Source: Lachnospiraceae bacterium
Lineage (GTDB): Bacteria; Bacillota; Clostridia; Lachnospirales; Lachnospiraceae
Reading direction: 5' to 3'
Length of the DNA: 64,000 nucleotides
NCBI GenBank assembly: GCA_018384375.1
Contig: JAHAYJ010000079.1
Span: 1-64,000 of the forward strand
A program made the translations under genes and the position numbers. The notes beneath the pieces were generated by a model. That model was not told where the DNA came from, searched no databases, and worked only from the letters and a program-made list of their open reading frames with translations. Shown here piece by piece: positions 1-64,000 of this stretch. Position 1 is the first letter of the stretch. Each line of letters begins with the position of its first letter.

Positions 1-63
1 TTTGTTATTGGTGGTACTTTAACAATACTATCTTGGGATAATCCTGTCACTGCCTTTTTTTGA
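1..63 (+). CDS. possible 3' end of an unidentified gene
   Basis: Reading frame 1 is open from the window edge to a TGA at 61-63 and gives 20 residues ending in NPVTAFF. A stem-loop at 76-107 follows directly, as expected at a gene end. The peptide is too short to assign to a family, and an open frame of 20 codons can occur by chance, so this is only a suggestion. Confidence 0.25.
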   Translation, partial: FVIGGTLTILSWDNPVTAFF

Positions 64-75
64 AAAAGTAAAAAA

Positions 76-115
76 CTGCGCCACAGCCTTGGCAGGCCAT
101 CGCGCAGCGATTTTG
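76..115 (+). terminator. nested stem-loop, possible terminator
   Basis: CTGCGC (76-81) pairs with GCGCAG (102-107), and an inner GCCT/AGGC stem lies within the loop. A short T stretch (111-115) follows. This resembles a rho-independent terminator for whatever reads in from the left edge. Confidence 0.45.
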
Positions 116-213
116 TTCAATTTCAGGTTATCGGTATATTAGTATGGTTGGCATAGTAAAGATAGGAGTAGTAACTTTCATCTTTCTATATATAAGAGTA
201 TATGAGTAAAATA

Positions 214-305
214 GAGTAAATAATGGTCAAAAAACCATCGACATCCGACCTCATGCACGATATAATATAGGTAATCTAATAAGAAAATAGTGTTATCATT
301 ACTGC
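214..305 (+). repeat. 92-bp promoter-bearing direct repeat, copy 1
   Basis: This stretch aligns without gaps to 39255-39346 with about 10 mismatches in 92 positions. Both copies keep a -35/-10 pair with 17-bp spacing: TCGACA at 238-243 and TATAAT at 261-266 here. Copy 1 ends 27 bp before the 52-bp inverted repeat that cuts the oxidoreductase gene. It is either a dispersed promoter-carrying repeat or part of the end of an integrated element. Confidence 0.75.
238..266 (+). promoter_or_regulatory. sigma-A type promoter inside repeat copy 1
   Basis: TCGACA (238-243), a 17-bp spacer and a perfect TATAAT (261-266) point rightwards into the truncated oxidoreductase. The same arrangement is conserved in copy 2 at 39279-39307, which supports function over chance. 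Confidence 0.55.
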
Positions 306-331
306 TTGCGGCAAATTATTCTTGCCGACCT

Positions 332-383
332 TATCGCAGAATGCATGAGCTGGTACAAAGCGGGGAGCTGGGAGAAATCAAGC
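332..383 (+). repeat. 52-bp inverted repeat, left copy
   Basis: This 52-bp stretch is a perfect reverse complement of 33283-33334. It codes for the same oxidoreductase segment (RRMHELVQSGELGEIK) in both places, on opposite strands. Homology between the two sites ends sharply on each side. Confidence 0.95.
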
Positions 384-1099
384 GGGTCAACTGGATTATC
401 ACAGATTGGTACCGTACGCAGTACTATTATAATTCCGGAGACTGGAGAGGAACCTGGGACGGAGAAGGCGGCGGCGTTCTGCTCAACCAGTGCCCTCATC
501 AGCTTGACCTTTTACAATGGATTTGCGGTATGCCGGAAAAGGTAAGGGCATATTGTCATGAGGGGAAATGGCATGATATTGAAGTAGAAGATGATGTGAC
601 GGCGTATCTGGAATATCCGAACGGTGCGACAGGTGTTTTCGTGACCTCCACGGGAGAGGCACCGGGAACCAACCGGTTTGAAATCGATTTGACAAAGGGC
701 AGGCTTGTGTGTGAAAAGGGCGTTTTAAGCTGCTATCGGATGGAGGATGAAAGAGAATTCATGTTCTCTGCCACGGAGGGCTTTGCCATGCCGAAGGGAG
801 AAAGCTTCGACCCGGAACTGGACGGAAAGAATCCTGACCATCAGGGCGTAATGCAGGCATTTGTCAATCGCATTTTATTCGGCACTCCCCTGGTGGCTGA
901 AGGAACAGAGGGTATCAGAGGGCTGACCCTTTCCAATGCGATTCATTTGTCAAGCTGGCTGGGACGTGAGGTGACAATCCCTCTGGATGAGGATCTTTTC
1001 CTGGCAGAGCTGAACAAAAAGCGGGCAACCTCAAAAAAGAAGACCAATGTGAAGGAGGTGACGCTTTCCACGGAAGGGACTTATGGTACGTATAAATAA
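332..1099 (+). pseudogene. Gfo/Idh/MocA oxidoreductase, C-terminal fragment
   Basis: The frame encodes the C-terminal catalytic part of a Gfo/Idh/MocA-family NAD(P)-dependent sugar oxidoreductase. Typical features are the GGGVLLNQCPHQLDLLQW segment, whose His lies in the substrate site of the family, and a following beta-sheet domain ending in a Lys-rich tail. The Rossmann half with its GxGxxG nucleotide motif and EKP motif is missing. The frame is open from about 290, but residues before position 332 do not look like this family. The matching N-terminal segment lies on the opposite strand at 33283-33520 and overlaps by exactly 52 bp, so one gene has been split. The fragment probably is not a functional enzyme. 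It was likely the first gene of the adjacent glycan locus. Confidence 0.85.
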
Positions 1100-1267
1100 A
1101 CCTGAGGACGACATATAAAAAATCAATTTTGCTGCAGGATATATCAATCGGAGAAGATAATTTATCAATATGTTAAAAGGAAATATCATTGCAGGGAACG
1201 TGGCGGCAGGTACTATGAAAATAGAATGTGCCCGCGCACGGTACCTGGATAACAGGAGATAAATAAT

Positions 1268-3301
1268 ATGAAATTTATGTTTTCTGCCAGAAGCAAAGAA
1301 CAGGACGATGAGGATTATCTGTCTTTGGAGAAACAGAATTTATGTGCGGAGTGGGAGCAAACAGGCGGAGAAGGGAATCCGCAGTCGCCCTACAAGGTAA
1401 AAATCAGAATTCAGAATCAGGCAGAGCAACCTTGGGAAGGTGTGATTTTGACAGAACTGCTGGCGGAAAAAAGGAATCCGGCCTTTTTCCTGCCGGGTTT
1501 TATGTACGGATCGAACAGAGGGGACTGCCCGCAGAATGTTCCCTGTGAATATCCACGCATGCGGGAAGGAGGGCTGCAGAGACCGTCTTCCTCCTGGTGG
1601 ATGGTGCGGGGTGACCGGCTTTCTGCTCCGGTGGCACTTTTTTTTGACTGCGGCAGAGTGACGGGGCTTTCCGTCGGATCCTATTGGATTGTAAAAGACG
1701 GAAAAAAGAAGGTCTGGGAAAAGGAAACGGAAGAGGCAGAGTTCTGTCAGTACGCCGGTTATACCTGCAGTCTGAGAAGTAAAGAAAAGGACGGTACCTG
1801 CAGCGTTGGCTATACACTTGGTTATGAAAATGCTCCCTGGCTCTTTATTCAGTCCCATCAGGTAAAGGATAGGGATGAAATGGGGGATAACTGCTTCCGG
1901 TTGGAGGCAGGTGAAGCGGTGGAGTTTACCGTAAATGTTTTTTCTTATCCGGCACAGGATGAAACGGGAATCCATGAAGCAATCCGTCAGGTTTACGCAC
2001 AGTACCATCAGAAGCCCCGTAAAGGGTGCAGCCTGAAAGAGAGTGTGGCGGAAATAGCCGGTGCAATCAGCAGATGTGCATGGCTGGAAGAGGAAAAAAT
2101 GTATTCCGGTTTTGTCTTTCAACAGGCGGACGGAAGTTATACTTATAATAAACTGGGTTCCCTTACCTGGACGAACGGGCTTTCCGTGGCGGTTCCCATG
2201 CTGATGGCGGGAATCCGTCTGGGACATGAAAAAATGCGCAGGCAGGCGCTTGCCTGTATTGAAAATATACTGGCAAATTGTTGGAATCCGTTTTCGAAGC
2301 TGCCCTATGACGCGGTGTCTGACGGAAAGTGGAGTATTCGCGGCTGGTGGTTTGACGGGATGCATACACCGGGACACAGTGCCTATCTGACGGGGCAGGC
2401 AATGTATTATATATTGAAGGCTTATCAGTTTGAAAAAGAAAGGGCGAGCTGTGAACATAAGGAGTGGCTTAGTTTTGTCAGACCGGTTCTGGCAAAGGTG
2501 GAGCAGGAGAAGAATTCGGAGTATGAATATCCCTGTATTTTTTCGGAAAAGACAGGAGCTGGACTGGAGTATGATGCTTTCGGGGGCGTGTGGTGCCTGG
2601 CAGCAGGTGCTTACTATGCGTGGTTGACAGGGGATACTTCTTTTCTGGAGGGCTTATGTAAAAGTGAAGCCCATTATTATGAGCGATATGTCAGGCATGT
2701 GGTATGCTATGGGGCACCGCTTGATACGGATAAGGCGGTGGATTCCGAGGGTATTCTAGCTTATATCCGCGCGGTGCGTTATTTGCATCAAATGACAAAA
2801 GAAGAAAAATATCTGAAGCATATGCACGCAGCGCTGGATTATGAATTTTCCTTTAAATTCTGCTATAATTCACCGATTCAGATTCCGCCGCTCAGTCGTG
2901 TCGGCTGGTCCAGCTGCGGCGGCAGCATCACCTCCACGGCGAATCCGCATATTCATCCCATGTCGAGTACCATTGTGGATGAGATGGTGTATTATGTCAG
3001 GGAGACACAGGATTCTTACGTCAGAAACCGTATGATGGATACGGTTTTGTGGGGATGTCAGACCTTTAACACCTACGACGGAGAGTATGACTACGGGGAA
3101 AAGGGCTGGATGTCCGAGCGGTTCTGCTACAGTCAGGGACTGGTGGTACAGCCTTATGAGGACGGCAGCCTGGCAAGCACCTGGTTTGCACTGATGCCCT
3201 GGGCAGGCGGCAGCGTGGTAGAGGGTCTGGCCGGTGACGCCTGGGATATTTTGGGGAGAGGCATAAATGGGAAGAATAAACTCAATCTGAATCGTGAGTG
3301 A
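1268..3301 (+). CDS. putative glycosidase-like protein, unassigned family
   Basis: This 677-residue protein has no visible signal peptide or membrane segment. The first 250 residues or so look beta-rich. The remaining 400 look helical and full of aromatic and Gly/His clusters (for example [19 protein letters not shown] and [19 protein letters not shown]). That arrangement recalls the (alpha/alpha)6-barrel glycosidases and lyases with an N-terminal beta-sandwich. I cannot assign a GH family or point to catalytic acids with confidence. It sits between an oxidoreductase remnant and a chemoreceptor at the head of a hemicellulose locus, so a role on an oligosaccharide side chain is an inference. 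ATG follows a weak AGGAG-like site (aggagataaat). Confidence 0.6.
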
Positions 3302-3351
3302 CAATTTATATAAAGTGTGGAAGATGCTCTGGCAAAGGAGGAAAAGATTTT

Positions 3352-5400
3352 ATGAAGAACAGAAAGATGAGTACGGTAATTACAGTGACAATTTCTCTGG
3401 TGATGGCGGCCTGTCTGCTTTTGCTGTTCCTGGTGTCCAACCGGAATATGTGCACGTCCATGCAGGAATCTGCAATGGAAAATATGTCAACCTCGCTGGC
3501 AGCAAAGTCGGAAATTGTGGAACAGTATGTGGATTCAGCAGAAAAGCTGCTGATTTCTTTCAGCAAGGCACCGGTGGTGGCAGAATTCCTGAAGAATCCG
3601 GGCAATGCGGAGCTGCAAAAGAAAGCACAGGATTACACGGAGAGTTATTTTGCCGGTCTTGAGGGCTGGGAAGGAATTTACATATCGGAATGGAACACCC
3701 ATGTCATTGCGCATTCCAACACGAGTGCGGTGGGAATGGTGATGCGTGAGGGAGAATCCCTTGAAAAGCTGCAGAACTCCATAACGGCAGCCGGTGATGT
3801 TTACAATACGGGAATGATAATATCTCCTGCATCCAAGCGGATGGTACTGTCTCTCTATGCACCGGTTTATGACAAAGACGGAAGCACAATTCTCGGTATT
3901 GCGGGAGGCGCTCAACTGGCGGAAACCCTGCAGTCAGTATTGGAAGGACTGCATGTTGAGGGTATGGAAAATGCGAAGAACTATATGATTAACACGGAGA
4001 AGGAAGTGCACATTTTCAATGAAGATGCGTCACTCATGGCGGCACCCATTGAGGATGAAATGTTGCTTTCCGTGATAGATGCCATCCGCAGCAATTCTGC
4101 CGAAGTCACAGGAAGTCTTGAGTATGTGGATGGAGACGGCGTAAAGAGCGTTGCCATGTACAGGGCAATACCGGAACGAAACTGGGCGGTTGTTGTCAGT
4201 GACAGCAAGGATGAGATTTTTGCGAAAGCGGATGCCAGCAGAAATGCTTTTGGCTTGATTTGTATTTGTGTTTATGCGGTGATTCCCATCCTTTGCTACC
4301 TTGCCGTAAGCCTTTGTGTAAAACCTCTGAAGGTGGTGGAGAAAGCAGTAGTCAGACTTCAAAAGCTGGAACTGGAAGCACCGGAAGAATTGAAAAAGTA
4401 TATCGGAGCCGGAAGCGAAGCAGGTCAGATTGCCACCGCCATGGATTCCCTGTATGAAACCTTCCGGAAGATTGTATCCACTTTGCGAGAGTGTACTGCA
4501 ACCCTGAATGATTCCACAGATAAAATGAACCATGCATCACATATGCTGATTAAAGGAATGGGAGATAACTCAGCGACGACGGAAGAGCTTGCTGCCAGCA
4601 TCACAACAACAAACAGCGCCATTGAGCAGGTGGTAAATGAGATTCTGACCATATCCGAGCTGGTTGAGAAGGTGGAGGAAAAGGTGAAGGCAGGTGACCG
4701 GAAGAGTGAAAATCTGCTGGAGACGGCGCAGAGTATGCGTGAAATGGCGGATACCACACTGACCGGAACCGGAGAGAGAATCGAAAAGAACCGAAAGCAT
4801 GTGGAAGATGCCATGGTGAACCTGAAGTCCCTTACCCGTATCAATGACATGGCAAAGCAGATACTCGACATTGCGAACCAGACAAACCTGCTCTCCCTGA
4901 ATGCTTCCATTGAGGCCGCCAGAGCAGGTGAAAACGGAAGAGGATTTGCGGTTGTGGCACAGGAAATCGGAACCCTGGCTTCCAACTCTTCCGCAACGGC
5001 AAGGGAGATACAGGATATTTGTAAGGATATTAATGATAATATTCAGAATGTACAGGGATGCATCGATGACATCATGGGATTCATGGAGGGGGATGTATCC
5101 GATAAGTTCAAGGAATTTGCAAACATTGCAAATGAGTACAGTACTTCTGTGGTAGAGATTCGAGATGCTATCGGAGAGATAGAAGATACTTCGAACGGTG
5201 TTGTAAATTCTGTAATGAGTATCCGTGAGAAGATGGATGTGATACATACTGCCTCATCGGAAAATGAAATCGGTGTGGGCGAAATCGTCAATAAGATTGA
5301 GCAGACCAATCAGACGGCAGAGGAGCTTGAGAGCGTAGGAAAAGCAAATCAGGAAAATGCCCAGGCCATCAGCACAATCGTAGAAAAATTCAGCGAATAG
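3352..5400 (+). CDS. methyl-accepting chemotaxis protein
   Basis: This 682-residue chemoreceptor has a TM helix at about residues 7-29 and an extracytoplasmic Cache-like sensor region from about 30 to 299. A second TM helix at about 300-322 is followed by a HAMP-like linker and a long helical signalling domain. The conserved hairpin tip ([20 protein letters not shown], then [10 protein letters not shown]) lies near residue 510. The open frame starts earlier at 3298, but ATG 3352 has a strong AAAGGAGG site at 3334-3341 and begins the proper TM helix, so I use it. It lies in the same direction as the hemicellulose genes, 50 bp after the 677-aa protein, which suggests that it senses a plant sugar or its binding protein. 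No CheA/CheW or flagellar genes are in view. Confidence 0.9.
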
Positions 5401-5428
5401 ACGAATGATATGAAATAATGAGCAGGGG

Positions 5429-6259
5429 TTATTGCCCCGACTCAATAAATTCCCTTCCACCCAGAGTATAATGGGTGGGAGGGTTTTCTGTTTTATCCCT
5501 GAGAGCGTTTTTGCGGTATTGTCCCGGCGTGCAGCCGTTGTGCTGGCGAAACTGTCGGCAGAAGTGCTCTACATTGTTATAGCCGCATCTCTCAGCGATT
5601 TCCCGGATGGAATATTCCGTATATTCCAGCAAATCCTGAGCGCGGCGAAGTCGTCCCTCAATGACATCATCCATGCAGGAGGAACCGAACTGCTTCCGGT
5701 AAAGTGTCTGGACATGGCTGGCACTCAAATGAAGTTCTTCCGCCATCCGGTTCACATTCCAGGAAAGCTGAGGATTGTTGTAGATTTTTTTATGCAGGGC
5801 AATCAGCTCGTGGGTGTGAAGGCTTACCGTGTCATTCAGGGTGCTCTCCCTAAGCTTCGAGAACAGGACACGAAGCAGGTGAGAAATATTTGCCGCGCTC
5901 TCAGAGGAAGAGAAGGAGGATTCCCAGGTCAGCAGCTTGAACAGCTGATGGCAGTATTCGGGGTCGGTGACAGAAAAAGGAACATTCCGGAGCGGAAATT
6001 GTTCCACGAAGGAATGGTCGGAGCGGAAACGAATCCAGTCGTTTCGATATTCCTCTCCGGCGGCACGGTAATAGATTCTGCATCCGGGCGTGTACAGAAT
6101 GGCGGTATTGGCAGAAACACGCACGATTTTGTCCTCTGTCAGCAGCTCTGCTGCAGAAGTGATAAACAGCAGAAGGTAGCCCGCGAAACCATTTGGCACA
6201 TCATAGACAAAATTGTCGGGGTGAACAGCACTGTATCCGATAAAATCAATTTCATTCAT
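5429..6259 (-). CDS. AraC family transcriptional regulator
   Basis: This 276-residue regulator has an N-terminal cupin-like sensing region and a C-terminal double helix-turn-helix (NRMAEELHLSASHVQTLYRK and IREIAERCGYNNVEHFCRQF, ending in the family motif GCTPGQYRK). ATG 6259 is chosen over the upstream start because GAGGAG precedes it on the minus strand. It is divergent from the GH39 operon across a 218-bp control region and converges on the chemoreceptor. AraC regulators placed this way usually activate the adjacent sugar operon when ligand is bound. A truncated near-duplicate is found at 52903-53670. Confidence 0.9.
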   Translation of the reverse strand: MNEIDFIGYSAVHPDNFVYDVPNGFAGYLLLFITSAAELLTEDKIVRVSANTAILYTPGCRIYYRAAGEEYRNDWIRFRSDHSFVEQFPLRNVPFSVTDPEYCHQLFKLLTWESSFSSSESAANISHLLRVLFSKLRESTLNDTVSLHTHELIALHKKIYNNPQLSWNVNRMAEELHLSASHVQTLYRKQFGSSCMDDVIEGRLRRAQDLLEYTEYSIREIAERCGYNNVEHFCRQFRQHNGCTPGQYRKNALRDKTENPPTHYTLGGREFIESGQ

Positions 6260-6477
6260 TGTTACTTTTCTCCTCAAGTTCTGCAAATCGCGCCTCTTTC
6301 AAAGTTACGGCAGGAAGGTTTATGCTCCGCAAATTACAAAGTCAAAGTGCTCTGCCGCAGACTCATAAGCTGTGTCATCAAAGAATACATCAATTATTCT
6401 ATAGTATAAATCATTGAAAACAGGCGGTCAATGAGATAGTATCAAATTATATCAATCAATAAATGGGGGATACGCTC
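6260..6477. promoter_or_regulatory. divergent control region between AraC regulator and GH39 operon
   Basis: This 218-bp AT-rich spacer holds both start regions. A TATAGT/TATAAA element lies at about 6400-6408 for the rightward operon, but no good -35 is visible, as is usual for activator-dependent promoters. Partial repeats of ATCAATTAT-like sequence at 6389-6460 could be regulator half-sites; this is a guess. The ribosome site TGGGGGA (6464-6470) sets the GH39 start at 6478. Confidence 0.5.
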
Positions 6478-8097
6478 ATGAAAAATGCGGGTGAATTAAA
6501 AGAAAAGAAAGTGGTGATCACGGAAAAATCCAGCGCTTTTTTTCATAATAATGTAGATTACTGTATCGGAACAGGAAGAATGGGACTTGCTCTGACACAG
6601 GAATATCAGGAGCAGCTGAAACTGGTACAGGAGGAAATCGGCTTTCAGCATATCAGAGGGCACGGACTATTCTGCGACGATATGGCAATTTTCCAGACTT
6701 ATGAGGAGAACGGTGAGACAAAGGTTGAGTACAACTATACCTATCTGGACAGAGTGATGGACAGTTACAGAAAAGTGGGATTAAAACCTTTTCTGGAGCT
6801 TGGTTTCATGCCGGAGAAGCTGGCCAGCGGGACGCAGACGATATTTTACTGGAAAGGAAACACCACGCCGCCTAAGGATTATGAGGAATGGTGCCGTATG
6901 GTGCAGGCACTGCTACGCCATTTGATGGAGCGATACGGTACCGACGAGGTGGTACAGTGGCCCATTGAAGTATGGAATGAGCCCAATCTGTGCGGCTTCT
7001 GGGAAAATGCGGACATGGAGGAATACTTTAAACTCTTCCATTGTACCTTTGATGCAATCAAGGCGGTTGACGAAAGATTCCGCGTGGGAGGACCTGCGGT
7101 CTGCGGCGGCACAGATGAAAAGTGGATTCGCGCTTTCCTGGAATACTGCCGGAAAAACAAGATACCGGTGGATTATGTGACCAGACATCATTATACCATT
7201 GAACAGCCGGAACACGAGGGGCATTATGATTATTCGGAGCTCATGAGACCGGAGGACGGCTTTGCCAATCTGCAGACTACCAGAGACATCATTGACAGCT
7301 TTCCGGAATACCGCGGATTACCTATTCATATCACGGAATTTAACACCTCCTATACACCGAAGGGTGTCATTCACGATACCAATCTGAATGCTGCCTTTAT
7401 CGCCCATCAGCTTTCCAGACTGGGAGATGTCAACGAATCCTATTCCTATTGGACTTTCGGAGATGTGTTTGAGGAGCTTGGAATCCCCTTTGCACCGTTC
7501 CACGGAGGCTTCGGTCTGGTGGCAGAAGGGTGCATTCCCAAACCAACCTTCTGGACCTTTGCGTTTTATAAGAAGCTGCAGGAAAGTGGTGGCCGCTGTG
7601 TCTACAAGGATGATAACCTGGTGGTATTGAAGCGCCCGAACGGTAATTATCTCGGAGTTGCATGGAATGTGGCATACAATGAAAAACAAGGGAATGAAAC
7701 CCCGGCTGAGGAAGTTAGGGGCGGACAGGATGCGGCGGTAGGACAGAACGCAAGGGCAGCGCGGGAATGGAGGAGGAAGCTGGAGATTCAGTTCCCTGCC
7801 GTGGAAGAGGAATATTGTCTCTTAACCAAAATCGTGGACGAGGAGACCTGTAATCCCCTGAAAGTGTGGCATGATATCGGAGAGCCTGCACATCTGACTG
7901 AGGAGCAAAAGAAGCTGCTCCGGGAATCGGCAAAACCCTGTTTGAAGACGGAGAGGAAACAGCAGCACGGTGGAAGCTTGCGTGTGGAACTGATGTTGGA
8001 AAAGAATGCAGTGATCTATTTTGAACTGAATGCGGGAAAGGTAAATCCTGACCGCGGATACCGGTATGAAAAGGTGATTTCCCAGTTGGCTAATTGA
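6478..8097 (+). CDS. xynB: GH39 beta-xylosidase
   Basis: This 539-residue enzyme of glycoside hydrolase family 39 would release xylose from the non-reducing end of xylo-oligosaccharides by a retaining mechanism. The acid/base Glu is in EVWNEPN (about residue 168) and the nucleophile Glu in HITEFNTSY (about residue 287). HHYT and YWTFGDVFEE motifs of the (beta/alpha)8 barrel are present, with a C-terminal beta-sandwich. Length matches bacterial GH39 xylosidases (about 500-540). There is no signal peptide, so it acts in the cytoplasm. ATG 6478 follows TGGGGGA at a good distance; the upstream ATG at 6463 overlaps that site. It is the first gene of the unit running to 12894, facing the AraC regulator. 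Confidence 0.92.
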   Translation: MKNAGELKEKKVVITEKSSAFFHNNVDYCIGTGRMGLALTQEYQEQLKLVQEEIGFQHIRGHGLFCDDMAIFQTYEENGETKVEYNYTYLDRVMDSYRKVGLKPFLELGFMPEKLASGTQTIFYWKGNTTPPKDYEEWCRMVQALLRHLMERYGTDEVVQWPIEVWNEPNLCGFWENADMEEYFKLFHCTFDAIKAVDERFRVGGPAVCGGTDEKWIRAFLEYCRKNKIPVDYVTRHHYTIEQPEHEGHYDYSELMRPEDGFANLQTTRDIIDSFPEYRGLPIHITEFNTSYTPKGVIHDTNLNAAFIAHQLSRLGDVNESYSYWTFGDVFEELGIPFAPFHGGFGLVAEGCIPKPTFWTFAFYKKLQESGGRCVYKDDNLVVLKRPNGNYLGVAWNVAYNEKQGNETPAEEVRGGQDAAVGQNARAAREWRRKLEIQFPAVEEEYCLLTKIVDEETCNPLKVWHDIGEPAHLTEEQKKLLRESAKPCLKTERKQQHGGSLRVELMLEKNAVIYFELNAGKVNPDRGYRYEKVISQLAN

Positions 8098-8113
8098 CAT
8101 AATAAATAGCAGG

Positions 8114-8191
8114 TTGACCTTACAGATGGTAAGTTAACATCATGAAAGGTAAGTTAGTATTGTAAATTCAGGCGGCATAAACAGCCGCCTG
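8114..8191 (+). promoter_or_regulatory. direct-repeat element and hairpin before the esterase
   Basis: GGTAAGTTA occurs at 8128-8136 and 8148-8156, exactly 20 bp apart (two helical turns), a spacing often used by AraC-type activators. CTTAC/GTAAG also forms an inverted repeat across 8119-8133. A perfect 8-bp stem CAGGCGGC/GCCGCCTG with a 7-nt loop lies at 8169-8191, just before the ribosome site, and could affect mRNA processing or translation. It lacks a T tail, so it is not an obvious terminator. Confidence 0.45.
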
Positions 8192-8212
8192 TTTGCAGAG
8201 AGGATGGTTACT

Positions 8213-9001
8213 ATGGCAGTTGGAACTTTTGATTTTTTTTCGGATTGTCTGAGAAGGAATACTACCTTCCGCATTATTCTGCCCAATGAGGAGGATGTCA
8301 GGGAGGGGAGCGCGAAGGAGCCCATGAAGACATTGATTTTGCTGCACGGATATTGCGGCGGCTGTAATGAGTGGCTCTGGTACGGAAACGCAGTGGACAT
8401 GGCACAGAAATATCATTTGTGCATCGTACTTCCTACGGGAGAAAACAGCTTTTATCTGGATGGAAAAGAGACGGGAAGACAGTACGCAACTTATATTGGC
8501 AGAGAACTGCTTCAGTATGTCAGGAAGACTTTCGGGCTTTCCGAAAGATGCGAGGATACCTTTATCGGGGGCTTCTCCATGGGGGGTTTTGGTGCTATCC
8601 ATACGGCGCTGCAGTTTGCGGATACTTTTGAAGCTGCAATCGGTTTGTCCTCGGCGTTGATTGTACATGGCATTAACGGGATGAAGCCCGGTGAAGGAAA
8701 TGAGGTGGCAAACTATGACTATTACAAGCTGATGTTTGGTAATCTGGATTCTCTGGAAGAGAGCAATGCCAACCCGGAAAAGCTGGTATGTGAGTTGAAG
8801 GAGAGGGGAGAGGAACTTCCCAGGTTCTATCTTGCCTGCGGAGAGCAGGATTTTCTCTTGCAGCCCAACAGAGATTTTGCGGCTTTCCTTCAGGCTTATG
8901 GAGTTGATTTCTGCTATTTTGAGGGTCCGGGAGAACATAACTTTGATTATTGGAATAAGCATCTGGAGCCGGGAATTCAGTGGATTCTGAACAAGGCATA
9001 G
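8213..9001 (+). CDS. alpha/beta-hydrolase esterase (esterase D/tributyrin esterase type)
   Basis: This 262-residue alpha/beta hydrolase belongs to the esterase D-like group used in many xylan loci to remove acetyl or hydroxycinnamoyl groups. The nucleophile elbow is GGFSMGGFG. The oxyanion region LLHGYCGG lies near the start, an Asp is in ACGEQDFLL and the catalytic His is in GPGEHNFDYW. There is no signal peptide, so it acts on imported oligosaccharides. ATG 8213 is preferred to 8204 because AGAGAGG (8197-8203) would abut the earlier start. It follows GH39 by 115 bp and precedes GH31 by 12 bp. The exact substrate (acetyl or feruloyl) cannot be told from the sequence. Confidence 0.85.
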   Translation: MAVGTFDFFSDCLRRNTTFRIILPNEEDVREGSAKEPMKTLILLHGYCGGCNEWLWYGNAVDMAQKYHLCIVLPTGENSFYLDGKETGRQYATYIGRELLQYVRKTFGLSERCEDTFIGGFSMGGFGAIHTALQFADTFEAAIGLSSALIVHGINGMKPGEGNEVANYDYYKLMFGNLDSLEESNANPEKLVCELKERGEELPRFYLACGEQDFLLQPNRDFAAFLQAYGVDFCYFEGPGEHNFDYWNKHLEPGIQWILNKA

Positions 9002-9013
9002 GAGGGAATACGC

Positions 9014-11401
9014 ATGCTGTGTGTGACCGAGGAAAAGAGCAGGAAAATTGAGCGCGCGGAGCGCCGGGAAGACAGGCTGTATCTGTATTCCGAAGCAGGA
9101 GTGCACAGGCTGGAGCCGAAAAATGACAGGACGGTTCGGATTACCTATACGCAGAACGAAGCGTTCTCGGAAGAGGAAAAGCCCGGTATAATCTGCCGGG
9201 AGGTGTTCAAGGACTGGGACTATAGGGAGAAGGGAACGGAACTGTGTTTTTATACAAAACATGTGAAAATCGTGATAAACAGGGAGACGGCTTCCTTTAG
9301 CTATTTTGACGGGGAGGGGAAGCGTCTTCTCAGAGAGCGGGAGCAGGACAGCAAAACCCTGGAAGAATTTACGGTTTATCAGCTTCAGGAAGACAGTATC
9401 CGGACAGAAAAAGTTGTCACGCCGGACGGTGTCAAGGAGGTCGTGCGGGAGGCTGCAAAAATCCCGGTGGGGAAAAGCTTTCATACCAGACTGTATCTGG
9501 AATGGGCCGAGGAGGAAGCACTTTACGGACTGGGGCAGCATGAGGAGGGCTTCGGCTCCTTAAGAGGGCAGGTGGTCTATCTCCATCAGGCAAACAGGAA
9601 GATTGCCATTCCTATGCTCATTTCTACTTTGGGCTACGGTATTCTGATGGATACCTACAGCCCCCTGATTTTCAGTGATACCATACAGGGCTCCTATCTG
9701 TATACAGAAGCGGATTCGGAGATGGATTTTTATTTCATGAATGGCGGCACCATGGACGGTGTCATCGGGGAGTACCGGAAGCTGACGGGAAAGGCCTCAC
9801 TGTTGCCACGTTGGGCATTCGGCTATCTCCAGAGCCAGGAACGCTATGAGACACAGGAGGAAATTCTGGATACAGCAGAAGAGTACCGAAGTAGAGGAAT
9901 CGGACTGGACGGCATCGTGTTGGACTGGTGTTCCTGGGAAGACAATCAGTGGGGGCAGAAGACTTTCGATTCCAGCCGTTTCCCGGAGCCTGGGCGTATG
10001 GTGGAAGACTTACATGAAAAGCATGTGCATTTTATGCTCTCCATCTGGCCGAACATGGCAGAAAACACAGAGAATTACAAGGAGTTTAGGGAGCAGGGGC
10101 TGCTTTTGCCTGGATGTACCGTATACAATGCACTTTCCAAAAAGGGAAGGGAACTTTACTGGCAGCAGCTGAAGAGAGGCCTGCTGGTGCACGGGGTGGA
10201 TGCCTGGTGGTGCGACAGCAGTGAACCCTTTACTCCGGAATGGAATCACGTGGAGCGGGTGGAACCGGCAGTGATGTATGCGGAATACTGCAATACAGTG
10301 AATAATCATCTGCCTGTGGAAAAAATGAATGCCTTTGGACTGTATCATGCCCGTGGTATTTATGAGGGACAAAGAGCGGAGAGCGATAAGCGTGTGACCA
10401 ATCTGACAAGAAGTGCCTGCACCGGGCAGCAGCGTTACGGCACTATTCTCTGGTCGGGAGACACGGAAGCCACCTGGGATACTCTGCGCAGGCAGGTGGC
10501 AGCAGGGCTTCATTTTTGTGCCAGCGGGTTGCCCTTCTGGACCGTGGATATCGGTGCCTTCTTTGTCAAACGCGGCAATTTGTGGTACTGGAAGGGAGAT
10601 TATCCGGAAGGCTGTCAGGATTTGGGGTATCGTGAATTGTTCGTCAGATGGTATCAGTGGGGTGCATTTTTGCCGGTGTTCCGCGGCCACGGAACGGATT
10701 GCAGAAGAGAGCTGTGGCATTATGAAAATGCGGGGCAGCCGTTCTACGATGCTTTGCTTGCCGCAAACCGTCTTCGCTATGAGCTGATCCCTTATATTTA
10801 TTCCTATGCGGGTCTTTGTTGGCTGGAAAATCAGTCCGTGATCAGGCTGCTTGCCTTTGAATGGCCAGAGGATAAAGAGGTATGGAATATCACGGATCAG
10901 TATTTATTCGGCAAAGAAATGATGGTATGCCCGGTGCTGAAGCCCATGTATTTTGAGAAAAATTCCGAACCTCTCGAGGGAACAGCTAAGACCAGGAGAG
11001 TGTATCTGCCTGCAGGATGCGGCTGGTATGACTATTGGACTAATGCTTATTATGAAGGTGGACAATGGATAGAAGCAGAGGCAGGGCTTGAGAAAATTCC
11101 GCTGTTTGTCAGGGAGGGAAGTATTCTGCCCCGGGTGGAATTTGCACAATCCACGGAAGAGACAGGAACAGAATTACATATTACGGTTTACGCAGGGAAA
11201 GATGCCTCCTTCACTCTTTATGAAGATGCAGGTGACGGCTACGGCTATGAGCAGGGCAGGTATTGCCTGACGAAACTGCATTGGTCGCAGGAGACGGAGC
11301 GCTTTACCGCGGAGAGCGGAGAGGAAATGGGACAGATGTTAGGATTCCGGGGAAAATATGAAGTACAGGAAGTGAAACTGGTAAATAAAGAAGCGGACTA
11401 A
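9014..11401 (+). CDS. GH31 alpha-xylosidase/alpha-glucosidase family protein
   Basis: This 795-residue retaining glycosidase of family 31 has an N-terminal beta-sandwich (about 1-255), then a (beta/alpha)8 barrel, then C-terminal beta domains. The nucleophile is Asp401 in AWWCDSSEP and the acid/base is Asp483 in WSGDTEATW. Other family blocks are LDGIVLDWCSWE, SIWPNM and FWTVDIGAFF. The WWCDSSEP form and the neighbours suggest alpha-xylosidase activity on xylose side chains more than alpha-glucosidase, but substrate is an inference. No signal peptide is present. It is 12 bp after the esterase with a GGAGGGAAT ribosome site, so co-transcribed with GH39 and the esterase. Confidence 0.9.
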   Translation: MLCVTEEKSRKIERAERREDRLYLYSEAGVHRLEPKNDRTVRITYTQNEAFSEEEKPGIICREVFKDWDYREKGTELCFYTKHVKIVINRETASFSYFDGEGKRLLREREQDSKTLEEFTVYQLQEDSIRTEKVVTPDGVKEVVREAAKIPVGKSFHTRLYLEWAEEEALYGLGQHEEGFGSLRGQVVYLHQANRKIAIPMLISTLGYGILMDTYSPLIFSDTIQGSYLYTEADSEMDFYFMNGGTMDGVIGEYRKLTGKASLLPRWAFGYLQSQERYETQEEILDTAEEYRSRGIGLDGIVLDWCSWEDNQWGQKTFDSSRFPEPGRMVEDLHEKHVHFMLSIWPNMAENTENYKEFREQGLLLPGCTVYNALSKKGRELYWQQLKRGLLVHGVDAWWCDSSEPFTPEWNHVERVEPAVMYAEYCNTVNNHLPVEKMNAFGLYHARGIYEGQRAESDKRVTNLTRSACTGQQRYGTILWSGDTEATWDTLRRQVAAGLHFCASGLPFWTVDIGAFFVKRGNLWYWKGDYPEGCQDLGYRELFVRWYQWGAFLPVFRGHGTDCRRELWHYENAGQPFYDALLAANRLRYELIPYIYSYAGLCWLENQSVIRLLAFEWPEDKEVWNITDQYLFGKEMMVCPVLKPMYFEKNSEPLEGTAKTRRVYLPAGCGWYDYWTNAYYEGGQWIEAEAGLEKIPLFVREGSILPRVEFAQSTEETGTELHITVYAGKDASFTLYEDAGDGYGYEQGRYCLTKLHWSQETERFTAESGEEMGQMLGFRGKYEVQEVKLVNKEAD

Positions 11402-11484
11402 AAACAATTCTGAAAAGGGGGAAACTATATTACTATTTCTATGGAAAAATCAGTAAAAAGGAAAATTCAGGAGGAGAATCTAGT

Positions 11485-12894
11485 ATGAAGAAACAGGCAT
11501 TTAACCCTTATTTACCGTCCTGGGAGTATATCCCGGACGGAGAACCTTACGTATTCGGAGACAGAGTTTACGTTTACGGTTCGCACGATTTTTACAACGG
11601 TTATGTTTTCTGCATGGGAGACTATGTTTGCTGGTCGGCACCGGTGGATGATCTTGGCAACTGGCGCTATGAGGGAGTCATCTACCCGAAGACTTCCGAT
11701 CCGCTCAACCGGGACGGCAAAATGTGTCTGTATGCGCCGGATGTGACGGTGGGACCGGACGGGAGATATTATTTGTATTATGTGCTGGATCATGTGTCTA
11801 TTGTTTCCGTTGCTGTATGTGATACGCCGGCGGGAAAATATGAATTTTACGGATATGTGCATTATGCGGATGGCACCCGCCTGGGAGAGAAGACGGGTGA
11901 TCAGCCCCAGTTTGATCCGGGTGTGCTGACGGAAGGAAATAAGACCTACCTGTATACCGGTTTCTGCGGCAGAGGGGACAAATCCCGTACCGGAGCTATG
12001 GCTACCGTCCTGGGACCGGATATGCTGACCATTGAAGAAGCACCCGTATTTGTTGCCCCCGGCTGTGAATATAGTGAGGGAACGGGATTTGAAGGCCATG
12101 AGTTCTTTGAGGCACCCTCTATCAGAAAGGTGGGAGATACTTATTATTTCGTGTATTCTTCCATCGTGATGCATGAATTGTGCTATGCAGTCAGCAAGGA
12201 GCCAACGAAGGGATTTACCTACGGAGGTGTTATTGTCAGCAACTGCGACCTGCATATTGATACCTATAAGCCGGCGGACATGCCCATGGCTTATGGTGCC
12301 AACAATCACGGCAGCATCGTACAGATTGGGGAGGACTGGTACATCTTTTATCATCGCCATACCAACAATACATGGTACAGCAGACAGGGCTGTGCGGAAA
12401 AAATTGAGATTCTGCCGGACGGTAAGATTCCTCAGGTGGAGATTACCTCCTGCGGCTTAAACGGCGGACCGCTGGAAGGAAAAGGAGAGTATCCTGCTTA
12501 CCTTGCCTGCAATCTGTTTTGCGATACACCCTCTGTTTATGTGGGAGACAGTCGTTTCCCGAAGGTGATGCAGGATGGCAGGGACGGAGACGAGGAAGTC
12601 GGTTATATCGCAAATATTACGGATTCCGCAACAGCGGGATTTAAGTATTTCGACTGCCACGGTGTGAAGCGGATCAGCATTCAGGTGCGCGGCTATGCAG
12701 ACGGTGTCTTTGAAGTAAAGACCTCCTGGGACGGAGAGGTTCTGGCGAGGCTGAAGGTGCAGTATGCGAATGTCTGGGAAGAATATTCGGCACCGATTGA
12801 GATACCGGATGGAAAACAGGCAATTTACATTACTTATCGCGGAAACGGAAATGCCAGTCTGAAGTCCTTTGCTTTGATTGACTGTAACTATTAA
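11485..12894 (+). CDS. GH43 family arabinofuranosidase/xylosidase with C-terminal CBM6-like domain
   Basis: This 469-residue inverting enzyme of family 43 has a five-bladed propeller at about residues 8-310. The catalytic base is Asp18 in YIPDGEP, the pKa modulator Asp is in YAPDVTV and the acid Glu is in HEFFEAPSIRKV. The last 130 residues (from about GYIANIT) resemble a CBM6-type beta-sandwich with the YADGVFEV and ITYRGNG motifs. No signal peptide is present. It is the last gene of the GH39 unit. ATG follows a strong CAGGAGGAG site. Activity could be alpha-L-arabinofuranosidase or beta-xylosidase; family 43 is mixed. Confidence 0.88.
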   Translation: MKKQAFNPYLPSWEYIPDGEPYVFGDRVYVYGSHDFYNGYVFCMGDYVCWSAPVDDLGNWRYEGVIYPKTSDPLNRDGKMCLYAPDVTVGPDGRYYLYYVLDHVSIVSVAVCDTPAGKYEFYGYVHYADGTRLGEKTGDQPQFDPGVLTEGNKTYLYTGFCGRGDKSRTGAMATVLGPDMLTIEEAPVFVAPGCEYSEGTGFEGHEFFEAPSIRKVGDTYYFVYSSIVMHELCYAVSKEPTKGFTYGGVIVSNCDLHIDTYKPADMPMAYGANNHGSIVQIGEDWYIFYHRHTNNTWYSRQGCAEKIEILPDGKIPQVEITSCGLNGGPLEGKGEYPAYLACNLFCDTPSVYVGDSRFPKVMQDGRDGDEEVGYIANITDSATAGFKYFDCHGVKRISIQVRGYADGVFEVKTSWDGEVLARLKVQYANVWEEYSAPIEIPDGKQAIYITYRGNGNASLKSFALIDCNY

Positions 12895-13277
12895 AATCTC
12901 ATTCGTGACTGTAAAGCACAGAGTGTTGAACAGTAGGCGGCGGTTTATGATTCTTTGGACAATGGTTCCGTATTTATCAAACTGCTGCGGGGCAGTTGTT
13001 GTTCCATGCTATGACCTTAACCCGGGATAATGTCATTTCAAGAATGTCTTTGTTGTATGGTAAGTTGTAGAAGCCATAAATGCATATAAAAGGGAATCTT
13101 TTTTGGGAAAACAATGATATAGACCTCCGAAACAAGGGAATTGCTTTTAAAAGGGAAAGCGCTGGGTGTTGAACAGTTAAGATTGACTTATGAAGACCAG
13201 AATCTTATAATGATGTTAGTTTTATGTCCTGATAAAGAAACTGAAGAAAGCGAAAACTGAAGAGGCAAGCTGTAGAA
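12895..13277 (+). promoter_or_regulatory. 383-bp spacer with LacI-gene promoter
   Basis: The spacer has a near-consensus promoter for the LacI-type gene: TTGACT (13183-13188), 17 bp, TATAAT (13206-13211). GTGTTGAACAGT occurs twice (12922 and 13167 areas). A GGTAAGTT copy near 13060 matches the repeats in front of the esterase. GGGAAAGCGCTGGG near 13157 loosely resembles a catabolite (cre) site but misses consensus positions. No terminator with a T run was found after the GH43 gene. Confidence 0.6.
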
Positions 13278-14318
13278 ATGGCAACGATTAAGGATATTGC
13301 CGAGGAATGTAATGTTTCCATTACAACTGTATCAAATGTCTTGAATGGCAAGGCAAAGGTGGGAGAGCAGACAAAGCAGAGAATTCTGGAGGTAATTCAG
13401 AAACGCGGATATCGTCCGAATACCATTGCTCAGGGCCTGCGCAGCCAGAAAACGAAAACCATTGGCATTATCGCAGAAGATATTGCGCAGTTTACAACTC
13501 CGGAGATTATTGAGGGTATCATGAGCTGCTGTGAGGAGCGGGGATACAGGACAACAGTCAGGAATCTGCGTATGTATGCAAGGTGGCAGGATGCCTGGTA
13601 CTATAATGAAACTGCTTATCATTCTGTTCTGGATCCCATGTTGGAGGAATTGGATTCCCACATGGTTGACGGTGTGATTTACATAGCGGGACATGCGAGA
13701 AGAATCAGTTGTTTTCCCTCGGATTATAAGACGCCGGCGGTGATGGCGTATGCATATGCACAAAATCCCCGGGTACCTTCCGTACTGATAGATGATGAAA
13801 CATCTGCCTACCAGATTGTCCGCTATCTGATTCAAAAGGGACATAAGAGGATTGGCGTAATCGGAGGGCGTGAAGACAATATACATACCCAGAGACGACT
13901 TCTTGGGTATCAGAAAGCTCTTTTTGAAGCACAGCTTCTTTTTAATCCGGAACTTGTGCGGTATGCAAACTGGAATAAGCCTTCGGGATACGAGGCGGCG
14001 AAGCCTTTGCTGAAAACAGATATTACGGCACTGTTCTGTATGACTGACCGGATAGCGGGCGGCGTTTACCAGTATCTGGATGAGATGGGGCTGAGAGCAG
14101 GACGGGATTTGGCAGTGGCCGGTTTTGACAATCAGGATCTGGCGGAATATATGGTGCCGGGGTTAACTACCATGTCTCTTCCTTTGCAGGAAATCGGCAA
14201 TACTTCTGCAAAACTTCTGTTCAGGCAGATTGAAGGGGAAGATGTGGAAGAATATCAGGAAATATTGATTCCCTGCACTTTTGTAGAACGCCAGTCTGTG
14301 ATGGAATTGAAGGATTAA
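13278..14318 (+). CDS. LacI family transcriptional regulator
   Basis: This 346-residue repressor-type regulator has an N-terminal helix-turn-helix and hinge (TIKDIAEECNVSITTVSNVL at about 3-22) and a periplasmic-binding-protein-like sugar domain (GIIAEDI, GVIGGREDN, AVAGFDNQDLAEYMVPGLTT). It is single-gene, with its own promoter at 13183-13211 and terminator at 14406-14456. It stands in front of the ABC importer, whose promoter carries three AAACGTT-type palindromes suited to a LacI-family protein. A role as sugar-responsive repressor of the importer is therefore likely. Confidence 0.92.
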   Translation: MATIKDIAEECNVSITTVSNVLNGKAKVGEQTKQRILEVIQKRGYRPNTIAQGLRSQKTKTIGIIAEDIAQFTTPEIIEGIMSCCEERGYRTTVRNLRMYARWQDAWYYNETAYHSVLDPMLEELDSHMVDGVIYIAGHARRISCFPSDYKTPAVMAYAYAQNPRVPSVLIDDETSAYQIVRYLIQKGHKRIGVIGGREDNIHTQRRLLGYQKALFEAQLLFNPELVRYANWNKPSGYEAAKPLLKTDITALFCMTDRIAGGVYQYLDEMGLRAGRDLAVAGFDNQDLAEYMVPGLTTMSLPLQEIGNTSAKLLFRQIEGEDVEEYQEILIPCTFVERQSVMELKD

Positions 14319-14331
14319 ATGAAAATACAGT

Positions 14332-14367
14332 GGGGCATGGAAGGAAGAAATAATCCGTCCATGCCCC
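14332..14367 (+). other. stem-loop after the LacI gene
   Basis: GGGGCATGGA (14332-14341) pairs perfectly with TCCATGCCCC (14358-14367). No T run follows, so it is an extra hairpin before the terminator at 14406-14456, perhaps protecting the mRNA 3' end. Confidence 0.6.
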
Positions 14368-14405
14368 GCTTCATACGATACGTAGAAAAATTAGAACTTG
14401 ATAAG

Positions 14406-14456
14406 CAGGGACTGCCCAGTGGCTTGAATAAGTCATCGGACAGTTCCTGTTTTTTT
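14406..14456 (+). terminator. rho-independent terminator after LacI gene
   Basis: CAGGGACTG (14406-14414) pairs with CAGTTCCTG (14441-14449) around an inner TGGCTT/AAGTCA stem. Seven T (14450-14456) follow. Confidence 0.85.
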
Positions 14457-14495
14457 GATGTTTAGGGCTTGATGTAAAGCAAGATTTACAAAAGA

Positions 14496-14740
14496 AAAAC
14501 GTTTTATGAAGTTTTTGTAATTTTCATAATAATGCATAAGTATAAATGCTTTTGTAGTGTATACAAACTTGCTTTGTATATAAATGCAGAAACGTTTTAT
14601 GTATGTGCAAAGTGTATAAAAATAGCAATGTAAATCCTACAAGAGTGTACAATTAGTATATAATACAACAAAGATGTGTTGACAAATTCCATAAAAAGAG
14701 CTACTATCATGTTAAAGAAGTAAAACGTTAAACTTAACAA
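14496..14740 (+). promoter_or_regulatory. importer promoter with three LacI-type operators
   Basis: TTGACA (14679-14684), 17 bp and TACTAT (14702-14707) make a good promoter for the ABC importer. Palindromes centred on AACGTT occur at 14496-14505 (AAAACGTTTT), 14589-14599 (GAAACGTTTTA) and 14721-14730 (TAAAACGTTA). The last lies at the transcript start, where a bound repressor would block transcription. Two remote copies at about -110 and -205 would allow looping. The upstream neighbour encodes a LacI-family regulator. Confidence 0.65.
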
Positions 14741-14819
14741 AACCAAAAAACGAGATAAATTGAAAAGTAAATAAGACTGAAAGACAAGAGACAACAAGAA
14801 AGACAGGGGGGGTTTGATA

Positions 14820-15743
14820 GTGAAAGAATTTTTCAGCAACAAAAGAAAGGTAAGAGGTTTTAAAGAATTTTTATACATACTGCCTTTCCTGATTCTGGTA
14901 TTGGTTTTTTCCTATTATCCATTGTACGGATGGGTATACGCATTCTTTGATTACAAACCGCCTTTCCCACTTTCCTGGGAAAAGTTCGTTGGTCTGAAAT
15001 GGTTCCGATCCATGGTGGAGAACGAGGTGAAATTGAAACAGCTGCTTATGGTATTACGTAATACCTTTGCAATGAGCGGAATCAGCCTTTTCTTCTCATG
15101 GTTCCCCATGATTTTTGCAGTGTTTCTTAACGAAATCAAGTGCAAGCCCTTTCAGAAGGTAGTGCAGACTGTTACAACTCTTCCCAACTTCATCAGCTGG
15201 GTGCTTGTATATTCTATCGCATACAGCATTTTTAACAGTACCGGTGTTGTGAATACGATTGGTATGGCTCTGGGATTATTTGATACGCCGCAGATGTTTC
15301 TTCAGTCAGCGGATCATATCTGGTTTAAGATGTGGCTGTGGCTGACCTGGAAGAATGCAGGATGGTCAGCTATCATGTATCTGGCAGCTATTTCCGGTAT
15401 AGATGAATCACTGATAGAAGCTGCCAAGGTGGATGGTGCTTCCAGAATGCAGATTATCTGGCATATTACCATTCCGAGTATCCTGCCTACTTATTTTGTT
15501 CTGGTAATGCTGAATCTGGCAAACTTCCTTTCCAACGGAATGGAACAGTATTTCGTATTCCAGAATGCTTTCAATAAGGACAGTATTCAGGTGCTTGATT
15601 TGTATGTGTACAATCTGGCAATGGGCAGCGGCGGATATTCCCTTTCCACTGCAATCAGTATTCTGAAGAGCGTGGTAAGTATCATCTTATTGTGTGTAAC
15701 CAATAAGATATCCAAACTCGTCAGAGGCGAAGGTTTTATTTAA
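14820..15743 (+). CDS. sugar ABC transporter permease, LplB type
   Basis: This 307-residue inner-membrane permease has about six TM helices. The conserved EAA loop (ESLIEAAKVDGASRMQIIWHITIPSI) contacts the ATPase. It belongs to the LplB/YteP-like branch (MalF-like) that imports complex oligosaccharides. GTG 14820 is taken as the start because a run of seven G (14806-14812) lies 7 nt upstream; a TTG at 14814 is the alternative. It is followed by the second permease and the binding protein. No ATPase gene is present, so a shared MsmK/UgpC-type ATPase from elsewhere must energise it. Confidence 0.92.
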   Translation: MKEFFSNKRKVRGFKEFLYILPFLILVLVFSYYPLYGWVYAFFDYKPPFPLSWEKFVGLKWFRSMVENEVKLKQLLMVLRNTFAMSGISLFFSWFPMIFAVFLNEIKCKPFQKVVQTVTTLPNFISWVLVYSIAYSIFNSTGVVNTIGMALGLFDTPQMFLQSADHIWFKMWLWLTWKNAGWSAIMYLAAISGIDESLIEAAKVDGASRMQIIWHITIPSILPTYFVLVMLNLANFLSNGMEQYFVFQNAFNKDSIQVLDLYVYNLAMGSGGYSLSTAISILKSVVSIILLCVTNKISKLVRGEGFI

Positions 15744-15756
15744 GGAGGACAGGGAA

Positions 15757-16692
15757 ATGAGCAAAGAACCGAAAGTGAAATCAAAAAAAGTAAAGTATAA
15801 GGTCAGCTTCAGTGACAGACTGATCAGCGTACTCACTTATATCATCTATTCCATTTTTGCCTTTGTTTGTGCGTATCCTTTTTACTACATATTTATCAAT
15901 ACCATCAGCGCAAACAACCTGAGCGAAAGAGGAAAGATTATTTTCTGGCCGAAGGAAATTCATTTCACCAATTATCAGAATGTAATGAAGATATCGGGAC
16001 TGTTTCAGGCCATGAAGGTATCTGTTGCAAGAACTGTGATTGGAACCATTGTAACCGTAGTTGTAGCGGCATTTCTAGGATATATGTTTACCAGAGAGAC
16101 CATGTGGCACAGAAAACTGTGGTTCAGAATGGTGGCGGCTACCATGTACTTTAATGCCGGTATCATTCCCTGGTTCATCACCATGAAGAATCTGGGTCTG
16201 ACCAATAATTTCTGGGTATATATTTTCCCGGTGGCAGTACAGCCCTTCTACATTATTTTGTGTAAGACCTTTGTGGAATCGGTGCCGAAAGAATTGCAGG
16301 ATGCGGCGGAGATTGACGGAGCCGGAACCTTAAGGATTTTCTTCCAGATTATCATTCCGGTCATCAAGCCGATACTTGCTACAGTTGCCATCTTTGCAGC
16401 GGTGAACCAGTGGAACTCCTTCCAGGATACACTGCTTTTGATTACCGATGATAAGCTGTATACCTTACAGTACACTCTGTATAACTATATCAACCAGGCC
16501 AGCTCCCTGAAGGCTCTGGTAAACAATTCCACATCCATAGAAGCAATGGCAGCCAGTCTGGCACATGCCTCCACCGCTACTTCGATTCGAATGACGGTAA
16601 CCATTGTGGTAGTTACTCCCATTATTCTGATATACCCTATCTTCCAGCGATTCTTTACAAAGGGTATTATGATTGGTGCGGTAAAGGGATAG
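15757..16692 (+). CDS. sugar ABC transporter permease, LplC/YtcP type
   Basis: This 311-residue permease, the partner of the preceding one, has six predicted TM helices. Its EAA loop (LQDAAEIDGAGTLRIFFQII) is typical, and the C-terminus FTKGIMIGAVKG is the classical end of MalG-like permeases. A perfect TAAGGAGG site lies at the end of the upstream gene, with 13 bp between genes. It forms the heterodimeric channel with the LplB-type subunit. Confidence 0.92.
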   Translation: MSKEPKVKSKKVKYKVSFSDRLISVLTYIIYSIFAFVCAYPFYYIFINTISANNLSERGKIIFWPKEIHFTNYQNVMKISGLFQAMKVSVARTVIGTIVTVVVAAFLGYMFTRETMWHRKLWFRMVAATMYFNAGIIPWFITMKNLGLTNNFWVYIFPVAVQPFYIILCKTFVESVPKELQDAAEIDGAGTLRIFFQIIIPVIKPILATVAIFAAVNQWNSFQDTLLLITDDKLYTLQYTLYNYINQASSLKALVNNSTSIEAMAASLAHASTATSIRMTVTIVVVTPIILIYPIFQRFFTKGIMIGAVKG

Positions 16693-16767
16693 TGAACAGG
16701 CAGGAAGCCTGTTGATTATAAAGCAAAAGGCTATATTGCGCGGAAAGCGCAGGAAAGAGAGGGAATT

Positions 16768-18537
16768 ATGAAAAGTAAGAAACTAATCTCACTTCTGTGT
16801 GTGGCTGCCATGACAGCAACCATGCTCACAGGATGCGGCGGAGCTTCGGATTCTGCTTCGGGAACTGCATCTACATCCGGCAGCAGTTCTTCTGCTACCA
16901 ATACCGGCAATTCAGGCGACAGCAGTGCCGCATCTGACAAAGAAGCCATGACGTTTGAAATCTTCGACGTTGCCGCTAACTATCAGGGTATTCAGACCGG
17001 TTGGTTTGCGAAGGTTGTCAAGGATCGTTTCAACATTGAACTGAATATCATCGCACCGCAGGTTGCCGGTGATGCCATCTATCAGACACGTGCCAGCAGC
17101 GGAAACCTGGGCGATATCCTGATTCTGGAATCCGGACAGTTCAAGGAGTGTGTAGAGGCCGGACTGGTTAAGGATATCAGCAGTGATATCTGGAATTACT
17201 CCAATCTTGCCGGATATAAAGATCAGATTGATATGCTGAACAACAGTCTGGAAGGCAACGACGGAAAGACCTACGGTATCCCTACCGAGATGATGAATAC
17301 TTCACCGACTTCCTATTCTCAGGATGTTATCTATTCCAGCCCTCTGCTTCGCTGGGATCTGTATAAAGAGCTTGGCTGCCCTGATATTGCAGATCTTGAC
17401 GGACTGCTTGATGTTCTGGATCAGATGATGAAGAATCATCCTACAAATGATGCAGGCGATGCTTGCTATCCGTTGTCTCTGTGGTCTGACTGGGACGGCG
17501 GCGACGGCATGCTCGGTATTGCCAACGTAGTTCAGCTGACCACCTGGTACGGCGAGAAAATTAAGGGCTCTACCATCCTGAAGCCCGACGGAACATTTAT
17601 TCCTCTGACTGATAAAGATGGCTCCTACTACAAGATGCTGAAGTTCCTGTACAATGCAAATCAGCGTGGTCTCGTAGATCCCGACTCCGCTACCCAGGAC
17701 TGGAACTCCGCATGTGCGAAGATGAGTGCAGGTCAGGTTTACCTGATGTGGTACAGCTGGCAGGTAGGTTTCTGGAACTCTACTGACAGACTGAAAGATG
17801 GTACAGCCTTTATCTTTACGCCTGTTGCTGATCAGACCTACTACACAGACGCAGACTCCTATTACGGAAGCGGACGTGTATTTGCGGTTGGCTCCCAGGT
17901 TGATGATGCGAAGTATCAGAGAATTATGGAATTCCTTGACTGGTATGCAAGCCCTGAAGGACTGATGTTCCAGCATGACGGTATTGAAGGCTTTAACTAT
18001 GAAAAGGGCAGCGACGGAAGACTTGTTCAGATTAATTCCAATGCTCTGATGGATAACCTTCCTGTTCCCGAGGAGTGGGGCGGTGCCGGATACAACGATG
18101 GTAACAATGCAATCAACCAGTGGATTGTAAGTGCAAACAGTGTGAACCCTACAACCGGTGAGACCTATTCCGTTAATTACTGGAGTACCTATAAAGAAGA
18201 GACCATGACCGATATGAAGAAGGAATGGGCAGAGAAGTTCGGTGCTGCTGAGCCTGTTGATTACATGAAGGCTAACAACAAGCTGGTTATCAGCCCTAAC
18301 GTAAGTGTATCTCTTCCTACGGACTCTGCAGATATCAGCGTTATCCGCAACCAGTGTAATGAGACTGTCTGCGATTACTCCTGGAGAATGATTTACGCAT
18401 CCGATGATGCAGCATTTGATGCACTGTGGGATGAAATGTCCAATTGCCTTGACGGATTCGGATTCCAGGATCTCGTAAAATTTGATAAGGAAAAGCATCA
18501 GATTGAATTAGATGCAAAGAATGCGGTTGCGAAGTAA
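16768..18537 (+). CDS. extracellular sugar-binding lipoprotein, LplA type
   Basis: This 589-residue ABC substrate-binding protein has a lipoprotein signal peptide ending in MLTGCGG, with Cys23 as lipidation site. A Ser/Thr/Gly-rich linker (about 25-55) is followed by a two-lobed binding domain with many Trp and Tyr residues. Its size (about 550-590) is that of the large binding proteins for complex oligosaccharides, not simple sugars. It is the only clearly exported protein among the hemicellulose genes, so it probably captures the oligosaccharides cut by enzymes encoded elsewhere. A strong terminator (18564-18600) closes the transport operon. Confidence 0.93.
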   Translation: MKSKKLISLLCVAAMTATMLTGCGGASDSASGTASTSGSSSSATNTGNSGDSSAASDKEAMTFEIFDVAANYQGIQTGWFAKVVKDRFNIELNIIAPQVAGDAIYQTRASSGNLGDILILESGQFKECVEAGLVKDISSDIWNYSNLAGYKDQIDMLNNSLEGNDGKTYGIPTEMMNTSPTSYSQDVIYSSPLLRWDLYKELGCPDIADLDGLLDVLDQMMKNHPTNDAGDACYPLSLWSDWDGGDGMLGIANVVQLTTWYGEKIKGSTILKPDGTFIPLTDKDGSYYKMLKFLYNANQRGLVDPDSATQDWNSACAKMSAGQVYLMWYSWQVGFWNSTDRLKDGTAFIFTPVADQTYYTDADSYYGSGRVFAVGSQVDDAKYQRIMEFLDWYASPEGLMFQHDGIEGFNYEKGSDGRLVQINSNALMDNLPVPEEWGGAGYNDGNNAINQWIVSANSVNPTTGETYSVNYWSTYKEETMTDMKKEWAEKFGAAEPVDYMKANNKLVISPNVSVSLPTDSADISVIRNQCNETVCDYSWRMIYASDDAAFDALWDEMSNCLDGFGFQDLVKFDKEKHQIELDAKNAVAK

Positions 18538-18563
18538 GTAATTCGGTTACTATGGATGCTTTG

Positions 18564-18600
18564 GGGCGTCTCTTCTGATAAGAGACGCCCTATTTTTTAA
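18564..18600 (+). terminator. rho-independent terminator of the importer operon
   Basis: GGGCGTCTCTT (18564-18574) pairs perfectly with AAGAGACGCCC (18580-18590) with a 5-nt loop, followed by TATTTTTT. Confidence 0.95.
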
Positions 18601-18658
18601 GAACCGTGGCAGCGGAAAAAGGAAATGGAGCAGACTACAGAAAGGTTTGGATAATCTT

Positions 18659-20617
18659 ATGGATAAATCAGCAATTTTGCCGGACGGGAGTAGTTTTACA
18701 TTCTGGGAAGTACCTGTGGAATATGAGAGGGAGATTCATGTAAACAGAAATCATCCCATGGCAGATGATACAAATGAAGGTACTTTGGAAAAGCCGCTTG
18801 CTACCATCAATGCAGCAGCACAGCTTGCGAAAGCGGGGACGCGCGTATGGATTCATGCCGGGGAGTATCGGGAGTGGGTTCGTCCTGCAGCCGGAGGCAC
18901 TGACCCGGCACATATGATAAGCTATGAGGCTTTCGGAGATGGCGAGGTGGTCATCAAAGCTTCTGAGCAGGTGTTTGATTTTAAGTCCAGTACAGGCTGG
19001 CGCATGCAGGCGGATTTCAATGAGGAGATAGACAGGGAGAAAATCCGGATTTGGGAATACTGCCTGGCACCGGAGCTGTTTCAGGGGTACAATCCCTTCT
19101 GTGCAGTCAATATTCTGCACGACAGATTATTCATTGAATATGAGAAAACGGATATGACTACCTATCTGAATCGCAGAGGCATGGTATTCTGTGACGGGAA
19201 ACCTCTGACCCAGGTGGCTCTTTACAATCAGCTTTCGAAATGTGAAGGAAGCTATTGGGTAGAGGCAAACGGGCAGAAGGTGCACTTCAGACTGGAGAAG
19301 GATGCAGACCCGAAGGATCATTGCATTGAGGTCACCTGCAGGGAGCAGTGTTTTGCTCCTGATATTCCGCTCCTTTCTTATATTAAAGTAAAAGGAATTA
19401 CCTGTGCCCATGCGGCGACCGGAGCGCCGGTGCCTCAGAGGGGAGCAATCTCCTGTTACAGAGGACATCACTGGGTGATTGAGAATTGTACGGTGGACTG
19501 GTCCAACGCGGTGGGAATCGATGTGGGCAATGAATGCTGGCATCATGAGCTCATCCCCGGACAGCAGATCGGTTATAGTGTTGTCCGTGGCTGTACCATC
19601 AAAGATGCGGGAGTTTGCGGCATTGCGGGATTGTTTGCTACCCATATGCTGATAGAAGATAATCTGATTGAAGGAACCGGCTGGCAGAAAATGGAGCTTT
19701 CCTGGGAGGCGGGGGCAATCAAGCTGCATAACAGTGTGGACGGTCTGTTCCGCCGTAATGTTTTCCGGAATACCTTCCGTGCCGACCATCTCTGGCTGGA
19801 CTGCGGAAATGAGAACAATCGGATTACCGGAAATCTGTTCCTGGACGGTATTGAGCAGAGAGAAGCCATCTTTATCGAATGCACCAGAGACGGCGTGAAT
19901 TTGATTGACAATAATATCATCTGGAATGTGGAGGGGCGGTTTGATCCGAAAAAAGTTCCCGTAGAGCCGGGTTCCTCAGGTTGGTATAAAATGGAGGAGC
20001 ACGATGTGGTTAACGGCTATGGCATTTACGGGGAAGGAACGGATCATCTGCGCATTGTCAACAATCTCATCGGTAACTGCCGCAGCGCGGGATATTTTGC
20101 AAAACCGGTTGCCTTCCGTATGCATGGCTTGGAGAGGGGCGGTACTTCCCGGGATGCGCACCTTTTGAACAATCTGTTCTATCACTGTGAGGAAGCGGCC
20201 ATGAAGCTTCCGACAAAGGATAATCTTTGTGAAGGAAACTGTTATGTCAAGGAAGAAGGCGGCTATCTGAGAATTCTTTATCCGCAGCCTCCGGTATGCC
20301 TGCATCTGCCTGCCTGGAAGGAATTCTATGGCTTTGACAGGCAGGGACAGGAAGCCTGGTTTGATATTAAGGTGGATACCCAAAAGCTTACAATTCAATT
20401 TTCAGAGTCGGAGAAAAAGCCCTTTGCTTTCCCGGGAGAACTGGAAAAACGCCATTTTGTGTTCCGACCGGAAGAAACAAACAAGACGGAGGCAAGTCCG
20501 CTGGTACAGACAGACTTTTACGGGACAGAGGTGCAGGATGACAAATGCCTGCCGGGACCTTTTGCAGAACTGACCTCGAATCAGGTCTACGCAATAGACC
20601 CCAGAAAAGAAGCATAG
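18659..20617 (+). CDS. right-handed beta-helix protein, GH141-like
   Basis: This 652-residue protein opens with a DUF1565-like segment (EIHVNRNHPMADDTNEGT, then LEKPLATINAAAQLAKAG). It continues with repeated beta-helix coils (HWVIENCTVDWSNAVGIDVG, MLIEDNLIEGTGW, LFRRNVFRNTFRADHLWLD, ITGNLFLDGI, LRIVNNLIGNC). Such proteins in plant cell-wall loci include GH141 fucosidases/xylanases and polysaccharide lyases. Neighbours favour a xylan-acting GH141-like role, but I see no diagnostic catalytic motif that I can verify. ATG 18659 or TTG 18647 could be the start; GAAAGG at about 18640 is imperfectly spaced for both. It heads the unit that runs to 33078. Confidence 0.7.
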   Translation: MDKSAILPDGSSFTFWEVPVEYEREIHVNRNHPMADDTNEGTLEKPLATINAAAQLAKAGTRVWIHAGEYREWVRPAAGGTDPAHMISYEAFGDGEVVIKASEQVFDFKSSTGWRMQADFNEEIDREKIRIWEYCLAPELFQGYNPFCAVNILHDRLFIEYEKTDMTTYLNRRGMVFCDGKPLTQVALYNQLSKCEGSYWVEANGQKVHFRLEKDADPKDHCIEVTCREQCFAPDIPLLSYIKVKGITCAHAATGAPVPQRGAISCYRGHHWVIENCTVDWSNAVGIDVGNECWHHELIPGQQIGYSVVRGCTIKDAGVCGIAGLFATHMLIEDNLIEGTGWQKMELSWEAGAIKLHNSVDGLFRRNVFRNTFRADHLWLDCGNENNRITGNLFLDGIEQREAIFIECTRDGVNLIDNNIIWNVEGRFDPKKVPVEPGSSGWYKMEEHDVVNGYGIYGEGTDHLRIVNNLIGNCRSAGYFAKPVAFRMHGLERGGTSRDAHLLNNLFYHCEEAAMKLPTKDNLCEGNCYVKEEGGYLRILYPQPPVCLHLPAWKEFYGFDRQGQEAWFDIKVDTQKLTIQFSESEKKPFAFPGELEKRHFVFRPEETNKTEASPLVQTDFYGTEVQDDKCLPGPFAELTSNQVYAIDPRKEA

Positions 20618-20703
20618 AAAGCGCGTCTGCAATCAGACATGCAGGTCTTAAGGCGAAGGAACATAATTCTGAAATGAGAGAAGCGAAAAGGGGATTGGGG
20701 CAT

Positions 20704-23316
20704 ATGTTAAGAACGGTAAAGACGGAGAACGGATGGATTAAGGGGATTGAGGCAGCAGACCCGCGGATAACCGCTTTTAAGGGGGTTCCCTTTGCGGCAC
20801 CTCCTGTGGGAGAGAACAGATGGAGAGCACCGCAGCCCTGTGAAGACTGGGAGGGTGTACGCGAGTGTTATCGCTTTGCACCTATTTCCATGCAGGATAC
20901 ACCGGGACTGGGGGATAATGTCTACACAAGAGAGTGGCATGTGGATTCTGAAATTGCCATGGATGAAGACTGCCTGTATCTGAATATCTGGACAGGAGCG
21001 AAGGAGAATACGGAGAAGCAGCCTGTGCTGGTGTGGTTTTTCGGCGGCGGTCTGCAGTGTGGCTATCCGGCCGAGATGGAGTTTGACGGAGAAAGGCTTG
21101 CCCGCCGGGGTATCGTGGTGGTCACGGTGAATTACAGAGTCAATGTATTCGGCTTCCTTGCGCATCCGCAGCTGACAGAGGAACAGCCGGAGGCACCGAC
21201 CAATTTCGGCAGCCTGGATCAGCAGGCGGCATTACGCTGGGTGAAGCGCAATATTACCGCGTTCGGGGGTGACCCTGAGAATGTCACCATTTCAGGGCAG
21301 TCGGCAGGCGGTGGAAGCGTCATGAGTCAGATGACCTGCATGGATAATGACGGTCTGTTCCGACAGGCGGTGGTGATGAGTGCCATGATTCGAAGCCCAT
21401 ATGAGAGGGGCGGTATCGGAACACCGGAAGCCCTGTGGAAGGCAGAGGAGAACGGACAGCATTTTCTGGCATTCCTGGGGTGCTCCACTCTGGAGGAGGC
21501 AAGAAAGCTGGATGCTTTTACCATTCGGGATAAGTATTCCGAGTATGTAAAAATGTTTCCCATGATGATGACAGTGGTGGATCACAAATTCTGTGTTGGG
21601 GATCCGCTGGTGCTGTTTATGGAGGGAAAGCATGTCAATGTGCCTGTGATGGCGGGAAATACCGGGGATGAATTCCCGAATTCCATCGCGGCTTCTTCCG
21701 TGGAGGAGCTGGAGCAAAAGGCAGAGAAAATTTTCGGAGAAGAATCGAAAACCTTCCTGGCGTTCTCTGAGGCTGTAAAGGAAGAACCGGAAGGCCGCTT
21801 TGCAAAAGTGAATGGGATTGAGTGTACCGTAAAGAGTCTGTTTTCCAATAAAAAGAGTGCGGGCGAAAAGAAACCCTGTTATTACTACCGTTTTGAGCCG
21901 GATATTCCGGGGTGGGACAATGTGGGTACCTTTCATTCCGTTGATTTGTGGTTCTTTTTTGAAACCCTGGCAAAGTGCTGGAGACCATTCAAGGGCAGGC
22001 ATTACGACCTGGCCAGACAGATGTGTAATTACTGGGCGAACTTTATCAAGACCGGAGATCCCAACGGTGAGGATGCAGACGGTACGAAAATGCCCCATTG
22101 GTATCCCTATGAGGCGGATAAACCCTGCGAGATGACCTTTACCGCAGAGGGTCCGGTTGTCAGGTGTCAGGAGGAAACACCCTTCAAGGCTTTTCTGATC
22201 GAACAGATAAAAAAGACACTGCCCGAAGCGAAGGTATTTCAGAAAGAGTGGATGAAACCGATTTGGGAAGACCGCGAATGCTGGCGTGAGACCTTTGCTG
22301 TGCTTGCAGATGAAAACGGGTGCAGAGCGCCTTTCCTGTGGACACCGGAAAAGGTGCTTCGTGTGGAAAGCTACGATGGCGAAATGGTCTATGAGCCGGA
22401 GAAAGACTATCGTGTGGAAGGAAATGAACTGGTAATTCCGGAAGGAAGCCGGATACCGGTCACCGGATGGGATACTTTTTTATATCCTGACAGACAGACG
22501 GCAGTGAAGGCGGGCGAGGAGAATGATTTTGCAAGGGATTTCGGTCCGTTGTCCACGACAGACGGAAAGTTCCTGAATCTTTGCGCGATTGGTCACCCGG
22601 AGCTTGTGACCGAAAGACAGGTTGCTGTAACCTATACGACTGCGGAAAAGAAGCTGTCTGCGGTTCCCGAATGCCAGCTGGAGCGTCTGCCGCGTCTTTC
22701 AGCGAAATGGAAAGCGGGAGAGCCGGTCAGTGTTGTGCTGTACGGAGACAGTATTTCCTGTGGGTTTGACTGCAGCGGTATGTACGGACAAAAACCGGGA
22801 CAGCCTACTTGGGCGGAGCTTCTGCTGCATCAGATGGAGGAAAAATGGAAGGTTCCGATACGCTTTCACAATACTTCCGTGGGTGGCGTGGATACGGAGT
22901 GGGCCATTGAGAATGCATTTCTCCGCGCCGGCAGGTTCCATCCTGATTTGGTCATTCTGGGCTTTGGAATGAACGACAGGTGTGGTATGGAGGAATACAG
23001 AGAAAAAACAAAACGCCTGATGGATACAATTAAGAAGGATAGCCCGGAAACGGAATTCCTGCTGATTGCAACGACCCTGCCCAATGAACTGGCAAAGACC
23101 GAGCCTTACTATTTCTGGGCGCATCAGGATGAATACAGTGAAAGCGTGAACGCCCTTGCAGGTACAGGGATTGCGGTTGCGGATGTACAGGCGCTGCAGA
23201 AGGAGATTGGAAAGAGGAAGCGCTACATAGATATGACCGGCAACTGGCTGAATCATCCCAACGATTATCTGGCGAGAATCCAAGCGCAGGTGGTTGCTGC
23301 AACTTTGGGACTATAA
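20704..23316 (+). CDS. two-domain esterase: carboxylesterase B fused to SGNH hydrolase
   Basis: This 870-residue protein joins two unrelated esterase folds. Residues 1-500 or so are a type-B carboxylesterase (PnbA-like) with nucleophile Ser200 in ISGQSAGG, the GGGLQCG oxyanion loop, and a His in FHSVDLWFFFET. Residues from about 670 to 870 are an SGNH/GDSL hydrolase with block I GDSISCG (Ser about 683), the block III GMND motif and a C-terminal NHPND bearing the catalytic His. An open frame extends to 20545, but AAAGGGGATTGGGG before ATG 20704 and the start of homology set the start there. No signal peptide is seen. It probably removes two kinds of ester from imported xylan fragments. Confidence 0.85.
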   Translation: MLRTVKTENGWIKGIEAADPRITAFKGVPFAAPPVGENRWRAPQPCEDWEGVRECYRFAPISMQDTPGLGDNVYTREWHVDSEIAMDEDCLYLNIWTGAKENTEKQPVLVWFFGGGLQCGYPAEMEFDGERLARRGIVVVTVNYRVNVFGFLAHPQLTEEQPEAPTNFGSLDQQAALRWVKRNITAFGGDPENVTISGQSAGGGSVMSQMTCMDNDGLFRQAVVMSAMIRSPYERGGIGTPEALWKAEENGQHFLAFLGCSTLEEARKLDAFTIRDKYSEYVKMFPMMMTVVDHKFCVGDPLVLFMEGKHVNVPVMAGNTGDEFPNSIAASSVEELEQKAEKIFGEESKTFLAFSEAVKEEPEGRFAKVNGIECTVKSLFSNKKSAGEKKPCYYYRFEPDIPGWDNVGTFHSVDLWFFFETLAKCWRPFKGRHYDLARQMCNYWANFIKTGDPNGEDADGTKMPHWYPYEADKPCEMTFTAEGPVVRCQEETPFKAFLIEQIKKTLPEAKVFQKEWMKPIWEDRECWRETFAVLADENGCRAPFLWTPEKVLRVESYDGEMVYEPEKDYRVEGNELVIPEGSRIPVTGWDTFLYPDRQTAVKAGEENDFARDFGPLSTTDGKFLNLCAIGHPELVTERQVAVTYTTAEKKLSAVPECQLERLPRLSAKWKAGEPVSVVLYGDSISCGFDCSGMYGQKPGQPTWAELLLHQMEEKWKVPIRFHNTSVGGVDTEWAIENAFLRAGRFHPDLVILGFGMNDRCGMEEYREKTKRLMDTIKKDSPETEFLLIATTLPNELAKTEPYYFWAHQDEYSESVNALAGTGIAVADVQALQKEIGKRKRYIDMTGNWLNHPNDYLARIQAQVVAATLGL

Positions 23317-23344
23317 GAGAAGGAAATGAGAAGGGGGACTATTG

Positions 23345-25831
23345 ATGAGTAAGCTGCAAATAAAAACAAGAGAGAAGCGATTTGAGACGGCGAAGGATCT
23401 TTACGGTATTTTTTTCGAGGATATCAACCGGGCGGGAGACGGAGGCCTCTATCCCGAAATGATCAGAAACAGAAGCTTTGAGGATTCCATTCTCCCGGAA
23501 GGGTATACACTGCAGGAGGATGGCATTCATGTAAAGACAGATTCCGGCTGGCTGGATGAATTCTGCCATGGGGAGGGCTTAACCCGGTGGATCAGGGACA
23601 ATCATATCGAAGAAACACCGATTCCGGCCTGGTATACAGAGAATGCTGTCATGGAGCTGGAGAGGAAAGATACCCTGAACGAGAACAGAAGTGCAGCCCT
23701 GAGAGTGCGGTTTGAAGCAGGCGGCTTCCTGTACAATACGGGATTTTGCGGAATTGCCGTAGAGCGGGGAGCAAAGTATCCCCTTTATCTGTTTGCAAAA
23801 GCGGAGGAACCCTTGGAACTGGAGGTTTCGATTGAAAATGAGGAGCATTGCTTTGCCCGGAACAATCTGATGATTTCCCGGGGCGGGTATACCCGGTATG
23901 ATGTTACATTGGAAGCGAACGGTGACTGTGCGGATGCCAGACTTATGCTTCGGTGCAAAGAGGGCGGTGAGGTGCTGCTTGGATTCCTTTCCCTGATGCC
24001 CCAAAAAACCTACAACGGGCACGGACTTCGTCAGGACCTGGTGGAAAAACTGCGGGATCTGCATCCGAGATTCATGCGCTTCCCCGGTGGTTGTATTGTA
24101 GAGGGAACCACGCCCTCCACAGTGATGAAATTCCGCAATACGGTGGGACCGGTCTGGGAGCGTCCCGGACATCTTCTGGTGTGGCATTACCGGAGCTATA
24201 TGGGTCTTGGTTTTCACGAGTATCTGCAGCTGTGTGAGGATCTGGATATGGAGCCCATGTATGTGTGCAACTGCGGAATGACCTGTCAGGGAAGAAACTG
24301 TGTCCTGCTGGAGGGGGAAGCGCTGGAGGAAATGCTGCAGGATACACTGGATGCCATTGAGTATGCCATCGGACCGAAGGAGAGCAGATGGGGAAAGCTA
24401 CGTGCTTCTATGGGGCACCCGGAACCCTTTAAGCTGACCTACCTGGAAATCGGAAATGAAAACTGGGGACCGGATTATGAGGAGCGCTATCGGAAGTTTT
24501 ATGCGGAAATCAAAACGCGCTACCCGCAGATCAAAACCATTGCCAATGCCCATGTGGAGGAGAACGGCTGCCCGGCGGAGTGTGTGGATGAGCACTTCTA
24601 TAATACAACGGAGTTTTTCGCGGAAAACATGCATTACTACGACAATTACGACCGAAAGGGTCCGAGGATTTTCGTGGGTGAACAGGCAGTAAATGAAGGC
24701 GTTTACATGGGAAAACTGTATGCGGCTCTCGGTGAGGCAGCCTTTTTGATTGGTATCGAGAGAAATCAGGATGTTGTTGCACTGTCTGCATATGCACCTT
24801 TGTTTGAAAATGTAAATTATGCCGCCTGGTTCCCGAATCTGATTCGTTTCAACAATCATCAGAGTCTCGGAATCCCTACTTATTATGTCTGGAAAATGTT
24901 TGGACAAAACAGGGGAGAAAGTGTGGTACACTCAGAGGAGGAGACCGGGTTAATTTACAGACCCCGTGAAGGCATGGCATCTCTGAAATCTCAAAAAAGG
25001 CTTCGGTATCGCAATGCTCTATGGAACGGGGAAGGCACCGAAGTGACGCGTGAGCTGATGGGACATGTGGCGGAGACGGAAGACGGATTTGTCGTGGAAT
25101 TGCCGGATGAAGAGCAAAAGGAAGAGTTCCGTAAGATTTTGAACTGGGCAGATGAAAGCAAAAGTCTTGTGGTGTTTGGTGAAGAGGATCAGACTTGCGG
25201 AAAATTTGAAGTGGACATTTTTGTGGAGGAGGATGCTTCCTTTGAACTGGGAGTGTTCAGTGCCAGAGTGGTACGCTCTTATTACGACCAGCTGTTGGTG
25301 ATGACAGCAGGAGTCGAGAAGGACTGGTATGCGGCGCTGGTTCGACCATTTCTTTGGAAGATTCAGGGAAACCATTGTTCTTTTGAGGAATTTGGTTTCC
25401 TGCAGGACAAAAAGCTGACAGAGGACTTTTCCATATCCATTAGTCCCGGAGTCTATCACAGGTTCGGCTATGAGACGGACCAAAAACAGATTCGACTGTT
25501 CCTGGACGGGGAGCTGCAAAAGGAGATTGCAGTACCTTCCAGTCCCTCCTTTGCATCGGTCACCTGTGATACCGAAGACGAGGTAATCATCAAAGCAGTA
25601 AACCTCTCGTCCGAGACGGATACAGTGCAAATCAGCCTGGACTGCGAGGTGGAGAGCGAATACACGGTGACGCTGCTTACGGGAGACAAGGATGCGGCTA
25701 ACAGCTTTGAAGAACCCGAAAAAGTGCATGACGTTACCTTAAAGAAGCAGGGAGCTTCGATGGAATTCTGTTATGAAGCACCACGGTATTCTGTCAGTGT
25801 ACTGCGGCTGAAGAAGAGGAAGTCAGTGTAA
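23345..25831 (+). CDS. GH51 alpha-L-arabinofuranosidase
   Basis: This 828-residue retaining enzyme of family 51 removes alpha-L-arabinofuranosyl side chains. The N-terminus has the family signature LYGIFFEDINRAGDGGLYPEM (21 residues, shortened in use to FFEDIN). A carbohydrate-binding-like insert follows, then the barrel with acid/base Glu about 372 in EIGNENWGP and nucleophile Glu about 446 in FVGEQAV, then a C-terminal beta-sandwich. The long form (about 800) with the inserted domain is common in Lachnospiraceae. No signal peptide. ATG 23345 follows AGAAGGGGG. It continues the 18659-33078 unit, 28 bp after the esterase fusion. Confidence 0.92.
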   Translation: MSKLQIKTREKRFETAKDLYGIFFEDINRAGDGGLYPEMIRNRSFEDSILPEGYTLQEDGIHVKTDSGWLDEFCHGEGLTRWIRDNHIEETPIPAWYTENAVMELERKDTLNENRSAALRVRFEAGGFLYNTGFCGIAVERGAKYPLYLFAKAEEPLELEVSIENEEHCFARNNLMISRGGYTRYDVTLEANGDCADARLMLRCKEGGEVLLGFLSLMPQKTYNGHGLRQDLVEKLRDLHPRFMRFPGGCIVEGTTPSTVMKFRNTVGPVWERPGHLLVWHYRSYMGLGFHEYLQLCEDLDMEPMYVCNCGMTCQGRNCVLLEGEALEEMLQDTLDAIEYAIGPKESRWGKLRASMGHPEPFKLTYLEIGNENWGPDYEERYRKFYAEIKTRYPQIKTIANAHVEENGCPAECVDEHFYNTTEFFAENMHYYDNYDRKGPRIFVGEQAVNEGVYMGKLYAALGEAAFLIGIERNQDVVALSAYAPLFENVNYAAWFPNLIRFNNHQSLGIPTYYVWKMFGQNRGESVVHSEEETGLIYRPREGMASLKSQKRLRYRNALWNGEGTEVTRELMGHVAETEDGFVVELPDEEQKEEFRKILNWADESKSLVVFGEEDQTCGKFEVDIFVEEDASFELGVFSARVVRSYYDQLLVMTAGVEKDWYAALVRPFLWKIQGNHCSFEEFGFLQDKKLTEDFSISISPGVYHRFGYETDQKQIRLFLDGELQKEIAVPSSPSFASVTCDTEDEVIIKAVNLSSETDTVQISLDCEVESEYTVTLLTGDKDAANSFEEPEKVHDVTLKKQGASMEFCYEAPRYSVSVLRLKKRKSV

Positions 25832-25931
25832 TTAAAAGCAAATGAGGATAAATCCGGAGTGCGAAGAAGCCGGATAGAAACTGAACGGAAACAGAAAATG
25901 CTGAAATGGAAGCAAAAACGGAGAAAAAAGG

Positions 25932-27344
25932 TTGAGTTTACTGGTAAAAGATAAGGATTTTTACAAAAATACGGCGGCAATTGCCATCCCGATTTCCCTG
26001 CAGACCATGATTACCATCGGGGTCAATATGATGGACACCATCATGGTTGGAAAGCTTGGAGAGACAGCGTTGTCAGCCACGGCGCTTGCCAATCAGTTTG
26101 TGACCATTTATCAGATATGCTGTATGGGTGTCGGCATGGGGGCGAGCGTTCTGACGGCGCGTTTCTGGGGAATGCAGGATATTTCTTCCCTGAAGAAGAC
26201 AATTACTCTGATGTTACGCCTTTGTATGGGACTGGCGGTGTTGTTTATGCTTCCCACTATCCTGACGCCGAATTTTCTGATGCGGATGTATACGGCAGAT
26301 GAGGCGGTTATCGTGCAGGGATGTCTGTATTTTAAGTGGATGATTTTCTGCTATCTTCTACAGGGAATGGCATTGACCTGTACGATTGTGCTTCGGAGTG
26401 TGGGGCAGGTTAAGCTACCGCTGATTACGTCAATCGGTGCCTTCTTTGTGAACATTTTCTTTAACTATACATTTATTTTCGGTAAATTCGGGGCACCCAG
26501 GATGGAGGTTCAGGGTGCCGGTATAGGCACTTTGATTGCCCGTCTTTTTGAATTTGCGCTGATTTGCGGTTACTTTCTGTTTGCGGACAGAAAAATCGGG
26601 TATCGGTTCAGGGATTTGTTTTTGAAATGCAGGTCTCTGCTTCGGGATTATATTTCCATCAGTATACCGGTCTTTATCTCGGATTCACTGCTGGCGCTGG
26701 GAAATTCTGCGGTGGCAATGGTTATGGGACGAATCGGTACGAGCTTTGTGTCTGCCAATTCCATCACGGTGGTGACACAGCAGCTGAGTACGGTGGTCAT
26801 TCAGGGAATCTGTCATGCCGGATGTATTCTGACCGGTCATACCCTCGGAAGAGGGGAGCGGGAGAAGGCACAGCAGCAGGCATGGACCTTTCTTGTACTT
26901 GGGGGTGTCATCGGACTTCTGGGTGGGGGCATCATCAAGCTGGTAAGCGATCCGGTCATCGGATTGTACAATATTACGGAGGAAACACAAAAAATAGCAG
27001 GTCAGTTGATGAATGCAATCGCCTTTATCGTCGTCTTTCAGTCCATGAACAGCATCCTCACAAAGGGAGTGCTGCGGGGCGGCGGAGATACAAAGTTTTT
27101 GATGGTGGCAGATATTTTGTTTTTATGGGTGGCTTCTCTGCCACTGGGCGCATTGGCAGGGCTTGTCTGGCACACGAATGCATTTTGGATATATGTGTTG
27201 CTGAAAATTGACCAAATCTTAAAATCAGTTTGGTGTATTTTCCGTTTGAGAAGCGGGAAATGGATAAAAAACATATCATCAGGGGAGGTAAAAGATGCAA
27301 AGCAGGCTGAATCAGGCAGTGACGCTGTATCCGCTGTTTTTTGA
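25932..27344 (+). CDS. MATE family efflux transporter
   Basis: This 470-residue membrane protein has about twelve TM helices in two halves. Family motifs are TIGVNMMDTIMVGKLGE near the start and FVSANSITVV in the second half. MATE proteins export cations, drugs or metabolites using Na+ or H+ gradients; a sugar-related substrate is not established. The frame begins at TTG 25932 after AAAAAAGG, with no ATG that would keep the first helix. Its last 50 bp overlap the start of the tandem esterase gene. Its position inside a glycan operon suggests export of a by-product such as released hydroxycinnamic acids, which is inference only. Confidence 0.88.
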   Translation: MSLLVKDKDFYKNTAAIAIPISLQTMITIGVNMMDTIMVGKLGETALSATALANQFVTIYQICCMGVGMGASVLTARFWGMQDISSLKKTITLMLRLCMGLAVLFMLPTILTPNFLMRMYTADEAVIVQGCLYFKWMIFCYLLQGMALTCTIVLRSVGQVKLPLITSIGAFFVNIFFNYTFIFGKFGAPRMEVQGAGIGTLIARLFEFALICGYFLFADRKIGYRFRDLFLKCRSLLRDYISISIPVFISDSLLALGNSAVAMVMGRIGTSFVSANSITVVTQQLSTVVIQGICHAGCILTGHTLGRGEREKAQQQAWTFLVLGGVIGLLGGGIIKLVSDPVIGLYNITEETQKIAGQLMNAIAFIVVFQSMNSILTKGVLRGGGDTKFLMVADILFLWVASLPLGALAGLVWHTNAFWIYVLLKIDQILKSVWCIFRLRSGKWIKNISSGEVKDAKQAESGSDAVSAVF

Positions 27345-29625
27345 CCCCATTTATAAGCGGGCACAGTTTACGAAAAAAGATGGAAAGGAAAGTATCGGGT
27401 ACTGTGAGGACAGACCGGGCATCCTTGTTGCGGAAAATGGGGATGTGACTTTTTCCATGTATGCACCGGAGGCAGAAAGTGTGGAAGTTGCCGGTGTGGG
27501 CGGCAGTATGGGGAAAGAAAAAATTGTTCTGGTGAAGGACTCGGAGGGGTATTTTACCACAACGGTATCGGGAATTGCACCGGGATTTCATTATCATGAC
27601 TGGTTTGTGGACGGGGTATGTGTGAGAAATCCCATCGCACCGTTTTGCTACGGCTGTTTTGGTGCCAAGAATTTCTTTGAACTTCCTGCACCCGGTCAGG
27701 ATTTCTGGTTTTTGAAGGATGTGCCCCACGGTGATGTGCAGCTGCACAAGTACGTCAGCAGTGTCAACGGACATATGAAGAGCTGCTATGTTTACACGCC
27801 GCCTTCTTATGAAAAGAGTGACCGTAGTTATCCGGTTTTATATATCATGCATGGAGTGGGGGAAGATGAAACCGGCTGGATTTGGAACGGTAAGCTGAAT
27901 TTTATTATGGATAATCTGATTGCAGAGGGTAAGTGCCGTGAGATGCTGGTGGTGGTATGCTGTAATTATGCCTTTTGTGATGGAGAGAAGGCTGTCTTTT
28001 ATCCCGGAGATTTTGACAGAGAGCTGACGCAGGATTGTATCGGCTATGTAGATTCTCATTTCAGAACCGTACCGGACAGAAGACGCAGAGCAGTAGCGGG
28101 CTTGTCTCTCGGTTCCGCCCAGGCGTTGCTTGCCGCTTCAAACCATCAGGATCTGTTTGGAGACCTTGGTATTTTTTCGGGTGTTCGAACAGATGAGATG
28201 GAGCGGTTGATTTCCCGGCATGCCGAATGGCCCATGGAGTATGTTTTCCTAGGATGTGGAGAGGGAGAAACGGAGCTTGCACGCAAACAGGAGGAGTATA
28301 CGAAGCAGTGTGAGCTTGCAGGCATACCGGTGGGGCACAGAACCTATACAGGATACCATGAATGGCATGTTTGGAGAGAATGCTTGCGGGATTTTGTACA
28401 ACAGATTTTCCGAACGCATTTGGAAGAATCCTTCTTAACAACTGCCGGTCGCGCTGATTGGGAGGAGAAAAAAATCCCGGAGGAAACCCTTGACCGGCAG
28501 ACCTGGCGGGAGCACATGCTGTTCTTTGACCCGATTGACAAGGGGCTTATTTTCGAGTTTGATGAAAAGGGACAGCCAAACGGCCGCTATATTGATGTGC
28601 CGCCGGGGGAACGGGTGATGGATTCCGGCAAAGCGGTATTCCGTATCCCTGCAAAGGGTGCAAAAACGGTGGAAATTGATATCTGGGGAATGGGAAGGTT
28701 CCCGCTTGCACCGGAAAGGACGGAAACGGAGGAGACGGGCTTCTGGATGGGAGAAGTATCCGGCATTGAGCCGGGATTTCATTATTATACCTGTATTGTG
28801 AATGGGACAGCGGTGGTAAATCCTGATGCGCCAGTGGGTTACGGCGGCTTCCGGACAGTCAATTTCCTGGAAATGCCGGAGGAGAATTTTGAAGAATATC
28901 GTCTGAGGCAGGTTCCCCACGGAACTGTTCATATACAGTATTACCGCTCCGGGCAGACGGGCAGATGGAAGCTGTGCTATGTCTACACACCGCCCGCATA
29001 TGAAGAGCATCCAGAGAAGCGTTATCCTGTTCTGTATCTGCAGCATGGCGGCGGAGAGGACGAGATGGGCTGGCTTTGGCAGGGCAAGATTGCCCATCTG
29101 GCGGATAATCTGCTGGCAAAGGGACAGATGCGGGAAATGATTATCGTGATGAACACGGGATACGGCTTCCCGGAGGCGGGTAGCTGCCATCCTTCCATGA
29201 GTGCTTTTCTGGAAGAATTGCCGGAGAGCTGCATTCCCTTTATCGACAGCACCTTCCGGACGATTCCCGACAGGGAACATCGTGCCATGGCAGGACTGTC
29301 CATGGGTGGTATGCAGACCCAGAAAATTGTTTTCGCACATCCGGAGCTGTTTGCGTCGGCAGGCATTTTCTCCGGCGGACTCGTTCTGCAGAATGACGAG
29401 GAGGATTACCGGGACATTTTGTTGGATAAAAAGGAGTTTGCGGAGCGATTCCGACTTCTGTTTGTGGCCTGCGGAACCCGGGAGAACTTCTATCAGGTCA
29501 CGAAAGAAAATGCCGAAAAGGTGCTGGAAGCAGGTGTGCCGATTGAGACCTTCTGGGACTACGGCTACCATGACTGGACCTTCTGGAGACATTGTGCAAA
29601 TAGGTTTCTGAGATTATTATTTTAG
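27295..29625 (+). CDS. tandem CE1 esterase (two CBM48-like/esterase modules)
   Basis: This 776-residue protein contains the same architecture twice. Residues 1-375 have an E-set/CBM48-like beta domain (about 45-130) then a CE1 alpha/beta hydrolase with nucleophile Ser271 in AGLSLGSAQ. Residues 400-776 repeat this with Ser669 in AGLSMGGMQ. Each module has LYIMHG/LYLQHG oxyanion loops and a C-terminal YHEWHVW or YHDWTFW His. CE1 includes feruloyl and acetylxylan esterases, and the beta-domain plus CE1 layout is typical of feruloyl esterases. There is no signal peptide. The ATG with AGGGGAGG lies 50 bp inside the MATE gene, giving translational coupling. Confidence 0.88.
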   Translation: MQSRLNQAVTLYPLFFDPIYKRAQFTKKDGKESIGYCEDRPGILVAENGDVTFSMYAPEAESVEVAGVGGSMGKEKIVLVKDSEGYFTTTVSGIAPGFHYHDWFVDGVCVRNPIAPFCYGCFGAKNFFELPAPGQDFWFLKDVPHGDVQLHKYVSSVNGHMKSCYVYTPPSYEKSDRSYPVLYIMHGVGEDETGWIWNGKLNFIMDNLIAEGKCREMLVVVCCNYAFCDGEKAVFYPGDFDRELTQDCIGYVDSHFRTVPDRRRRAVAGLSLGSAQALLAASNHQDLFGDLGIFSGVRTDEMERLISRHAEWPMEYVFLGCGEGETELARKQEEYTKQCELAGIPVGHRTYTGYHEWHVWRECLRDFVQQIFRTHLEESFLTTAGRADWEEKKIPEETLDRQTWREHMLFFDPIDKGLIFEFDEKGQPNGRYIDVPPGERVMDSGKAVFRIPAKGAKTVEIDIWGMGRFPLAPERTETEETGFWMGEVSGIEPGFHYYTCIVNGTAVVNPDAPVGYGGFRTVNFLEMPEENFEEYRLRQVPHGTVHIQYYRSGQTGRWKLCYVYTPPAYEEHPEKRYPVLYLQHGGGEDEMGWLWQGKIAHLADNLLAKGQMREMIIVMNTGYGFPEAGSCHPSMSAFLEELPESCIPFIDSTFRTIPDREHRAMAGLSMGGMQTQKIVFAHPELFASAGIFSGGLVLQNDEEDYRDILLDKKEFAERFRLLFVACGTRENFYQVTKENAEKVLEAGVPIETFWDYGYHDWTFWRHCANRFLRLLF

Positions 29626-29660
29626 TGGTAAGATTTTTTGGTGAAAGGATGTAGGCTGAT

Positions 29661-31523
29661 ATGATAATGGAATTAAAGGGAAAGAACGTGCGCCTGAAGG
29701 AAGGAGAACTGTTGCGCAGAGAGGAATCGAACAGAGAGTATCTGATGAAACTGGAAAACAGATATCTTCTGCGGAATTATCTGCTGGAGGCGGGAAGGTA
29801 TTCCGGCAGGGGAATGGATGAGAATGCCATGGGCGGCTGGGAAGACCCGACCTGCCAGCTGCGAGGTCATTTTCTGGGACATTGGCTGTCTGCCGCGGCG
29901 CTTCGGTATCAGGAGACCGGTGATCTGGAATTGAAGGCAAAGGCAGAGACGATTCTGGAGGAGCTTGCCCTTTGCCAGATGGATAACGGCGGAGAGTGGG
30001 CAGGACCGATTCCGGAAAAATACCTGTACTGGATCGGAAAAGGAAAGAGTGTCTGGGCACCACAGTATACGCTCCACAAACTGTTTATGGGACTTGTGGA
30101 TGTCTACAGGCTGATGCAGGTAGATAAAGCGCTGGAGATAGCGGAAAAGTTCGCCGACTGGTTTGACCGGTGGAGCGCGGGTTATACAAGAGAGGAATTT
30201 GATGCGATTCTGGATGTGGAGACGGGAGGCATGCTGGAGGTCTGGGCAGATTTGCTGGAGATTACCGGCAGGGACTGTTACCGGAGACTTCTGGAAAGAT
30301 ATTACCGGGGAAGATTGTTCGACCCGCTTCTTGAGGGAAAGGATGTTCTTACTAACATGCATGCCAATACGACGATTCCAGAGATTTTGGGGTGCGCAAG
30401 GGCTTATGAAGTAACCGGCGAGGAAAAGTGGCTTGCGATTACCAAAGCCTATTGGAAGTGTGCCGTGACAGACCGGGGATGTTTTGCCACGGGAGGACAG
30501 ACCCAGGGTGAAATCTGGACACCGAAGCAGAAACTGAAGGCCCGTCTGGGAGACAAAAACCAGGAACATTGCACGGTTTACAATATGATACGGCTGGCGG
30601 AGTTCCTGTTCCGGCAGACCAAAGATCCGGCTTATCTGCATTACATTGAATATAATGTAAGAAACGGGATCCTGGCACAGACCTACTGGCAGGGGGATTC
30701 CTGGCAGGGAAGTCCCGGAAAGGGACTCCTGACTTATTTCCTTCCCATGAAGGCACCGGCCCGTAAGGACTGGGCAGGGGAAATGGACAGCTTTTTCTGC
30801 TGCCACGGAACCATGGTGCAGGCAAATGCCGCGTGGAACCGGAGGCTGTATTATCAGGAGGACAGGCTGCTTTATGTGACAGCTTACGTTGACTCGGATG
30901 CCTGCTTTGAGGTGGCTGGGCAGAAGGTCGTACTGGAGCAGAGACAGGATAAGATGAACGGAAGTCTGATGAATTCTTCCGAAAATAATGTCAGCCAGAC
31001 TGTCAATGAGATTGCAAGTACCTTTGCAAACAAGCCGGATTTCCGTAAGTACATCTTTACGATTCATGCTTCTTCTCCGGTGGAGCTGGCGATCTTTTTG
31101 CGGATTCCGGATTGGATACAGGATGAGGCAGGGGTGTATGTGAACGGGGAGATGATTGCAAAGACAGCCTGTACGGAGCAGTTTTTCCCGCTGGAGAGAA
31201 CCTGGGAGGACGGGGACAAAATTGTGTTGACCCTGCCGGTGGGGTTACAGTTTATACCGCTGCCGGATGATCCGGATACAGGAGCGTTCAGGTACGGACC
31301 GGATGTACTGGCCGGGATTACAAAGCAGGAGAGGCTTCTTTGGTTGGAGAGTGAAAATCCCGTTGAGGAACTTTCCGCTGACACCGAGAGAGAGTGGGGA
31401 AATTTCAGAACTTTTTATAAGACGGAGAATCAGGATCCGGCCATTCATTTCAGAAAGCTGAATGAAATCGGTTATGAACCTTATCAGATTTACTTTAAAA
31501 CAAAGAAGCCGGGAAAACAATAA
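29661..31523 (+). CDS. GH127 beta-L-arabinofuranosidase
   Basis: This 620-residue enzyme of family 127 (DUF1680) has an (alpha/alpha)6 barrel followed by beta-sandwich domains. The zinc-thiolate active site known from HypBA1 (Glu338, Cys340, Cys417, Cys418, with Cys417 as nucleophile) is matched here by Glu302-His-Cys304 and Cys380-Cys381 with the same spacing. It would release beta-L-arabinofuranose, found in hydroxyproline-linked arabino-oligosaccharides and some complex side chains. No signal peptide. AAAGGATG lies upstream and the gene is 35 bp after the tandem esterase. Its substrate makes it the odd member of a xylan locus. Confidence 0.92.
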   Translation: MIMELKGKNVRLKEGELLRREESNREYLMKLENRYLLRNYLLEAGRYSGRGMDENAMGGWEDPTCQLRGHFLGHWLSAAALRYQETGDLELKAKAETILEELALCQMDNGGEWAGPIPEKYLYWIGKGKSVWAPQYTLHKLFMGLVDVYRLMQVDKALEIAEKFADWFDRWSAGYTREEFDAILDVETGGMLEVWADLLEITGRDCYRRLLERYYRGRLFDPLLEGKDVLTNMHANTTIPEILGCARAYEVTGEEKWLAITKAYWKCAVTDRGCFATGGQTQGEIWTPKQKLKARLGDKNQEHCTVYNMIRLAEFLFRQTKDPAYLHYIEYNVRNGILAQTYWQGDSWQGSPGKGLLTYFLPMKAPARKDWAGEMDSFFCCHGTMVQANAAWNRRLYYQEDRLLYVTAYVDSDACFEVAGQKVVLEQRQDKMNGSLMNSSENNVSQTVNEIASTFANKPDFRKYIFTIHASSPVELAIFLRIPDWIQDEAGVYVNGEMIAKTACTEQFFPLERTWEDGDKIVLTLPVGLQFIPLPDDPDTGAFRYGPDVLAGITKQERLLWLESENPVEELSADTEREWGNFRTFYKTENQDPAIHFRKLNEIGYEPYQIYFKTKKPGKQ

Positions 31524-31539
31524 AGGGAAAAGGAACACA

Positions 31540-33078
31540 ATGCAAATTAATCCGATTACCAGAATGGATTATCCGGATCCGGATGTCATCCGGGTCGAGG
31601 ATACCTACTATATGATCAGTACAACCATGCACTTTTATCCGGGAGGAGTCATACTGCGCTCCTATGACCTGATTCACTGGGAGATTGCGGGATATGTTTA
31701 TGACAAGCTGGACAGCACGCCGGAGCAGAGACTGGAGGGAGAAAAAAACAGCTATGGTCGCGGTATGTGGGCGGCATCACTGCGCTTCCATAACGGAAAA
31801 TTTTATGTCTGCTTCGGTGCGCTTGAGACCCAGAAAACCTATATCTATTCCGCAAAAGAAGTGGAAGGTCCATGGGAGCGGAAAGAACTGGAGGGCTATT
31901 ACCATGACAGCTCCCTGCTGTTTGACGGGGACGGAAGGGTTTATCTGGTTTATGGCAACAGGGAAATCAAACTGGTGGAGCTTAAGCGGGATTTGAGTGC
32001 TGTGAAGGAGGATGGCTTTAAACGAACGCTGGCAGTGGATCCGGATGATGTGATTTTGGGATATGAGGGCTCTCATTTGTATCATATCGGGAACAAATAT
32101 TATCTGTTCATGATCCACTGGCCGAAATACGGAGCAAATAGGAGAACGGAAGTCTGCCTTATGGCGGACTCCCTGGAAGGGGAATTTACCGGGGGAACGG
32201 TACTGGATGATGATATGGGATGCTTCAATCAGGGCGTGGCTCAGGGAGGAATCGTGGAAGCTACAGACGGAAGCTGGTATGCGGTTTTGTTCCGCGACAG
32301 CGGAGCTGTGGGCAGGGTGCCGGTGTTGGTGCCGGTGTCATGGAAGGATGGTTTTCCGGTATTTGGGGAAAACGGTGTCATACCGAGAGAATTCACAACT
32401 CCGGACAGCCGGCCGGGTTACAGATATGAGCCTCTGTATACGTCTGACGATTTTCGGTATGCTGCTGATGAAAAAGGACATTGCATCCTGAAAAAACAGT
32501 GGCAGTGGAATCATGAGCCGAACCCGCAGCTTTGGAGTATCTGTCCGGAGGGCGGGTTGCGGATTCAAACGGGAAAAATTTGTACCAATCTGACGCAGGC
32601 GGTCAATACCCTGACCCAGAGAATGATGTGGCCGGAATGCTCGGCAGAAGTGGCGGTTGATGTCTCGGATATCAGAGAGGGAGACATCGCGGGATTTTGT
32701 GCGCTGCAGGGCTGCTATGCGGCGGCATGCGTTTCCAGGGAAAAGAACCGTTTCTTCCTTAATATAATGGCGAAGAAACCGGAGGATGGGTTCAAGGGAA
32801 CGGATTTTACGGCAGACGACATTTCCGAAAAGGTGGAGATATTGAAACCGCTGGTGAGATTAAGGGCAATCGCAAATTTTGCGGATATGCGGGATACGGT
32901 GGAATTCTACTACGAAAGAGAAGGACAATGGAAAAAACTGGGTAAAACGTACAAGCTGTATTTTAAATTGGACCATTTTACGGGCTGCCGTTTTGGACTG
33001 TTCTGTTATGCGACCCGGGAAACAGGCGGAAGTGCGGTGTTCAAGGACTTTACGTATCACTATAACAGCAAGGAATGA
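31540..33078 (+). CDS. GH43 family xylosidase/arabinofuranosidase with C-terminal beta-sandwich
   Basis: This 512-residue family 43 enzyme has a propeller with the base Asp in MDYPDPDVI, a second Asp in YHDSSLLFD and the acid Glu in GYEGSHLYHI. The last 190 residues form a beta-sandwich of the DUF1349/laminin-G-like type seen in GH43 xylosidases (MWPECSAEVAVDVS and GCRFGLFCYATRE). An open frame begins at 31462 inside GH127, but ATG 31540 has AAAAGGA upstream and starts with the propeller. It is the last gene of the unit and is followed by a terminator. No signal peptide is seen. Confidence 0.9.
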   Translation: MQINPITRMDYPDPDVIRVEDTYYMISTTMHFYPGGVILRSYDLIHWEIAGYVYDKLDSTPEQRLEGEKNSYGRGMWAASLRFHNGKFYVCFGALETQKTYIYSAKEVEGPWERKELEGYYHDSSLLFDGDGRVYLVYGNREIKLVELKRDLSAVKEDGFKRTLAVDPDDVILGYEGSHLYHIGNKYYLFMIHWPKYGANRRTEVCLMADSLEGEFTGGTVLDDDMGCFNQGVAQGGIVEATDGSWYAVLFRDSGAVGRVPVLVPVSWKDGFPVFGENGVIPREFTTPDSRPGYRYEPLYTSDDFRYAADEKGHCILKKQWQWNHEPNPQLWSICPEGGLRIQTGKICTNLTQAVNTLTQRMMWPECSAEVAVDVSDIREGDIAGFCALQGCYAAACVSREKNRFFLNIMAKKPEDGFKGTDFTADDISEKVEILKPLVRLRAIANFADMRDTVEFYYEREGQWKKLGKTYKLYFKLDHFTGCRFGLFCYATRETGGSAVFKDFTYHYNSKE

Positions 33079-33098
33079 GAAGGGTAAGCCGTGTGAGA

Positions 33099-33150
33099 GA
33101 AACAGACTGCTGTGTTTTGACACAACAGTCTGTTTCTTGTTGTGGTTTTT
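33099..33150 (+). terminator. terminator of the long hemicellulose unit
   Basis: GAAACAGACTG (33099-33109) pairs perfectly with CAGTCTGTTTC (33126-33136), continued by a TGTG/CACA inner stem, then TTGTTGTGGTTTTTT. From here to 33282 I see no further gene. Confidence 0.85.
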
Positions 33151-33282
33151 TGTGGAAAGATGACATTTTGCACATTGTTCATAAAGAAACGGCTGATATG
33201 TTGCACACATTTAACAAAAGAATGGCAGATATTAAAGGAATAATAGCAACCATTGAGAAGACAAGAAAGCAATTTTTAGGTA

Positions 33283-33334
33283 GCTTGATTTCTCCCAGCT
33301 CCCCGCTTTGTACCAGCTCATGCATTCTGCGATA
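33283..33334 (-). repeat. 52-bp inverted repeat, right copy
   Basis: This is the exact reverse complement of 332-383. Together the copies bracket 32.9 kb (384-33282). Beyond the 52 bp the flanks differ completely. Confidence 0.95.
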
Positions 33335-33520
33335 GCAGCTGTTTGTCCGTTGGTTAAACATAAGCGCAAATACTCTGTCTGATTTATCCGCGACTTCATT
33401 CATTTCTCTGACCTGCTTGGTGTATACGCCCGCCGGTTTTTCGCACAGCACATGTAACCCCGCCTGCAGTGCCTTAATGGTAATACCCGGATGCTGATAA
33501 TGCGGTAGGGAGGTCAGCTT
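33283..33520 (-). pseudogene. Gfo/Idh/MocA oxidoreductase, N-terminal-side fragment
   Basis: On the minus strand this frame reads SLPHYQHPGITIKALQAG then LHVLCEKPAG, the second half of the NAD(P)-binding domain with the EKP motif. It ends in the RRMHELVQSGELGEIK shared with the fragment at 332. It lacks about the first 65 residues, including the GxGxxG motif, where it abuts the promoter region of the Fic gene. It is cut off after the 52-bp repeat. The two fragments together would make most of one oxidoreductase. Not expected to be functional. Confidence 0.85.
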
Positions 33521-33537
33521 TAATAACGTACGGAAAT

Positions 33538-33604
33538 GCTCCCCAACAAACATTGACTATTGGGGAGCTTTATGACATAATTATTGTAAAATATATTCCC
33601 CAAT
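33538..33604 (+). promoter_or_regulatory. Fic gene promoter overlapped by a palindromic operator
   Basis: TTGACT (33553-33558), 17 bp and CATAAT (33576-33581) form the promoter. GCTCCCCAA (33538-33546) and TTGGGGAGC (33560-33568) are a perfect 9-bp inverted repeat overlapping the -35 and spacer. A third half-site TCCCCAAT (33597-33604) lies next to the ribosome site GGAGGAG. The layout suggests tight repression, perhaps by the encoded protein or an unlinked regulator. Confidence 0.65.
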
Positions 33605-33616
33605 GGAGGAGAAACA

Positions 33617-34561
33617 ATGGCAGTACAATACAATGAAATACAAGAATTGCTCAGAAGTCGTGCAGACTTTCACACAAGACTGAATTTGATGCCCTATGAT
33701 GGAACACCTGAAATTAAAGAACGTGGAGACGGAAAATATCTCTATGTAAGAAAGCGCGTGACGGGCAAACAGACATCTACTTATGTGGGGTCATATACCG
33801 AGGAATTGTATAATTTGCTTCTTCGAAATGCAAGAGAAGCTCGTGAAATCAGAAAATCGCTCCGTAGTATTGAAAAACAACTTGCTGCAGCCGGATATTC
33901 TGAGGATGAACTTCCTGCAGATGTTATAAATAACATAGCATTTGCACGTGCTAATATGAAAATAAATATCTATGACCAGGCTGTTTTAGAGGGTGTTGCA
34001 ACATCTTTCCCTCAGACAGAAGAAATCATAGAAAATGGAATAGTTTCCGGTATGACAGCTACCGATGTGCAAAAGATTTTGAACCTAAAACATGCATGGG
34101 AGTTTATTCTGGACCGTGATGTAGTCGCCAGCCGTTCCGACTATTATATGCTCAGCCATATTGCAAGACTTGTGAATGAAGGCTTTTTTGCAGAAGGCGG
34201 TCGAATCAGAGGCGTTCCCGTTACCATAGGCGGCTCGTCTTATGTTCCGCCTTTGCCGAATGAACCGGATGTAAAAGACAGAATCCGAGATATTGTCGAG
34301 GAAAAGGATGAGGTCATTAATATTGCTATCAAACTGTGTCTTTACTGTATGAAGACTCAGATATTCCTGGATGGCAATAAACGCGCCTCTGTTATTTTTG
34401 CAAATCATTATCTTATTTCGCATGGTGGCGGTTTCTTAGTAATTCCCGAAAAGGAAGTGCCGGAGTTCAAGCGATTGCTTGTAAAATATTATGAAGGCGA
34501 AGATATTTCTGTTATCGCATCCTTTATGAAAGAACGCTGTTGGAAAACAATACAATCTTAG
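33617..34561 (+). CDS. Fic/Doc domain protein with degenerate active site
   Basis: This 314-residue protein has an N-terminal Arg/Lys-rich beta segment (YLYVRKRVTGKQTSTYVGSY), a helical linker and a Fic domain from about residue 120. Fic enzymes transfer AMP or phosphate to target proteins. The signature here is TQIFLDGNKR (residues 247-256). It has the Doc-like NKR end but Thr where the catalytic His normally stands, so transferase activity is doubtful unless another residue serves. The segment SFPQTEEIIENG (about 130-141) lies where the self-inhibitory helix often lies, but does not match its consensus exactly. It is a single gene with its own regulated promoter, next to truncated and mobile DNA. 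Confidence 0.8.
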   Translation: MAVQYNEIQELLRSRADFHTRLNLMPYDGTPEIKERGDGKYLYVRKRVTGKQTSTYVGSYTEELYNLLLRNAREAREIRKSLRSIEKQLAAAGYSEDELPADVINNIAFARANMKINIYDQAVLEGVATSFPQTEEIIENGIVSGMTATDVQKILNLKHAWEFILDRDVVASRSDYYMLSHIARLVNEGFFAEGGRIRGVPVTIGGSSYVPPLPNEPDVKDRIRDIVEEKDEVINIAIKLCLYCMKTQIFLDGNKRASVIFANHYLISHGGGFLVIPEKEVPEFKRLLVKYYEGEDISVIASFMKERCWKTIQS

Positions 34562-34598
34562 CAAAATATCTTTTTACCGGATGCAGAGAAGATATTGA

Positions 34599-34892
34599 GA
34601 AAACTTTAGAAAGGTTGATTTTTCGGCAGGCTGTGCATATCTGGATGGGGAAGAGTTGCATTTGACACCGATTGAATATAAATTGCTTTGTCTGCTTTCC
34701 AAAAATGTGGGAAAAGTATTAACACATACCTATCTTACACAGAATATCTGGGGACACAGTTGGGAGAATGATGTTGCTTCACTCAGAGTATTTATGGCGA
34801 CATTAAGAAAGAAGCTGGAAAAGAATACGGACTCCGTTCAGTATATCCAGACCCATGTCGGGGTAGGATACAGAATGATAAAAGAAGAATGA
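34599..34892 (+). pseudogene. response regulator C-terminal (winged-helix) remnant, KdpE-like
   Basis: From 34599 the frame reads the last 97 residues of an OmpR/PhoB-type regulator (DGEELHLTPIEYKLL, GKVLTHTYLTQNIWG, VHVGVGYRMIKEE-like end). The receiver domain is absent and the frame is closed by TGA just upstream at 34596. The DNA-binding domain is closest in pattern to KdpE. It could only be made from an internal TTG. A decayed remnant is the simplest reading. Confidence 0.75.
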
Positions 34893-34927
34893 AGACAAAA
34901 AACAGAGCATAAAGGTGGATATATATA

Positions 34928-35530
34928 ATGTGCGGCAGATATTATGTGGATGATGACACAGCCAGAGAAATTGAAAAAGTAGTTCGTCAGGCGGATGAAA
35001 GAATGAGGCAGGCGGCGGAAAACAGCGTGACACTTCAGCCAAAAGACATTCACCCGACAGATTTGGCACCGGTACTGGTCGTATCAAACGGCACTTTATG
35101 CTGTAAGTGGAAGCGATGGGGGTTCCCGGGCCAACAGGGAAAGCAAATTATCTTTAATGCCAGATGTGAATCCGTACTGGAGAAGAAAATGTTTCGGGAG
35201 AGTGTGGAGTATCGGAGAATCGTAATACCCGCCACCCGGTTTTATGAGTGGAACAGAAATAAAGAAAAAAATATTTTTTATCGGGAAAAAGAGCCGGTGC
35301 TTTTTATGGCGGGTTTTTACAACCGGTATCAGGATGAAGACAGATTTATCATTCTGACGACGGAAGCAAATGAATCCATGCTGCCGGTGCATGACCGTAT
35401 GCCTCTTATCCTGGAGGAAAATGAAATTATTCCGTGGATATGTGAACGGGAAAGAACAGAGGATATTCTTCATAAAATACCGTGTCTGCTAAAGAGAAGA
35501 ACGGAATTTGAACAGATGAGTCTCTTTTAA
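34928..35530 (+). CDS. SOS response-associated peptidase (SRAP; YedK/HMCES-like)
   Basis: This 200-residue SRAP protein would shield abasic sites in single-stranded DNA by forming a covalent DNA-protein crosslink through Cys2. It begins MCGRYYVDDD, with Cys2 exposed after Met removal. It keeps the FNARCESV, FYEWNR (catalytic Glu) and HDRMPLIL (catalytic His) blocks. Its length is normal. ATG follows AAAGGTGG. It stands 81 bp before the SOS-regulated DNA polymerase IV gene, and SRAP genes are often linked to lesion-bypass polymerases. It shows no LexA box of its own. Confidence 0.92.
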   Translation: MCGRYYVDDDTAREIEKVVRQADERMRQAAENSVTLQPKDIHPTDLAPVLVVSNGTLCCKWKRWGFPGQQGKQIIFNARCESVLEKKMFRESVEYRRIVIPATRFYEWNRNKEKNIFYREKEPVLFMAGFYNRYQDEDRFIILTTEANESMLPVHDRMPLILEENEIIPWICERERTEDILHKIPCLLKRRTEFEQMSLF

Positions 35531-35557
35531 CCTGTATATTTGACCTGTATTTTCCTG

Positions 35558-35613
35558 TTGAAAACAGAACGTATGTTTGCTATAATGAGCTGACAAGGGG
35601 TGAACATACGTTT
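35558..35613 (+). promoter_or_regulatory. dinB promoter with two LexA (SOS) boxes
   Basis: TTGAAA (35558-35563), 17 bp and TATAAT (35581-35586) make the promoter. GAACGTATGTTT (35567-35578) fills the spacer and GAACATACGTTT (35602-35613) reaches the start codon. Both fit the Gram-positive LexA consensus GAACNNNNGTTY. Two boxes on either side of the -10 predict strong SOS control. Confidence 0.88.
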
Positions 35614-36874
35614 GAAAAATATTATTTTTCATATTGATGTAAATTCAGCCTTCCTGTCCTGGGAGGCTGTTTATCGTTTAACACATCGCGGCGGAAGCTT
35701 AGATTTAAGAGATGTGGCATCTGCAGTGGGCGGTGATATGTCCATGCGCCATGGGATTATTCTGGCCAAATCCATTCCGGCAAAGAAATATGGAGTTAAA
35801 ACAGGGGAAACGATTCCGGAAGCAAAGAAAAAATGTCCGAATCTGATGTTGGTTCCCCCAAATTACAGTCTCTATGAAAGCTGTTCTGCAGCTTTTATGA
35901 ATATATTGCGTGAATATTCGGACGTTGTGGAGCAGTACAGTATCGATGAGGCGTTTGTAGATATGACAGCCTCCTGCCATCTGTTCGGAACGCCGGAGGA
36001 AACAGCCGAACAGATAAAAAACCGAATCAGAGATGAACTGGGATTTACTGTAAATATCGGTATTTCCACCAATAAGCTTCTGGCAAAAATGGCATCCGAT
36101 TTTAAAAAGCCGGACCTGGTGCATACTCTTTACCCGGAGGAGATACCCCGAAAAATGTGGCCTCTTTCTGTTTCGGAATTGTTTTTTGTGGGACGGGCAA
36201 CAACCGCCAAGCTCTTTTCTATGGGGATAAAAACCATCGGAGAGCTTGCGGCGGCAGACCCTGTCTGGCTGAAAAACATCCTGCAGAAGCAGGGAGAAAT
36301 CATATGGGGTTTTGCCAATGGCATTGATTTATCGCCGGTATTGGCGGCCCCCCCGGCAAACAAGGGTTACGGAAACAGTACTACAACACCTTATGATGTG
36401 ACAGATGCGGATACGGCAAAAAAAGTGTTGCTGGCATTGTCGGAGACGGTAGGTAACAGACTTCGAAATGATAAGGTACAGATTGAAGTGGTGTCGGTAG
36501 GGATTAAATATTCGGATTTGTCATATGCATCCCATCAGAAAAGGCTTTCTTCTTCCACAAATCTGACTATGGAAATATATGAGGCAGCCTGTGAATTGTT
36601 TGCAGGTTTATGGAACGGCGGTCCCATTCGTCATCTTGGCGTGCATACAAGCAGAGTGCAGAAAGACGGGTTTTCCAGGCAGGTAAGTTTGTTTGATAAA
36701 ACAGATTATGAGAAGCTGGCAGAAATGGATGAGACAATAGACAATATCAGAGAACGTTACGGGATAGACGCAGTTATGCGTGCGTCTTTTCTGAACCAGC
36801 CCATCGATCATATGTCCGGAGGTATTTCCAGAGAAAAAAGAACGGTTGATTATAGTAAGCTGATTGTCCGGTAG
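35612..36874 (+). CDS. dinB: DNA polymerase IV (Y family)
   Basis: This Y-family translesion polymerase of about 420 residues has catalytic Asp in FHIDVNSAF and the SIDEAFVD motif in the palm. Helix-hairpin-helix sequences (LFSMGIKTIGELAAAD) and the little-finger domain follow. It would copy past damaged bases during the SOS response. The frame allows a GTG start at 35600, but that overlaps the ribosome site AAGGGG; TTG 35612 fits better. The TTG is covered by the second LexA box. It is followed 23 bp later by a small gene, probably in the same transcript. Confidence 0.93.
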   Translation: MKNIIFHIDVNSAFLSWEAVYRLTHRGGSLDLRDVASAVGGDMSMRHGIILAKSIPAKKYGVKTGETIPEAKKKCPNLMLVPPNYSLYESCSAAFMNILREYSDVVEQYSIDEAFVDMTASCHLFGTPEETAEQIKNRIRDELGFTVNIGISTNKLLAKMASDFKKPDLVHTLYPEEIPRKMWPLSVSELFFVGRATTAKLFSMGIKTIGELAAADPVWLKNILQKQGEIIWGFANGIDLSPVLAAPPANKGYGNSTTTPYDVTDADTAKKVLLALSETVGNRLRNDKVQIEVVSVGIKYSDLSYASHQKRLSSSTNLTMEIYEAACELFAGLWNGGPIRHLGVHTSRVQKDGFSRQVSLFDKTDYEKLAEMDETIDNIRERYGIDAVMRASFLNQPIDHMSGGISREKRTVDYSKLIVR

Positions 36875-36897
36875 GAAGGGAGAAGGGAGGAATCTCC

Positions 36898-37212
36898 ATG
36901 GCATTTGGAATTGGCACAAACGCCGGAAATACAAATGCGGGAACGGTAAAAGGTACACAGAAAGAAATCGCGTGCGAATGCTGGTTTACCAGTACGGGAA
37001 AGATGATTCCGCTGATGTTGAAAGTAAAGGATGAGGACGGAGAAATCAGAGTAATACGGCAGATTGAAATTCATTCCCAGGAAAAGAAGATGTATGCCGG
37101 AATTCCTTCCATAGAATTTGACTGTACCCTTACTGTATTGGGGCAGGCAATCCCGGCGCGATTGATTTATTACCAGACGGAGAACCGCTGGGTGTTGAAT
37201 TTCCGGACATAG
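36898..37212 (+). CDS. conserved small protein of unknown function after dinB
   Basis: This 104-residue protein has no recognisable domain. It is mostly beta by pattern (EIACECWFTSTGKMIPLMLK and FDCTLTVLGQAIPARLIYY), with no membrane segment and no Zn motif. GGAGGAATCTCC precedes the ATG. It is 23 bp after dinB in the same direction, so likely SOS-induced with it. It does not look like YolD, which often accompanies dinB in Firmicutes. A role with polymerase IV is guilt by association. Confidence 0.7.
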   Translation: MAFGIGTNAGNTNAGTVKGTQKEIACECWFTSTGKMIPLMLKVKDEDGEIRVIRQIEIHSQEKKMYAGIPSIEFDCTLTVLGQAIPARLIYYQTENRWVLNFRT

Positions 37213-37353
37213 TCTGACACCCATGGAGAAGAATTGAGAAATATTATCAATTAAGCTGAACACATGGAAAATATTACAATTGACATATAGAGACGAGTTA
37301 GTTTAATTAATTCATCATAGAAAAAGAAGAAGGGCTTAATACAATGAGAATGA

Positions 37354-37698
37354 ATGAGAAAAAAGAGAATGGTCCCATTGCAAAGGATGTCATCCTGCCA
37401 GCCATTTCAGTTATCACATTATCAATTCCTTAATGCTCAGAATGTATATTACATCCTGGATGATGGGGATAAACAGGAAAAGAGTCAGATGTTACAGGAA
37501 AAAGATACAGTATCCTTGGAGATAAAAGAATATATATCCAGGCAGGAGGCAGCGGAGCTGGCCGGAGTGAGTGTATCGACAGTTACCAAATGGATGCAGT
37601 CAGGAGAATTCCAGTGTGTCGGAGCCGGAAAGGTTCTGAGGGTTCACAGGCAGCAGTTCCTGAACTGGTTGAATGAGCACAGGGAAGGAGTGATATAA
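37354..37698 (+). CDS. excisionase-like helix-turn-helix protein
   Basis: The C-terminal half of this 114-residue frame is a MerR/excisionase-type HTH: SRQEAAELAGVSVSTVTKWM followed by GAGKVLRVHRQQFLNWL. Such proteins direct integrases towards excision. The gene ends one base before the integrase start, the classic xis-int arrangement. The true start is uncertain: the first 46 residues look unusual, and Met47 (MLQEKDTVSL) would give a 68-residue protein closer to usual Xis size. A 29-codon frame in another phase begins at 37344. Confidence 0.75.
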   Translation: MRKKRMVPLQRMSSCQPFQLSHYQFLNAQNVYYILDDGDKQEKSQMLQEKDTVSLEIKEYISRQEAAELAGVSVSTVTKWMQSGEFQCVGAGKVLRVHRQQFLNWLNEHREGVI

Positions 37699-37699
37699 C

Positions 37700-38989
37700 A
37701 TGGCATTTATCAGGCACCGGGGAAAGACATACTCTGTGGTATATAAAATCCTGGATGAGAATGGAGAAGAACATACAACATCTGAAACATTTGCTACGCA
37801 GAAAGAAGCAGATAAACGGAAAAAAGAAATTGAGTACAAGCAGTCTATCGGAAAATTTGAGGTTCAAAAGTGTGCAACATTGAAAGAACTGATTGAAGAA
37901 TATGTGCAGATATATGGACATGACAAGTGGGGTGTTTCCACTTACTCTGGTAATGTGGCTCTGATAAATAATTACATTCTTCCTACAATTGGAGATACCA
38001 AACTGACGGGCATCAATACGCACTTTATGGAAAAGTATTATAAGGATCTTCTCAAAATGCCGGCGGTAAAGAGTACGAAGAATCCGGATGGGACAGGAAC
38101 AATCACGGAAAGTACAGTAAATGAGATACATAAGGTGTTAAGAAGCTGTTTCCGCCAGGCGGTAAAGTGGGATATGATGGAAAAAAATCCGGCTGTGGAT
38201 GCAACTGTTCCAAAAGCAAAGAAGCAGGAGCGTGAGATCTGGACAGCAGAGATGCTTATGCAGGCATTGGAGGCCTGTGATAACAAAATGCTCAAAATAG
38301 CATTTCATCTTGCGTTTACGGCAACGCTCAGAATTGGGGAAGTGCTGGGGCTGACCTGGGATGCAATGGATATTTCAGAGGAGGCGATTGCAGCCAACCG
38401 GGCATATGTTTACATCAATAAGGAAGTAGAGCGTGTATCGAAGCAGGCAGTGGAAGAATTGAACTCCAAGGATATCATACTGACATTTCCAAGTCAGAAG
38501 AAAAATAATAAAACAGTCCGGGTGTTAAAATCACCAAAGACGGATAGCAGCAAGCGAAAAGTGTTCATTCCGAAATCTGTGGCACAATGTCTGATCGATC
38601 TGAAAAAGAATCAGGAAGAAATCATTGAAGCACTGGGGAATGAGTATCAGAATTATAATCTGGTTATGGCTACAACTTTCGGACTTCCTATAGGGGACAG
38701 CTATCTGAGGACGAAGATGCAGGACATCATAGATGAACTGGGACTGCCTGATGTCGTATTTCACAGTCTGCGTCATACCAGTGTCACCTACAAGTTGAAA
38801 CTTTGTGGAGGAGATATTAAAGCAGTCCAGGGAGATTCCGGCCATGCTCAGGCAGATATGGTAACGGAAGTGTATGGTCATATCCTTGATGAAGACCGAA
38901 GGAAGAATGCGGAGCTGCTGATGAAAGTGCTGGGAAATCCGGAGATGGCAGCATTGCTTACATCATTGGCAAAGACAATGAAAGTATAA
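37700..38989 (+). CDS. int: tyrosine recombinase (integrase)
   Basis: This 429-residue site-specific integrase has an N-terminal AP2-like arm-binding region (MAFIRHRGKTYSVVYKIL), a SAM-like core-binding domain at about 55-165 and a catalytic domain. The catalytic Arg is in TLRIGEVLGLTW, HxxR in FHSLRHTS, the His in DSGHAQ and the Tyr nucleophile in EVYGHILDE. It resembles integrases of Firmicutes integrative elements. A candidate tRNA attachment remnant lies about 580 bp downstream. Together with the Xis-like gene it marks the right end of an integrated element whose cargo includes at least the SRAP-dinB cassette. Confidence 0.93.
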   Translation: MAFIRHRGKTYSVVYKILDENGEEHTTSETFATQKEADKRKKEIEYKQSIGKFEVQKCATLKELIEEYVQIYGHDKWGVSTYSGNVALINNYILPTIGDTKLTGINTHFMEKYYKDLLKMPAVKSTKNPDGTGTITESTVNEIHKVLRSCFRQAVKWDMMEKNPAVDATVPKAKKQEREIWTAEMLMQALEACDNKMLKIAFHLAFTATLRIGEVLGLTWDAMDISEEAIAANRAYVYINKEVERVSKQAVEELNSKDIILTFPSQKKNNKTVRVLKSPKTDSSKRKVFIPKSVAQCLIDLKKNQEEIIEALGNEYQNYNLVMATTFGLPIGDSYLRTKMQDIIDELGLPDVVFHSLRHTSVTYKLKLCGGDIKAVQGDSGHAQADMVTEVYGHILDEDRRKNAELLMKVLGNPEMAALLTSLAKTMKV

Positions 38990-39254
38990 TAAATAAGTAG
39001 AAAGACGATATTGTATAGATGGGAAAGTCTGTGCAGTATCGTTTTTGTACTATTAAGGGAAGATACTTTAAAAATATTATGTTGGAATACAGAAGGTAGA
39101 TAATGGTTGAAGTAAAAATGTGATGATAAGAAGGCCATTAATTTGGAACCCATCCCCAAGGGAAAAGGTATATATAAAGAAAAAACTATTTTATAAACTT
39201 GAAGTAGCTTTAAAAGTTATTATATTTTAAATTTGGGAGAATGTAGGTAAATTG

Positions 39255-39346
39255 GAGTAAAATATGGTCAAAAATCCATCGACATCCGACCTCGCACACG
39301 TTATAATATAGATAATCTAATAAGAAAACAGTGTTATCATTACCGC
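39255..39346 (+). repeat. 92-bp promoter-bearing direct repeat, copy 2
   Basis: This copy aligns with 214-305 (about 10 mismatches) in the same orientation. It keeps TCGACA (39279-39284), 17 bp and TATAAT (39302-39307). It lies 265 bp after the integrase. The rest of the 38990-39567 spacer has small palindromes (GTGACAGTGTCAC at about 39411, CAAGTC/GACTTG near 39513) but no gene. Confidence 0.75.
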
Positions 39347-39567
39347 ATTGCTAAATGAGAATGGTAGCCATAAATATGAATTCGCAGGAACGGAATGGTT
39401 GAACCCTCAGGGTGACAGTGTCACTCATTTGTCAGTGAGAGGTGCTTAACTTGGATGGTTTTCAGTTTTCTTATTTTGACATGGATTTACAGGAAAGTCA
39501 GTAAAATCAAGTCTTTCCTTGACTTGTATTAACTTAAAATTATATAGGTTTCCAGTAGGGACTTGAA

Positions 39568-39608
39568 CTCCTAAGACTCTATTGTAGGTTCGATTCCTAT
39601 AGGGAACG
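39568..39608 (+). other. 3' half of a tRNA-Arg(CCU)-like gene, candidate attachment site
   Basis: The stretch begins with an anticodon-loop sequence CTCCTAA (39568-39574) and the 3' anticodon strand. A T arm follows (GTAGG-TTCGATT-CCTAT, 39584-39600), then an acceptor strand AGGGAAC with discriminator G. The 5' half of a tRNA is missing: upstream bases pair with neither the acceptor nor the anticodon stem. Integrases of this type commonly cross over in the 3' half of tRNA genes and leave just such a copy at one end. A terminator follows, as after a tRNA gene. Confidence 0.6.
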
Positions 39609-39619
39609 CTCTATTTTAG

Positions 39620-39651
39620 CGGTAATGAGAGAAAATCATTGCCGTTTTTTT
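39620..39651 (+). terminator. terminator after the tRNA fragment
   Basis: CGGTAATGA (39620-39628) pairs with TCATTGCCG (39636-39644), followed by seven T. It probably came with the tRNA gene end. Confidence 0.85.
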
Positions 39652-39668
39652 ATTGTTTTGTTGTGATT

Positions 39669-39824
39669 CTTCATCATAAGGAAGGCGTGGATCTGATACC
39701 GGCAAATATTGAACTGTCAGCTATTGAGGTATCTCTGGTGAATGCAATGAGCAGGGAACTGATACTTAAATCTATGGTAGAGAAGCTGAGAGATTTTTAT
39801 GATTTCATAATCATTGACTGTATG
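39669..39824 (+). pseudogene. ParA/Soj ATPase internal fragment
   Basis: About 52 codons match the middle of a ParA-type partition ATPase (LHHKEGVDLIPANIELSAIE, then LVNAMSRELILK and DFIIIDCM, the Walker B region). Both ends are missing: the start merges with tRNA terminator DNA and the end meets the palindromic repeat next to the IS element. It is a remnant of a plasmid or integrative element. Confidence 0.8.
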
Positions 39825-39826
39825 GG

Positions 39827-39849
39827 AGAGCACTGTAAAACAGTGCTCT
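39827..39849 (+). repeat. 23-bp palindromic direct repeat, left of IS
   Basis: This is a 9-bp-armed palindrome (AGAGCACTG/CAGTGCTCT around TAAAA). It is identical in sequence and orientation to 41506-41528. Because its asymmetric centre is also the same on both sides, it behaves as a target-site duplication and not as part of the inverted ends. Confidence 0.8.
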
Positions 39850-41505
39850 CAGACTGTAGACAAAGTCCCGCACTTTTGTGCGGGATTTTTCTGTACCAAA
39901 CACCGTAAACATCAGTATTTATGCGGACTTTTAGGTGATTTTCTGGTATAATAGAAGTATCAAATCAAGGCAGGTATTTCTACTTATGATGACCCAGAAT
40001 GCAGATAAAAAAAGAGAACAAATACAGTTTCTTTGTATGGATGACATGGTTCCACAGGATCACCTTCTGCGAATCATAGACAAGGCAATTGACTGGAACT
40101 TCATTTATGACCTTGTAGTCGAGAAATATTCTCCAGACAACGGACGCCCCAGCATGGATCCTGTGATGCTGATTAAGATTCCTTTGATCCAGTATCTTTA
40201 TGGAATCAAAAGCATGCGGCAGACCTGCAAAGAAATCGAGGTAAATGTTGCCTACCGATGGTTTCTTGGCCTGGATATGATGGATAAGGTGCCACATTTT
40301 TCTACGTTCGGAAAAAACTATACCAGACGCTTTAAGGATACAGATCTTTTTGAGCAGATATTTTCCCATATCCTGATGGAGTGCTATAAATTTAAACTTG
40401 TTGATCCTACTGAGGTTTTTGTTGATGCCACTCATGTAAAGGCAAGAGCCAACAACAAAAAGATGCAGAAGCGCATTGCCCACGAAGAGGCCCTGTTCTA
40501 TGAGGAACTCTTACAAAAGGAAATCAACGAAGACAGGGAAGCTCATGGAAAGAAACCTCTGAAAGAAAAGAATGACAAGGACGATGATGATAATGACAGT
40601 ACACCATCATCCGGAGGCGACCCTAAGGAATTCACAGATGACATCCCGGGAGATACAAAAACAATAAAGTGCAGCACTACGGATCCTGAAAGCGGATGGT
40701 TCCGCAAAGGGGAGCACAAGAATGTATTTGCCTACGCAATAGAGACTGCCTGTGATAAGAATGGCTGGATTCTTGGTTATACCATTAACCCGGGGAACCA
40801 GCATGACAGCAGAACTTTTAAGGGACTGTATGATAAGATCAAGGATATCGGTATAGAAACACTGGTTGCAGATGCAGGATATAAAACTCCGGCGCTTGCA
40901 AAACTTTTGATAGATGACGGAATCAAACCTCTCTTACCTTACAAAAGGCCAATGACCAAAAATGGATTTTTCAGGAAATATGAGTATGTATATGATGAGT
41001 ATTATGATTGCTATATCTGTCCGGGCAATCAGGTACTGGCATATCGTACAACAAACAGGGACGGATACAGGGAGTATAAGAGCTGTGGAGCAGTCTGCGA
41101 GGAATGCCCTTATCTTTCACAGTGTACTGAGAGCAGGGATCATGTAAAAACAGTAACCCGCCATATATGGGAACCATACATGGAAATCTGTGAAGATATC
41201 CGACAGACACTGGGAATGAAGGAATTATACGCACAAAGAAAAGAAACCATAGAAAGACTCTTTGGAACAGCAAAGGAGAATCATGGTTTTCGATATACAC
41301 AGATGTATGGAAAAGCCCGGATGGAAATGAAGGTCGGGCTAACGTTTGCGTGTATGAATTTAAAAAAGTTAGCAAAGATCAAGGCAAAATGGGGGTTGCT
41401 GGAGGGAAGAAAAACACACAAAATTTCTATTTTGAACACAATTCGTTTGATAAAAGAAAAATGGCTCTGGGATGTAAATCCCAGAGCCGCTTTGTCTACA
41501 GTCTG
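39850..41505 (+). mobile_element. IS1182-family insertion sequence, 1656 bp
   Basis: The element has perfect 16-bp terminal inverted repeats: CAGACTGTAGACAAAG at 39850-39865 and its complement at 41490-41505. It carries one transposase gene. Strong hairpins stand at both ends: CCCGCAC/GTGCGGG plus T run near 39868-39890, and GGCTCTGGGAT/ATCCCAGAGCC at about 41463-41488 inside the end of the gene. Both would block transcription entering or leaving. The 23-bp palindromic direct repeats flank it. It appears intact and potentially active. Confidence 0.88.
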
Positions 41506-41506
41506 A
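39986..41506 (+). CDS. IS1182 family transposase
   Basis: This DDE-type transposase of about 506 residues has the DUF772 N-terminal segment (PSMDPVMLIKIPLIQYLYGI), the first Asp in VFVDATHVKARAN, the second in LVADAGYKT and the Glu in KETIERLFGTAKENHG. A Cys-rich stretch (CGAVCEECPYLSQC) lies before the last block, as usual in this family. The open frame begins at 39935 but ATG 39986 or 39989 begins the conserved region. The stop lies at the right end of the IS. No frameshift is seen. Confidence 0.93.
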   Translation: MMTQNADKKREQIQFLCMDDMVPQDHLLRIIDKAIDWNFIYDLVVEKYSPDNGRPSMDPVMLIKIPLIQYLYGIKSMRQTCKEIEVNVAYRWFLGLDMMDKVPHFSTFGKNYTRRFKDTDLFEQIFSHILMECYKFKLVDPTEVFVDATHVKARANNKKMQKRIAHEEALFYEELLQKEINEDREAHGKKPLKEKNDKDDDDNDSTPSSGGDPKEFTDDIPGDTKTIKCSTTDPESGWFRKGEHKNVFAYAIETACDKNGWILGYTINPGNQHDSRTFKGLYDKIKDIGIETLVADAGYKTPALAKLLIDDGIKPLLPYKRPMTKNGFFRKYEYVYDEYYDCYICPGNQVLAYRTTNRDGYREYKSCGAVCEECPYLSQCTESRDHVKTVTRHIWEPYMEICEDIRQTLGMKELYAQRKETIERLFGTAKENHGFRYTQMYGKARMEMKVGLTFACMNLKKLAKIKAKWGLLEGRKTHKISILNTIRLIKEKWLWDVNPRAALSTV

Positions 41507-41528
41507 GAGCACTGTAAAACAGTGCTCT
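41506..41528 (+). repeat. 23-bp palindromic direct repeat, right of IS
   Basis: Identical to 39827-39849. The DNA beyond it (41529-41629) is an AT-rich leader with TATAAT at 41607-41612 and AGGGGAGG before the kinase gene. Confidence 0.8.
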
Positions 41529-41629
41529 GCTTGTTGTATAAGAGAACAATCTTAGTTTTTTCATCCTTTTTCATATTTTTATTATTTTCTTTTGGAGCCT
41601 GACTGTTATAATATAAGGGGAGGTTTACC

Positions 41630-43432
41630 ATGAAAATCATCAGTCTTGACAGAAAAAGTATAAAAATTAAGTTAGCAACTGCATTTGTGATTACTTCTAT
41701 AATCCCAATTTTGCTGGTAAATATTATTTATTATTACAATACATCAAAACTTGTGCAGCAGAATGTGGAGAGCATGACAAAAGCAAATCTTGAGCAGACA
41801 AAAGTGAGCCTTGATGTGTGGATGGATTCCTATGAAGATATTCTGTTTCAGGTTTATACGGATGACTATATCGTAGAATTGGTTGACAAAATCAATGGTG
41901 GTGAGGATGTCGCTAATAACAGGAAACTGCTCAGAAAAACGCTGAGGGGATTATTTTATACAAAAGATTATGTGAAATCAATTGCAATCATTACTGAAAG
42001 CGGAGAACTTGCATTTTATGACCAGTTGACGGCATCAACTACACAGACATCGTGGCTGGATAGTATTGTTTTATCCCAGGCGGAACTATATGAAGAAATC
42101 AGTAGTGATAATAAAACGCATCTTTTTTCTACCGGAGAAAAAGTGATTTTTGGAAGTAATTCCTGCTATTTGTTTCATATAGGACATCGTATCATTGATT
42201 ATAGGGATGTGCAGAAAAAATGTGGGATTGTTATCGTAAGTATTGATGTAAAACTTTTGGAAGAAGTCTGTGGAACGCCTGCAGAAAATGGATTGAATTT
42301 TATTGTGGATGGCAGTGGGTATCTGGTATCCTGCTCAAATTCAAACGAAGTTGGAAAAAACGTTGTTGCTAAATGTGCAAGTGAAGAAGAAAAAGCAATT
42401 GTTTATCAGCAGATTGCAAGGGAGACGGAACTTTTTGCAGACAGGGAATTGTCCATTTATTCGGTGCATGATGAAAAAACGGGATGGGAAATTATCCATG
42501 CAACAGATCAGGATGAGCTTGTCCAGGGGCTTCATGTCCAGCAAAAGATGCTGGGTTTTATTATATTTCTTTCACTTCTGGCGGTCTTGCTCATTATGGT
42601 CAGCCAAGTGACACGAATGACAGGTTCTATAAAAAGAGTAGTGGAAATGATGAGAAAGGCAGGAAAAGGTGACTTAACGGTTCATGTGGCGTACGATGAG
42701 AGAAGACCTACGGAGATAGAGATTATTGCAGAAGAATTCAATTCGATGATGGATAAATTAAAGAAGTCGATCGAGAAGCAGAAAAATGCAGAAATTACAG
42801 CGTTGGAGGCGCAGATTAATCCGCATTTTCTTTATAATACATTGGATACGATCAATTGGATTGCCATTGACAAGGACGAGTATGAGATCAGTAATATGAT
42901 TACAACATTTGCCCGGATATTGAGATATGGAATTTCTGACAGTAATGGGATTGTAAAAATAAAGGATGAAATTGATTGGTTAAAGCAGTATATTTTTCTT
43001 CAGCAGATCAGATTGAAAAATACTTTTGAATGTTATATAGATGTGGAACCGGAACTTATGAATTTATCAATACATAAACTGCTTTTACAGCCATTTGTTG
43101 AGAATGCAATTCTGCATGGGTTTGAAGGAGTAGACAGGGCACACCGCTTACAGATGTGTATGAAGAGAGAGGATGATTTTATAAAAATAGAGATAGCGGA
43201 TAATGGCTGCGGAATTTCTCCTGAAAAAGTACAGGAGATGAATGAAGGAATATTTAAGAAAACGGATGATAAAAACCATATCGGTATGGAAAATGCGATT
43301 ACAAGGCTGCATATGTATTACGGGCAAAATGTAAAGGTTGTGATAGAGAGTGAACAGGGAAAGGGAACGGCAGTAAGGATTTGGATTCCAATAGCAGGAG
43401 GTGAGAACATCCATGAAGGCAGTTGTAATTGA
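41630..43432 (+). CDS. sensor histidine kinase, YesM type
   Basis: This 600-residue membrane kinase has a TM helix at about 14-35, an extracytoplasmic Cache-like sensor to about 300, and a second TM helix near 303-325. A HAMP domain, a His_kinase block with the phosphorylated His in QINPHFLYNTLDTINW and an HATPase domain (LLLQPFVENAILHG, DNGCGI, GKGTAVRIWIP) follow. YesM kinases sense plant-derived sugars or stress at the cell surface. Its 3' end overlaps the YesN-type regulator by 20 bp. The ABC importer and GH31 gene follow, so it probably controls them. Confidence 0.93.
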   Translation: MKIISLDRKSIKIKLATAFVITSIIPILLVNIIYYYNTSKLVQQNVESMTKANLEQTKVSLDVWMDSYEDILFQVYTDDYIVELVDKINGGEDVANNRKLLRKTLRGLFYTKDYVKSIAIITESGELAFYDQLTASTTQTSWLDSIVLSQAELYEEISSDNKTHLFSTGEKVIFGSNSCYLFHIGHRIIDYRDVQKKCGIVIVSIDVKLLEEVCGTPAENGLNFIVDGSGYLVSCSNSNEVGKNVVAKCASEEEKAIVYQQIARETELFADRELSIYSVHDEKTGWEIIHATDQDELVQGLHVQQKMLGFIIFLSLLAVLLIMVSQVTRMTGSIKRVVEMMRKAGKGDLTVHVAYDERRPTEIEIIAEEFNSMMDKLKKSIEKQKNAEITALEAQINPHFLYNTLDTINWIAIDKDEYEISNMITTFARILRYGISDSNGIVKIKDEIDWLKQYIFLQQIRLKNTFECYIDVEPELMNLSIHKLLLQPFVENAILHGFEGVDRAHRLQMCMKREDDFIKIEIADNGCGISPEKVQEMNEGIFKKTDDKNHIGMENAITRLHMYYGQNVKVVIESEQGKGTAVRIWIPIAGGENIHEGSCN

Positions 43433-44945
43433 AGATGAGATATTGATCAGAGCGGGGCTTTGCAAATTGATGAAAAAGATGTTTCCCGAAATTGAAGTTA
43501 CGGGTACTGCGGGTAACGGACAGGAAGGGCTCCTTTGTATAGAAAGAGATAAGCCGGATATGATTATTACCGATATCAGGATGCCGGTTATGGATGGCTT
43601 GGAAATGATCACAAAAATGCAGGAATCAGGAATATTTCCTAAAATAATTGTTTTGACAGCTTATTCGGAATTTTCCTACGCTCAGCAGGCTGTGAAACTG
43701 GGGGTAAGCGATTATATCATTAAACCTGTGGTTGTTCAGGAATTTGTCCGGACGATTCGGAAAATACAGAATCTATATGAGCAGGAACAAAAAAGGACAC
43801 CGGACACAATGGGAAGCCTGGAAAATATAGTATCGGGTATTTTATATGGAACTTCTATATTGGACGAAGAAATGGAGAGCTTTCTGGATAAAAAATATGG
43901 AATTGAGAAAGATATGCCGTTGATAGAGCTGCTCGTCTATCTGGGAGAGAGCTTTGAGGCTGAGCGGGAAAGAAAACGGAAAGAAATGTGTCAGATATTA
44001 AAGAAGAAAGAAGTAAAGTACTGTCTGGTAGACATGGAGTATGATAAAGTAATTATTGCGTTGGTCTATGGTTATTCGTCCAGGCGGGAGATAGAACGCT
44101 GGTATCAGAATCAGATTTTATTTCAGAACATGGGAGAGAGGAAGCAGAAAGTCAGTTATGGAATGCTGGAAGTATCGGGAGCGTGCGAGATCAGGGAAGG
44201 ATATCAGAAACTTCTTCCATATATGGACTGGAATATTATTTTAGGCGCGGATATATTAATATCATATCCTCAGATAACAGATGTCCAGACAGAAGTCTGC
44301 ATTTATCCAGTGGAATTGGAAAATCAGATTAAGGTTGCAATCTGCATGGGAGAAAATGAGAAAGTCAGGGAAATTCTCCAGAGATTTCATAATTATTTTT
44401 TAAACGGACATGTTTATTCTCCGAAAGAGATAAAAGAATCTTATGTGCGTTTTCAGTGGTCTGTTTTAAATATTGCAAAAGAAGTTGGCTGCATTGATTA
44501 TAAAGGCATTGACCAGAAAAAACTTTTGGATTCTATTATGAATGCAAAGACAGAACGTGAATTGGAAAAAACTTTTGAAAGAGTACTCTGCTGCATGAAT
44601 GTCTCAGATAAGGAAACAGGAGCAGTGAGTCTTGCTGTAAAAAAGGCACAGAGTATGATTCATGAGTTTTATGCGGATGGAATTACATTAAATGAAATTG
44701 CAGACAGGTTAAATTTAACACAGGAGTATCTCGGCACGCAATTCCATAAAGAATTAGGGGAAAATTTTAGTACTTATATCCGCAATTACCGCTTGGCAAA
44801 GGCAAAAGAGATGTTGATAGGAACACAGCTCAGGCAATATGAAATATCGGAAAAAGTGGGATATGCAGATGCGAAGTATTTTGCCAGGGTATTTAAAGAA
44901 TGTGTTGGCATGTCGCCTGCCGAGTATAGAAAATCGAATCGATAA
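43413..44945 (+). CDS. response regulator with AraC output domain, YesN type
   Basis: This 510-residue regulator has a receiver domain (VVIEDEILIRAGL, phosphorylated Asp in MIITDIRMPVMDG, Lys in YIIKPVV), a long middle region and a C-terminal AraC double HTH (LNEIADRLNLTQEYLGTQFH, CVGMSPAEYRKSNR). ATG 43413 with AGGAGGTGAG is chosen over the in-frame GTG at 43401. It overlaps the kinase gene, so translation is coupled. It should activate the transport operon beginning 146 bp downstream. Confidence 0.93.
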   Translation: MKAVVIEDEILIRAGLCKLMKKMFPEIEVTGTAGNGQEGLLCIERDKPDMIITDIRMPVMDGLEMITKMQESGIFPKIIVLTAYSEFSYAQQAVKLGVSDYIIKPVVVQEFVRTIRKIQNLYEQEQKRTPDTMGSLENIVSGILYGTSILDEEMESFLDKKYGIEKDMPLIELLVYLGESFEAERERKRKEMCQILKKKEVKYCLVDMEYDKVIIALVYGYSSRREIERWYQNQILFQNMGERKQKVSYGMLEVSGACEIREGYQKLLPYMDWNIILGADILISYPQITDVQTEVCIYPVELENQIKVAICMGENEKVREILQRFHNYFLNGHVYSPKEIKESYVRFQWSVLNIAKEVGCIDYKGIDQKKLLDSIMNAKTERELEKTFERVLCCMNVSDKETGAVSLAVKKAQSMIHEFYADGITLNEIADRLNLTQEYLGTQFHKELGENFSTYIRNYRLAKAKEMLIGTQLRQYEISEKVGYADAKYFARVFKECVGMSPAEYRKSNR

Positions 44946-45091
44946 ATTGGCTGAACAGATCTATGCAGTCAGCTTAGATTATTTATCCTTTTTCATTTTT
45001 TTACCGTTTTGGAAAGAAATAAAAAGCAGTATGATGGATTCATCAAGAGGAACACTGACTATGGAAAAGGGTTTCAGTAAGGAGGAAAGTA

Positions 45092-46402
45092 ATGAAAAGG
45101 AAAAAAATAATCGCATTATTTGCAGTTTTAGCAATGACTGCAAGTTTGGTCGCAGGATGTGGATCATCAGGAAATACTGGAGATTCCGCGGCATCAGTTG
45201 ATGAGGGAACAACAGCAGGTGAAGAAGCATCGGTTAATGAAGGAAGTGAAGAGGAGCCTGCTCCGGAAACAGAATCTTCTGGTGATGCAGAGGCAGTAAC
45301 AATCTGGTATTATTGGGAGACGGAAGGTCATCAGGTTGCATTGGATCAGGTCATCCAGGAGTATAATGCATCACAGGGCAATTATGAAGTTACGGCTAAG
45401 TATGTGCCATTTGCAGATTTTAAGAAACAGTTATCCATTGGCGCATCAGCTGACGAACTGCCGGATATTGCCATTTTGGATTCACCGGATCATGCATCTT
45501 ATGTGGAAATGGGAATTTTTGAAGATATAACCGGAAAATTTGATGTTGGAAATTATTATGAAGGAACCGTAAACTCCTGTACAGTAGATGGAAAATTATA
45601 TGGCGTGCCGTTTGGGGTAAATTGTCTGGCTCTGTATTATAATGAGGATATGCTGAGCGAGGCAGGCTGTGAAGTTCCAACTACATGGGATGAATTAATG
45701 GCTACAGCAAAGGCACTGACAACTGACAGCGTTACAGGACTTGCTCTTTGCAGTGTACAGAATGAAGAAGGAACATTCAACTTTGTTCCATGGCTTTGGT
45801 CAACAGGAGCTACTTCTTATGACATAAATAATGAAAATGGTATCAGAGCTTTATCATTTATTCAGAGTTTGATCAATGAAGGAGTAATGAGTAAAGAATG
45901 TATTAACTGGACGCAGGGTGATGTTATGAACCAGTTTATTGCAGGTAATGTGGCAATGATGGAGAATGGGCCATGGCAGATTCCTACTATGCAGTCAGAG
46001 GCTCCTGATCTGAACTGGAAAGTAACCCTGATTCCGAAGGATACTGACTATTCTTCTGTACTTGGAGGAGAGAACTATGCAGTGATCAATGGCGGAAACG
46101 TAGAAGGTGCCTTAGATTTCCTGACTTATGCGACATCTGAAGAGAAGGTTAAATTCATGATGGATAAATTTGGGTATATCTCTGCGGATAAGACGATTGC
46201 AGAGAATCAGTTTGAAGCAGATTCTCCTTATCAGCCATTTGTTGAAGAACTGAATTACGCAATGCCAAGAGGCCCGCTGGCTGAATGGCCGAGTGTATCT
46301 GATGCGATTTCACTGGCATTCAATCAGGTGATCACAGGAACGGCAACACCGGAAGATGCGGCAGCGCAGGCACAGGCAACAATTGATGGTATTGTAAAAT
46401 AA
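45092..46402 (+). CDS. sugar-binding lipoprotein of ABC transporter
   Basis: This 436-residue family 1 extracellular solute-binding protein has a lipoprotein signal ending in LVAGCGSS (Cys23). An acidic Glu/Ser-rich linker (about 30-68) is followed by a MalE-like binding domain (VTIWYYWETEGHQVALDQVI, GVPFGVNCLALYYN, ENGPWQIP). Size and motifs fit oligosaccharide importers of the MalE/CUT1 group. AAGGAGG lies before ATG. A terminator-like hairpin follows it before the permease genes, as expected if the binding protein is made in excess. Confidence 0.93.
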   Translation: MKRKKIIALFAVLAMTASLVAGCGSSGNTGDSAASVDEGTTAGEEASVNEGSEEEPAPETESSGDAEAVTIWYYWETEGHQVALDQVIQEYNASQGNYEVTAKYVPFADFKKQLSIGASADELPDIAILDSPDHASYVEMGIFEDITGKFDVGNYYEGTVNSCTVDGKLYGVPFGVNCLALYYNEDMLSEAGCEVPTTWDELMATAKALTTDSVTGLALCSVQNEEGTFNFVPWLWSTGATSYDINNENGIRALSFIQSLINEGVMSKECINWTQGDVMNQFIAGNVAMMENGPWQIPTMQSEAPDLNWKVTLIPKDTDYSSVLGGENYAVINGGNVEGALDFLTYATSEEKVKFMMDKFGYISADKTIAENQFEADSPYQPFVEELNYAMPRGPLAEWPSVSDAISLAFNQVITGTATPEDAAAQAQATIDGIVK

Positions 46403-46413
46403 AAATGGGAGAT

Positions 46414-46465
46414 AGCTGCCACGCAGAGGGTTACACATTATATTCTGTGTGGCGGCTATTTTTAT
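46414..46465 (+). terminator. attenuator-like hairpin between binding protein and permeases
   Basis: AGCTGCCACGCAGA (46414-46427) pairs with TCTGTGTGGCGGCT (46444-46457), allowing two G-U pairs, then ATTTTTAT. The adjacent genes face the same way and lie 83 bp apart, so partial termination would lower permease expression relative to the binding protein. Confidence 0.8.
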
Positions 46466-46485
46466 ACTCTAAAGGAGGTGCTTTC

Positions 46486-47385
46486 ATGAAGAAAATTAAG
46501 AAGATGTTCCGGTATGAAAATGTAGGGATACTGTTTGTTTTTCCGGCTTTTCTGTATATGTTGGTTTTTGTTGGTTATCCAATCATACGCAATATCATTC
46601 TGAGTTTTCAGGATGTAGGTGCAGGTAATCTTGTCCGGGGAACAAAGAATTTTATCATGTTCGATAATTACTTAGAGCTTTTTAAAGACAGTGTTTTTAA
46701 GACTTCTTTATCCAATACACTGAAATATACGATCCTGTGTCTGATTTTTCAGTTTATGATCGGGTTTCTCCTTGCACTTTGCTTTAACCAGAGATTTACG
46801 CTGGCCAAACCGATCAGGGGAATCTTACTTGTGCCATGGATGATACCGGTTACGGTTACGGCATTAATGTTTAAACTTTTGTTTGCAACTGACATTGGCG
46901 TTATCAATTTTATTTTGAGAAGCCTTGATTTGATTAATAAAAATATTGAATGGCTGACCACTCCGGGAACGGCAATGTTTGCTTTGATCTGTGCGAACGT
47001 GTGGATTGGAATTCCGTTTAACATGATACTGATTTCAACCGGTCTCACAACAATTCCGAAAGAACTGTATGAGAGCGCATCTATTGATGGTGCCAATAAG
47101 GTGCAGACGTTCTTTAACATCACGCTCCCGTTATTAAAGCCAACGATTGAATCAGTGCTGATTCTTGGCTTTATTTATACTTTTAAAGTATATGATCTGG
47201 TATATGTTATGACAAGCGGAGGCCCGGTTAATTCAACTCATATGTTATCGACTTATTCTTATAAGCTGTCGTTTGAAATGTTTAAGTACAGTAAGGGATC
47301 TGCTGTTGCCAATGTCCTGCTAGCAATCCTGCTGGTAGTTGGTATTTCCTATATTAAAGTCACAACAAGCGGGGAGGAAGAATGA
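46486..47385 (+). CDS. sugar ABC transporter permease, MalF type
   Basis: This 299-residue CUT1 permease has six TM helices and the EAA loop (ELYESASIDGANKVQTFFNI). AAAGGAGG precedes ATG 46486; the longer frame from 46405 passes through the hairpin region and is rejected. It pairs with the next gene, which it overlaps by 4 bp. No ATPase gene is present here, so a shared MsmX-type ATPase is implied. Confidence 0.92.
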   Translation: MKKIKKMFRYENVGILFVFPAFLYMLVFVGYPIIRNIILSFQDVGAGNLVRGTKNFIMFDNYLELFKDSVFKTSLSNTLKYTILCLIFQFMIGFLLALCFNQRFTLAKPIRGILLVPWMIPVTVTALMFKLLFATDIGVINFILRSLDLINKNIEWLTTPGTAMFALICANVWIGIPFNMILISTGLTTIPKELYESASIDGANKVQTFFNITLPLLKPTIESVLILGFIYTFKVYDLVYVMTSGGPVNSTHMLSTYSYKLSFEMFKYSKGSAVANVLLAILLVVGISYIKVTTSGEEE

Positions 47386-48233
47386 TGGATGAGGAAAAGA
47401 GATTAACAAGAAAAAAGAATATTCTGCTTAGTGTTGTTTCGGTAGTGATCTTATGTATTCTTCTGTTTCCGCTTTATTGGGCGCTTATTACTTCTCTGAA
47501 AACAGAACAGGAAATATTCCGGAATCCGCCGACTTTCTATCCGCATGTCCTTAATTCAAAATCTTATGCGGCACAGGTGGAAACCGGTGATTTTAATATG
47601 TTCCGTTCCTTTGCGAACAGTTTCCTGATATCGGTCGGGGCTACTGTGATTGCAGTTTTGCTGGCTGTGCCGGCTTCTTATGGAATTGCGAAGTATCACT
47701 TCAAGGGAAGAAAAATCATGCTGTTGTCATTTTTGGTCACACAGATGCTTCCGGTATCAGTACTCCTGACACCCATGTTTATTATGTTTAAAAATATGCA
47801 TGTATATAATACATGGGTTGCGGCTGTACTGGCGGATGCAACAATAGGAATCCCTTTCTCGGTTTTGATATTGAAGAATTATTTTTCATCTATACCGAAG
47901 GATTTGGAGGAAGCGGCTTATCTGGATGGATGTAATAAATTTACCGCTTTTATCAGGATATTAATTCCGATTGCAAAACCGGGGGTTATGGTCTGTGCGA
48001 TTTTTTCCTTCCTTTATGCATGGGGGGATCTTGCATATGGAATGACATTTATTTTAGATCAGGAAAAACGTCCGATTACAGCTGGGATATTTAACTTTAT
48101 GGGACAATATGGAACGAAATGGAGTTATCTGACGGCTTTTGCAGTAGTGACCATTATTCCGGTGGCATTGATATTCATTTTTATGCAGAAGTATATTGTA
48201 AGTGGTATGACAAGTGGGGCAGTCAAAGGATAA
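47382..48233 (+). CDS. sugar ABC transporter permease, MalG type
   Basis: This 283-residue partner permease has six TM helices and the EAA loop (DLEEAAYLDGCNKFTAFIRI). The C-terminus (YIVSGMTSGAVKG) is typical of MalG proteins. It overlaps the upstream stop (ATGA); the second ATG at 47385 is an equally good start. It is followed 21 bp later by the GH31 gene. Confidence 0.92.
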   Translation: MMDEEKRLTRKKNILLSVVSVVILCILLFPLYWALITSLKTEQEIFRNPPTFYPHVLNSKSYAAQVETGDFNMFRSFANSFLISVGATVIAVLLAVPASYGIAKYHFKGRKIMLLSFLVTQMLPVSVLLTPMFIMFKNMHVYNTWVAAVLADATIGIPFSVLILKNYFSSIPKDLEEAAYLDGCNKFTAFIRILIPIAKPGVMVCAIFSFLYAWGDLAYGMTFILDQEKRPITAGIFNFMGQYGTKWSYLTAFAVVTIIPVALIFIFMQKYIVSGMTSGAVKG

Positions 48234-48254
48234 TATTTGATTGGAGGATGAGAT

Positions 48255-50255
48255 ATGCTGGATTTAAAAAAAGAAAAATTGATTTTTCATTATGATACGG
48301 AAGAAGTGTGGATAGAACCATGGGGAGAGAATGCGCTTCGGGTTCGTGCCACAAAAGAGCATAAAATGCCGGAAGAAAATTGGGCATTGCATGAGCGGGG
48401 AAATGTTGACTGTGAAATTGTATATACAGAGCAGGGAGCCAGGATTATCAATGGTAAAATATACGCTGAAATAACAAAGCTTGGAAAAATCATGATTTAT
48501 AACTCGGACGGTAAACTGCTTTTAGAAGAATATTGCAGAAACCGGAGAGATATTCTGGATAGAAAATGTAGTGCAATTGAAGTGGAGGCACGAGAGTTTA
48601 AGCCAATACTGGGAGGAGATTATCATCTGACTATGAGATTTGAATCCGTGGACAGGGATGAAAGGATTTACGGAATGGGGCAGTATCAGCAGCCTTATCT
48701 GAATCTGAAAGGTTTAGACTTAGAATTGGCACATCGTAACTCACAGGCAAGTGTACCTTTTGCCATTTCGTCTTTGGGATATGGATTTTTATGGAATAAT
48801 CCGGGTGTGGGGCGCGCGGTGTTTGGAAAGAATATCATGAGTTTTGAAGCATATTCTACCAAAGTTTTGGATTATTGGGTAGTGGCGGGAGATACGCCTG
48901 CAGAAATTGAAGAGGCATATGCGGCAGTGGCTGGAAAAGTTCCTATGATGCCGGAATATGGGCTGGGTTTCTGGCAGTGTAAACTCCGTTATCAGACACA
49001 GGAAGAACTTCTGGAAGTGGCGAGAGAATACAAGAGAAGGAATCTGCCGATTGACCTGATTGTTATTGATTTCTTTCACTGGCCGAAGCAGGGAGAATGG
49101 AAATTTGATCCGGTATATTGGCCTGAACCTGATGCCATGGTTCGGGAGCTGCAGGAGATGGGGATTGAATTAATGGTATCTGTCTGGCCGACAGTGGATA
49201 AAACCTGTGAGAATTATGAGGAAATGCTGGAAAAAGGATTTTTGATCAGTACGGAGCGAGGAGTTCGTGTAGGGCTGGATTTTCAAGGTGCCACGATCCA
49301 TTTTGACGCGACGAATCCGGGAGCAAGAGAATATGTCTGGGGCAAAGCGAAACAGAATTATTATGAGAAAGGGATCAAAGTATTCTGGCTGGATGAGGCA
49401 GAACCTGAATATACGGCATATGATTTTGATAATTACCGCTATCATATGGGTACAAACCTTCAGATTGGAAATATTTATCCGGTTGACTATGCAAGAACTT
49501 TTTATGAAGGAATGGAAAGAGAAGGACAGAAGAATATTGTGAACCTTCTTCGGTGCGCATGGGCAGGCAGTCAGAGGTATGGGGCGCTTGTCTGGTCAGG
49601 AGATATTGCATCAAGTTTTGAAAGCATGAGGAATCAGCTTGCAGCAGGGCTGAATATGGGAATTGCAGGCATTCCATGGTGGACAACAGATATAGGGGGA
49701 TTCCATGGTGGAAATCCGGATGACCCGAAATTCAGAGAACTTTTTGTGCGTTGGTTTGAGTGGGGAACTTTTTGTCCGGTCATGCGTCTTCATGGTGACA
49801 GAGAACCAAGACAACCGCAATATGGAACCACAGGAGGAGCAACTTGCTGCTCCGGTGCGGCGAATGAAGTATGGAGTTATGGAGAAGAAGTTTATGGTAT
49901 CTGCAAAAAATATATGGAATTAAGGGAGCAGATGAGGCCATATACAAGAAGGATCATGGAAGAAGCGCATAGAAAGGGAACTCCGGTTATGCGGACACTT
50001 TTCTATATGTGCCCGGATGATTCGGTCTGCTGGGAAACAGAAGACGAATATTTTTACGGACCGGATGTACTGGTGGCTCCGGTTCTTTATGCCGGACAGC
50101 GCAGCCGCACTGTTTATCTTCCAAAAGAAGAACGCTGGATTGACTATACAACCGGAAAGGAGTATGAAGGAGGACAAACGATAAAAGTAGATGCACCGTT
50201 AAATACTATTCCTGTGTTTATTAAAAAAAATAGTAATATTTTTGGCAAGGAATAG
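48255..50255 (+). CDS. GH31 alpha-xylosidase-like glycosidase
   Basis: This 666-residue family 31 enzyme has an N-terminal beta domain, then a barrel with nucleophile Asp380 in VFWLDEAEPE and acid/base Asp450 in LVWSGDIASS, then a C-terminal beta domain (FYGPDVLVAPVL). The FWLDEAEPE form is typical of XylS-like alpha-xylosidases; alpha-glucosidase remains possible. It has no signal peptide and would hydrolyse the sugar imported by the transporter encoded just upstream. GGAGG lies before ATG. It is shorter than the GH31 at 9014 and not a close copy. Confidence 0.9.
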   Translation: MLDLKKEKLIFHYDTEEVWIEPWGENALRVRATKEHKMPEENWALHERGNVDCEIVYTEQGARIINGKIYAEITKLGKIMIYNSDGKLLLEEYCRNRRDILDRKCSAIEVEAREFKPILGGDYHLTMRFESVDRDERIYGMGQYQQPYLNLKGLDLELAHRNSQASVPFAISSLGYGFLWNNPGVGRAVFGKNIMSFEAYSTKVLDYWVVAGDTPAEIEEAYAAVAGKVPMMPEYGLGFWQCKLRYQTQEELLEVAREYKRRNLPIDLIVIDFFHWPKQGEWKFDPVYWPEPDAMVRELQEMGIELMVSVWPTVDKTCENYEEMLEKGFLISTERGVRVGLDFQGATIHFDATNPGAREYVWGKAKQNYYEKGIKVFWLDEAEPEYTAYDFDNYRYHMGTNLQIGNIYPVDYARTFYEGMEREGQKNIVNLLRCAWAGSQRYGALVWSGDIASSFESMRNQLAAGLNMGIAGIPWWTTDIGGFHGGNPDDPKFRELFVRWFEWGTFCPVMRLHGDREPRQPQYGTTGGATCCSGAANEVWSYGEEVYGICKKYMELREQMRPYTRRIMEEAHRKGTPVMRTLFYMCPDDSVCWETEDEYFYGPDVLVAPVLYAGQRSRTVYLPKEERWIDYTTGKEYEGGQTIKVDAPLNTIPVFIKKNSNIFGKE

Positions 50256-50302
50256 GAAATTTGTTAATACAGAGGTGCTTTATTTTACTTATTACGGGAT
50301 GT

Positions 50303-50545
50303 GATATTGCAACTTCCAGGGCTTGAAATTTACCCTGACCGAAGGAAAATTTATCGGGATTGCAGGGAAATCAGATTGACAGTCAAGGAATTTGACATCT
50401 TGTGTTATCTTGCCGTAAATCAGGGCAGGGTGATGACTTACGGACAGATATAAGAGCAGGTTTGGGGTGATTATGCACATGATATTGAGAATAATACTAT
50501 AGGCTATCACATCTGTCACCTGAAAGAAAAGTTATTTGCCTCTTC
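50303..50545 (+). pseudogene. response regulator winged-helix remnant with in-frame stop
   Basis: The frame reads GLEIYPDRRKIYRDCREI, LTVKEFDILCYLAVNQGRVM, then TYGQI-stop-EQVWGDYAHDI and IGYHICHLKEKL. It is the DNA-binding domain of an OmpR-type regulator. A TAA at 50451-50453 replaces a codon (probably TAC/TAT for Tyr) and the last beta-hairpin is missing. It follows the GH31 gene in a spacer made of remnants. Confidence 0.75.
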
Positions 50546-50569
50546 AACCTGTTCACTCTTTAATATACG

Positions 50570-50734
50570 ATGTATGAGGAGTTTAACCGGCTCCTGATTG
50601 AGAAGAAACAAGCCTATGCAGAGTATCGTCAGGTGAAGAAAGAGATGCAGGAATATCTGATTGCCAAGCAGACGGTTGAGACGATTCTGAATATCGACAG
50701 GAAGAAGGAACAGGAAAAGAAAACAGTTCGATAA
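50570..50734 (+). pseudogene. C-terminal tail of a relaxase/mobilisation protein
   Basis: A 54-codon frame (MYEEFNRLLIEKKQAYAEYR, then QVKKEMQEYLIAKQ and VETILNIDRKKEQ) resembles the coiled C-terminus of MobA/VirD2-type relaxases in Firmicutes integrative elements. The catalytic part is missing. A strong terminator follows. Assignment rests on a short charged helix and is tentative. Confidence 0.5.
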
Positions 50735-50740
50735 AAGCAT

Positions 50741-50789
50741 GAGCCACGACTCTTACTCCGATAGTGGAGAAGTCGTGGCTCGTTTTTTT
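50741..50789 (+). terminator. rho-independent terminator
   Basis: GAGCCACGACT (50741-50751) pairs perfectly with AGTCGTGGCTC (50771-50781), followed by GTTTTTTT. It closes the relaxase remnant. Confidence 0.9.
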
Positions 50790-50892
50790 ATATAAAAGGA
50801 ACGGGCAAATCAAAGGAAATCCAGTCCTCGCTAAAAATGGCGTAAGGTTCCGTGTCTACCGGTGTATTTGGGTGTAAATCTGTGATAAAAAT

Positions 50893-50950
50893 AGTCGGAA
50901 CCGATGATCAGTCAGTTCCGACTATGTAAAAGGGCGGCTCACCGCCGCCC
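50893..50950 (-). terminator. double hairpin terminator region for the ATPase gene
   Basis: GGGCGGC (50932-50938) and GCCGCCC (50944-50950) form a stem that on the minus strand is followed by TTTTAC. A second perfect stem, AGTCGGAAC/GTTCCGACT (50893-50901/50915-50923), lies just beyond. Both suit the end of the minus-strand gene. Confidence 0.75.
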
Positions 50951-50956
50951 TCATCG

Positions 50957-52168
50957 TTAATATTCAGTGCTCAACAGAAAATCTGCAATATGCATACTTT
51001 TGATTCCCTGGTAATTGCCTCCGGCAAATTCATCAGTTCTCAAAACGTACTTCGGATAGTTATCCCGGATTTCCAGCAGTCGTTCATATTCGCGCTTTTC
51101 TGTTTTTTCGGATTTAATTTCCTGTGTGACTTGCACATACAACCGGTCATTCTGCTTCTGCGCCACAAAATCAACCTCACCGTCTGGTGTTTTCCCAATC
51201 GTCACGGTATAGCCTCGTCTGCAAAGTTCCAGATACACCACATTTTCCAGACTGGAAGCGACGCTGTCTGGTGTATAGCCCAGCACGCTGTAACGCAAAG
51301 CGGTATCGGCAAGATAAAACTTCTCCTGCGTTTTCAGAATTTCCTTTCCGCGCATATCGTATCGAGAACAACGATGAAGGAGATATGCTTTCTCCAGCTT
51401 TTCCAGATAACTGTACACCGTTTCATTGTCGATAGAACGATGCTCCGATTTCAGATAATCAGAAATTGATTTTGCCGAGAATGAATTTCCTACATTCGCA
51501 AACGTGTACCGAACCACCCGTTCCAGCTGGTCGATCTTACGAATCTGGTTTCTCTTTACGATATCCGAGAAAATCGTAGAATTATAGATATCCCGGACAA
51601 TCGTATAAACCTCATCTTGTGAATACTCTCGCAGATGTGTTGCAGGGAAGCCTCCCAAGCGGATATAATCTGCCAGTTCAGCATGGATATCCTTTACCTG
51701 TGTATATTGCTTTTTGAATTCCAGATATTCCTGAAAAGAAAGCGTATAGATCCGGAAGGAAACATATCGTCCGGTCAGGTAAGTTGCTATTTCCGAAGAC
51801 ATCATTCTGGAATTGGAGCCTGTCACATAAAGGTCAACATCATAATCCGTTGCCAGGGAGTTTACTACTTTCTCCCAGCCTTCAATTTCCTGAACCTCAT
51901 CCAGAAAGAGATACGTTCTCCCAGTTGGATTTAGCTTTTCTTTGACAGCCTTGAACATATCCTTCGCTGTCATATCCTCATAATCCATGGAATCGAAACG
52001 CATACTGACAATCCGCTCAGATGGAATGCCATGCTCCTGTTGCAGCTTCTCCATGATCATTTTAAGAACTGTGGATTTTCCGCAGCGGCGAACACCCGTC
52101 AACACTTTTACAAAAGGTGTGTCGGTGTATGCCATAATCTTATCGACGTAGAGCGGTCTGTTTATCAT
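50957..52168 (-). CDS. AAA-type ATPase with DUF4143 domain
   Basis: This 403-residue protein has an N-terminal P-loop ATPase with Walker A GVRRCGKST (about residue 22), Walker B YLFLDEVQEI and the sensor TGSNSRMM. DUF4143 follows at about 190-350, and a nuclease-like C-terminal segment reads GEVDFVAQKQNDRLYVQV. The family is common in anaerobes and its role is unclear; links to mobile DNA and toxin-like behaviour have been suggested. ATG 52168 with GGAGGTGG is preferred over the longer frame. A promoter and a large palindrome lie upstream at 52190-52257. It is transcribed alone. Confidence 0.9.
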   Translation of the reverse strand: MINRPLYVDKIMAYTDTPFVKVLTGVRRCGKSTVLKMIMEKLQQEHGIPSERIVSMRFDSMDYEDMTAKDMFKAVKEKLNPTGRTYLFLDEVQEIEGWEKVVNSLATDYDVDLYVTGSNSRMMSSEIATYLTGRYVSFRIYTLSFQEYLEFKKQYTQVKDIHAELADYIRLGGFPATHLREYSQDEVYTIVRDIYNSTIFSDIVKRNQIRKIDQLERVVRYTFANVGNSFSAKSISDYLKSEHRSIDNETVYSYLEKLEKAYLLHRCSRYDMRGKEILKTQEKFYLADTALRYSVLGYTPDSVASSLENVVYLELCRRGYTVTIGKTPDGEVDFVAQKQNDRLYVQVTQEIKSEKTEKREYERLLEIRDNYPKYVLRTDEFAGGNYQGIKSMHIADFLLSTEY

Positions 52169-52189
52169 AGGAACCACCTCCATGATTCC

Positions 52190-52257
52190 ATAATACCGCA
52201 GACGCATCGAAAAATCAATAGAAGTTGCGATTATAAACCGCAACTTCTATTGATTTT
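52190..52257 (-). promoter_or_regulatory. promoter overlapped by a perfect 19-bp inverted repeat
   Basis: On the minus strand TTGATT (52218-52213), 17 bp and TATTAT (52195-52190) form the ATPase promoter. A 19-bp perfect inverted repeat (52211-52229 and 52239-52257, arms AAAATCAATAGAAGTTGCG) with a 9-nt centre covers the -35. It is probably an operator. Beyond it (52258-52371) is a GC-rich palindromic patch (GCGCCGA/TCGGCGC) with no gene. Confidence 0.65.
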
Positions 52258-52371
52258 CATTGATTTTTTCGGATTGTGTCGAATTCTGCTCTTTTCAGTT
52301 GCAATTTGCGCCGACCGCCGGTCGGTGACGCGTTGGCCAGCGGTCGCTCGGCGCTATAAACGGTCGACTGT

Positions 52372-52620
52372 TTATTTGTTATTTTTGGTGTTAATCACCA
52401 CTGTATAGTGCTTGGTTGCACGCTTCGTGATAGCATTTGCAGAAACTTCATCATTCAGAATCATGGATGCCCAACTCTTAGGTTCCCTTTGCGAACACAC
52501 AATGGTACTTTTCTGAGCTTCACAACGTTTTTCCAGAATCATGAACAGGACTTTTACCTCCCGCTCATCTGTAATTGTATGGAGCAGAAAATCATCCAGT
52601 ATCAGCAAATCCCGTTGCAA
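52372..52620 (-). pseudogene. IstB-like (IS21 helper ATPase) C-terminal fragment
   Basis: The last 82 residues match IstB: Walker B LLILDDFLL, then FMILEKRCEAQKSTIVCSQR and AITKRATKHYTVVI. The N-terminal part with Walker A is lost, and no IstA is present. The break is at about 52615, where FHA coding sequence begins on the other strand. It is a remnant of an IS21-family element. Confidence 0.85.
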
Positions 52621-52857
52621 AAACTGCCAATCACAGTTGGAAAAATGGCAGGAGCAGTGGATCTTGTGTTAAATGATCAGAGTGTAAGCCGCCTTCATGC
52701 AAGAATATCAAGGGATGGAAACCGGTTCTTTATTACGGATCTCAACTCGACGAACGGAACCTTCCGGAACGGGATGCGGTTAGAACCAAATGCGTCGGAA
52801 ATCATCGAACCCGGAGATGAAATCGGTATCGGAAAGCTGAAATTTATTTACAGGTAG
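52612..52857 (+). pseudogene. FHA domain C-terminal fragment
   Basis: About 81 residues encode a phosphothreonine-binding FHA domain: LPITVGKMAGAVDLVL, SVSRLHARIS, then DLNSTNGTFRNG and GDEIGIGKLKFIYR, ending in a normal stop. All earlier parts of the original protein are missing; upstream codons are antisense to the IstB fragment. It has no own start or ribosome site. Confidence 0.8.
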
Positions 52858-52902
52858 AAGCGAACGCTTAAGGAAATGCTGAATAAAGCAGCTACCGAAA
52901 CA

Positions 52903-53670
52903 CTATTTCCGGATATTTCGATTAATCTTCTCAAACTCCCTTCCTCCCAGGGTATTGTGGGTGAGAGGTCTTTTGTTGCTTCCCGCTGATGCATTTTTCC
53001 GGTATTGTCCAGGGGTACAGCCGTTATGCTGACGGAACTGTCTGCAGAAATGCTCTACATTATTATAACCACATTGCTCGGAAATGTCGCGGATGGAGTA
53101 TTCGCTGTACTCTAATAAATCCTGTGCACGGCGCAGACGTCCTTCGATGACATTGTCCATGCAGGAGGAACCAAATTGGCGGTGATAGAGAGTCTGAAGA
53201 TGACTGGGACTTAAGTGAAGCTTCGCAGCCATCATGTTTATATTCCATGGAAGCTGAGGATTATTGTAGATCATCTTATGCAATGCAACCAGCTCATGAT
53301 CGTGAATACCCGGGGACTCATTCTGGGTTCCTTCTCTTAATTTGGAGAACAGAACCCGCAGCAGGTGAGTAATGTTTGCTTCGCTTTCAGAGGAGAAAAA
53401 GGCGGACTCCCAGGTTAGTAATTTAAAAAGCTGATGACAGTATTCCGGATCTGTTACGGGAAATGGGGTGTTTGTTAACGGAAACAGCTTCACGAAGGAG
53501 TGATCGGAACGAAAACGAATCCAGTCATTCCGGTATTCTTCACCGACAGCACGGTAATAAATCCTGCTTCCTGGTGTATACAGAATAGCAGAATTGGCGG
53601 CTGTCCGCATTAGTCTTCCGTCTATGAGCAGCTCCGAGGGAGAGTCGAAAAGAAGCAGAACAGTATGAGA
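52903..53670 (-). pseudogene. 5'-truncated AraC regulator, paralogue of 5429-6259
   Basis: The frame carries most of an AraC regulator nearly identical in plan to the one at 5429-6259. Shared stretches include GSRIYYRAVGEEYRNDWIRF, ESEANITHLLRVLFSKLREG and the C-terminus GCTPGQYRKNA. The first 25-30 residues are lost: homology starts at about TVLLLFDSPSELL (near 53670), fused to the reading frame of a small membrane protein gene. No good start remains at the join, so it is likely inactive, although the DNA-binding half is intact. Confidence 0.8.
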
Positions 53671-53771
53671 CAAATGATGCGCAGTTTCGGCTTTTCTCGC
53701 AAATATCGAAGGACCAACACAATGCCTGTCACAGCCAAAACCAGTAGTACAGAAGCGATTAGTAGTGTCAT
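53622..53771 (-). CDS. small membrane protein, C-terminally truncated
   Basis: A 49-codon frame starts at ATG 53771, overlapping the upstream stop as ATGA and preceded by AAGGAGG. It reads MTLLIASVLLVLAVTGIVLV, then LRYLREKPKLRII, giving one TM helix plus a start of a second. The last residues are AraC-derived DNA read in another frame. The gene is the former next member of the LemA/DUF3137 operon, cut by the recombination that brought in the AraC fragment. Confidence 0.6.
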   Translation of the reverse strand: MTLLIASVLLVLAVTGIVLVLRYLREKPKLRIICLILFCFFSTLPRSCS

Positions 53772-54664
53772 ATGTTTTCCTCCTTCTTATAGAGAGTATC
53801 TTCCACACGCAGCGTGTCGATCATATCAGTGAACCAGCGCAGCTCTTCCGAAAATTTCTGGCGCAGTTCTCCCACATCAGCATTACCTTTACCAAGTTCA
53901 AAAAAGTCGCGTTCGGTCTTGACTGCGACGTGCATCTTTCCGTTTCGCAGGAAAGACATATAGACAGTACCGCCGCTCTTGTCCGCCATGGTGAGAATAT
54001 ATTCCATCATGTGCGGTGTGAGTATGTAGTACGCTTCCTGCGGAACATCAGCTCTTACACAGAAACGCTTGCTGAATTGTTCGTTATCCATCGTGACATT
54101 GCTTTTCATAAGTTTACGATCTTTTTTGCCCCACTCTGAGATATATACTTCGCCGGCAAGCTTCTTGCCAAAGTCACAGGTAAGCCATTGCCCCTTAAAT
54201 TGTGTATTTTTGGTCTTTTCTGTTTGTCCGTTTTCGTCGGTGAACTCTGTCTCATCGATCAGCTCGATGTCGCCCAGTTCAATGCTCAGACCATTGTAGT
54301 CTGCCTTGATATGATCGCTGCCATCCGTGCAGTTATAGGAGAATGGAAACACCATGCTACCGGGGTTTATTCTGCCCCACGGGTTATATTCCACAGCATC
54401 GCCCAGTACCTCTTTCAGCACATCGTTTATAACATTGTCGCTGAGAAGCTTTTTGAGCCTGCTACTGTTCTTTTCCAGCTGGTATCCTCCTACCAGTGCA
54501 AGCACAATAAATAAAATTGCCAGAGGAATCAATGCCGTGATAAAGCATAAGATCATCGCCGCACCGGAGCCGTAAGTCAGAACCTTGGCAATCGTTATCT
54601 TGCTACGCAATGACTGAAGCTCGGCCTCTAACTGTATATTTGTCATCATCTGTTTTTCTTCCAT
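53768..54664 (-). CDS. DUF3137-type membrane protein
   Basis: This protein of about 298 residues has two adjacent TM helices near the N-terminus (ITIAKVLTYGSGAAMILCF and LIPLAILFIVLALVGGY). A soluble domain of the DUF3137 type follows (GLSIELGDIELIDETEF, TQFKGQWLTCDFGKKL, AYYILTPHMMEYIL). Members are usually encoded next to LemA, as here. Function is unknown; a role in envelope stress or lipid homeostasis is often guessed. ATG 54664 after AAAGGA is chosen. It follows LemA by 17 bp. Confidence 0.82.
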   Translation of the reverse strand: MEEKQMMTNIQLEAELQSLRSKITIAKVLTYGSGAAMILCFITALIPLAILFIVLALVGGYQLEKNSSRLKKLLSDNVINDVLKEVLGDAVEYNPWGRINPGSMVFPFSYNCTDGSDHIKADYNGLSIELGDIELIDETEFTDENGQTEKTKNTQFKGQWLTCDFGKKLAGEVYISEWGKKDRKLMKSNVTMDNEQFSKRFCVRADVPQEAYYILTPHMMEYILTMADKSGGTVYMSFLRNGKMHVAVKTERDFFELGKGNADVGELRQKFSEELRWFTDMIDTLRVEDTLYKKEENI

Positions 54665-54681
54665 AATTATCAATTCCTTTC

Positions 54682-55215
54682 TCAGAATGACATTTTTACA
54701 TTTTCGAACTTGCTTGCGTCTGCGGTAAAGAATTCCTTCCGTTGGCGACCGCCTGCAAGCAGCTTGGCCGGGAACATTGCAATCGCTGTATTGTAGGCGG
54801 TGACGTTGGTGTTATACAACCGCCGCGCAGCCTGTAAATGTTCTTCTGCGTCGCGGATTCCACGCTGAAGCTCTACAAAAATGTCACTGGAGCACAGCTC
54901 CGGATGGTTCTCTGCCACGGCAAAGAACTTGCCGCTCAGAGTGTCCATCTGCTGTTGAGCATCGTTTATCTCCGCAAAGCTCATGCCGCAACGAAGCTCG
55001 ATGACCTTTGTGAACAGCTCGCTTTCATGCTCCATATAGCCCTTGGCGGTGTCCAACATTTTGGTAAGCATATCGTAGCGCTTGGTAAGTGCTACTTCTA
55101 CGCCGGAGAGTCCCTCCTGCACACGGATTTCTTTTTTATTGAAGTCATTGAGCGTTCTAATGCACCAGAAGACAATGGCCACGATTACAACCAGAATAAC
55201 AATTATCGGAGTCAT
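54682..55215 (-). CDS. LemA family protein
   Basis: This 177-residue protein has an N-terminal TM helix (IIVILVVIVAIVFWCI) and the LemA helical bundle (NDFNKKEIRVQEGLSGVEVA, LTKRYDMLTKMLDTAKGYM, RRLYNTNVTAYNTAIAMFP). LemA proteins are membrane-anchored with the bulk on one face, and their function is unknown. It overlaps the preceding coding remnant by ATGA and precedes a DUF3137 gene, a common pairing. No truncation is apparent. Confidence 0.92.
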   Translation of the reverse strand: MTPIIVILVVIVAIVFWCIRTLNDFNKKEIRVQEGLSGVEVALTKRYDMLTKMLDTAKGYMEHESELFTKVIELRCGMSFAEINDAQQQMDTLSGKFFAVAENHPELCSSDIFVELQRGIRDAEEHLQAARRLYNTNVTAYNTAIAMFPAKLLAGGRQRKEFFTADASKFENVKMSF

Positions 55216-55993
55216 AACAAATAGATACTTCCTTTCTTTTTTTCAATCTGTCGCGAAAAAAGGTCTATATTCCTCTGCAGGCTCTTTCCCTTTGACGGCA
55301 AGCCGTCAGAAAAGGTATACACGGAAAGCGCCAGTATTGCCTCTCCGTCACGAAAGATCAGTGCGTTCACCCTGTGATTGTCGGAGAGGGACTCCAGCTT
55401 TTGGATCATCTCACGCAGCTGCGGAGTCACCAGATCATCTGCCGGCTGATTATCCGCGGTGCAGGCGGAAAGTGCTGATGGAAGACGGCGGAATCCGTGA
55501 TGTCACTCTTGTGGTGGTCCTTCCAGGGCCTGCGCAAGGCAATATCCAGAGCAGGGTCACAGATATTTCTGCAGCGCAGCACAACGCCTTCAAATACCGT
55601 CTCTGTCGCATCTTGAAAACGATCTTCTTCGTGAACCTGCCTCAATTCATACAACTCCACATTAGAGGCAGAGAAGTGGGTCCCGTGATAATTGCCCTCA
55701 AAAAAACGCAACACCCGACAGTTGGTCCAGTGCCGATCCACCGGATGGATCTCTTTTAGAAACGATGCGTTGATGCTCATCTCCGGGGTATGCAGACGCC
55801 TCCCACAAGGAGTATCGTCAAAAAAAGATCACCACCAATTCTGATTCCAGAGCCATGCAAATCAGGAGGCCAATCAGCCCAATGATTGCACCGAGCAAGC
55901 CGTAGCGCTTTAAGTTGGTTTCCTGCTTCTCGTATCGTGCGATTCGTTCGCGCAGTTCCGCGTCGCTCAGTTTTACAAATTTTTTCTACTCAT
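55212..55993 (-). pseudogene. DUF3137-like gene broken by at least three frameshifts
   Basis: Three consecutive pieces in different frames add up to one DUF3137-type protein. Piece 1 begins at ATG 55993 (GGAGG upstream) and, after a shift in an A6 run (55980-55985), reads FVKLSDAELRERIARYEKQ and a TM helix GLLGAIIGLIGLLICMAL to a TGA at 55818. Piece 2, joined if a T7 run loses one base, reads EIHPVDRHWTNCRVLRFFEG and NVELYELRQVHEEDRF to about 55490. Piece 3 reads ACTADNQPADDLVTPQLREM and DLFSRQIEKKKGSIYLL, ending at 55212. Piece 3 aligns with the C-terminus of the neighbouring DUF3137 protein. It may be decay or sequencing error. Confidence 0.7.
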
Positions 55994-56025
55994 AACAGTC
56001 CTCCTTAGATACAGCCCCGCGAAGC

Positions 56026-57045
56026 CTATTCTCCATCAGACAGGTATAAATCGGCAAAAATATCTTGATAAATGGATTTCATCTCTTCATCAACAGCATC
56101 AAGCGTAGTGCCGAAACCGTAGAGATACGTGTAGGAATCTGTGTCCATGGCAAAAACGGTCCATTCTCTTGAGTCTTCATTTTTGCCTGAGATATACGTT
56201 ACGATATATACCGGGTAGCTCATATTCTCGGTGTACGCATCATTTAATTCAATGGTCAGCAATTGGGCGGAGTCCGCAGCCCCTAAGTCTAAGGCGCAGT
56301 CGGTCAGATAGTCTTCCAAAGTCTGCGAATCATCCGCATCATCCCGTGACAGTACCGCGTTTACCACAGTTGTCAGCCCATCCTCCGTGACGTCTGCGTA
56401 GTAGTACGTGCCGTCCTCGAAGTTTTCAGATAGCAGGGTTTCCATATTGGTGAAAGGAAGTGCACCGCCCATCAGTACCGGAACCGCGTTATCCTCGTCT
56501 AGTATCAGGTCGCCTCTACCCTCATCATCCGGGATCAAATCGCCCATACCATCATCAGCTTCGCTCTCAGGGATCAGGTCACCCCGGCCCTCATCCTCAT
56601 CACCGAGTACACACAGCTCCGGCTGGCATAAAAACTCTTTGCTCTCTGTGTCCCAGAACCACACCATGATCAGTTCATTATCCCCGTCAATAAAATGCAT
56701 GGTCGCGTCGCTGTTTCCATCGCCGTTCAGGTCAGCGAAGTCGATGTACTGAAACATCTCCCATGCGTCGCCCTCAAGGGTAATTGGGTAGTCCACAGAG
56801 CAGTACAACGTCTGATCGTCTGTATCGTAATAGAAGGCGGCATCTGCTTTGTGAATACATACCAGCACATTAATGTCCTCCCCGTCGCAGGTGATGGTGC
56901 CATCGCCGCGCCAAATGCCGGTGGTGCGCCAGTCGGTTCCGCCAATGTCATCGTTTTCGTTTTCGCTGCTGTCGCCGCAGGCTGTCAGACTAAGGCACAT
57001 AACCAGCGCCAGTAAAAGAATTGCATATTTTTTCCAAATTTTCAT
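56026..57045 (-). CDS. lipoprotein with acidic internal repeats
   Basis: This 339-residue secreted lipoprotein has a signal ending LSLTACGDS (Cys23). A middle segment with an EF-hand/FG-GAP-like motif (FADLNGDGNSDATMHF) precedes three short acidic repeats (EGRGDLIPE, DGMGDLIPD, EGRGDLILD). The C-terminal domain is of unknown type. Its signal peptide is nearly identical to that of the lipoprotein at 57375. It is read in the same direction as the LemA cluster, 32 bp before the broken DUF3137 gene, so the genes probably share a transcript. Confidence 0.8.
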   Translation of the reverse strand: MKIWKKYAILLLALVMCLSLTACGDSSENENDDIGGTDWRTTGIWRGDGTITCDGEDINVLVCIHKADAAFYYDTDDQTLYCSVDYPITLEGDAWEMFQYIDFADLNGDGNSDATMHFIDGDNELIMVWFWDTESKEFLCQPELCVLGDEDEGRGDLIPESEADDGMGDLIPDDEGRGDLILDEDNAVPVLMGGALPFTNMETLLSENFEDGTYYYADVTEDGLTTVVNAVLSRDDADDSQTLEDYLTDCALDLGAADSAQLLTIELNDAYTENMSYPVYIVTYISGKNEDSREWTVFAMDTDSYTYLYGFGTTLDAVDEEMKSIYQDIFADLYLSDGE

Positions 57046-57063
57046 GTTTGTTATTCTCCTTTT

Positions 57064-57318
57064 TTAATAAGTTAAGTCTCGATGCTCCTGCTCTACCATG
57101 GACAGTATTTCATCGTGGCTCAGTTCAATATTGCCGAAGCGGACAAAAATACCGTTGGTCACGGCACTGTTCCATACCTGCGGGTCGGCTAGCGGCCGGA
57201 AACGGATTTTGTCAAGGTAGGGCTTCATATCCAGCAGCAGACGGCTGCCGGACACGAAATCAACCTGCAGGACATATCCGTCCATTGCCTTGACCGCTAA
57301 AATATATTTTCTTTCCAC
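57064..57318 (-). CDS. DUF2442 domain protein
   Basis: This 84-residue protein has the DUF2442 pattern: a beta-rich start (YILAVKAMDGYVLQVDFVSG), DMKPYL, FRPLADPQVWNSA and a C-terminal helix. DUF2442 proteins are small, often near toxin-like or plasmid genes, and of unknown role. GTG 57318 is taken as the start because GGAAGGAG stands before it; the longer frame to 57351 would include that site. It lies between two lipoprotein genes. Confidence 0.8.
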   Translation of the reverse strand: MERKYILAVKAMDGYVLQVDFVSGSRLLLDMKPYLDKIRFRPLADPQVWNSAVTNGIFVRFGNIELSHDEILSMVEQEHRDLTY

Positions 57319-57374
57319 ATAAGTTCTCCTTCCTAAATTGCGCATTAACATCGATGGTCTTCATTCTCCTGCGG

Positions 57375-58712
57375 TTATTCGAAGTAGTCACCCCAGCCGT
57401 CGTCATAATCATCATAATAGTCGCCGGCGTCGGACCATGCGTCATCACCGTCACCGGGATCGGACCATGGATCGTAGTCATCGACATAGTCGCCCCAGCC
57501 ATCGTCATACTCGTCGACATAATCGCCCCAGCCATCGTCATAGTCATCGTAATATTCGTCTTCATAATCCCAACCTGCGTCATTTGACTCCATATATTCG
57601 CCCGTATCGCTGTCAATGTAGCTGTCCGAGCCGAAACCCATGAACACGTTTTCATAGCCGTTCCAGTACCAGATATCACCGTCTTCGTCGTACCAGTAAT
57701 ATGACGTTCCATAGTCACCGCTATCTCCGGAGTAGGCGGGCTGCTTAGGCTGCTCGGGGCGGGCCTTCGGCGCGGTGCTCCAGCCGGTAGTGTAGGAAAG
57801 AGTCGTAAGCATATTATTGCAGATATCAAAGTAGTTTTGGATACGGCTATCCGGTGCAACGGTCGATGCGATGAGTGCGTAGCCGGTCGGGCCGTAGTAG
57901 CGCACCTCCATGCAGCCACGCACGGGCTGAGACAGATTGTTCCCTGTGAAGATAGAACCGTCAATCCACATATAACCGGTGATACTGTAATAGTCGCCAT
58001 TGTCCTTAAAATCGGAACCGAGGGATTTGATGAGGTAGTTGCCGTACATGTTATTCATAAATTGATCGAGCATTTTAATCATGTAGGACTCTGCGGTGCC
58101 GGCTCCCTTTTCCATGTAGGTGTCATAGCCGGAGATGGGCTGAAAGGTGATCAGTATGTTGGAGTAAAGGTCGTCTGTGCCGTCTTTCATGACTGCATCA
58201 AAGATCAATGTATTGGACTGCGCAAACGCTTCCATCTGGATGGGATAGTTGATTGAAACGTTCGTGAAGTTGTCCGAGAAGTATGTGGTTTGGTTGAGTG
58301 CATCCTCCGGCGTCGGAAGAAGCATGATGTAGTCCGTGGGAAGGAGTAAATTGTTGTCTTTGTCTCTCAGATTACCCTCGTCGGTCTGCCAGAGGGCAAT
58401 CTGAGCGGATCCATCCTCCATGCAGAGAGTGATAGTGTCTTCCTCTGCCGTAAAATAGCCGGGGCCAATCTGCTCGTTGTATAAGTTAACGGCAGTCCAT
58501 TCGTAACTGTCATTGATGACAAAATAGAACGGTGCGTTTTCCATCTTCCAGCAGCCGGTAAAGCTGGAAATATCGGAAACAGGATTGCTCTCTTCTTCTA
58601 TATCCATGTCCGTGTCGCCGATCGTTTCCTCCGGCGCATCGCCACAGGCCGTCAGGCTCAGGCACATGACCAGCGCCAGCAAAAGGTTTGTATACTTTTT
58701 CCATTTTTTCAT
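57375..58712 (-). CDS. lipoprotein with Asp/Tyr/Trp-rich repeat tail
   Basis: This 445-residue lipoprotein has a signal ending LSLTACGDA (Cys23). A folded domain of about 300 residues (FTGCWKMENAPFYFVIND at the start) precedes a low-complexity tail. The tail has four YDDGWGDY units among Asp, Tyr, Gly and Trp residues and ends at DYFE. Such a tail may bind metal ions or cell-wall material; that is inference. The near-identical signal to the 56026 protein suggests related origin. The gene is read away from the MalT-like gene, separated by a terminator. Confidence 0.8.
   Translation of the reverse strand: MKKWKKYTNLLLALVMCLSLTACGDAPEETIGDTDMDIEEESNPVSDISSFTGCWKMENAPFYFVINDSYEWTAVNLYNEQIGPGYFTAEEDTITLCMEDGSAQIALWQTDEGNLRDKDNNLLLPTDYIMLLPTPEDALNQTTYFSDNFTNVSINYPIQMEAFAQSNTLIFDAVMKDGTDDLYSNILITFQPISGYDTYMEKGAGTAESYMIKMLDQFMNNMYGNYLIKSLGSDFKDNGDYYSITGYMWIDGSIFTGNNLSQPVRGCMEVRYYGPTGYALIASTVAPDSRIQNYFDICNNMLTTLSYTTGWSTAPKARPEQPKQPAYSGDSGDYGTSYYWYDEDGDIWYWNGYENVFMGFGSDSYIDSDTGEYMESNDAGWDYEDEYYDDYDDGWGDYVDEYDDGWGDYVDDYDPWSDPGDGDDAWSDAGDYYDDYDDGWGDYFE
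57380..57560 (-). repeat. coding tandem repeats (YDDGWGDY units)
   Basis: On the minus strand the unit GACGATGGCTGGGGCGACTA recurs four times, twice at a 36-bp step, within the 3' end of the lipoprotein gene. Repeats of this kind can change copy number by slippage. Confidence 0.75.
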
Positions 58713-58773
58713 AATCGTTTTTTCCTCTCATTTCTTCGTATTTTCTTCATATATCATTCTCCCCTCCAGGCAC

Positions 58774-58807
58774 AAAAAAACCACCATACAATCATTGTAG
58801 GGTGGTT
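58774..58807 (-). terminator. terminator after the MalT-like gene
   Basis: On the minus strand a 14-bp near-perfect stem (58794-58807 with 58779-58792) is followed by a T run of seven (58780-58774). Confidence 0.85.
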
Positions 58808-58842
58808 ATTAAGAAATAAATATTAACCAAAGGTTAGGTCTT

Positions 58843-60054
58843 TTACAAGAGGAGCGTCTGTAGCCGTGCTCTTTTGCTTCGGGCGTCGCCCTCAATATGA
58901 AGTTTGGAGTAAATCTGATTTATATACTGCTTGACACTGCCCTCGGAAAGGAACAGTTTTTCTGCTATTTCCCGGTTTGACAGGCGTTGCGTCATAAGAA
59001 GCACAATCTCATATTCCCTATCCGTCAGTGCAGTGAAAGCCGTTGGACGAACAGTGCGGTTTTTGCGTTTTTCCGCTGCTTCACCCAGTTCAATAATTTT
59101 TTGTACAAGACCACCCTGTATTTCCTGCATAAGCAAAGGCTTCAGAAAGCGATAGGTCATGCCATCCGGCAGGCAGGTTACAAAGGCGTTCTGGGCGGTC
59201 AGCACCGCCAACAGTTTTTCTGCATCAGCGTCCCCGGTGACAAAATGAGCCATCTCCACAGTGAACTCATCGGCAAGACCCATTACCGCCAGAAACTCCC
59301 TCTGCTTTTCCGGCAGAGGGTCGATCATGGCGGCAGTGAAGGTGGCGTAAATGTCGGAGTTGCGGTCTGGTAATGCACCACGCTCGGAAAGCGTCCGAAG
59401 ATTCAGATAGACAGCAGAAAACCAGCCCTCACTGGAATAGAGCAGGGAATCCACCTGCGCGTCGGAGAGGCTGGTTCCGCAGCGGTGGGCGTAAATGGCA
59501 AGCTCTGTGTGGTTGAGGCGGAGTTGCTCCATGCCGATCTGATATGCCCGGTTCCCCAGCCGCACCGCCTCCGCGGCAGGCAGAAAGCGATCCCGGCTGG
59601 CGACAATCAGATGCACATTCTCAGGCAGCCGGCTTGCCAGCATACAAAGGAACGTGGAGACGCGCAGATCCGTCAGGAGATGAAAATCGTCCACGAAGAT
59701 ATAGCAGGAGGTCTCTCCCGCCAGCTCATGGCAGAGATCATCCACCAGCAGTCCGCCGCCGGATGCGTCTGTGGGGCAGATATAGTCCCGCAGAAAGTCA
59801 TAACCGGCGCGGGCAAAGGCGTCCTGTGTGCTTTTCCAGAAAATCGCAAGGTTATCAGAATATACGCTGATGCGAATAATTCGCAGAGGCTGCACCTTTG
59901 CGCGTTGCTCCAGATACCAGTTCACCGCTGTGGTCTTACCGTAGCCCATAGGTGCGATTATCGCGGTCAGGGCGTAGCGGGAGATGGGCCGCAGACTTTC
60001 CTGCAAGCGCTCGGATATGTAGATGGTGTTCAGATTCCTTTTCGGTTTTGGCAT
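58843..60054 (-). CDS. shortened MalT/LuxR-type regulator
   Basis: This 403-residue protein has the STAND ATPase of MalT-type regulators at the N-terminus (Walker A APMGYGKTT, Walker B YIFVDDFHLL, then LPENVHLIVASRD) and a LuxR HTH at the C-terminus (LTDREYEIVLLMTQRLSNRE then IAEKLFLSEGSVKQYINQIY). Full family members have about 850 residues with a TPR sensor region. Here TYRFLKPLLMQEIQGGLVQK leads straight into a short linker and the HTH. The sensor part is missing, but the frame is intact. AGGAGG precedes ATG. It is divergent from the IS200 remnant and probably regulates the lipoprotein/LemA genes downstream. Confidence 0.85.
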   Translation of the reverse strand: MPKPKRNLNTIYISERLQESLRPISRYALTAIIAPMGYGKTTAVNWYLEQRAKVQPLRIIRISVYSDNLAIFWKSTQDAFARAGYDFLRDYICPTDASGGGLLVDDLCHELAGETSCYIFVDDFHLLTDLRVSTFLCMLASRLPENVHLIVASRDRFLPAAEAVRLGNRAYQIGMEQLRLNHTELAIYAHRCGTSLSDAQVDSLLYSSEGWFSAVYLNLRTLSERGALPDRNSDIYATFTAAMIDPLPEKQREFLAVMGLADEFTVEMAHFVTGDADAEKLLAVLTAQNAFVTCLPDGMTYRFLKPLLMQEIQGGLVQKIIELGEAAEKRKNRTVRPTAFTALTDREYEIVLLMTQRLSNREIAEKLFLSEGSVKQYINQIYSKLHIEGDARSKRARLQTLLL

Positions 60055-60060
60055 GGCGAG

Positions 60061-60349
60061 TTCCTCCTAATTCCGTCCATGTTGTTCCTCTGTTCAGATG
60101 TAATTTCACAATTTTTAATATATACGAATATCCAAAGAGATACAGGGCATATAGAAAATGTTCAGAGGAAGAAGCAAATTGCAAGCAATACAAAGTGGTA
60201 CGTACTCTGTATTTTTGCTGTAAGGCAGTCTTTTATAAACCACCTGCTATGCAAGTGTGACAACAGCAGCATTAGCTTACAGTAAAAACCTCCAATGTTA
60301 TACTTAGTATAGGTTCACCAACCGTACTAAAACAAAGGAGGTATCACAA
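60061..60349. other. spacer between MalT-like gene and IS200 remnant
   Basis: The spacer holds the minus-strand ribosome site at about 60060. Imperfect complementary stretches CCTCTGTTCA and TTCAGAGG occur near 60088 and 60163. AT-rich DNA belonging to the IS200 left end lies from about 60240, with AAAGGAGG at about 60336. I see no gene or RNA here. Confidence 0.5.
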
Positions 60350-60574
60350 ATGGATATTAATAGTTTATCACATACGAAATGGAATTGTAAGTATCATATA
60401 GTGTTTGCTCTTAAGTTCAGAAGAAAAATAGTATATGGACAATTAAGACAGGATATCGCGAATATTCTTAATGTACCCTGCAAGAGAAAAGGAGTAAAGA
60501 TTGTGAAGGCAGAAATATGCCATGTTTATCGACATATTTTTTCTGCAAAATCGCAGACATTTACAGCGGCATAA
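60350..60574 (+). pseudogene. IS200/IS605 TnpA N-terminal fragment
   Basis: The first 57 residues (LSHTKWNCKYHIVFALKFRR, DIANILNVPCKRKGVKIVKA) match the small Y1 transposases of IS200. The HxH motif and catalytic Tyr part are missing. After about 60520 the frame reads the antisense of the glycosyltransferase 3' end. The element is dead. Its start and AAAGGAGG ribosome site are intact. Confidence 0.85.
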
Positions 60575-61638
60575 GGATTGATAAATTTTTTCTGGCAAGC
60601 GATCATTTCAGTTCTCATGGATTCATTTCTAATCAGTTCTTCTGCTATGTGCAATAGCTCTTCTGTTATTTCACCGGATATACTCATGCCATGCTTACTA
60701 AAATAATCAGCGTTATAGCTTTCACATCCGGGAATTGGCGAAGTATGAAGGATAGGAATTCCACATACAGCAGCTTCCGTGGATGAGAGACCACCCGGTT
60801 TTGTGATGAATAAATCACATGCTTTCATATAGGATGACATGTCATCACATTGACCAATAACCGTAATTCCTGCGTTATTCTGTTCTTTCAATTTTTGAAA
60901 CAGATTCTGATTGCTTCCACAGACAATAATAAGTTCTATATCTTTTCTGGAAGAAAAATAATACTGTATTTTTGAAATTGCATTTTCAATATTTCCGCCA
61001 CCCATACTTCCACCGGCGATCAGAATATATTTCTTCTCCATAGCAAGCCTCAATCGCTTTTTTACTTCCCTGCGAGGTTCATTTGCTGCAAAACAATTAC
61101 GCGTAGGGATACCAAAAGGATAAAGCTTTTCTTTAGGGAGTCCTCTTTTAATAAAGTCCTCTGTCAAGTCTTTGGCCGGAATAATGTATGCATCGCATTC
61201 AGTTTCTTCTGTAAAAGGAATACATACATAATCGGTTGCAACAAAGATTGTTTTGGGGATAGAAATGCCATGGCGTTTCATATTTGTCATTATTTCTGCA
61301 GGAAATAAGTGAGGCATGATGACAACATCAAAGTGATGTTCTGTAAAATATTCCTGCATTATTTTATCCATGCCACGATTTACAAAATAGACCGGAGAAT
61401 GAAAAGGTAAACGGCGGTAAGAATTACCAATTCTATATATTGCTCCAAATGCTTTTGGAGTATTTCGGGCGGTTGCAATGTAGGTTCTGTCTATTCCATT
61501 AGACAGACGATTGCTTTTTAGCATATAGGGATTAAGCATTTTAGCATGATGTCCACGCTTTTTCATTTCCTCCAAAATAGCTTTACCGGCAGAATTGTGA
61601 CCGCCTCCGGTGCCGCAGGATAAAATCAGTGCATCCAT
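60526..61638 (-). CDS. processive diacylglycerol glycosyltransferase-like protein (MGDG synthase family)
   Basis: This 370-residue family 28 glycosyltransferase resembles UgtP/MGDG synthases, which add glucose or galactose from a UDP-sugar to diacylglycerol at the inner membrane face. It has the N-terminal loop SCGTGGGHNSAGKAI, the central IAGGSMGGGNIENA and the donor-site motif FITKPGGLSSTEAAVCGIPI. Length is normal. It overlaps the plsY-like gene by 13 bp, which links it to glycerolipid synthesis. The IS200 remnant reaches its 3' end but the protein seems complete. Confidence 0.88.
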   Translation of the reverse strand: MDALILSCGTGGGHNSAGKAILEEMKKRGHHAKMLNPYMLKSNRLSNGIDRTYIATARNTPKAFGAIYRIGNSYRRLPFHSPVYFVNRGMDKIMQEYFTEHHFDVVIMPHLFPAEIMTNMKRHGISIPKTIFVATDYVCIPFTEETECDAYIIPAKDLTEDFIKRGLPKEKLYPFGIPTRNCFAANEPRREVKKRLRLAMEKKYILIAGGSMGGGNIENAISKIQYYFSSRKDIELIIVCGSNQNLFQKLKEQNNAGITVIGQCDDMSSYMKACDLFITKPGGLSSTEAAVCGIPILHTSPIPGCESYNADYFSKHGMSISGEITEELLHIAEELIRNESMRTEMIACQKKFINPYAAVNVCDFAEKICR

Positions 61639-62243
61639 AAAATTCTCACCTTCATTTTCTCTTTTTCCTCAGAGCTTGCCGCCATACGTAAGTAAACAGC
61701 TGCTGTGATAAATAGAAATCCAATCCATATATTGGTTTCCGTTACCAGGCAGGCCATGCATAAAAGCGAACAGAAATATGCAATTAAAGTACGATAAAAA
61801 TGTGGAGTAATGCGAAATACCAGGGAAAAGAAAATAAAAAATGCCGCAAGTGTTGCAAATGGCTGCCAGATAGGAAGCAGTCCCAACAAACAGCCAAAGG
61901 TTACGGTAATCCCTTTTCCACCTTTCCATTTGTAAAATAACGGAAATGCATGTCCAATAACAGGGGAAGCAAGGACAAGTGATGTTGCTAAGACAACAGG
62001 ACGAAAATGTATCATTATATAGCGCATATAGAAGAAAACAGGGATAAAACCTTTTAACAAATCACAGATCAAAGTCAATGCTCCACACCAAAATCCGCCA
62101 TATTTAAATGCATTAGCAGCTCCCGGATTCTGATCCTTACTGTTTTCAATCATATTTTCCTTCCGAAAAACATTGGAAAATATCCGAGCATATAAAATAC
62201 TTCCGGATAAGTATCCAAATAAAATGAATAGTATGGTTTGCAT
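61626..62243 (-). CDS. plsY: glycerol-3-phosphate acyltransferase PlsY-like
   Basis: This 205-residue membrane acyltransferase uses acyl-phosphate to acylate glycerol-3-phosphate, the first step of phospholipid synthesis. Motifs are the SGSILYAR-type motif 1, NPGAANAFKYGG (motif 2) and KWKGGKGITVTFG (motif 3), with about five TM helices. ATG 62243 with AAGGGAG is preferred over the frame start at 62297. It overlaps the glycosyltransferase gene, making a two-gene lipid operon. It may be a second, specialised plsY. Confidence 0.9.
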   Translation of the reverse strand: MQTILFILFGYLSGSILYARIFSNVFRKENMIENSKDQNPGAANAFKYGGFWCGALTLICDLLKGFIPVFFYMRYIMIHFRPVVLATSLVLASPVIGHAFPLFYKWKGGKGITVTFGCLLGLLPIWQPFATLAAFFIFFSLVFRITPHFYRTLIAYFCSLLCMACLVTETNIWIGFLFITAAVYLRMAASSEEKEKMKVRILWMH

Positions 62244-62418
62244 ATAAACTCCCTTTTGAAAAAGCCATATTTGCTTTAATGAAAATAAGTATATCACCAG
62301 AAGTTTATAGTGTCCATTTAGAAAATGTCTTTATTAGGTCTTGTATTCAGTAATGATTATCTATTATAATTTAAGAAAGTAAAAAATTATTTTATGGTAA
62401 TTTACAGGGGGCGATAAG

Positions 62419-63195
62419 ATGGATAGGATGAAACCAAACGTTTTGGTAGTGGATGATGATGTTGAATTTCTCAACATTGTAAAAACATATCTTGAAGATG
62501 TCGTAAATGTAGAACTTGCTTCCAGTGGCAGACAAGCACTCCGACTTGCTCATGAAGTGCCTATCGATTTAATTTTACTGGATTTTGAAATGCCAATCAT
62601 GGATGGTGTCAAAACACTGACCAACTTGCGTAACCTTAAATCATGTATTAATGTACCGGTTATTATGATTACCGGTCGAAGTGATCGTTATGCGGTAATG
62701 AATTCTCTTGTTATGGGAATTGACGGTTATCTCTTAAAACCTGTGGATAAAGAAACACTGGTGAATACCGTTTTGGAGACTTATCATAAAAAAAGTATTA
62801 AGGGAAATAAAAAGACAATCGTTGCAATAGATGATGATATGTCATATTTAAAGCAGCTGAATAGTTTCCTTAAGGAAACCTATCATGTTATCATGATAAA
62901 TTCAGCCAGACTTGCGCTGGAATATCTGCAGAATCATATACCTGATATTATTATATTGGATTATCAAATTCCGCTTTTTAACGGTGTTACACTAATGAAA
63001 ATGATCCAACAGAACACCGGAAATGAAAAGGTGCCATTTATTATTTTGTCCGGGACATTGGATCAAAAGGCAATTATGGAGTTTTGCCCGTATAAGCCTG
63101 CAGCGGTTCTTGCGAAGCCGGTAGAAAAGGAAGTTCTTTTGGAGCACATAGAACAGGCACTTTTAGAAAATGAACAGGATACATTTGAATTATGA
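62419..63195 (+). CDS. response regulator with two receiver domains
   Basis: This 258-residue protein consists of two CheY-like receiver domains and no output domain. Receiver 1 (about 7-122) has acidic DDD, the phosphorylated Asp in LILLDFEMPIMDG and Lys in YLLKPVDKE. Receiver 2 (about 134-250) has DDD, Asp in IIILDYQIPLFNG and Lys in VLAKPVEKE. Both look competent. A GGGGGCGAT site precedes ATG. It overlaps the next gene, a membrane sensor, by ATGA. It probably relays phosphate or controls by protein contact. Confidence 0.9.
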   Translation: MDRMKPNVLVVDDDVEFLNIVKTYLEDVVNVELASSGRQALRLAHEVPIDLILLDFEMPIMDGVKTLTNLRNLKSCINVPVIMITGRSDRYAVMNSLVMGIDGYLLKPVDKETLVNTVLETYHKKSIKGNKKTIVAIDDDMSYLKQLNSFLKETYHVIMINSARLALEYLQNHIPDIIILDYQIPLFNGVTLMKMIQQNTGNEKVPFIILSGTLDQKAIMEFCPYKPAAVLAKPVEKEVLLEHIEQALLENEQDTFEL

Positions 63196-64000
63196 AAATA
63201 ATAACTTCTCAGCTTTTATTTACATGCTTCCTGTTTGCGTTCTATTTCTCAATTCAGGTATATCGTAAATGGGATTTGCATCATCTTGAAAACAGACTTT
63301 TTTCCGGGTTATGTTTTGCCAGTGGAATCTGGAGTCTGGGATTTTATGGAATAAACATACAAGTGGATGCTCATAAAGCATATTTATGCAGAACTTTTGG
63401 GATGCTTGGTGTGTTTGCTTTCTTAATTATTGCTCAAATTATGATTGCTCATCTCTCTACGTTACCAAAAAAAACAAGTCGCTTCTTTATCCTGTTTTCT
63501 TACATAGGAATTCCTATTTATATCTTTTTGTTGCCCGAAGATAGGGTAATATACCATCTGAGCAATATCGGTATGACTTATTCCTTTGTTTCCGGTTTCT
63601 GGAATAATGCTTATGTACTCTATACGATTATAGTTGCCCTCATGATGGCAATTGCTCTCATATATACCATACGAAATTTTACATATGAATATATACACAT
63701 ATATGCAAAAAAACTTTTTTATGCTGAGCTGTTAGTTATGCTGGGTATGCTTTTGGATACAGTTTTTCCATTAATTGGTATTCCCGCTTTTCCGGGAAGC
63801 ACAATAGGACAATTTGTCGGATTGGTGGTAATGTATGATGCGATTGCATTTATTAACAATTCCAGAATTGATATGAATAATTTATCAAGATATGTATATT
63901 CTTCTATTTCATCACCGGTTTTGGTATATGATAATGATTTAAAACTAAAAATTATCAATGATGCTGCTTTTTCATTTTTAGGAATCAATGAATTAACAGA
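63192..64000 (+). CDS. 7-TM membrane sensor, probable histidine kinase (partial, runs off the window)
   Basis: The frame is open from ATG 63192, overlapping the receiver gene by 4 bp, to the window end (269 codons). The first 210 residues contain about seven TM helices (LLFTCFLFAFYFSIQVY, LGVFAFLIIAQIMIAHL, ALMMAIALIYTI and others) in the pattern of the N-terminal 7TM domain of histidine kinases. A PAS-like segment (SISSPVLVYDNDLKLKIIND) begins near residue 235. The kinase part would lie beyond the edge. Coupling to a double receiver protein suggests a hybrid signalling pair. Confidence 0.75.
   Translation, partial: MKIITSQLLFTCFLFAFYFSIQVYRKWDLHHLENRLFSGLCFASGIWSLGFYGINIQVDAHKAYLCRTFGMLGVFAFLIIAQIMIAHLSTLPKKTSRFFILFSYIGIPIYIFLLPEDRVIYHLSNIGMTYSFVSGFWNNAYVLYTIIVALMMAIALIYTIRNFTYEYIHIYAKKLFYAELLVMLGMLLDTVFPLIGIPAFPGSTIGQFVGLVVMYDAIAFINNSRIDMNNLSRYVYSSISSPVLVYDNDLKLKIINDAAFSFLGINELT

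Follow-up and report, generated by a model that had tools for sequence, protein, structure and literature searches.

The window considered here, i.e. the whole analysed stretch of 64,000 nucleotides, comprises bases 1-64000 of a contig of 68,497 bp and carries near its left end a 33-kb segment bounded by two copies of a 52-bp inverted repeat (Table 1). The order from left to right is X-R-B ... Y-R'-A', with primes marking the reverse complement, and 331 bp separate the left repeat copy from the contig end. The genes between the two copies match GH39, GH31, two GH43, an alpha-L-arabinofuranosidase, GH127, esterases and an ABC transporter, accompanied by a LacI regulator, AraC regulators on the minus strand and MatE. 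Judged from these families, the locus points to arabinoxylan or a related hemicellulose as substrate. Inside the hydrolase locus, 3298-5397 encodes a chemotaxis-receptor-like protein with an MCP signalling domain, in which the match to a cache domain remains below the cut-off. One of the AraC-family regulators (5429-6286, minus strand) is 77% identical over 300 bp to another in the far part of the window (52903-53808, minus strand).

Table 1. Features of the repeat-bounded segment and its flanks, in window coordinates.
Feature	Coordinates	Strand	Remarks
X, mobile-element-like left flank ending at the left joint	1..331	+	matches to phage, plasmid and genus records
R, left repeat copy	332..383	+	Gfo/Idh/MocA codons YRRMHELVQSGELGEIK
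B, C-terminal portion of the divided Gfo/Idh/MocA gene	384..1099	+	open to the stop; 82.8% to L015
Hemicellulose/arabinan-type locus in the putatively inverted segment	1268..33078	+	family matches
Y, right end of the putatively inverted segment	33079..33282	+	hairpin 33098-33137, then AT-rich, GC 0.32 over 33138-33282
R', right repeat copy	33283..33334	-	same 52 bp, reverse complement
A, central portion of the divided gene with the end of the Rossmann domain	33335..33505	-	57 codons; first ~76 codons absent
Integrative-element-like block beside the right joint	33534..39609	+	Fic, SRAP, DinB-type polymerase, HTH protein, tyrosine integrase, 3' part of tRNA-Arg(CCT)

Self-comparison of the window confirms that R and R' are exact reverse complements (52/52), as the original prediction had stated. 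They form the longest exact inverted repeat of the window, and a chance match is ruled out by this length, as the longest such repeats in three base-shuffled windows reach only 14-17 bp. A third copy was not found in the genome itself (3.11 Mb, 125 contigs) with a 149-base query that starts with the repeat.

The two repeat copies divide one gene. The open reading frame 290-1099 on the plus strand displays the Gfo/Idh/MocA C-terminal domains PF22725 and PF02894 on 290-1096, while the minus-strand frame 33550-33179 contains the last part of a Rossmann domain. The closest relative found is a gene on L015, a Lachnospiraceae metagenome contig (92% protein identity, query residues 1-252); it comes from a different species that is devoid of the hemicellulose locus of the window, and the comparison covers the gene only. 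In L015 both gene halves are contiguous and in frame around a single copy of R, with about 82% identity in either half: L015 9830-10052 matches 33505-33283 at 81.6%, and L015 10001-10746 matches 332-1077 at 82.8%. Domains and contiguous homologue together bear out the earlier claim that a single Gfo/Idh/MocA gene is split by the repeat. The additional claim that an inversion of 384-33282 would rejoin this gene is correct as far as the contiguity of the halves in L015 is concerned, but the rejoined gene would still lack about 76 codons. This number replaces a previous figure of about 65 N-terminal residues; it assumes that translation in L015 begins with the ATG at 9602 and counts all codons upstream of the first one that A retains. 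At the right-hand side the recognisable Gfo sequence stops near 33505, and 33505 to about 33533 has no assignment. The N-terminal ~76 codons had no match in the own genome. The remainder of the gene, used as query, was recovered there, but an empty result of this kind shows little by itself. Other Gfo copies of the same genus are more distant (matches in 25 of 60 genomes including the own one, the best other copy being 73% identical). A second Gfo-like stretch is present upstream of the gene in L015, at 8861-8969, and is 80% identical to 391-499.

Comparison of B, counted from 332, with L015 yields a dN of 0.033 and a dS of 1.67 over 245 codons; the 57 codons of A hold 28 synonymous and 3 non-synonymous differences from L015, and their dS is saturated. 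We interpret this as an indication that the gene has been under ordinary purifying selection until recently. Neither A nor B contains stops or frameshifts, so the split itself looks recent. The repeat shares this pattern: R is identical to L015 at 42 of 52 positions, and 9 of the 10 differences fall on third codon positions. Among sliding 52-base windows over the 917 bases compared with L015 the mean is 42.8 identical positions, and 73% of these windows equal or exceed R. This ordinary similarity and the predominance of third-position differences imply that R evolved as plain coding sequence. The conservation of R does not exceed the gene average and its best dyad symmetry is at background (9 pairs, where 400 random 52-mers from the window average 10.2), in contrast to what conservation or symmetry of a recombinase site would lead one to expect. 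R carries no mark of such a site.

The gene beside the broken one (1268-3298) encodes a 677-residue protein without a Pfam or NCBIfam match, whose homologues were detected in 4 of 391 other genomes of the order (E 1e-20). In one of them, G192, an ABC transporter, a solute-binding protein, GH39 and the 677-residue protein adjoin each other in an order that differs from the one in the window, and part of the locus content is thus common to both in another arrangement. No Gfo match was found at E 1e-6 in the three of these four neighbourhoods that were scanned (54 kb in G192), the contig of the fourth genome being 4,147 bp long. In the L015 genome, matches to 20500-40400 are scattered over several separate contigs, the strongest being the SRAP-DinB stretch with 74%, and no copy of the window's hemicellulose locus was found there. 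Since no relative among the scanned neighbourhoods and the L015 genome was found to possess both the Gfo gene and the hemicellulose locus, the direction of any inversion has to be read from the gene alone. Third-position GC skew gave no preference for either original orientation.

The left flank X is composed of sequences known from mobile elements and from the genus. Positions 1-122 are 92% identical to MT839798.1, a record from a phage collection from human stool, 58-121 are 92% identical to a plasmid record of Agathobacter rectalis, 119-300 are 97.8% identical to a contig of another genome of the genus, and 206-309 share 88% identity with a stretch of the window that follows the integrase gene (39247-39351). 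The last ~22-26 bases of X (306-331) match none of the sequences compared. X is consequently best described as a mosaic with ~22-26 unplaced bases beside R, and more than one event may have been involved on this side; it possibly contains the end of an unrecognised element. A promoter-like site (TCGACA-17-TATAAT, 238-266, 11/12 match) is directed into the locus, although such sites are frequent in this region (7 found in 1-1400 versus 2.6 expected). The present orientation leaves this putative promoter pointing into B and the locus.

Y, at the opposite end of the segment, gave no long match in 36 other genomes of the genus, where besides itself and its own hairpin only matches of 24-39 bp in four genomes were recovered. 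Its last 145 bases likewise have no long match in 396 other genomes of the family (29-51 bp in four). Comparison of X and Y with the loci of relatives revealed no Gfo-like match of their own beyond the 52 bp.

Beyond the right joint follows the integrative-element-like block. Its first kilobase matches 21 of 391 other genomes of the order, and in two of these the match begins at 33534. The block includes a tyrosine integrase gene at 37700-38989, 4.4 kb from the right repeat copy, and its far end is formed by the 3' portion of a tRNA-Arg(CCT) gene (about 39568-39609) that is intact in one of the other genomes. The tRNA-Arg 3' end is the likely attachment site of the integrase and the likely integrase-side end of an integrative element. 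The own genome yielded no second copy of the tRNA-Arg(CCT) stretch, and hence neither the opposite end of the element nor a complete tRNA-Arg(CCT) with this sequence. Parts of 38987-39600 have similar sequences in 5 of 36 other genomes of the genus. Between integrase and tRNA-Arg 3' end, 39237-39609 holds a non-coding stretch of ~340 bp with a promoter-like site, complete or partial copies of which occur in 5 of 36 other genomes of the genus; as judged by eye, its start could pair with a downstream terminator. Inside it, a weak CRISPR-repeat-like match at 39374-39339 scores 25.0 bits, below the cut-off of 35. Further downstream an IS1182-family element (39826-41528) shows the same 24-base palindrome-like sequence GAGAGCACTGTAAAACAGTGCTCT at both ends. 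According to a passage in PMC5678879, IS1272 replaces stem-loops at its target; by analogy, it is possible that the element at 39826-41528 shares this habit.

We consider it probable that the 33-kb segment results from a single past inversion, of which the 52-bp inverted repeat is a by-product and not the cause. In the ancestor, X would have been joined to Y', and A-R-B would have been unbroken at the other end. Two breaks are envisaged, one between X and Y' and one in the gene. The latter would have left a stagger of 52 nucleotides, although a copying process of equal effect would serve as well. The segment would then have been rejoined in reverse, and filling-in of both staggered ends would have left a copy of R at each joint in opposite orientations, i.e. 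X-R-B at the left and A-R-Y' at the right in one event. Two observations fit this scenario in particular: one sequence is present at both breakpoints in opposite orientation (52/52), and the source locus is single and uninterrupted in L015, which applies to the gene only. The lack of a Gfo-like match in X and Y is expected if only R was copied. The first ~76 codons have been replaced by the integrative-element junction, for which reason the gene was probably dead already or was killed in the same upheaval, the order of these events being our reconstruction. The un-inverted X-Y' junction is spanned by no match among the loci compared. Of the three options that had been put forward, a relic of one inversion has the best support.

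It is unlikely, in our view, that one joint, most probably the left one, is an artefact of assembly or library, being either unreal or joined from another strain. The left joint does lie only 331 bp from the start of a draft contig in an assembly of 125 contigs, no match among the loci compared spans R together with X or Y, and neither joint was found in another genome. Exact-pattern scans of viral contigs are equally empty for R, of which an exact 30-base piece is absent, and for Y, the tail and promoter-like site of X, and the edge of the Fic block. These points have to be weighed against the contig ends of the assembly. Among 40 ends of 20 contigs (36 readable, overlap threshold at least 21 bases), two pairs overlap by exactly 127 bases each, flush with the ends. 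We take such exact overlaps to indicate a de Bruijn assembly whose word length was 127, so the assembly word was probably far longer than the repeat. A repeat of 52 bp should by itself not confuse an assembly with words of this length, and a false join at the repeat would need real reads that carry it, which makes the suggested flip of the assembly at a short repeat unlikely. Moreover, one true A-R-B would hardly give rise to two spurious joints that share exactly R while A-R-B itself is absent. It had also been proposed that relatives with one copy of the repeat would indicate misassembly; this test needs rewording, as a one-copy relative is just what duplication with inversion predicts.

An older origin of the repeat appears improbable. 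Under this scenario the junction of Y and X already contained a 52-bp gene fragment, or a second inverted copy that was later trimmed, and the segment was flipped when the two copies underwent homologous recombination. The same end state would be explained, and a second Gfo-like stretch is indeed present upstream in L015 (8861-8969). However, an extra event is needed whose product coincides with the later site of recombination, and X and Y display nothing Gfo-like outside the repeat.

Still more doubtful is a large invertible segment, in which the copies recombine by means of RecA or the nearby tyrosine integrase, both orientations coexist, and the locus moves relative to the promoter-like site in X. 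The perfect inverted repeat at both ends of the segment, the integrase gene lying 4.4 kb beyond the right copy and the promoter-like site just outside the left copy speak for it, and an identity of 52 bp should allow rare RecA-dependent reversal. By contrast, R is ordinary coding sequence without dyad symmetry, and the likely attachment site of the integrase is the tRNA-Arg 3' end rather than R. A mixed population is further expected to fork a 127-base graph at the joints, yet the contig crosses both. Phase-variable restoration of the gene is rejected, as the flipped gene would remain without its N-terminal ~76 codons, which have no match in the genome. Invertons of gut bacteria, as described in the part of PMC11892184 considered here, are likewise DNA bounded by inverted repeats, but these are 10-40 nt long and bound by an invertase; unlike them, the present segment measures 33 kb, has its 52-bp repeat within coding sequence and is known in one orientation. 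The original prediction's option of a large invertible segment thus finds no positive support beyond the repeat, with neither recombinase-site character nor a restored gene. Very improbable, finally, is that the segment flips at a low rate via the 52-bp copies, so that the repair scar acts as a crude reversible switch bringing the locus under or away from the mobile-element promoter in X. Inversion by an insertion sequence is dismissed because no transposase is recognised beside either joint and the sole IS1182-family element lies outside the segment; a transposon target duplication is dismissed as well, because target duplications flank the insert in direct orientation and the copies here are inverted.

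A single inversion that duplicates its breakpoint sequence has counterparts in other organisms. Furuta et al. in 2011 reportedly described an inversion that had a duplicate at its breakpoints and a gene that died at one of them, and the present case resembles that system in both respects; unlike it, the duplicate is only 52 bp long, the flanks are mobile DNA, and the structure is known from the inverted order alone. DNA duplication associated with inversion is mentioned for Helicobacter and Thermus in sections of PMC4671568 and PMC8963470 that cite this work, which is also cited on the subject in parts of PMC6933940 and PMC3154945. In Drosophila subobscura, the account of O8 and five other inversions in a section of PMC5080602 describes duplicates that derive from one breakpoint only and lie inverted at both derived breakpoints. 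The staggered-break inversions of this species are similar to ours in that the inverted duplicate at both breakpoints traces to one original breakpoint. They differ in being eukaryotic, in having duplicates of 128 and 380 bp plus gene pieces, and in that both arrangements have been sequenced (same section of PMC5080602).

The structure is real in the assembly and most likely represents a scar that one inversion left in a mobile and decaying neighbourhood; it is not evidence of a genetic switch. If confirmed, it would be a clean and recent case of a gut-type Firmicute in which an inversion generated the inverted repeat that bounds it. This calls for caution with methods that count every inverted repeat as a possible phase switch, because a long perfect repeat can be the result of an inversion. 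The case likewise shows a catabolic locus that has been rearranged among mobile elements.
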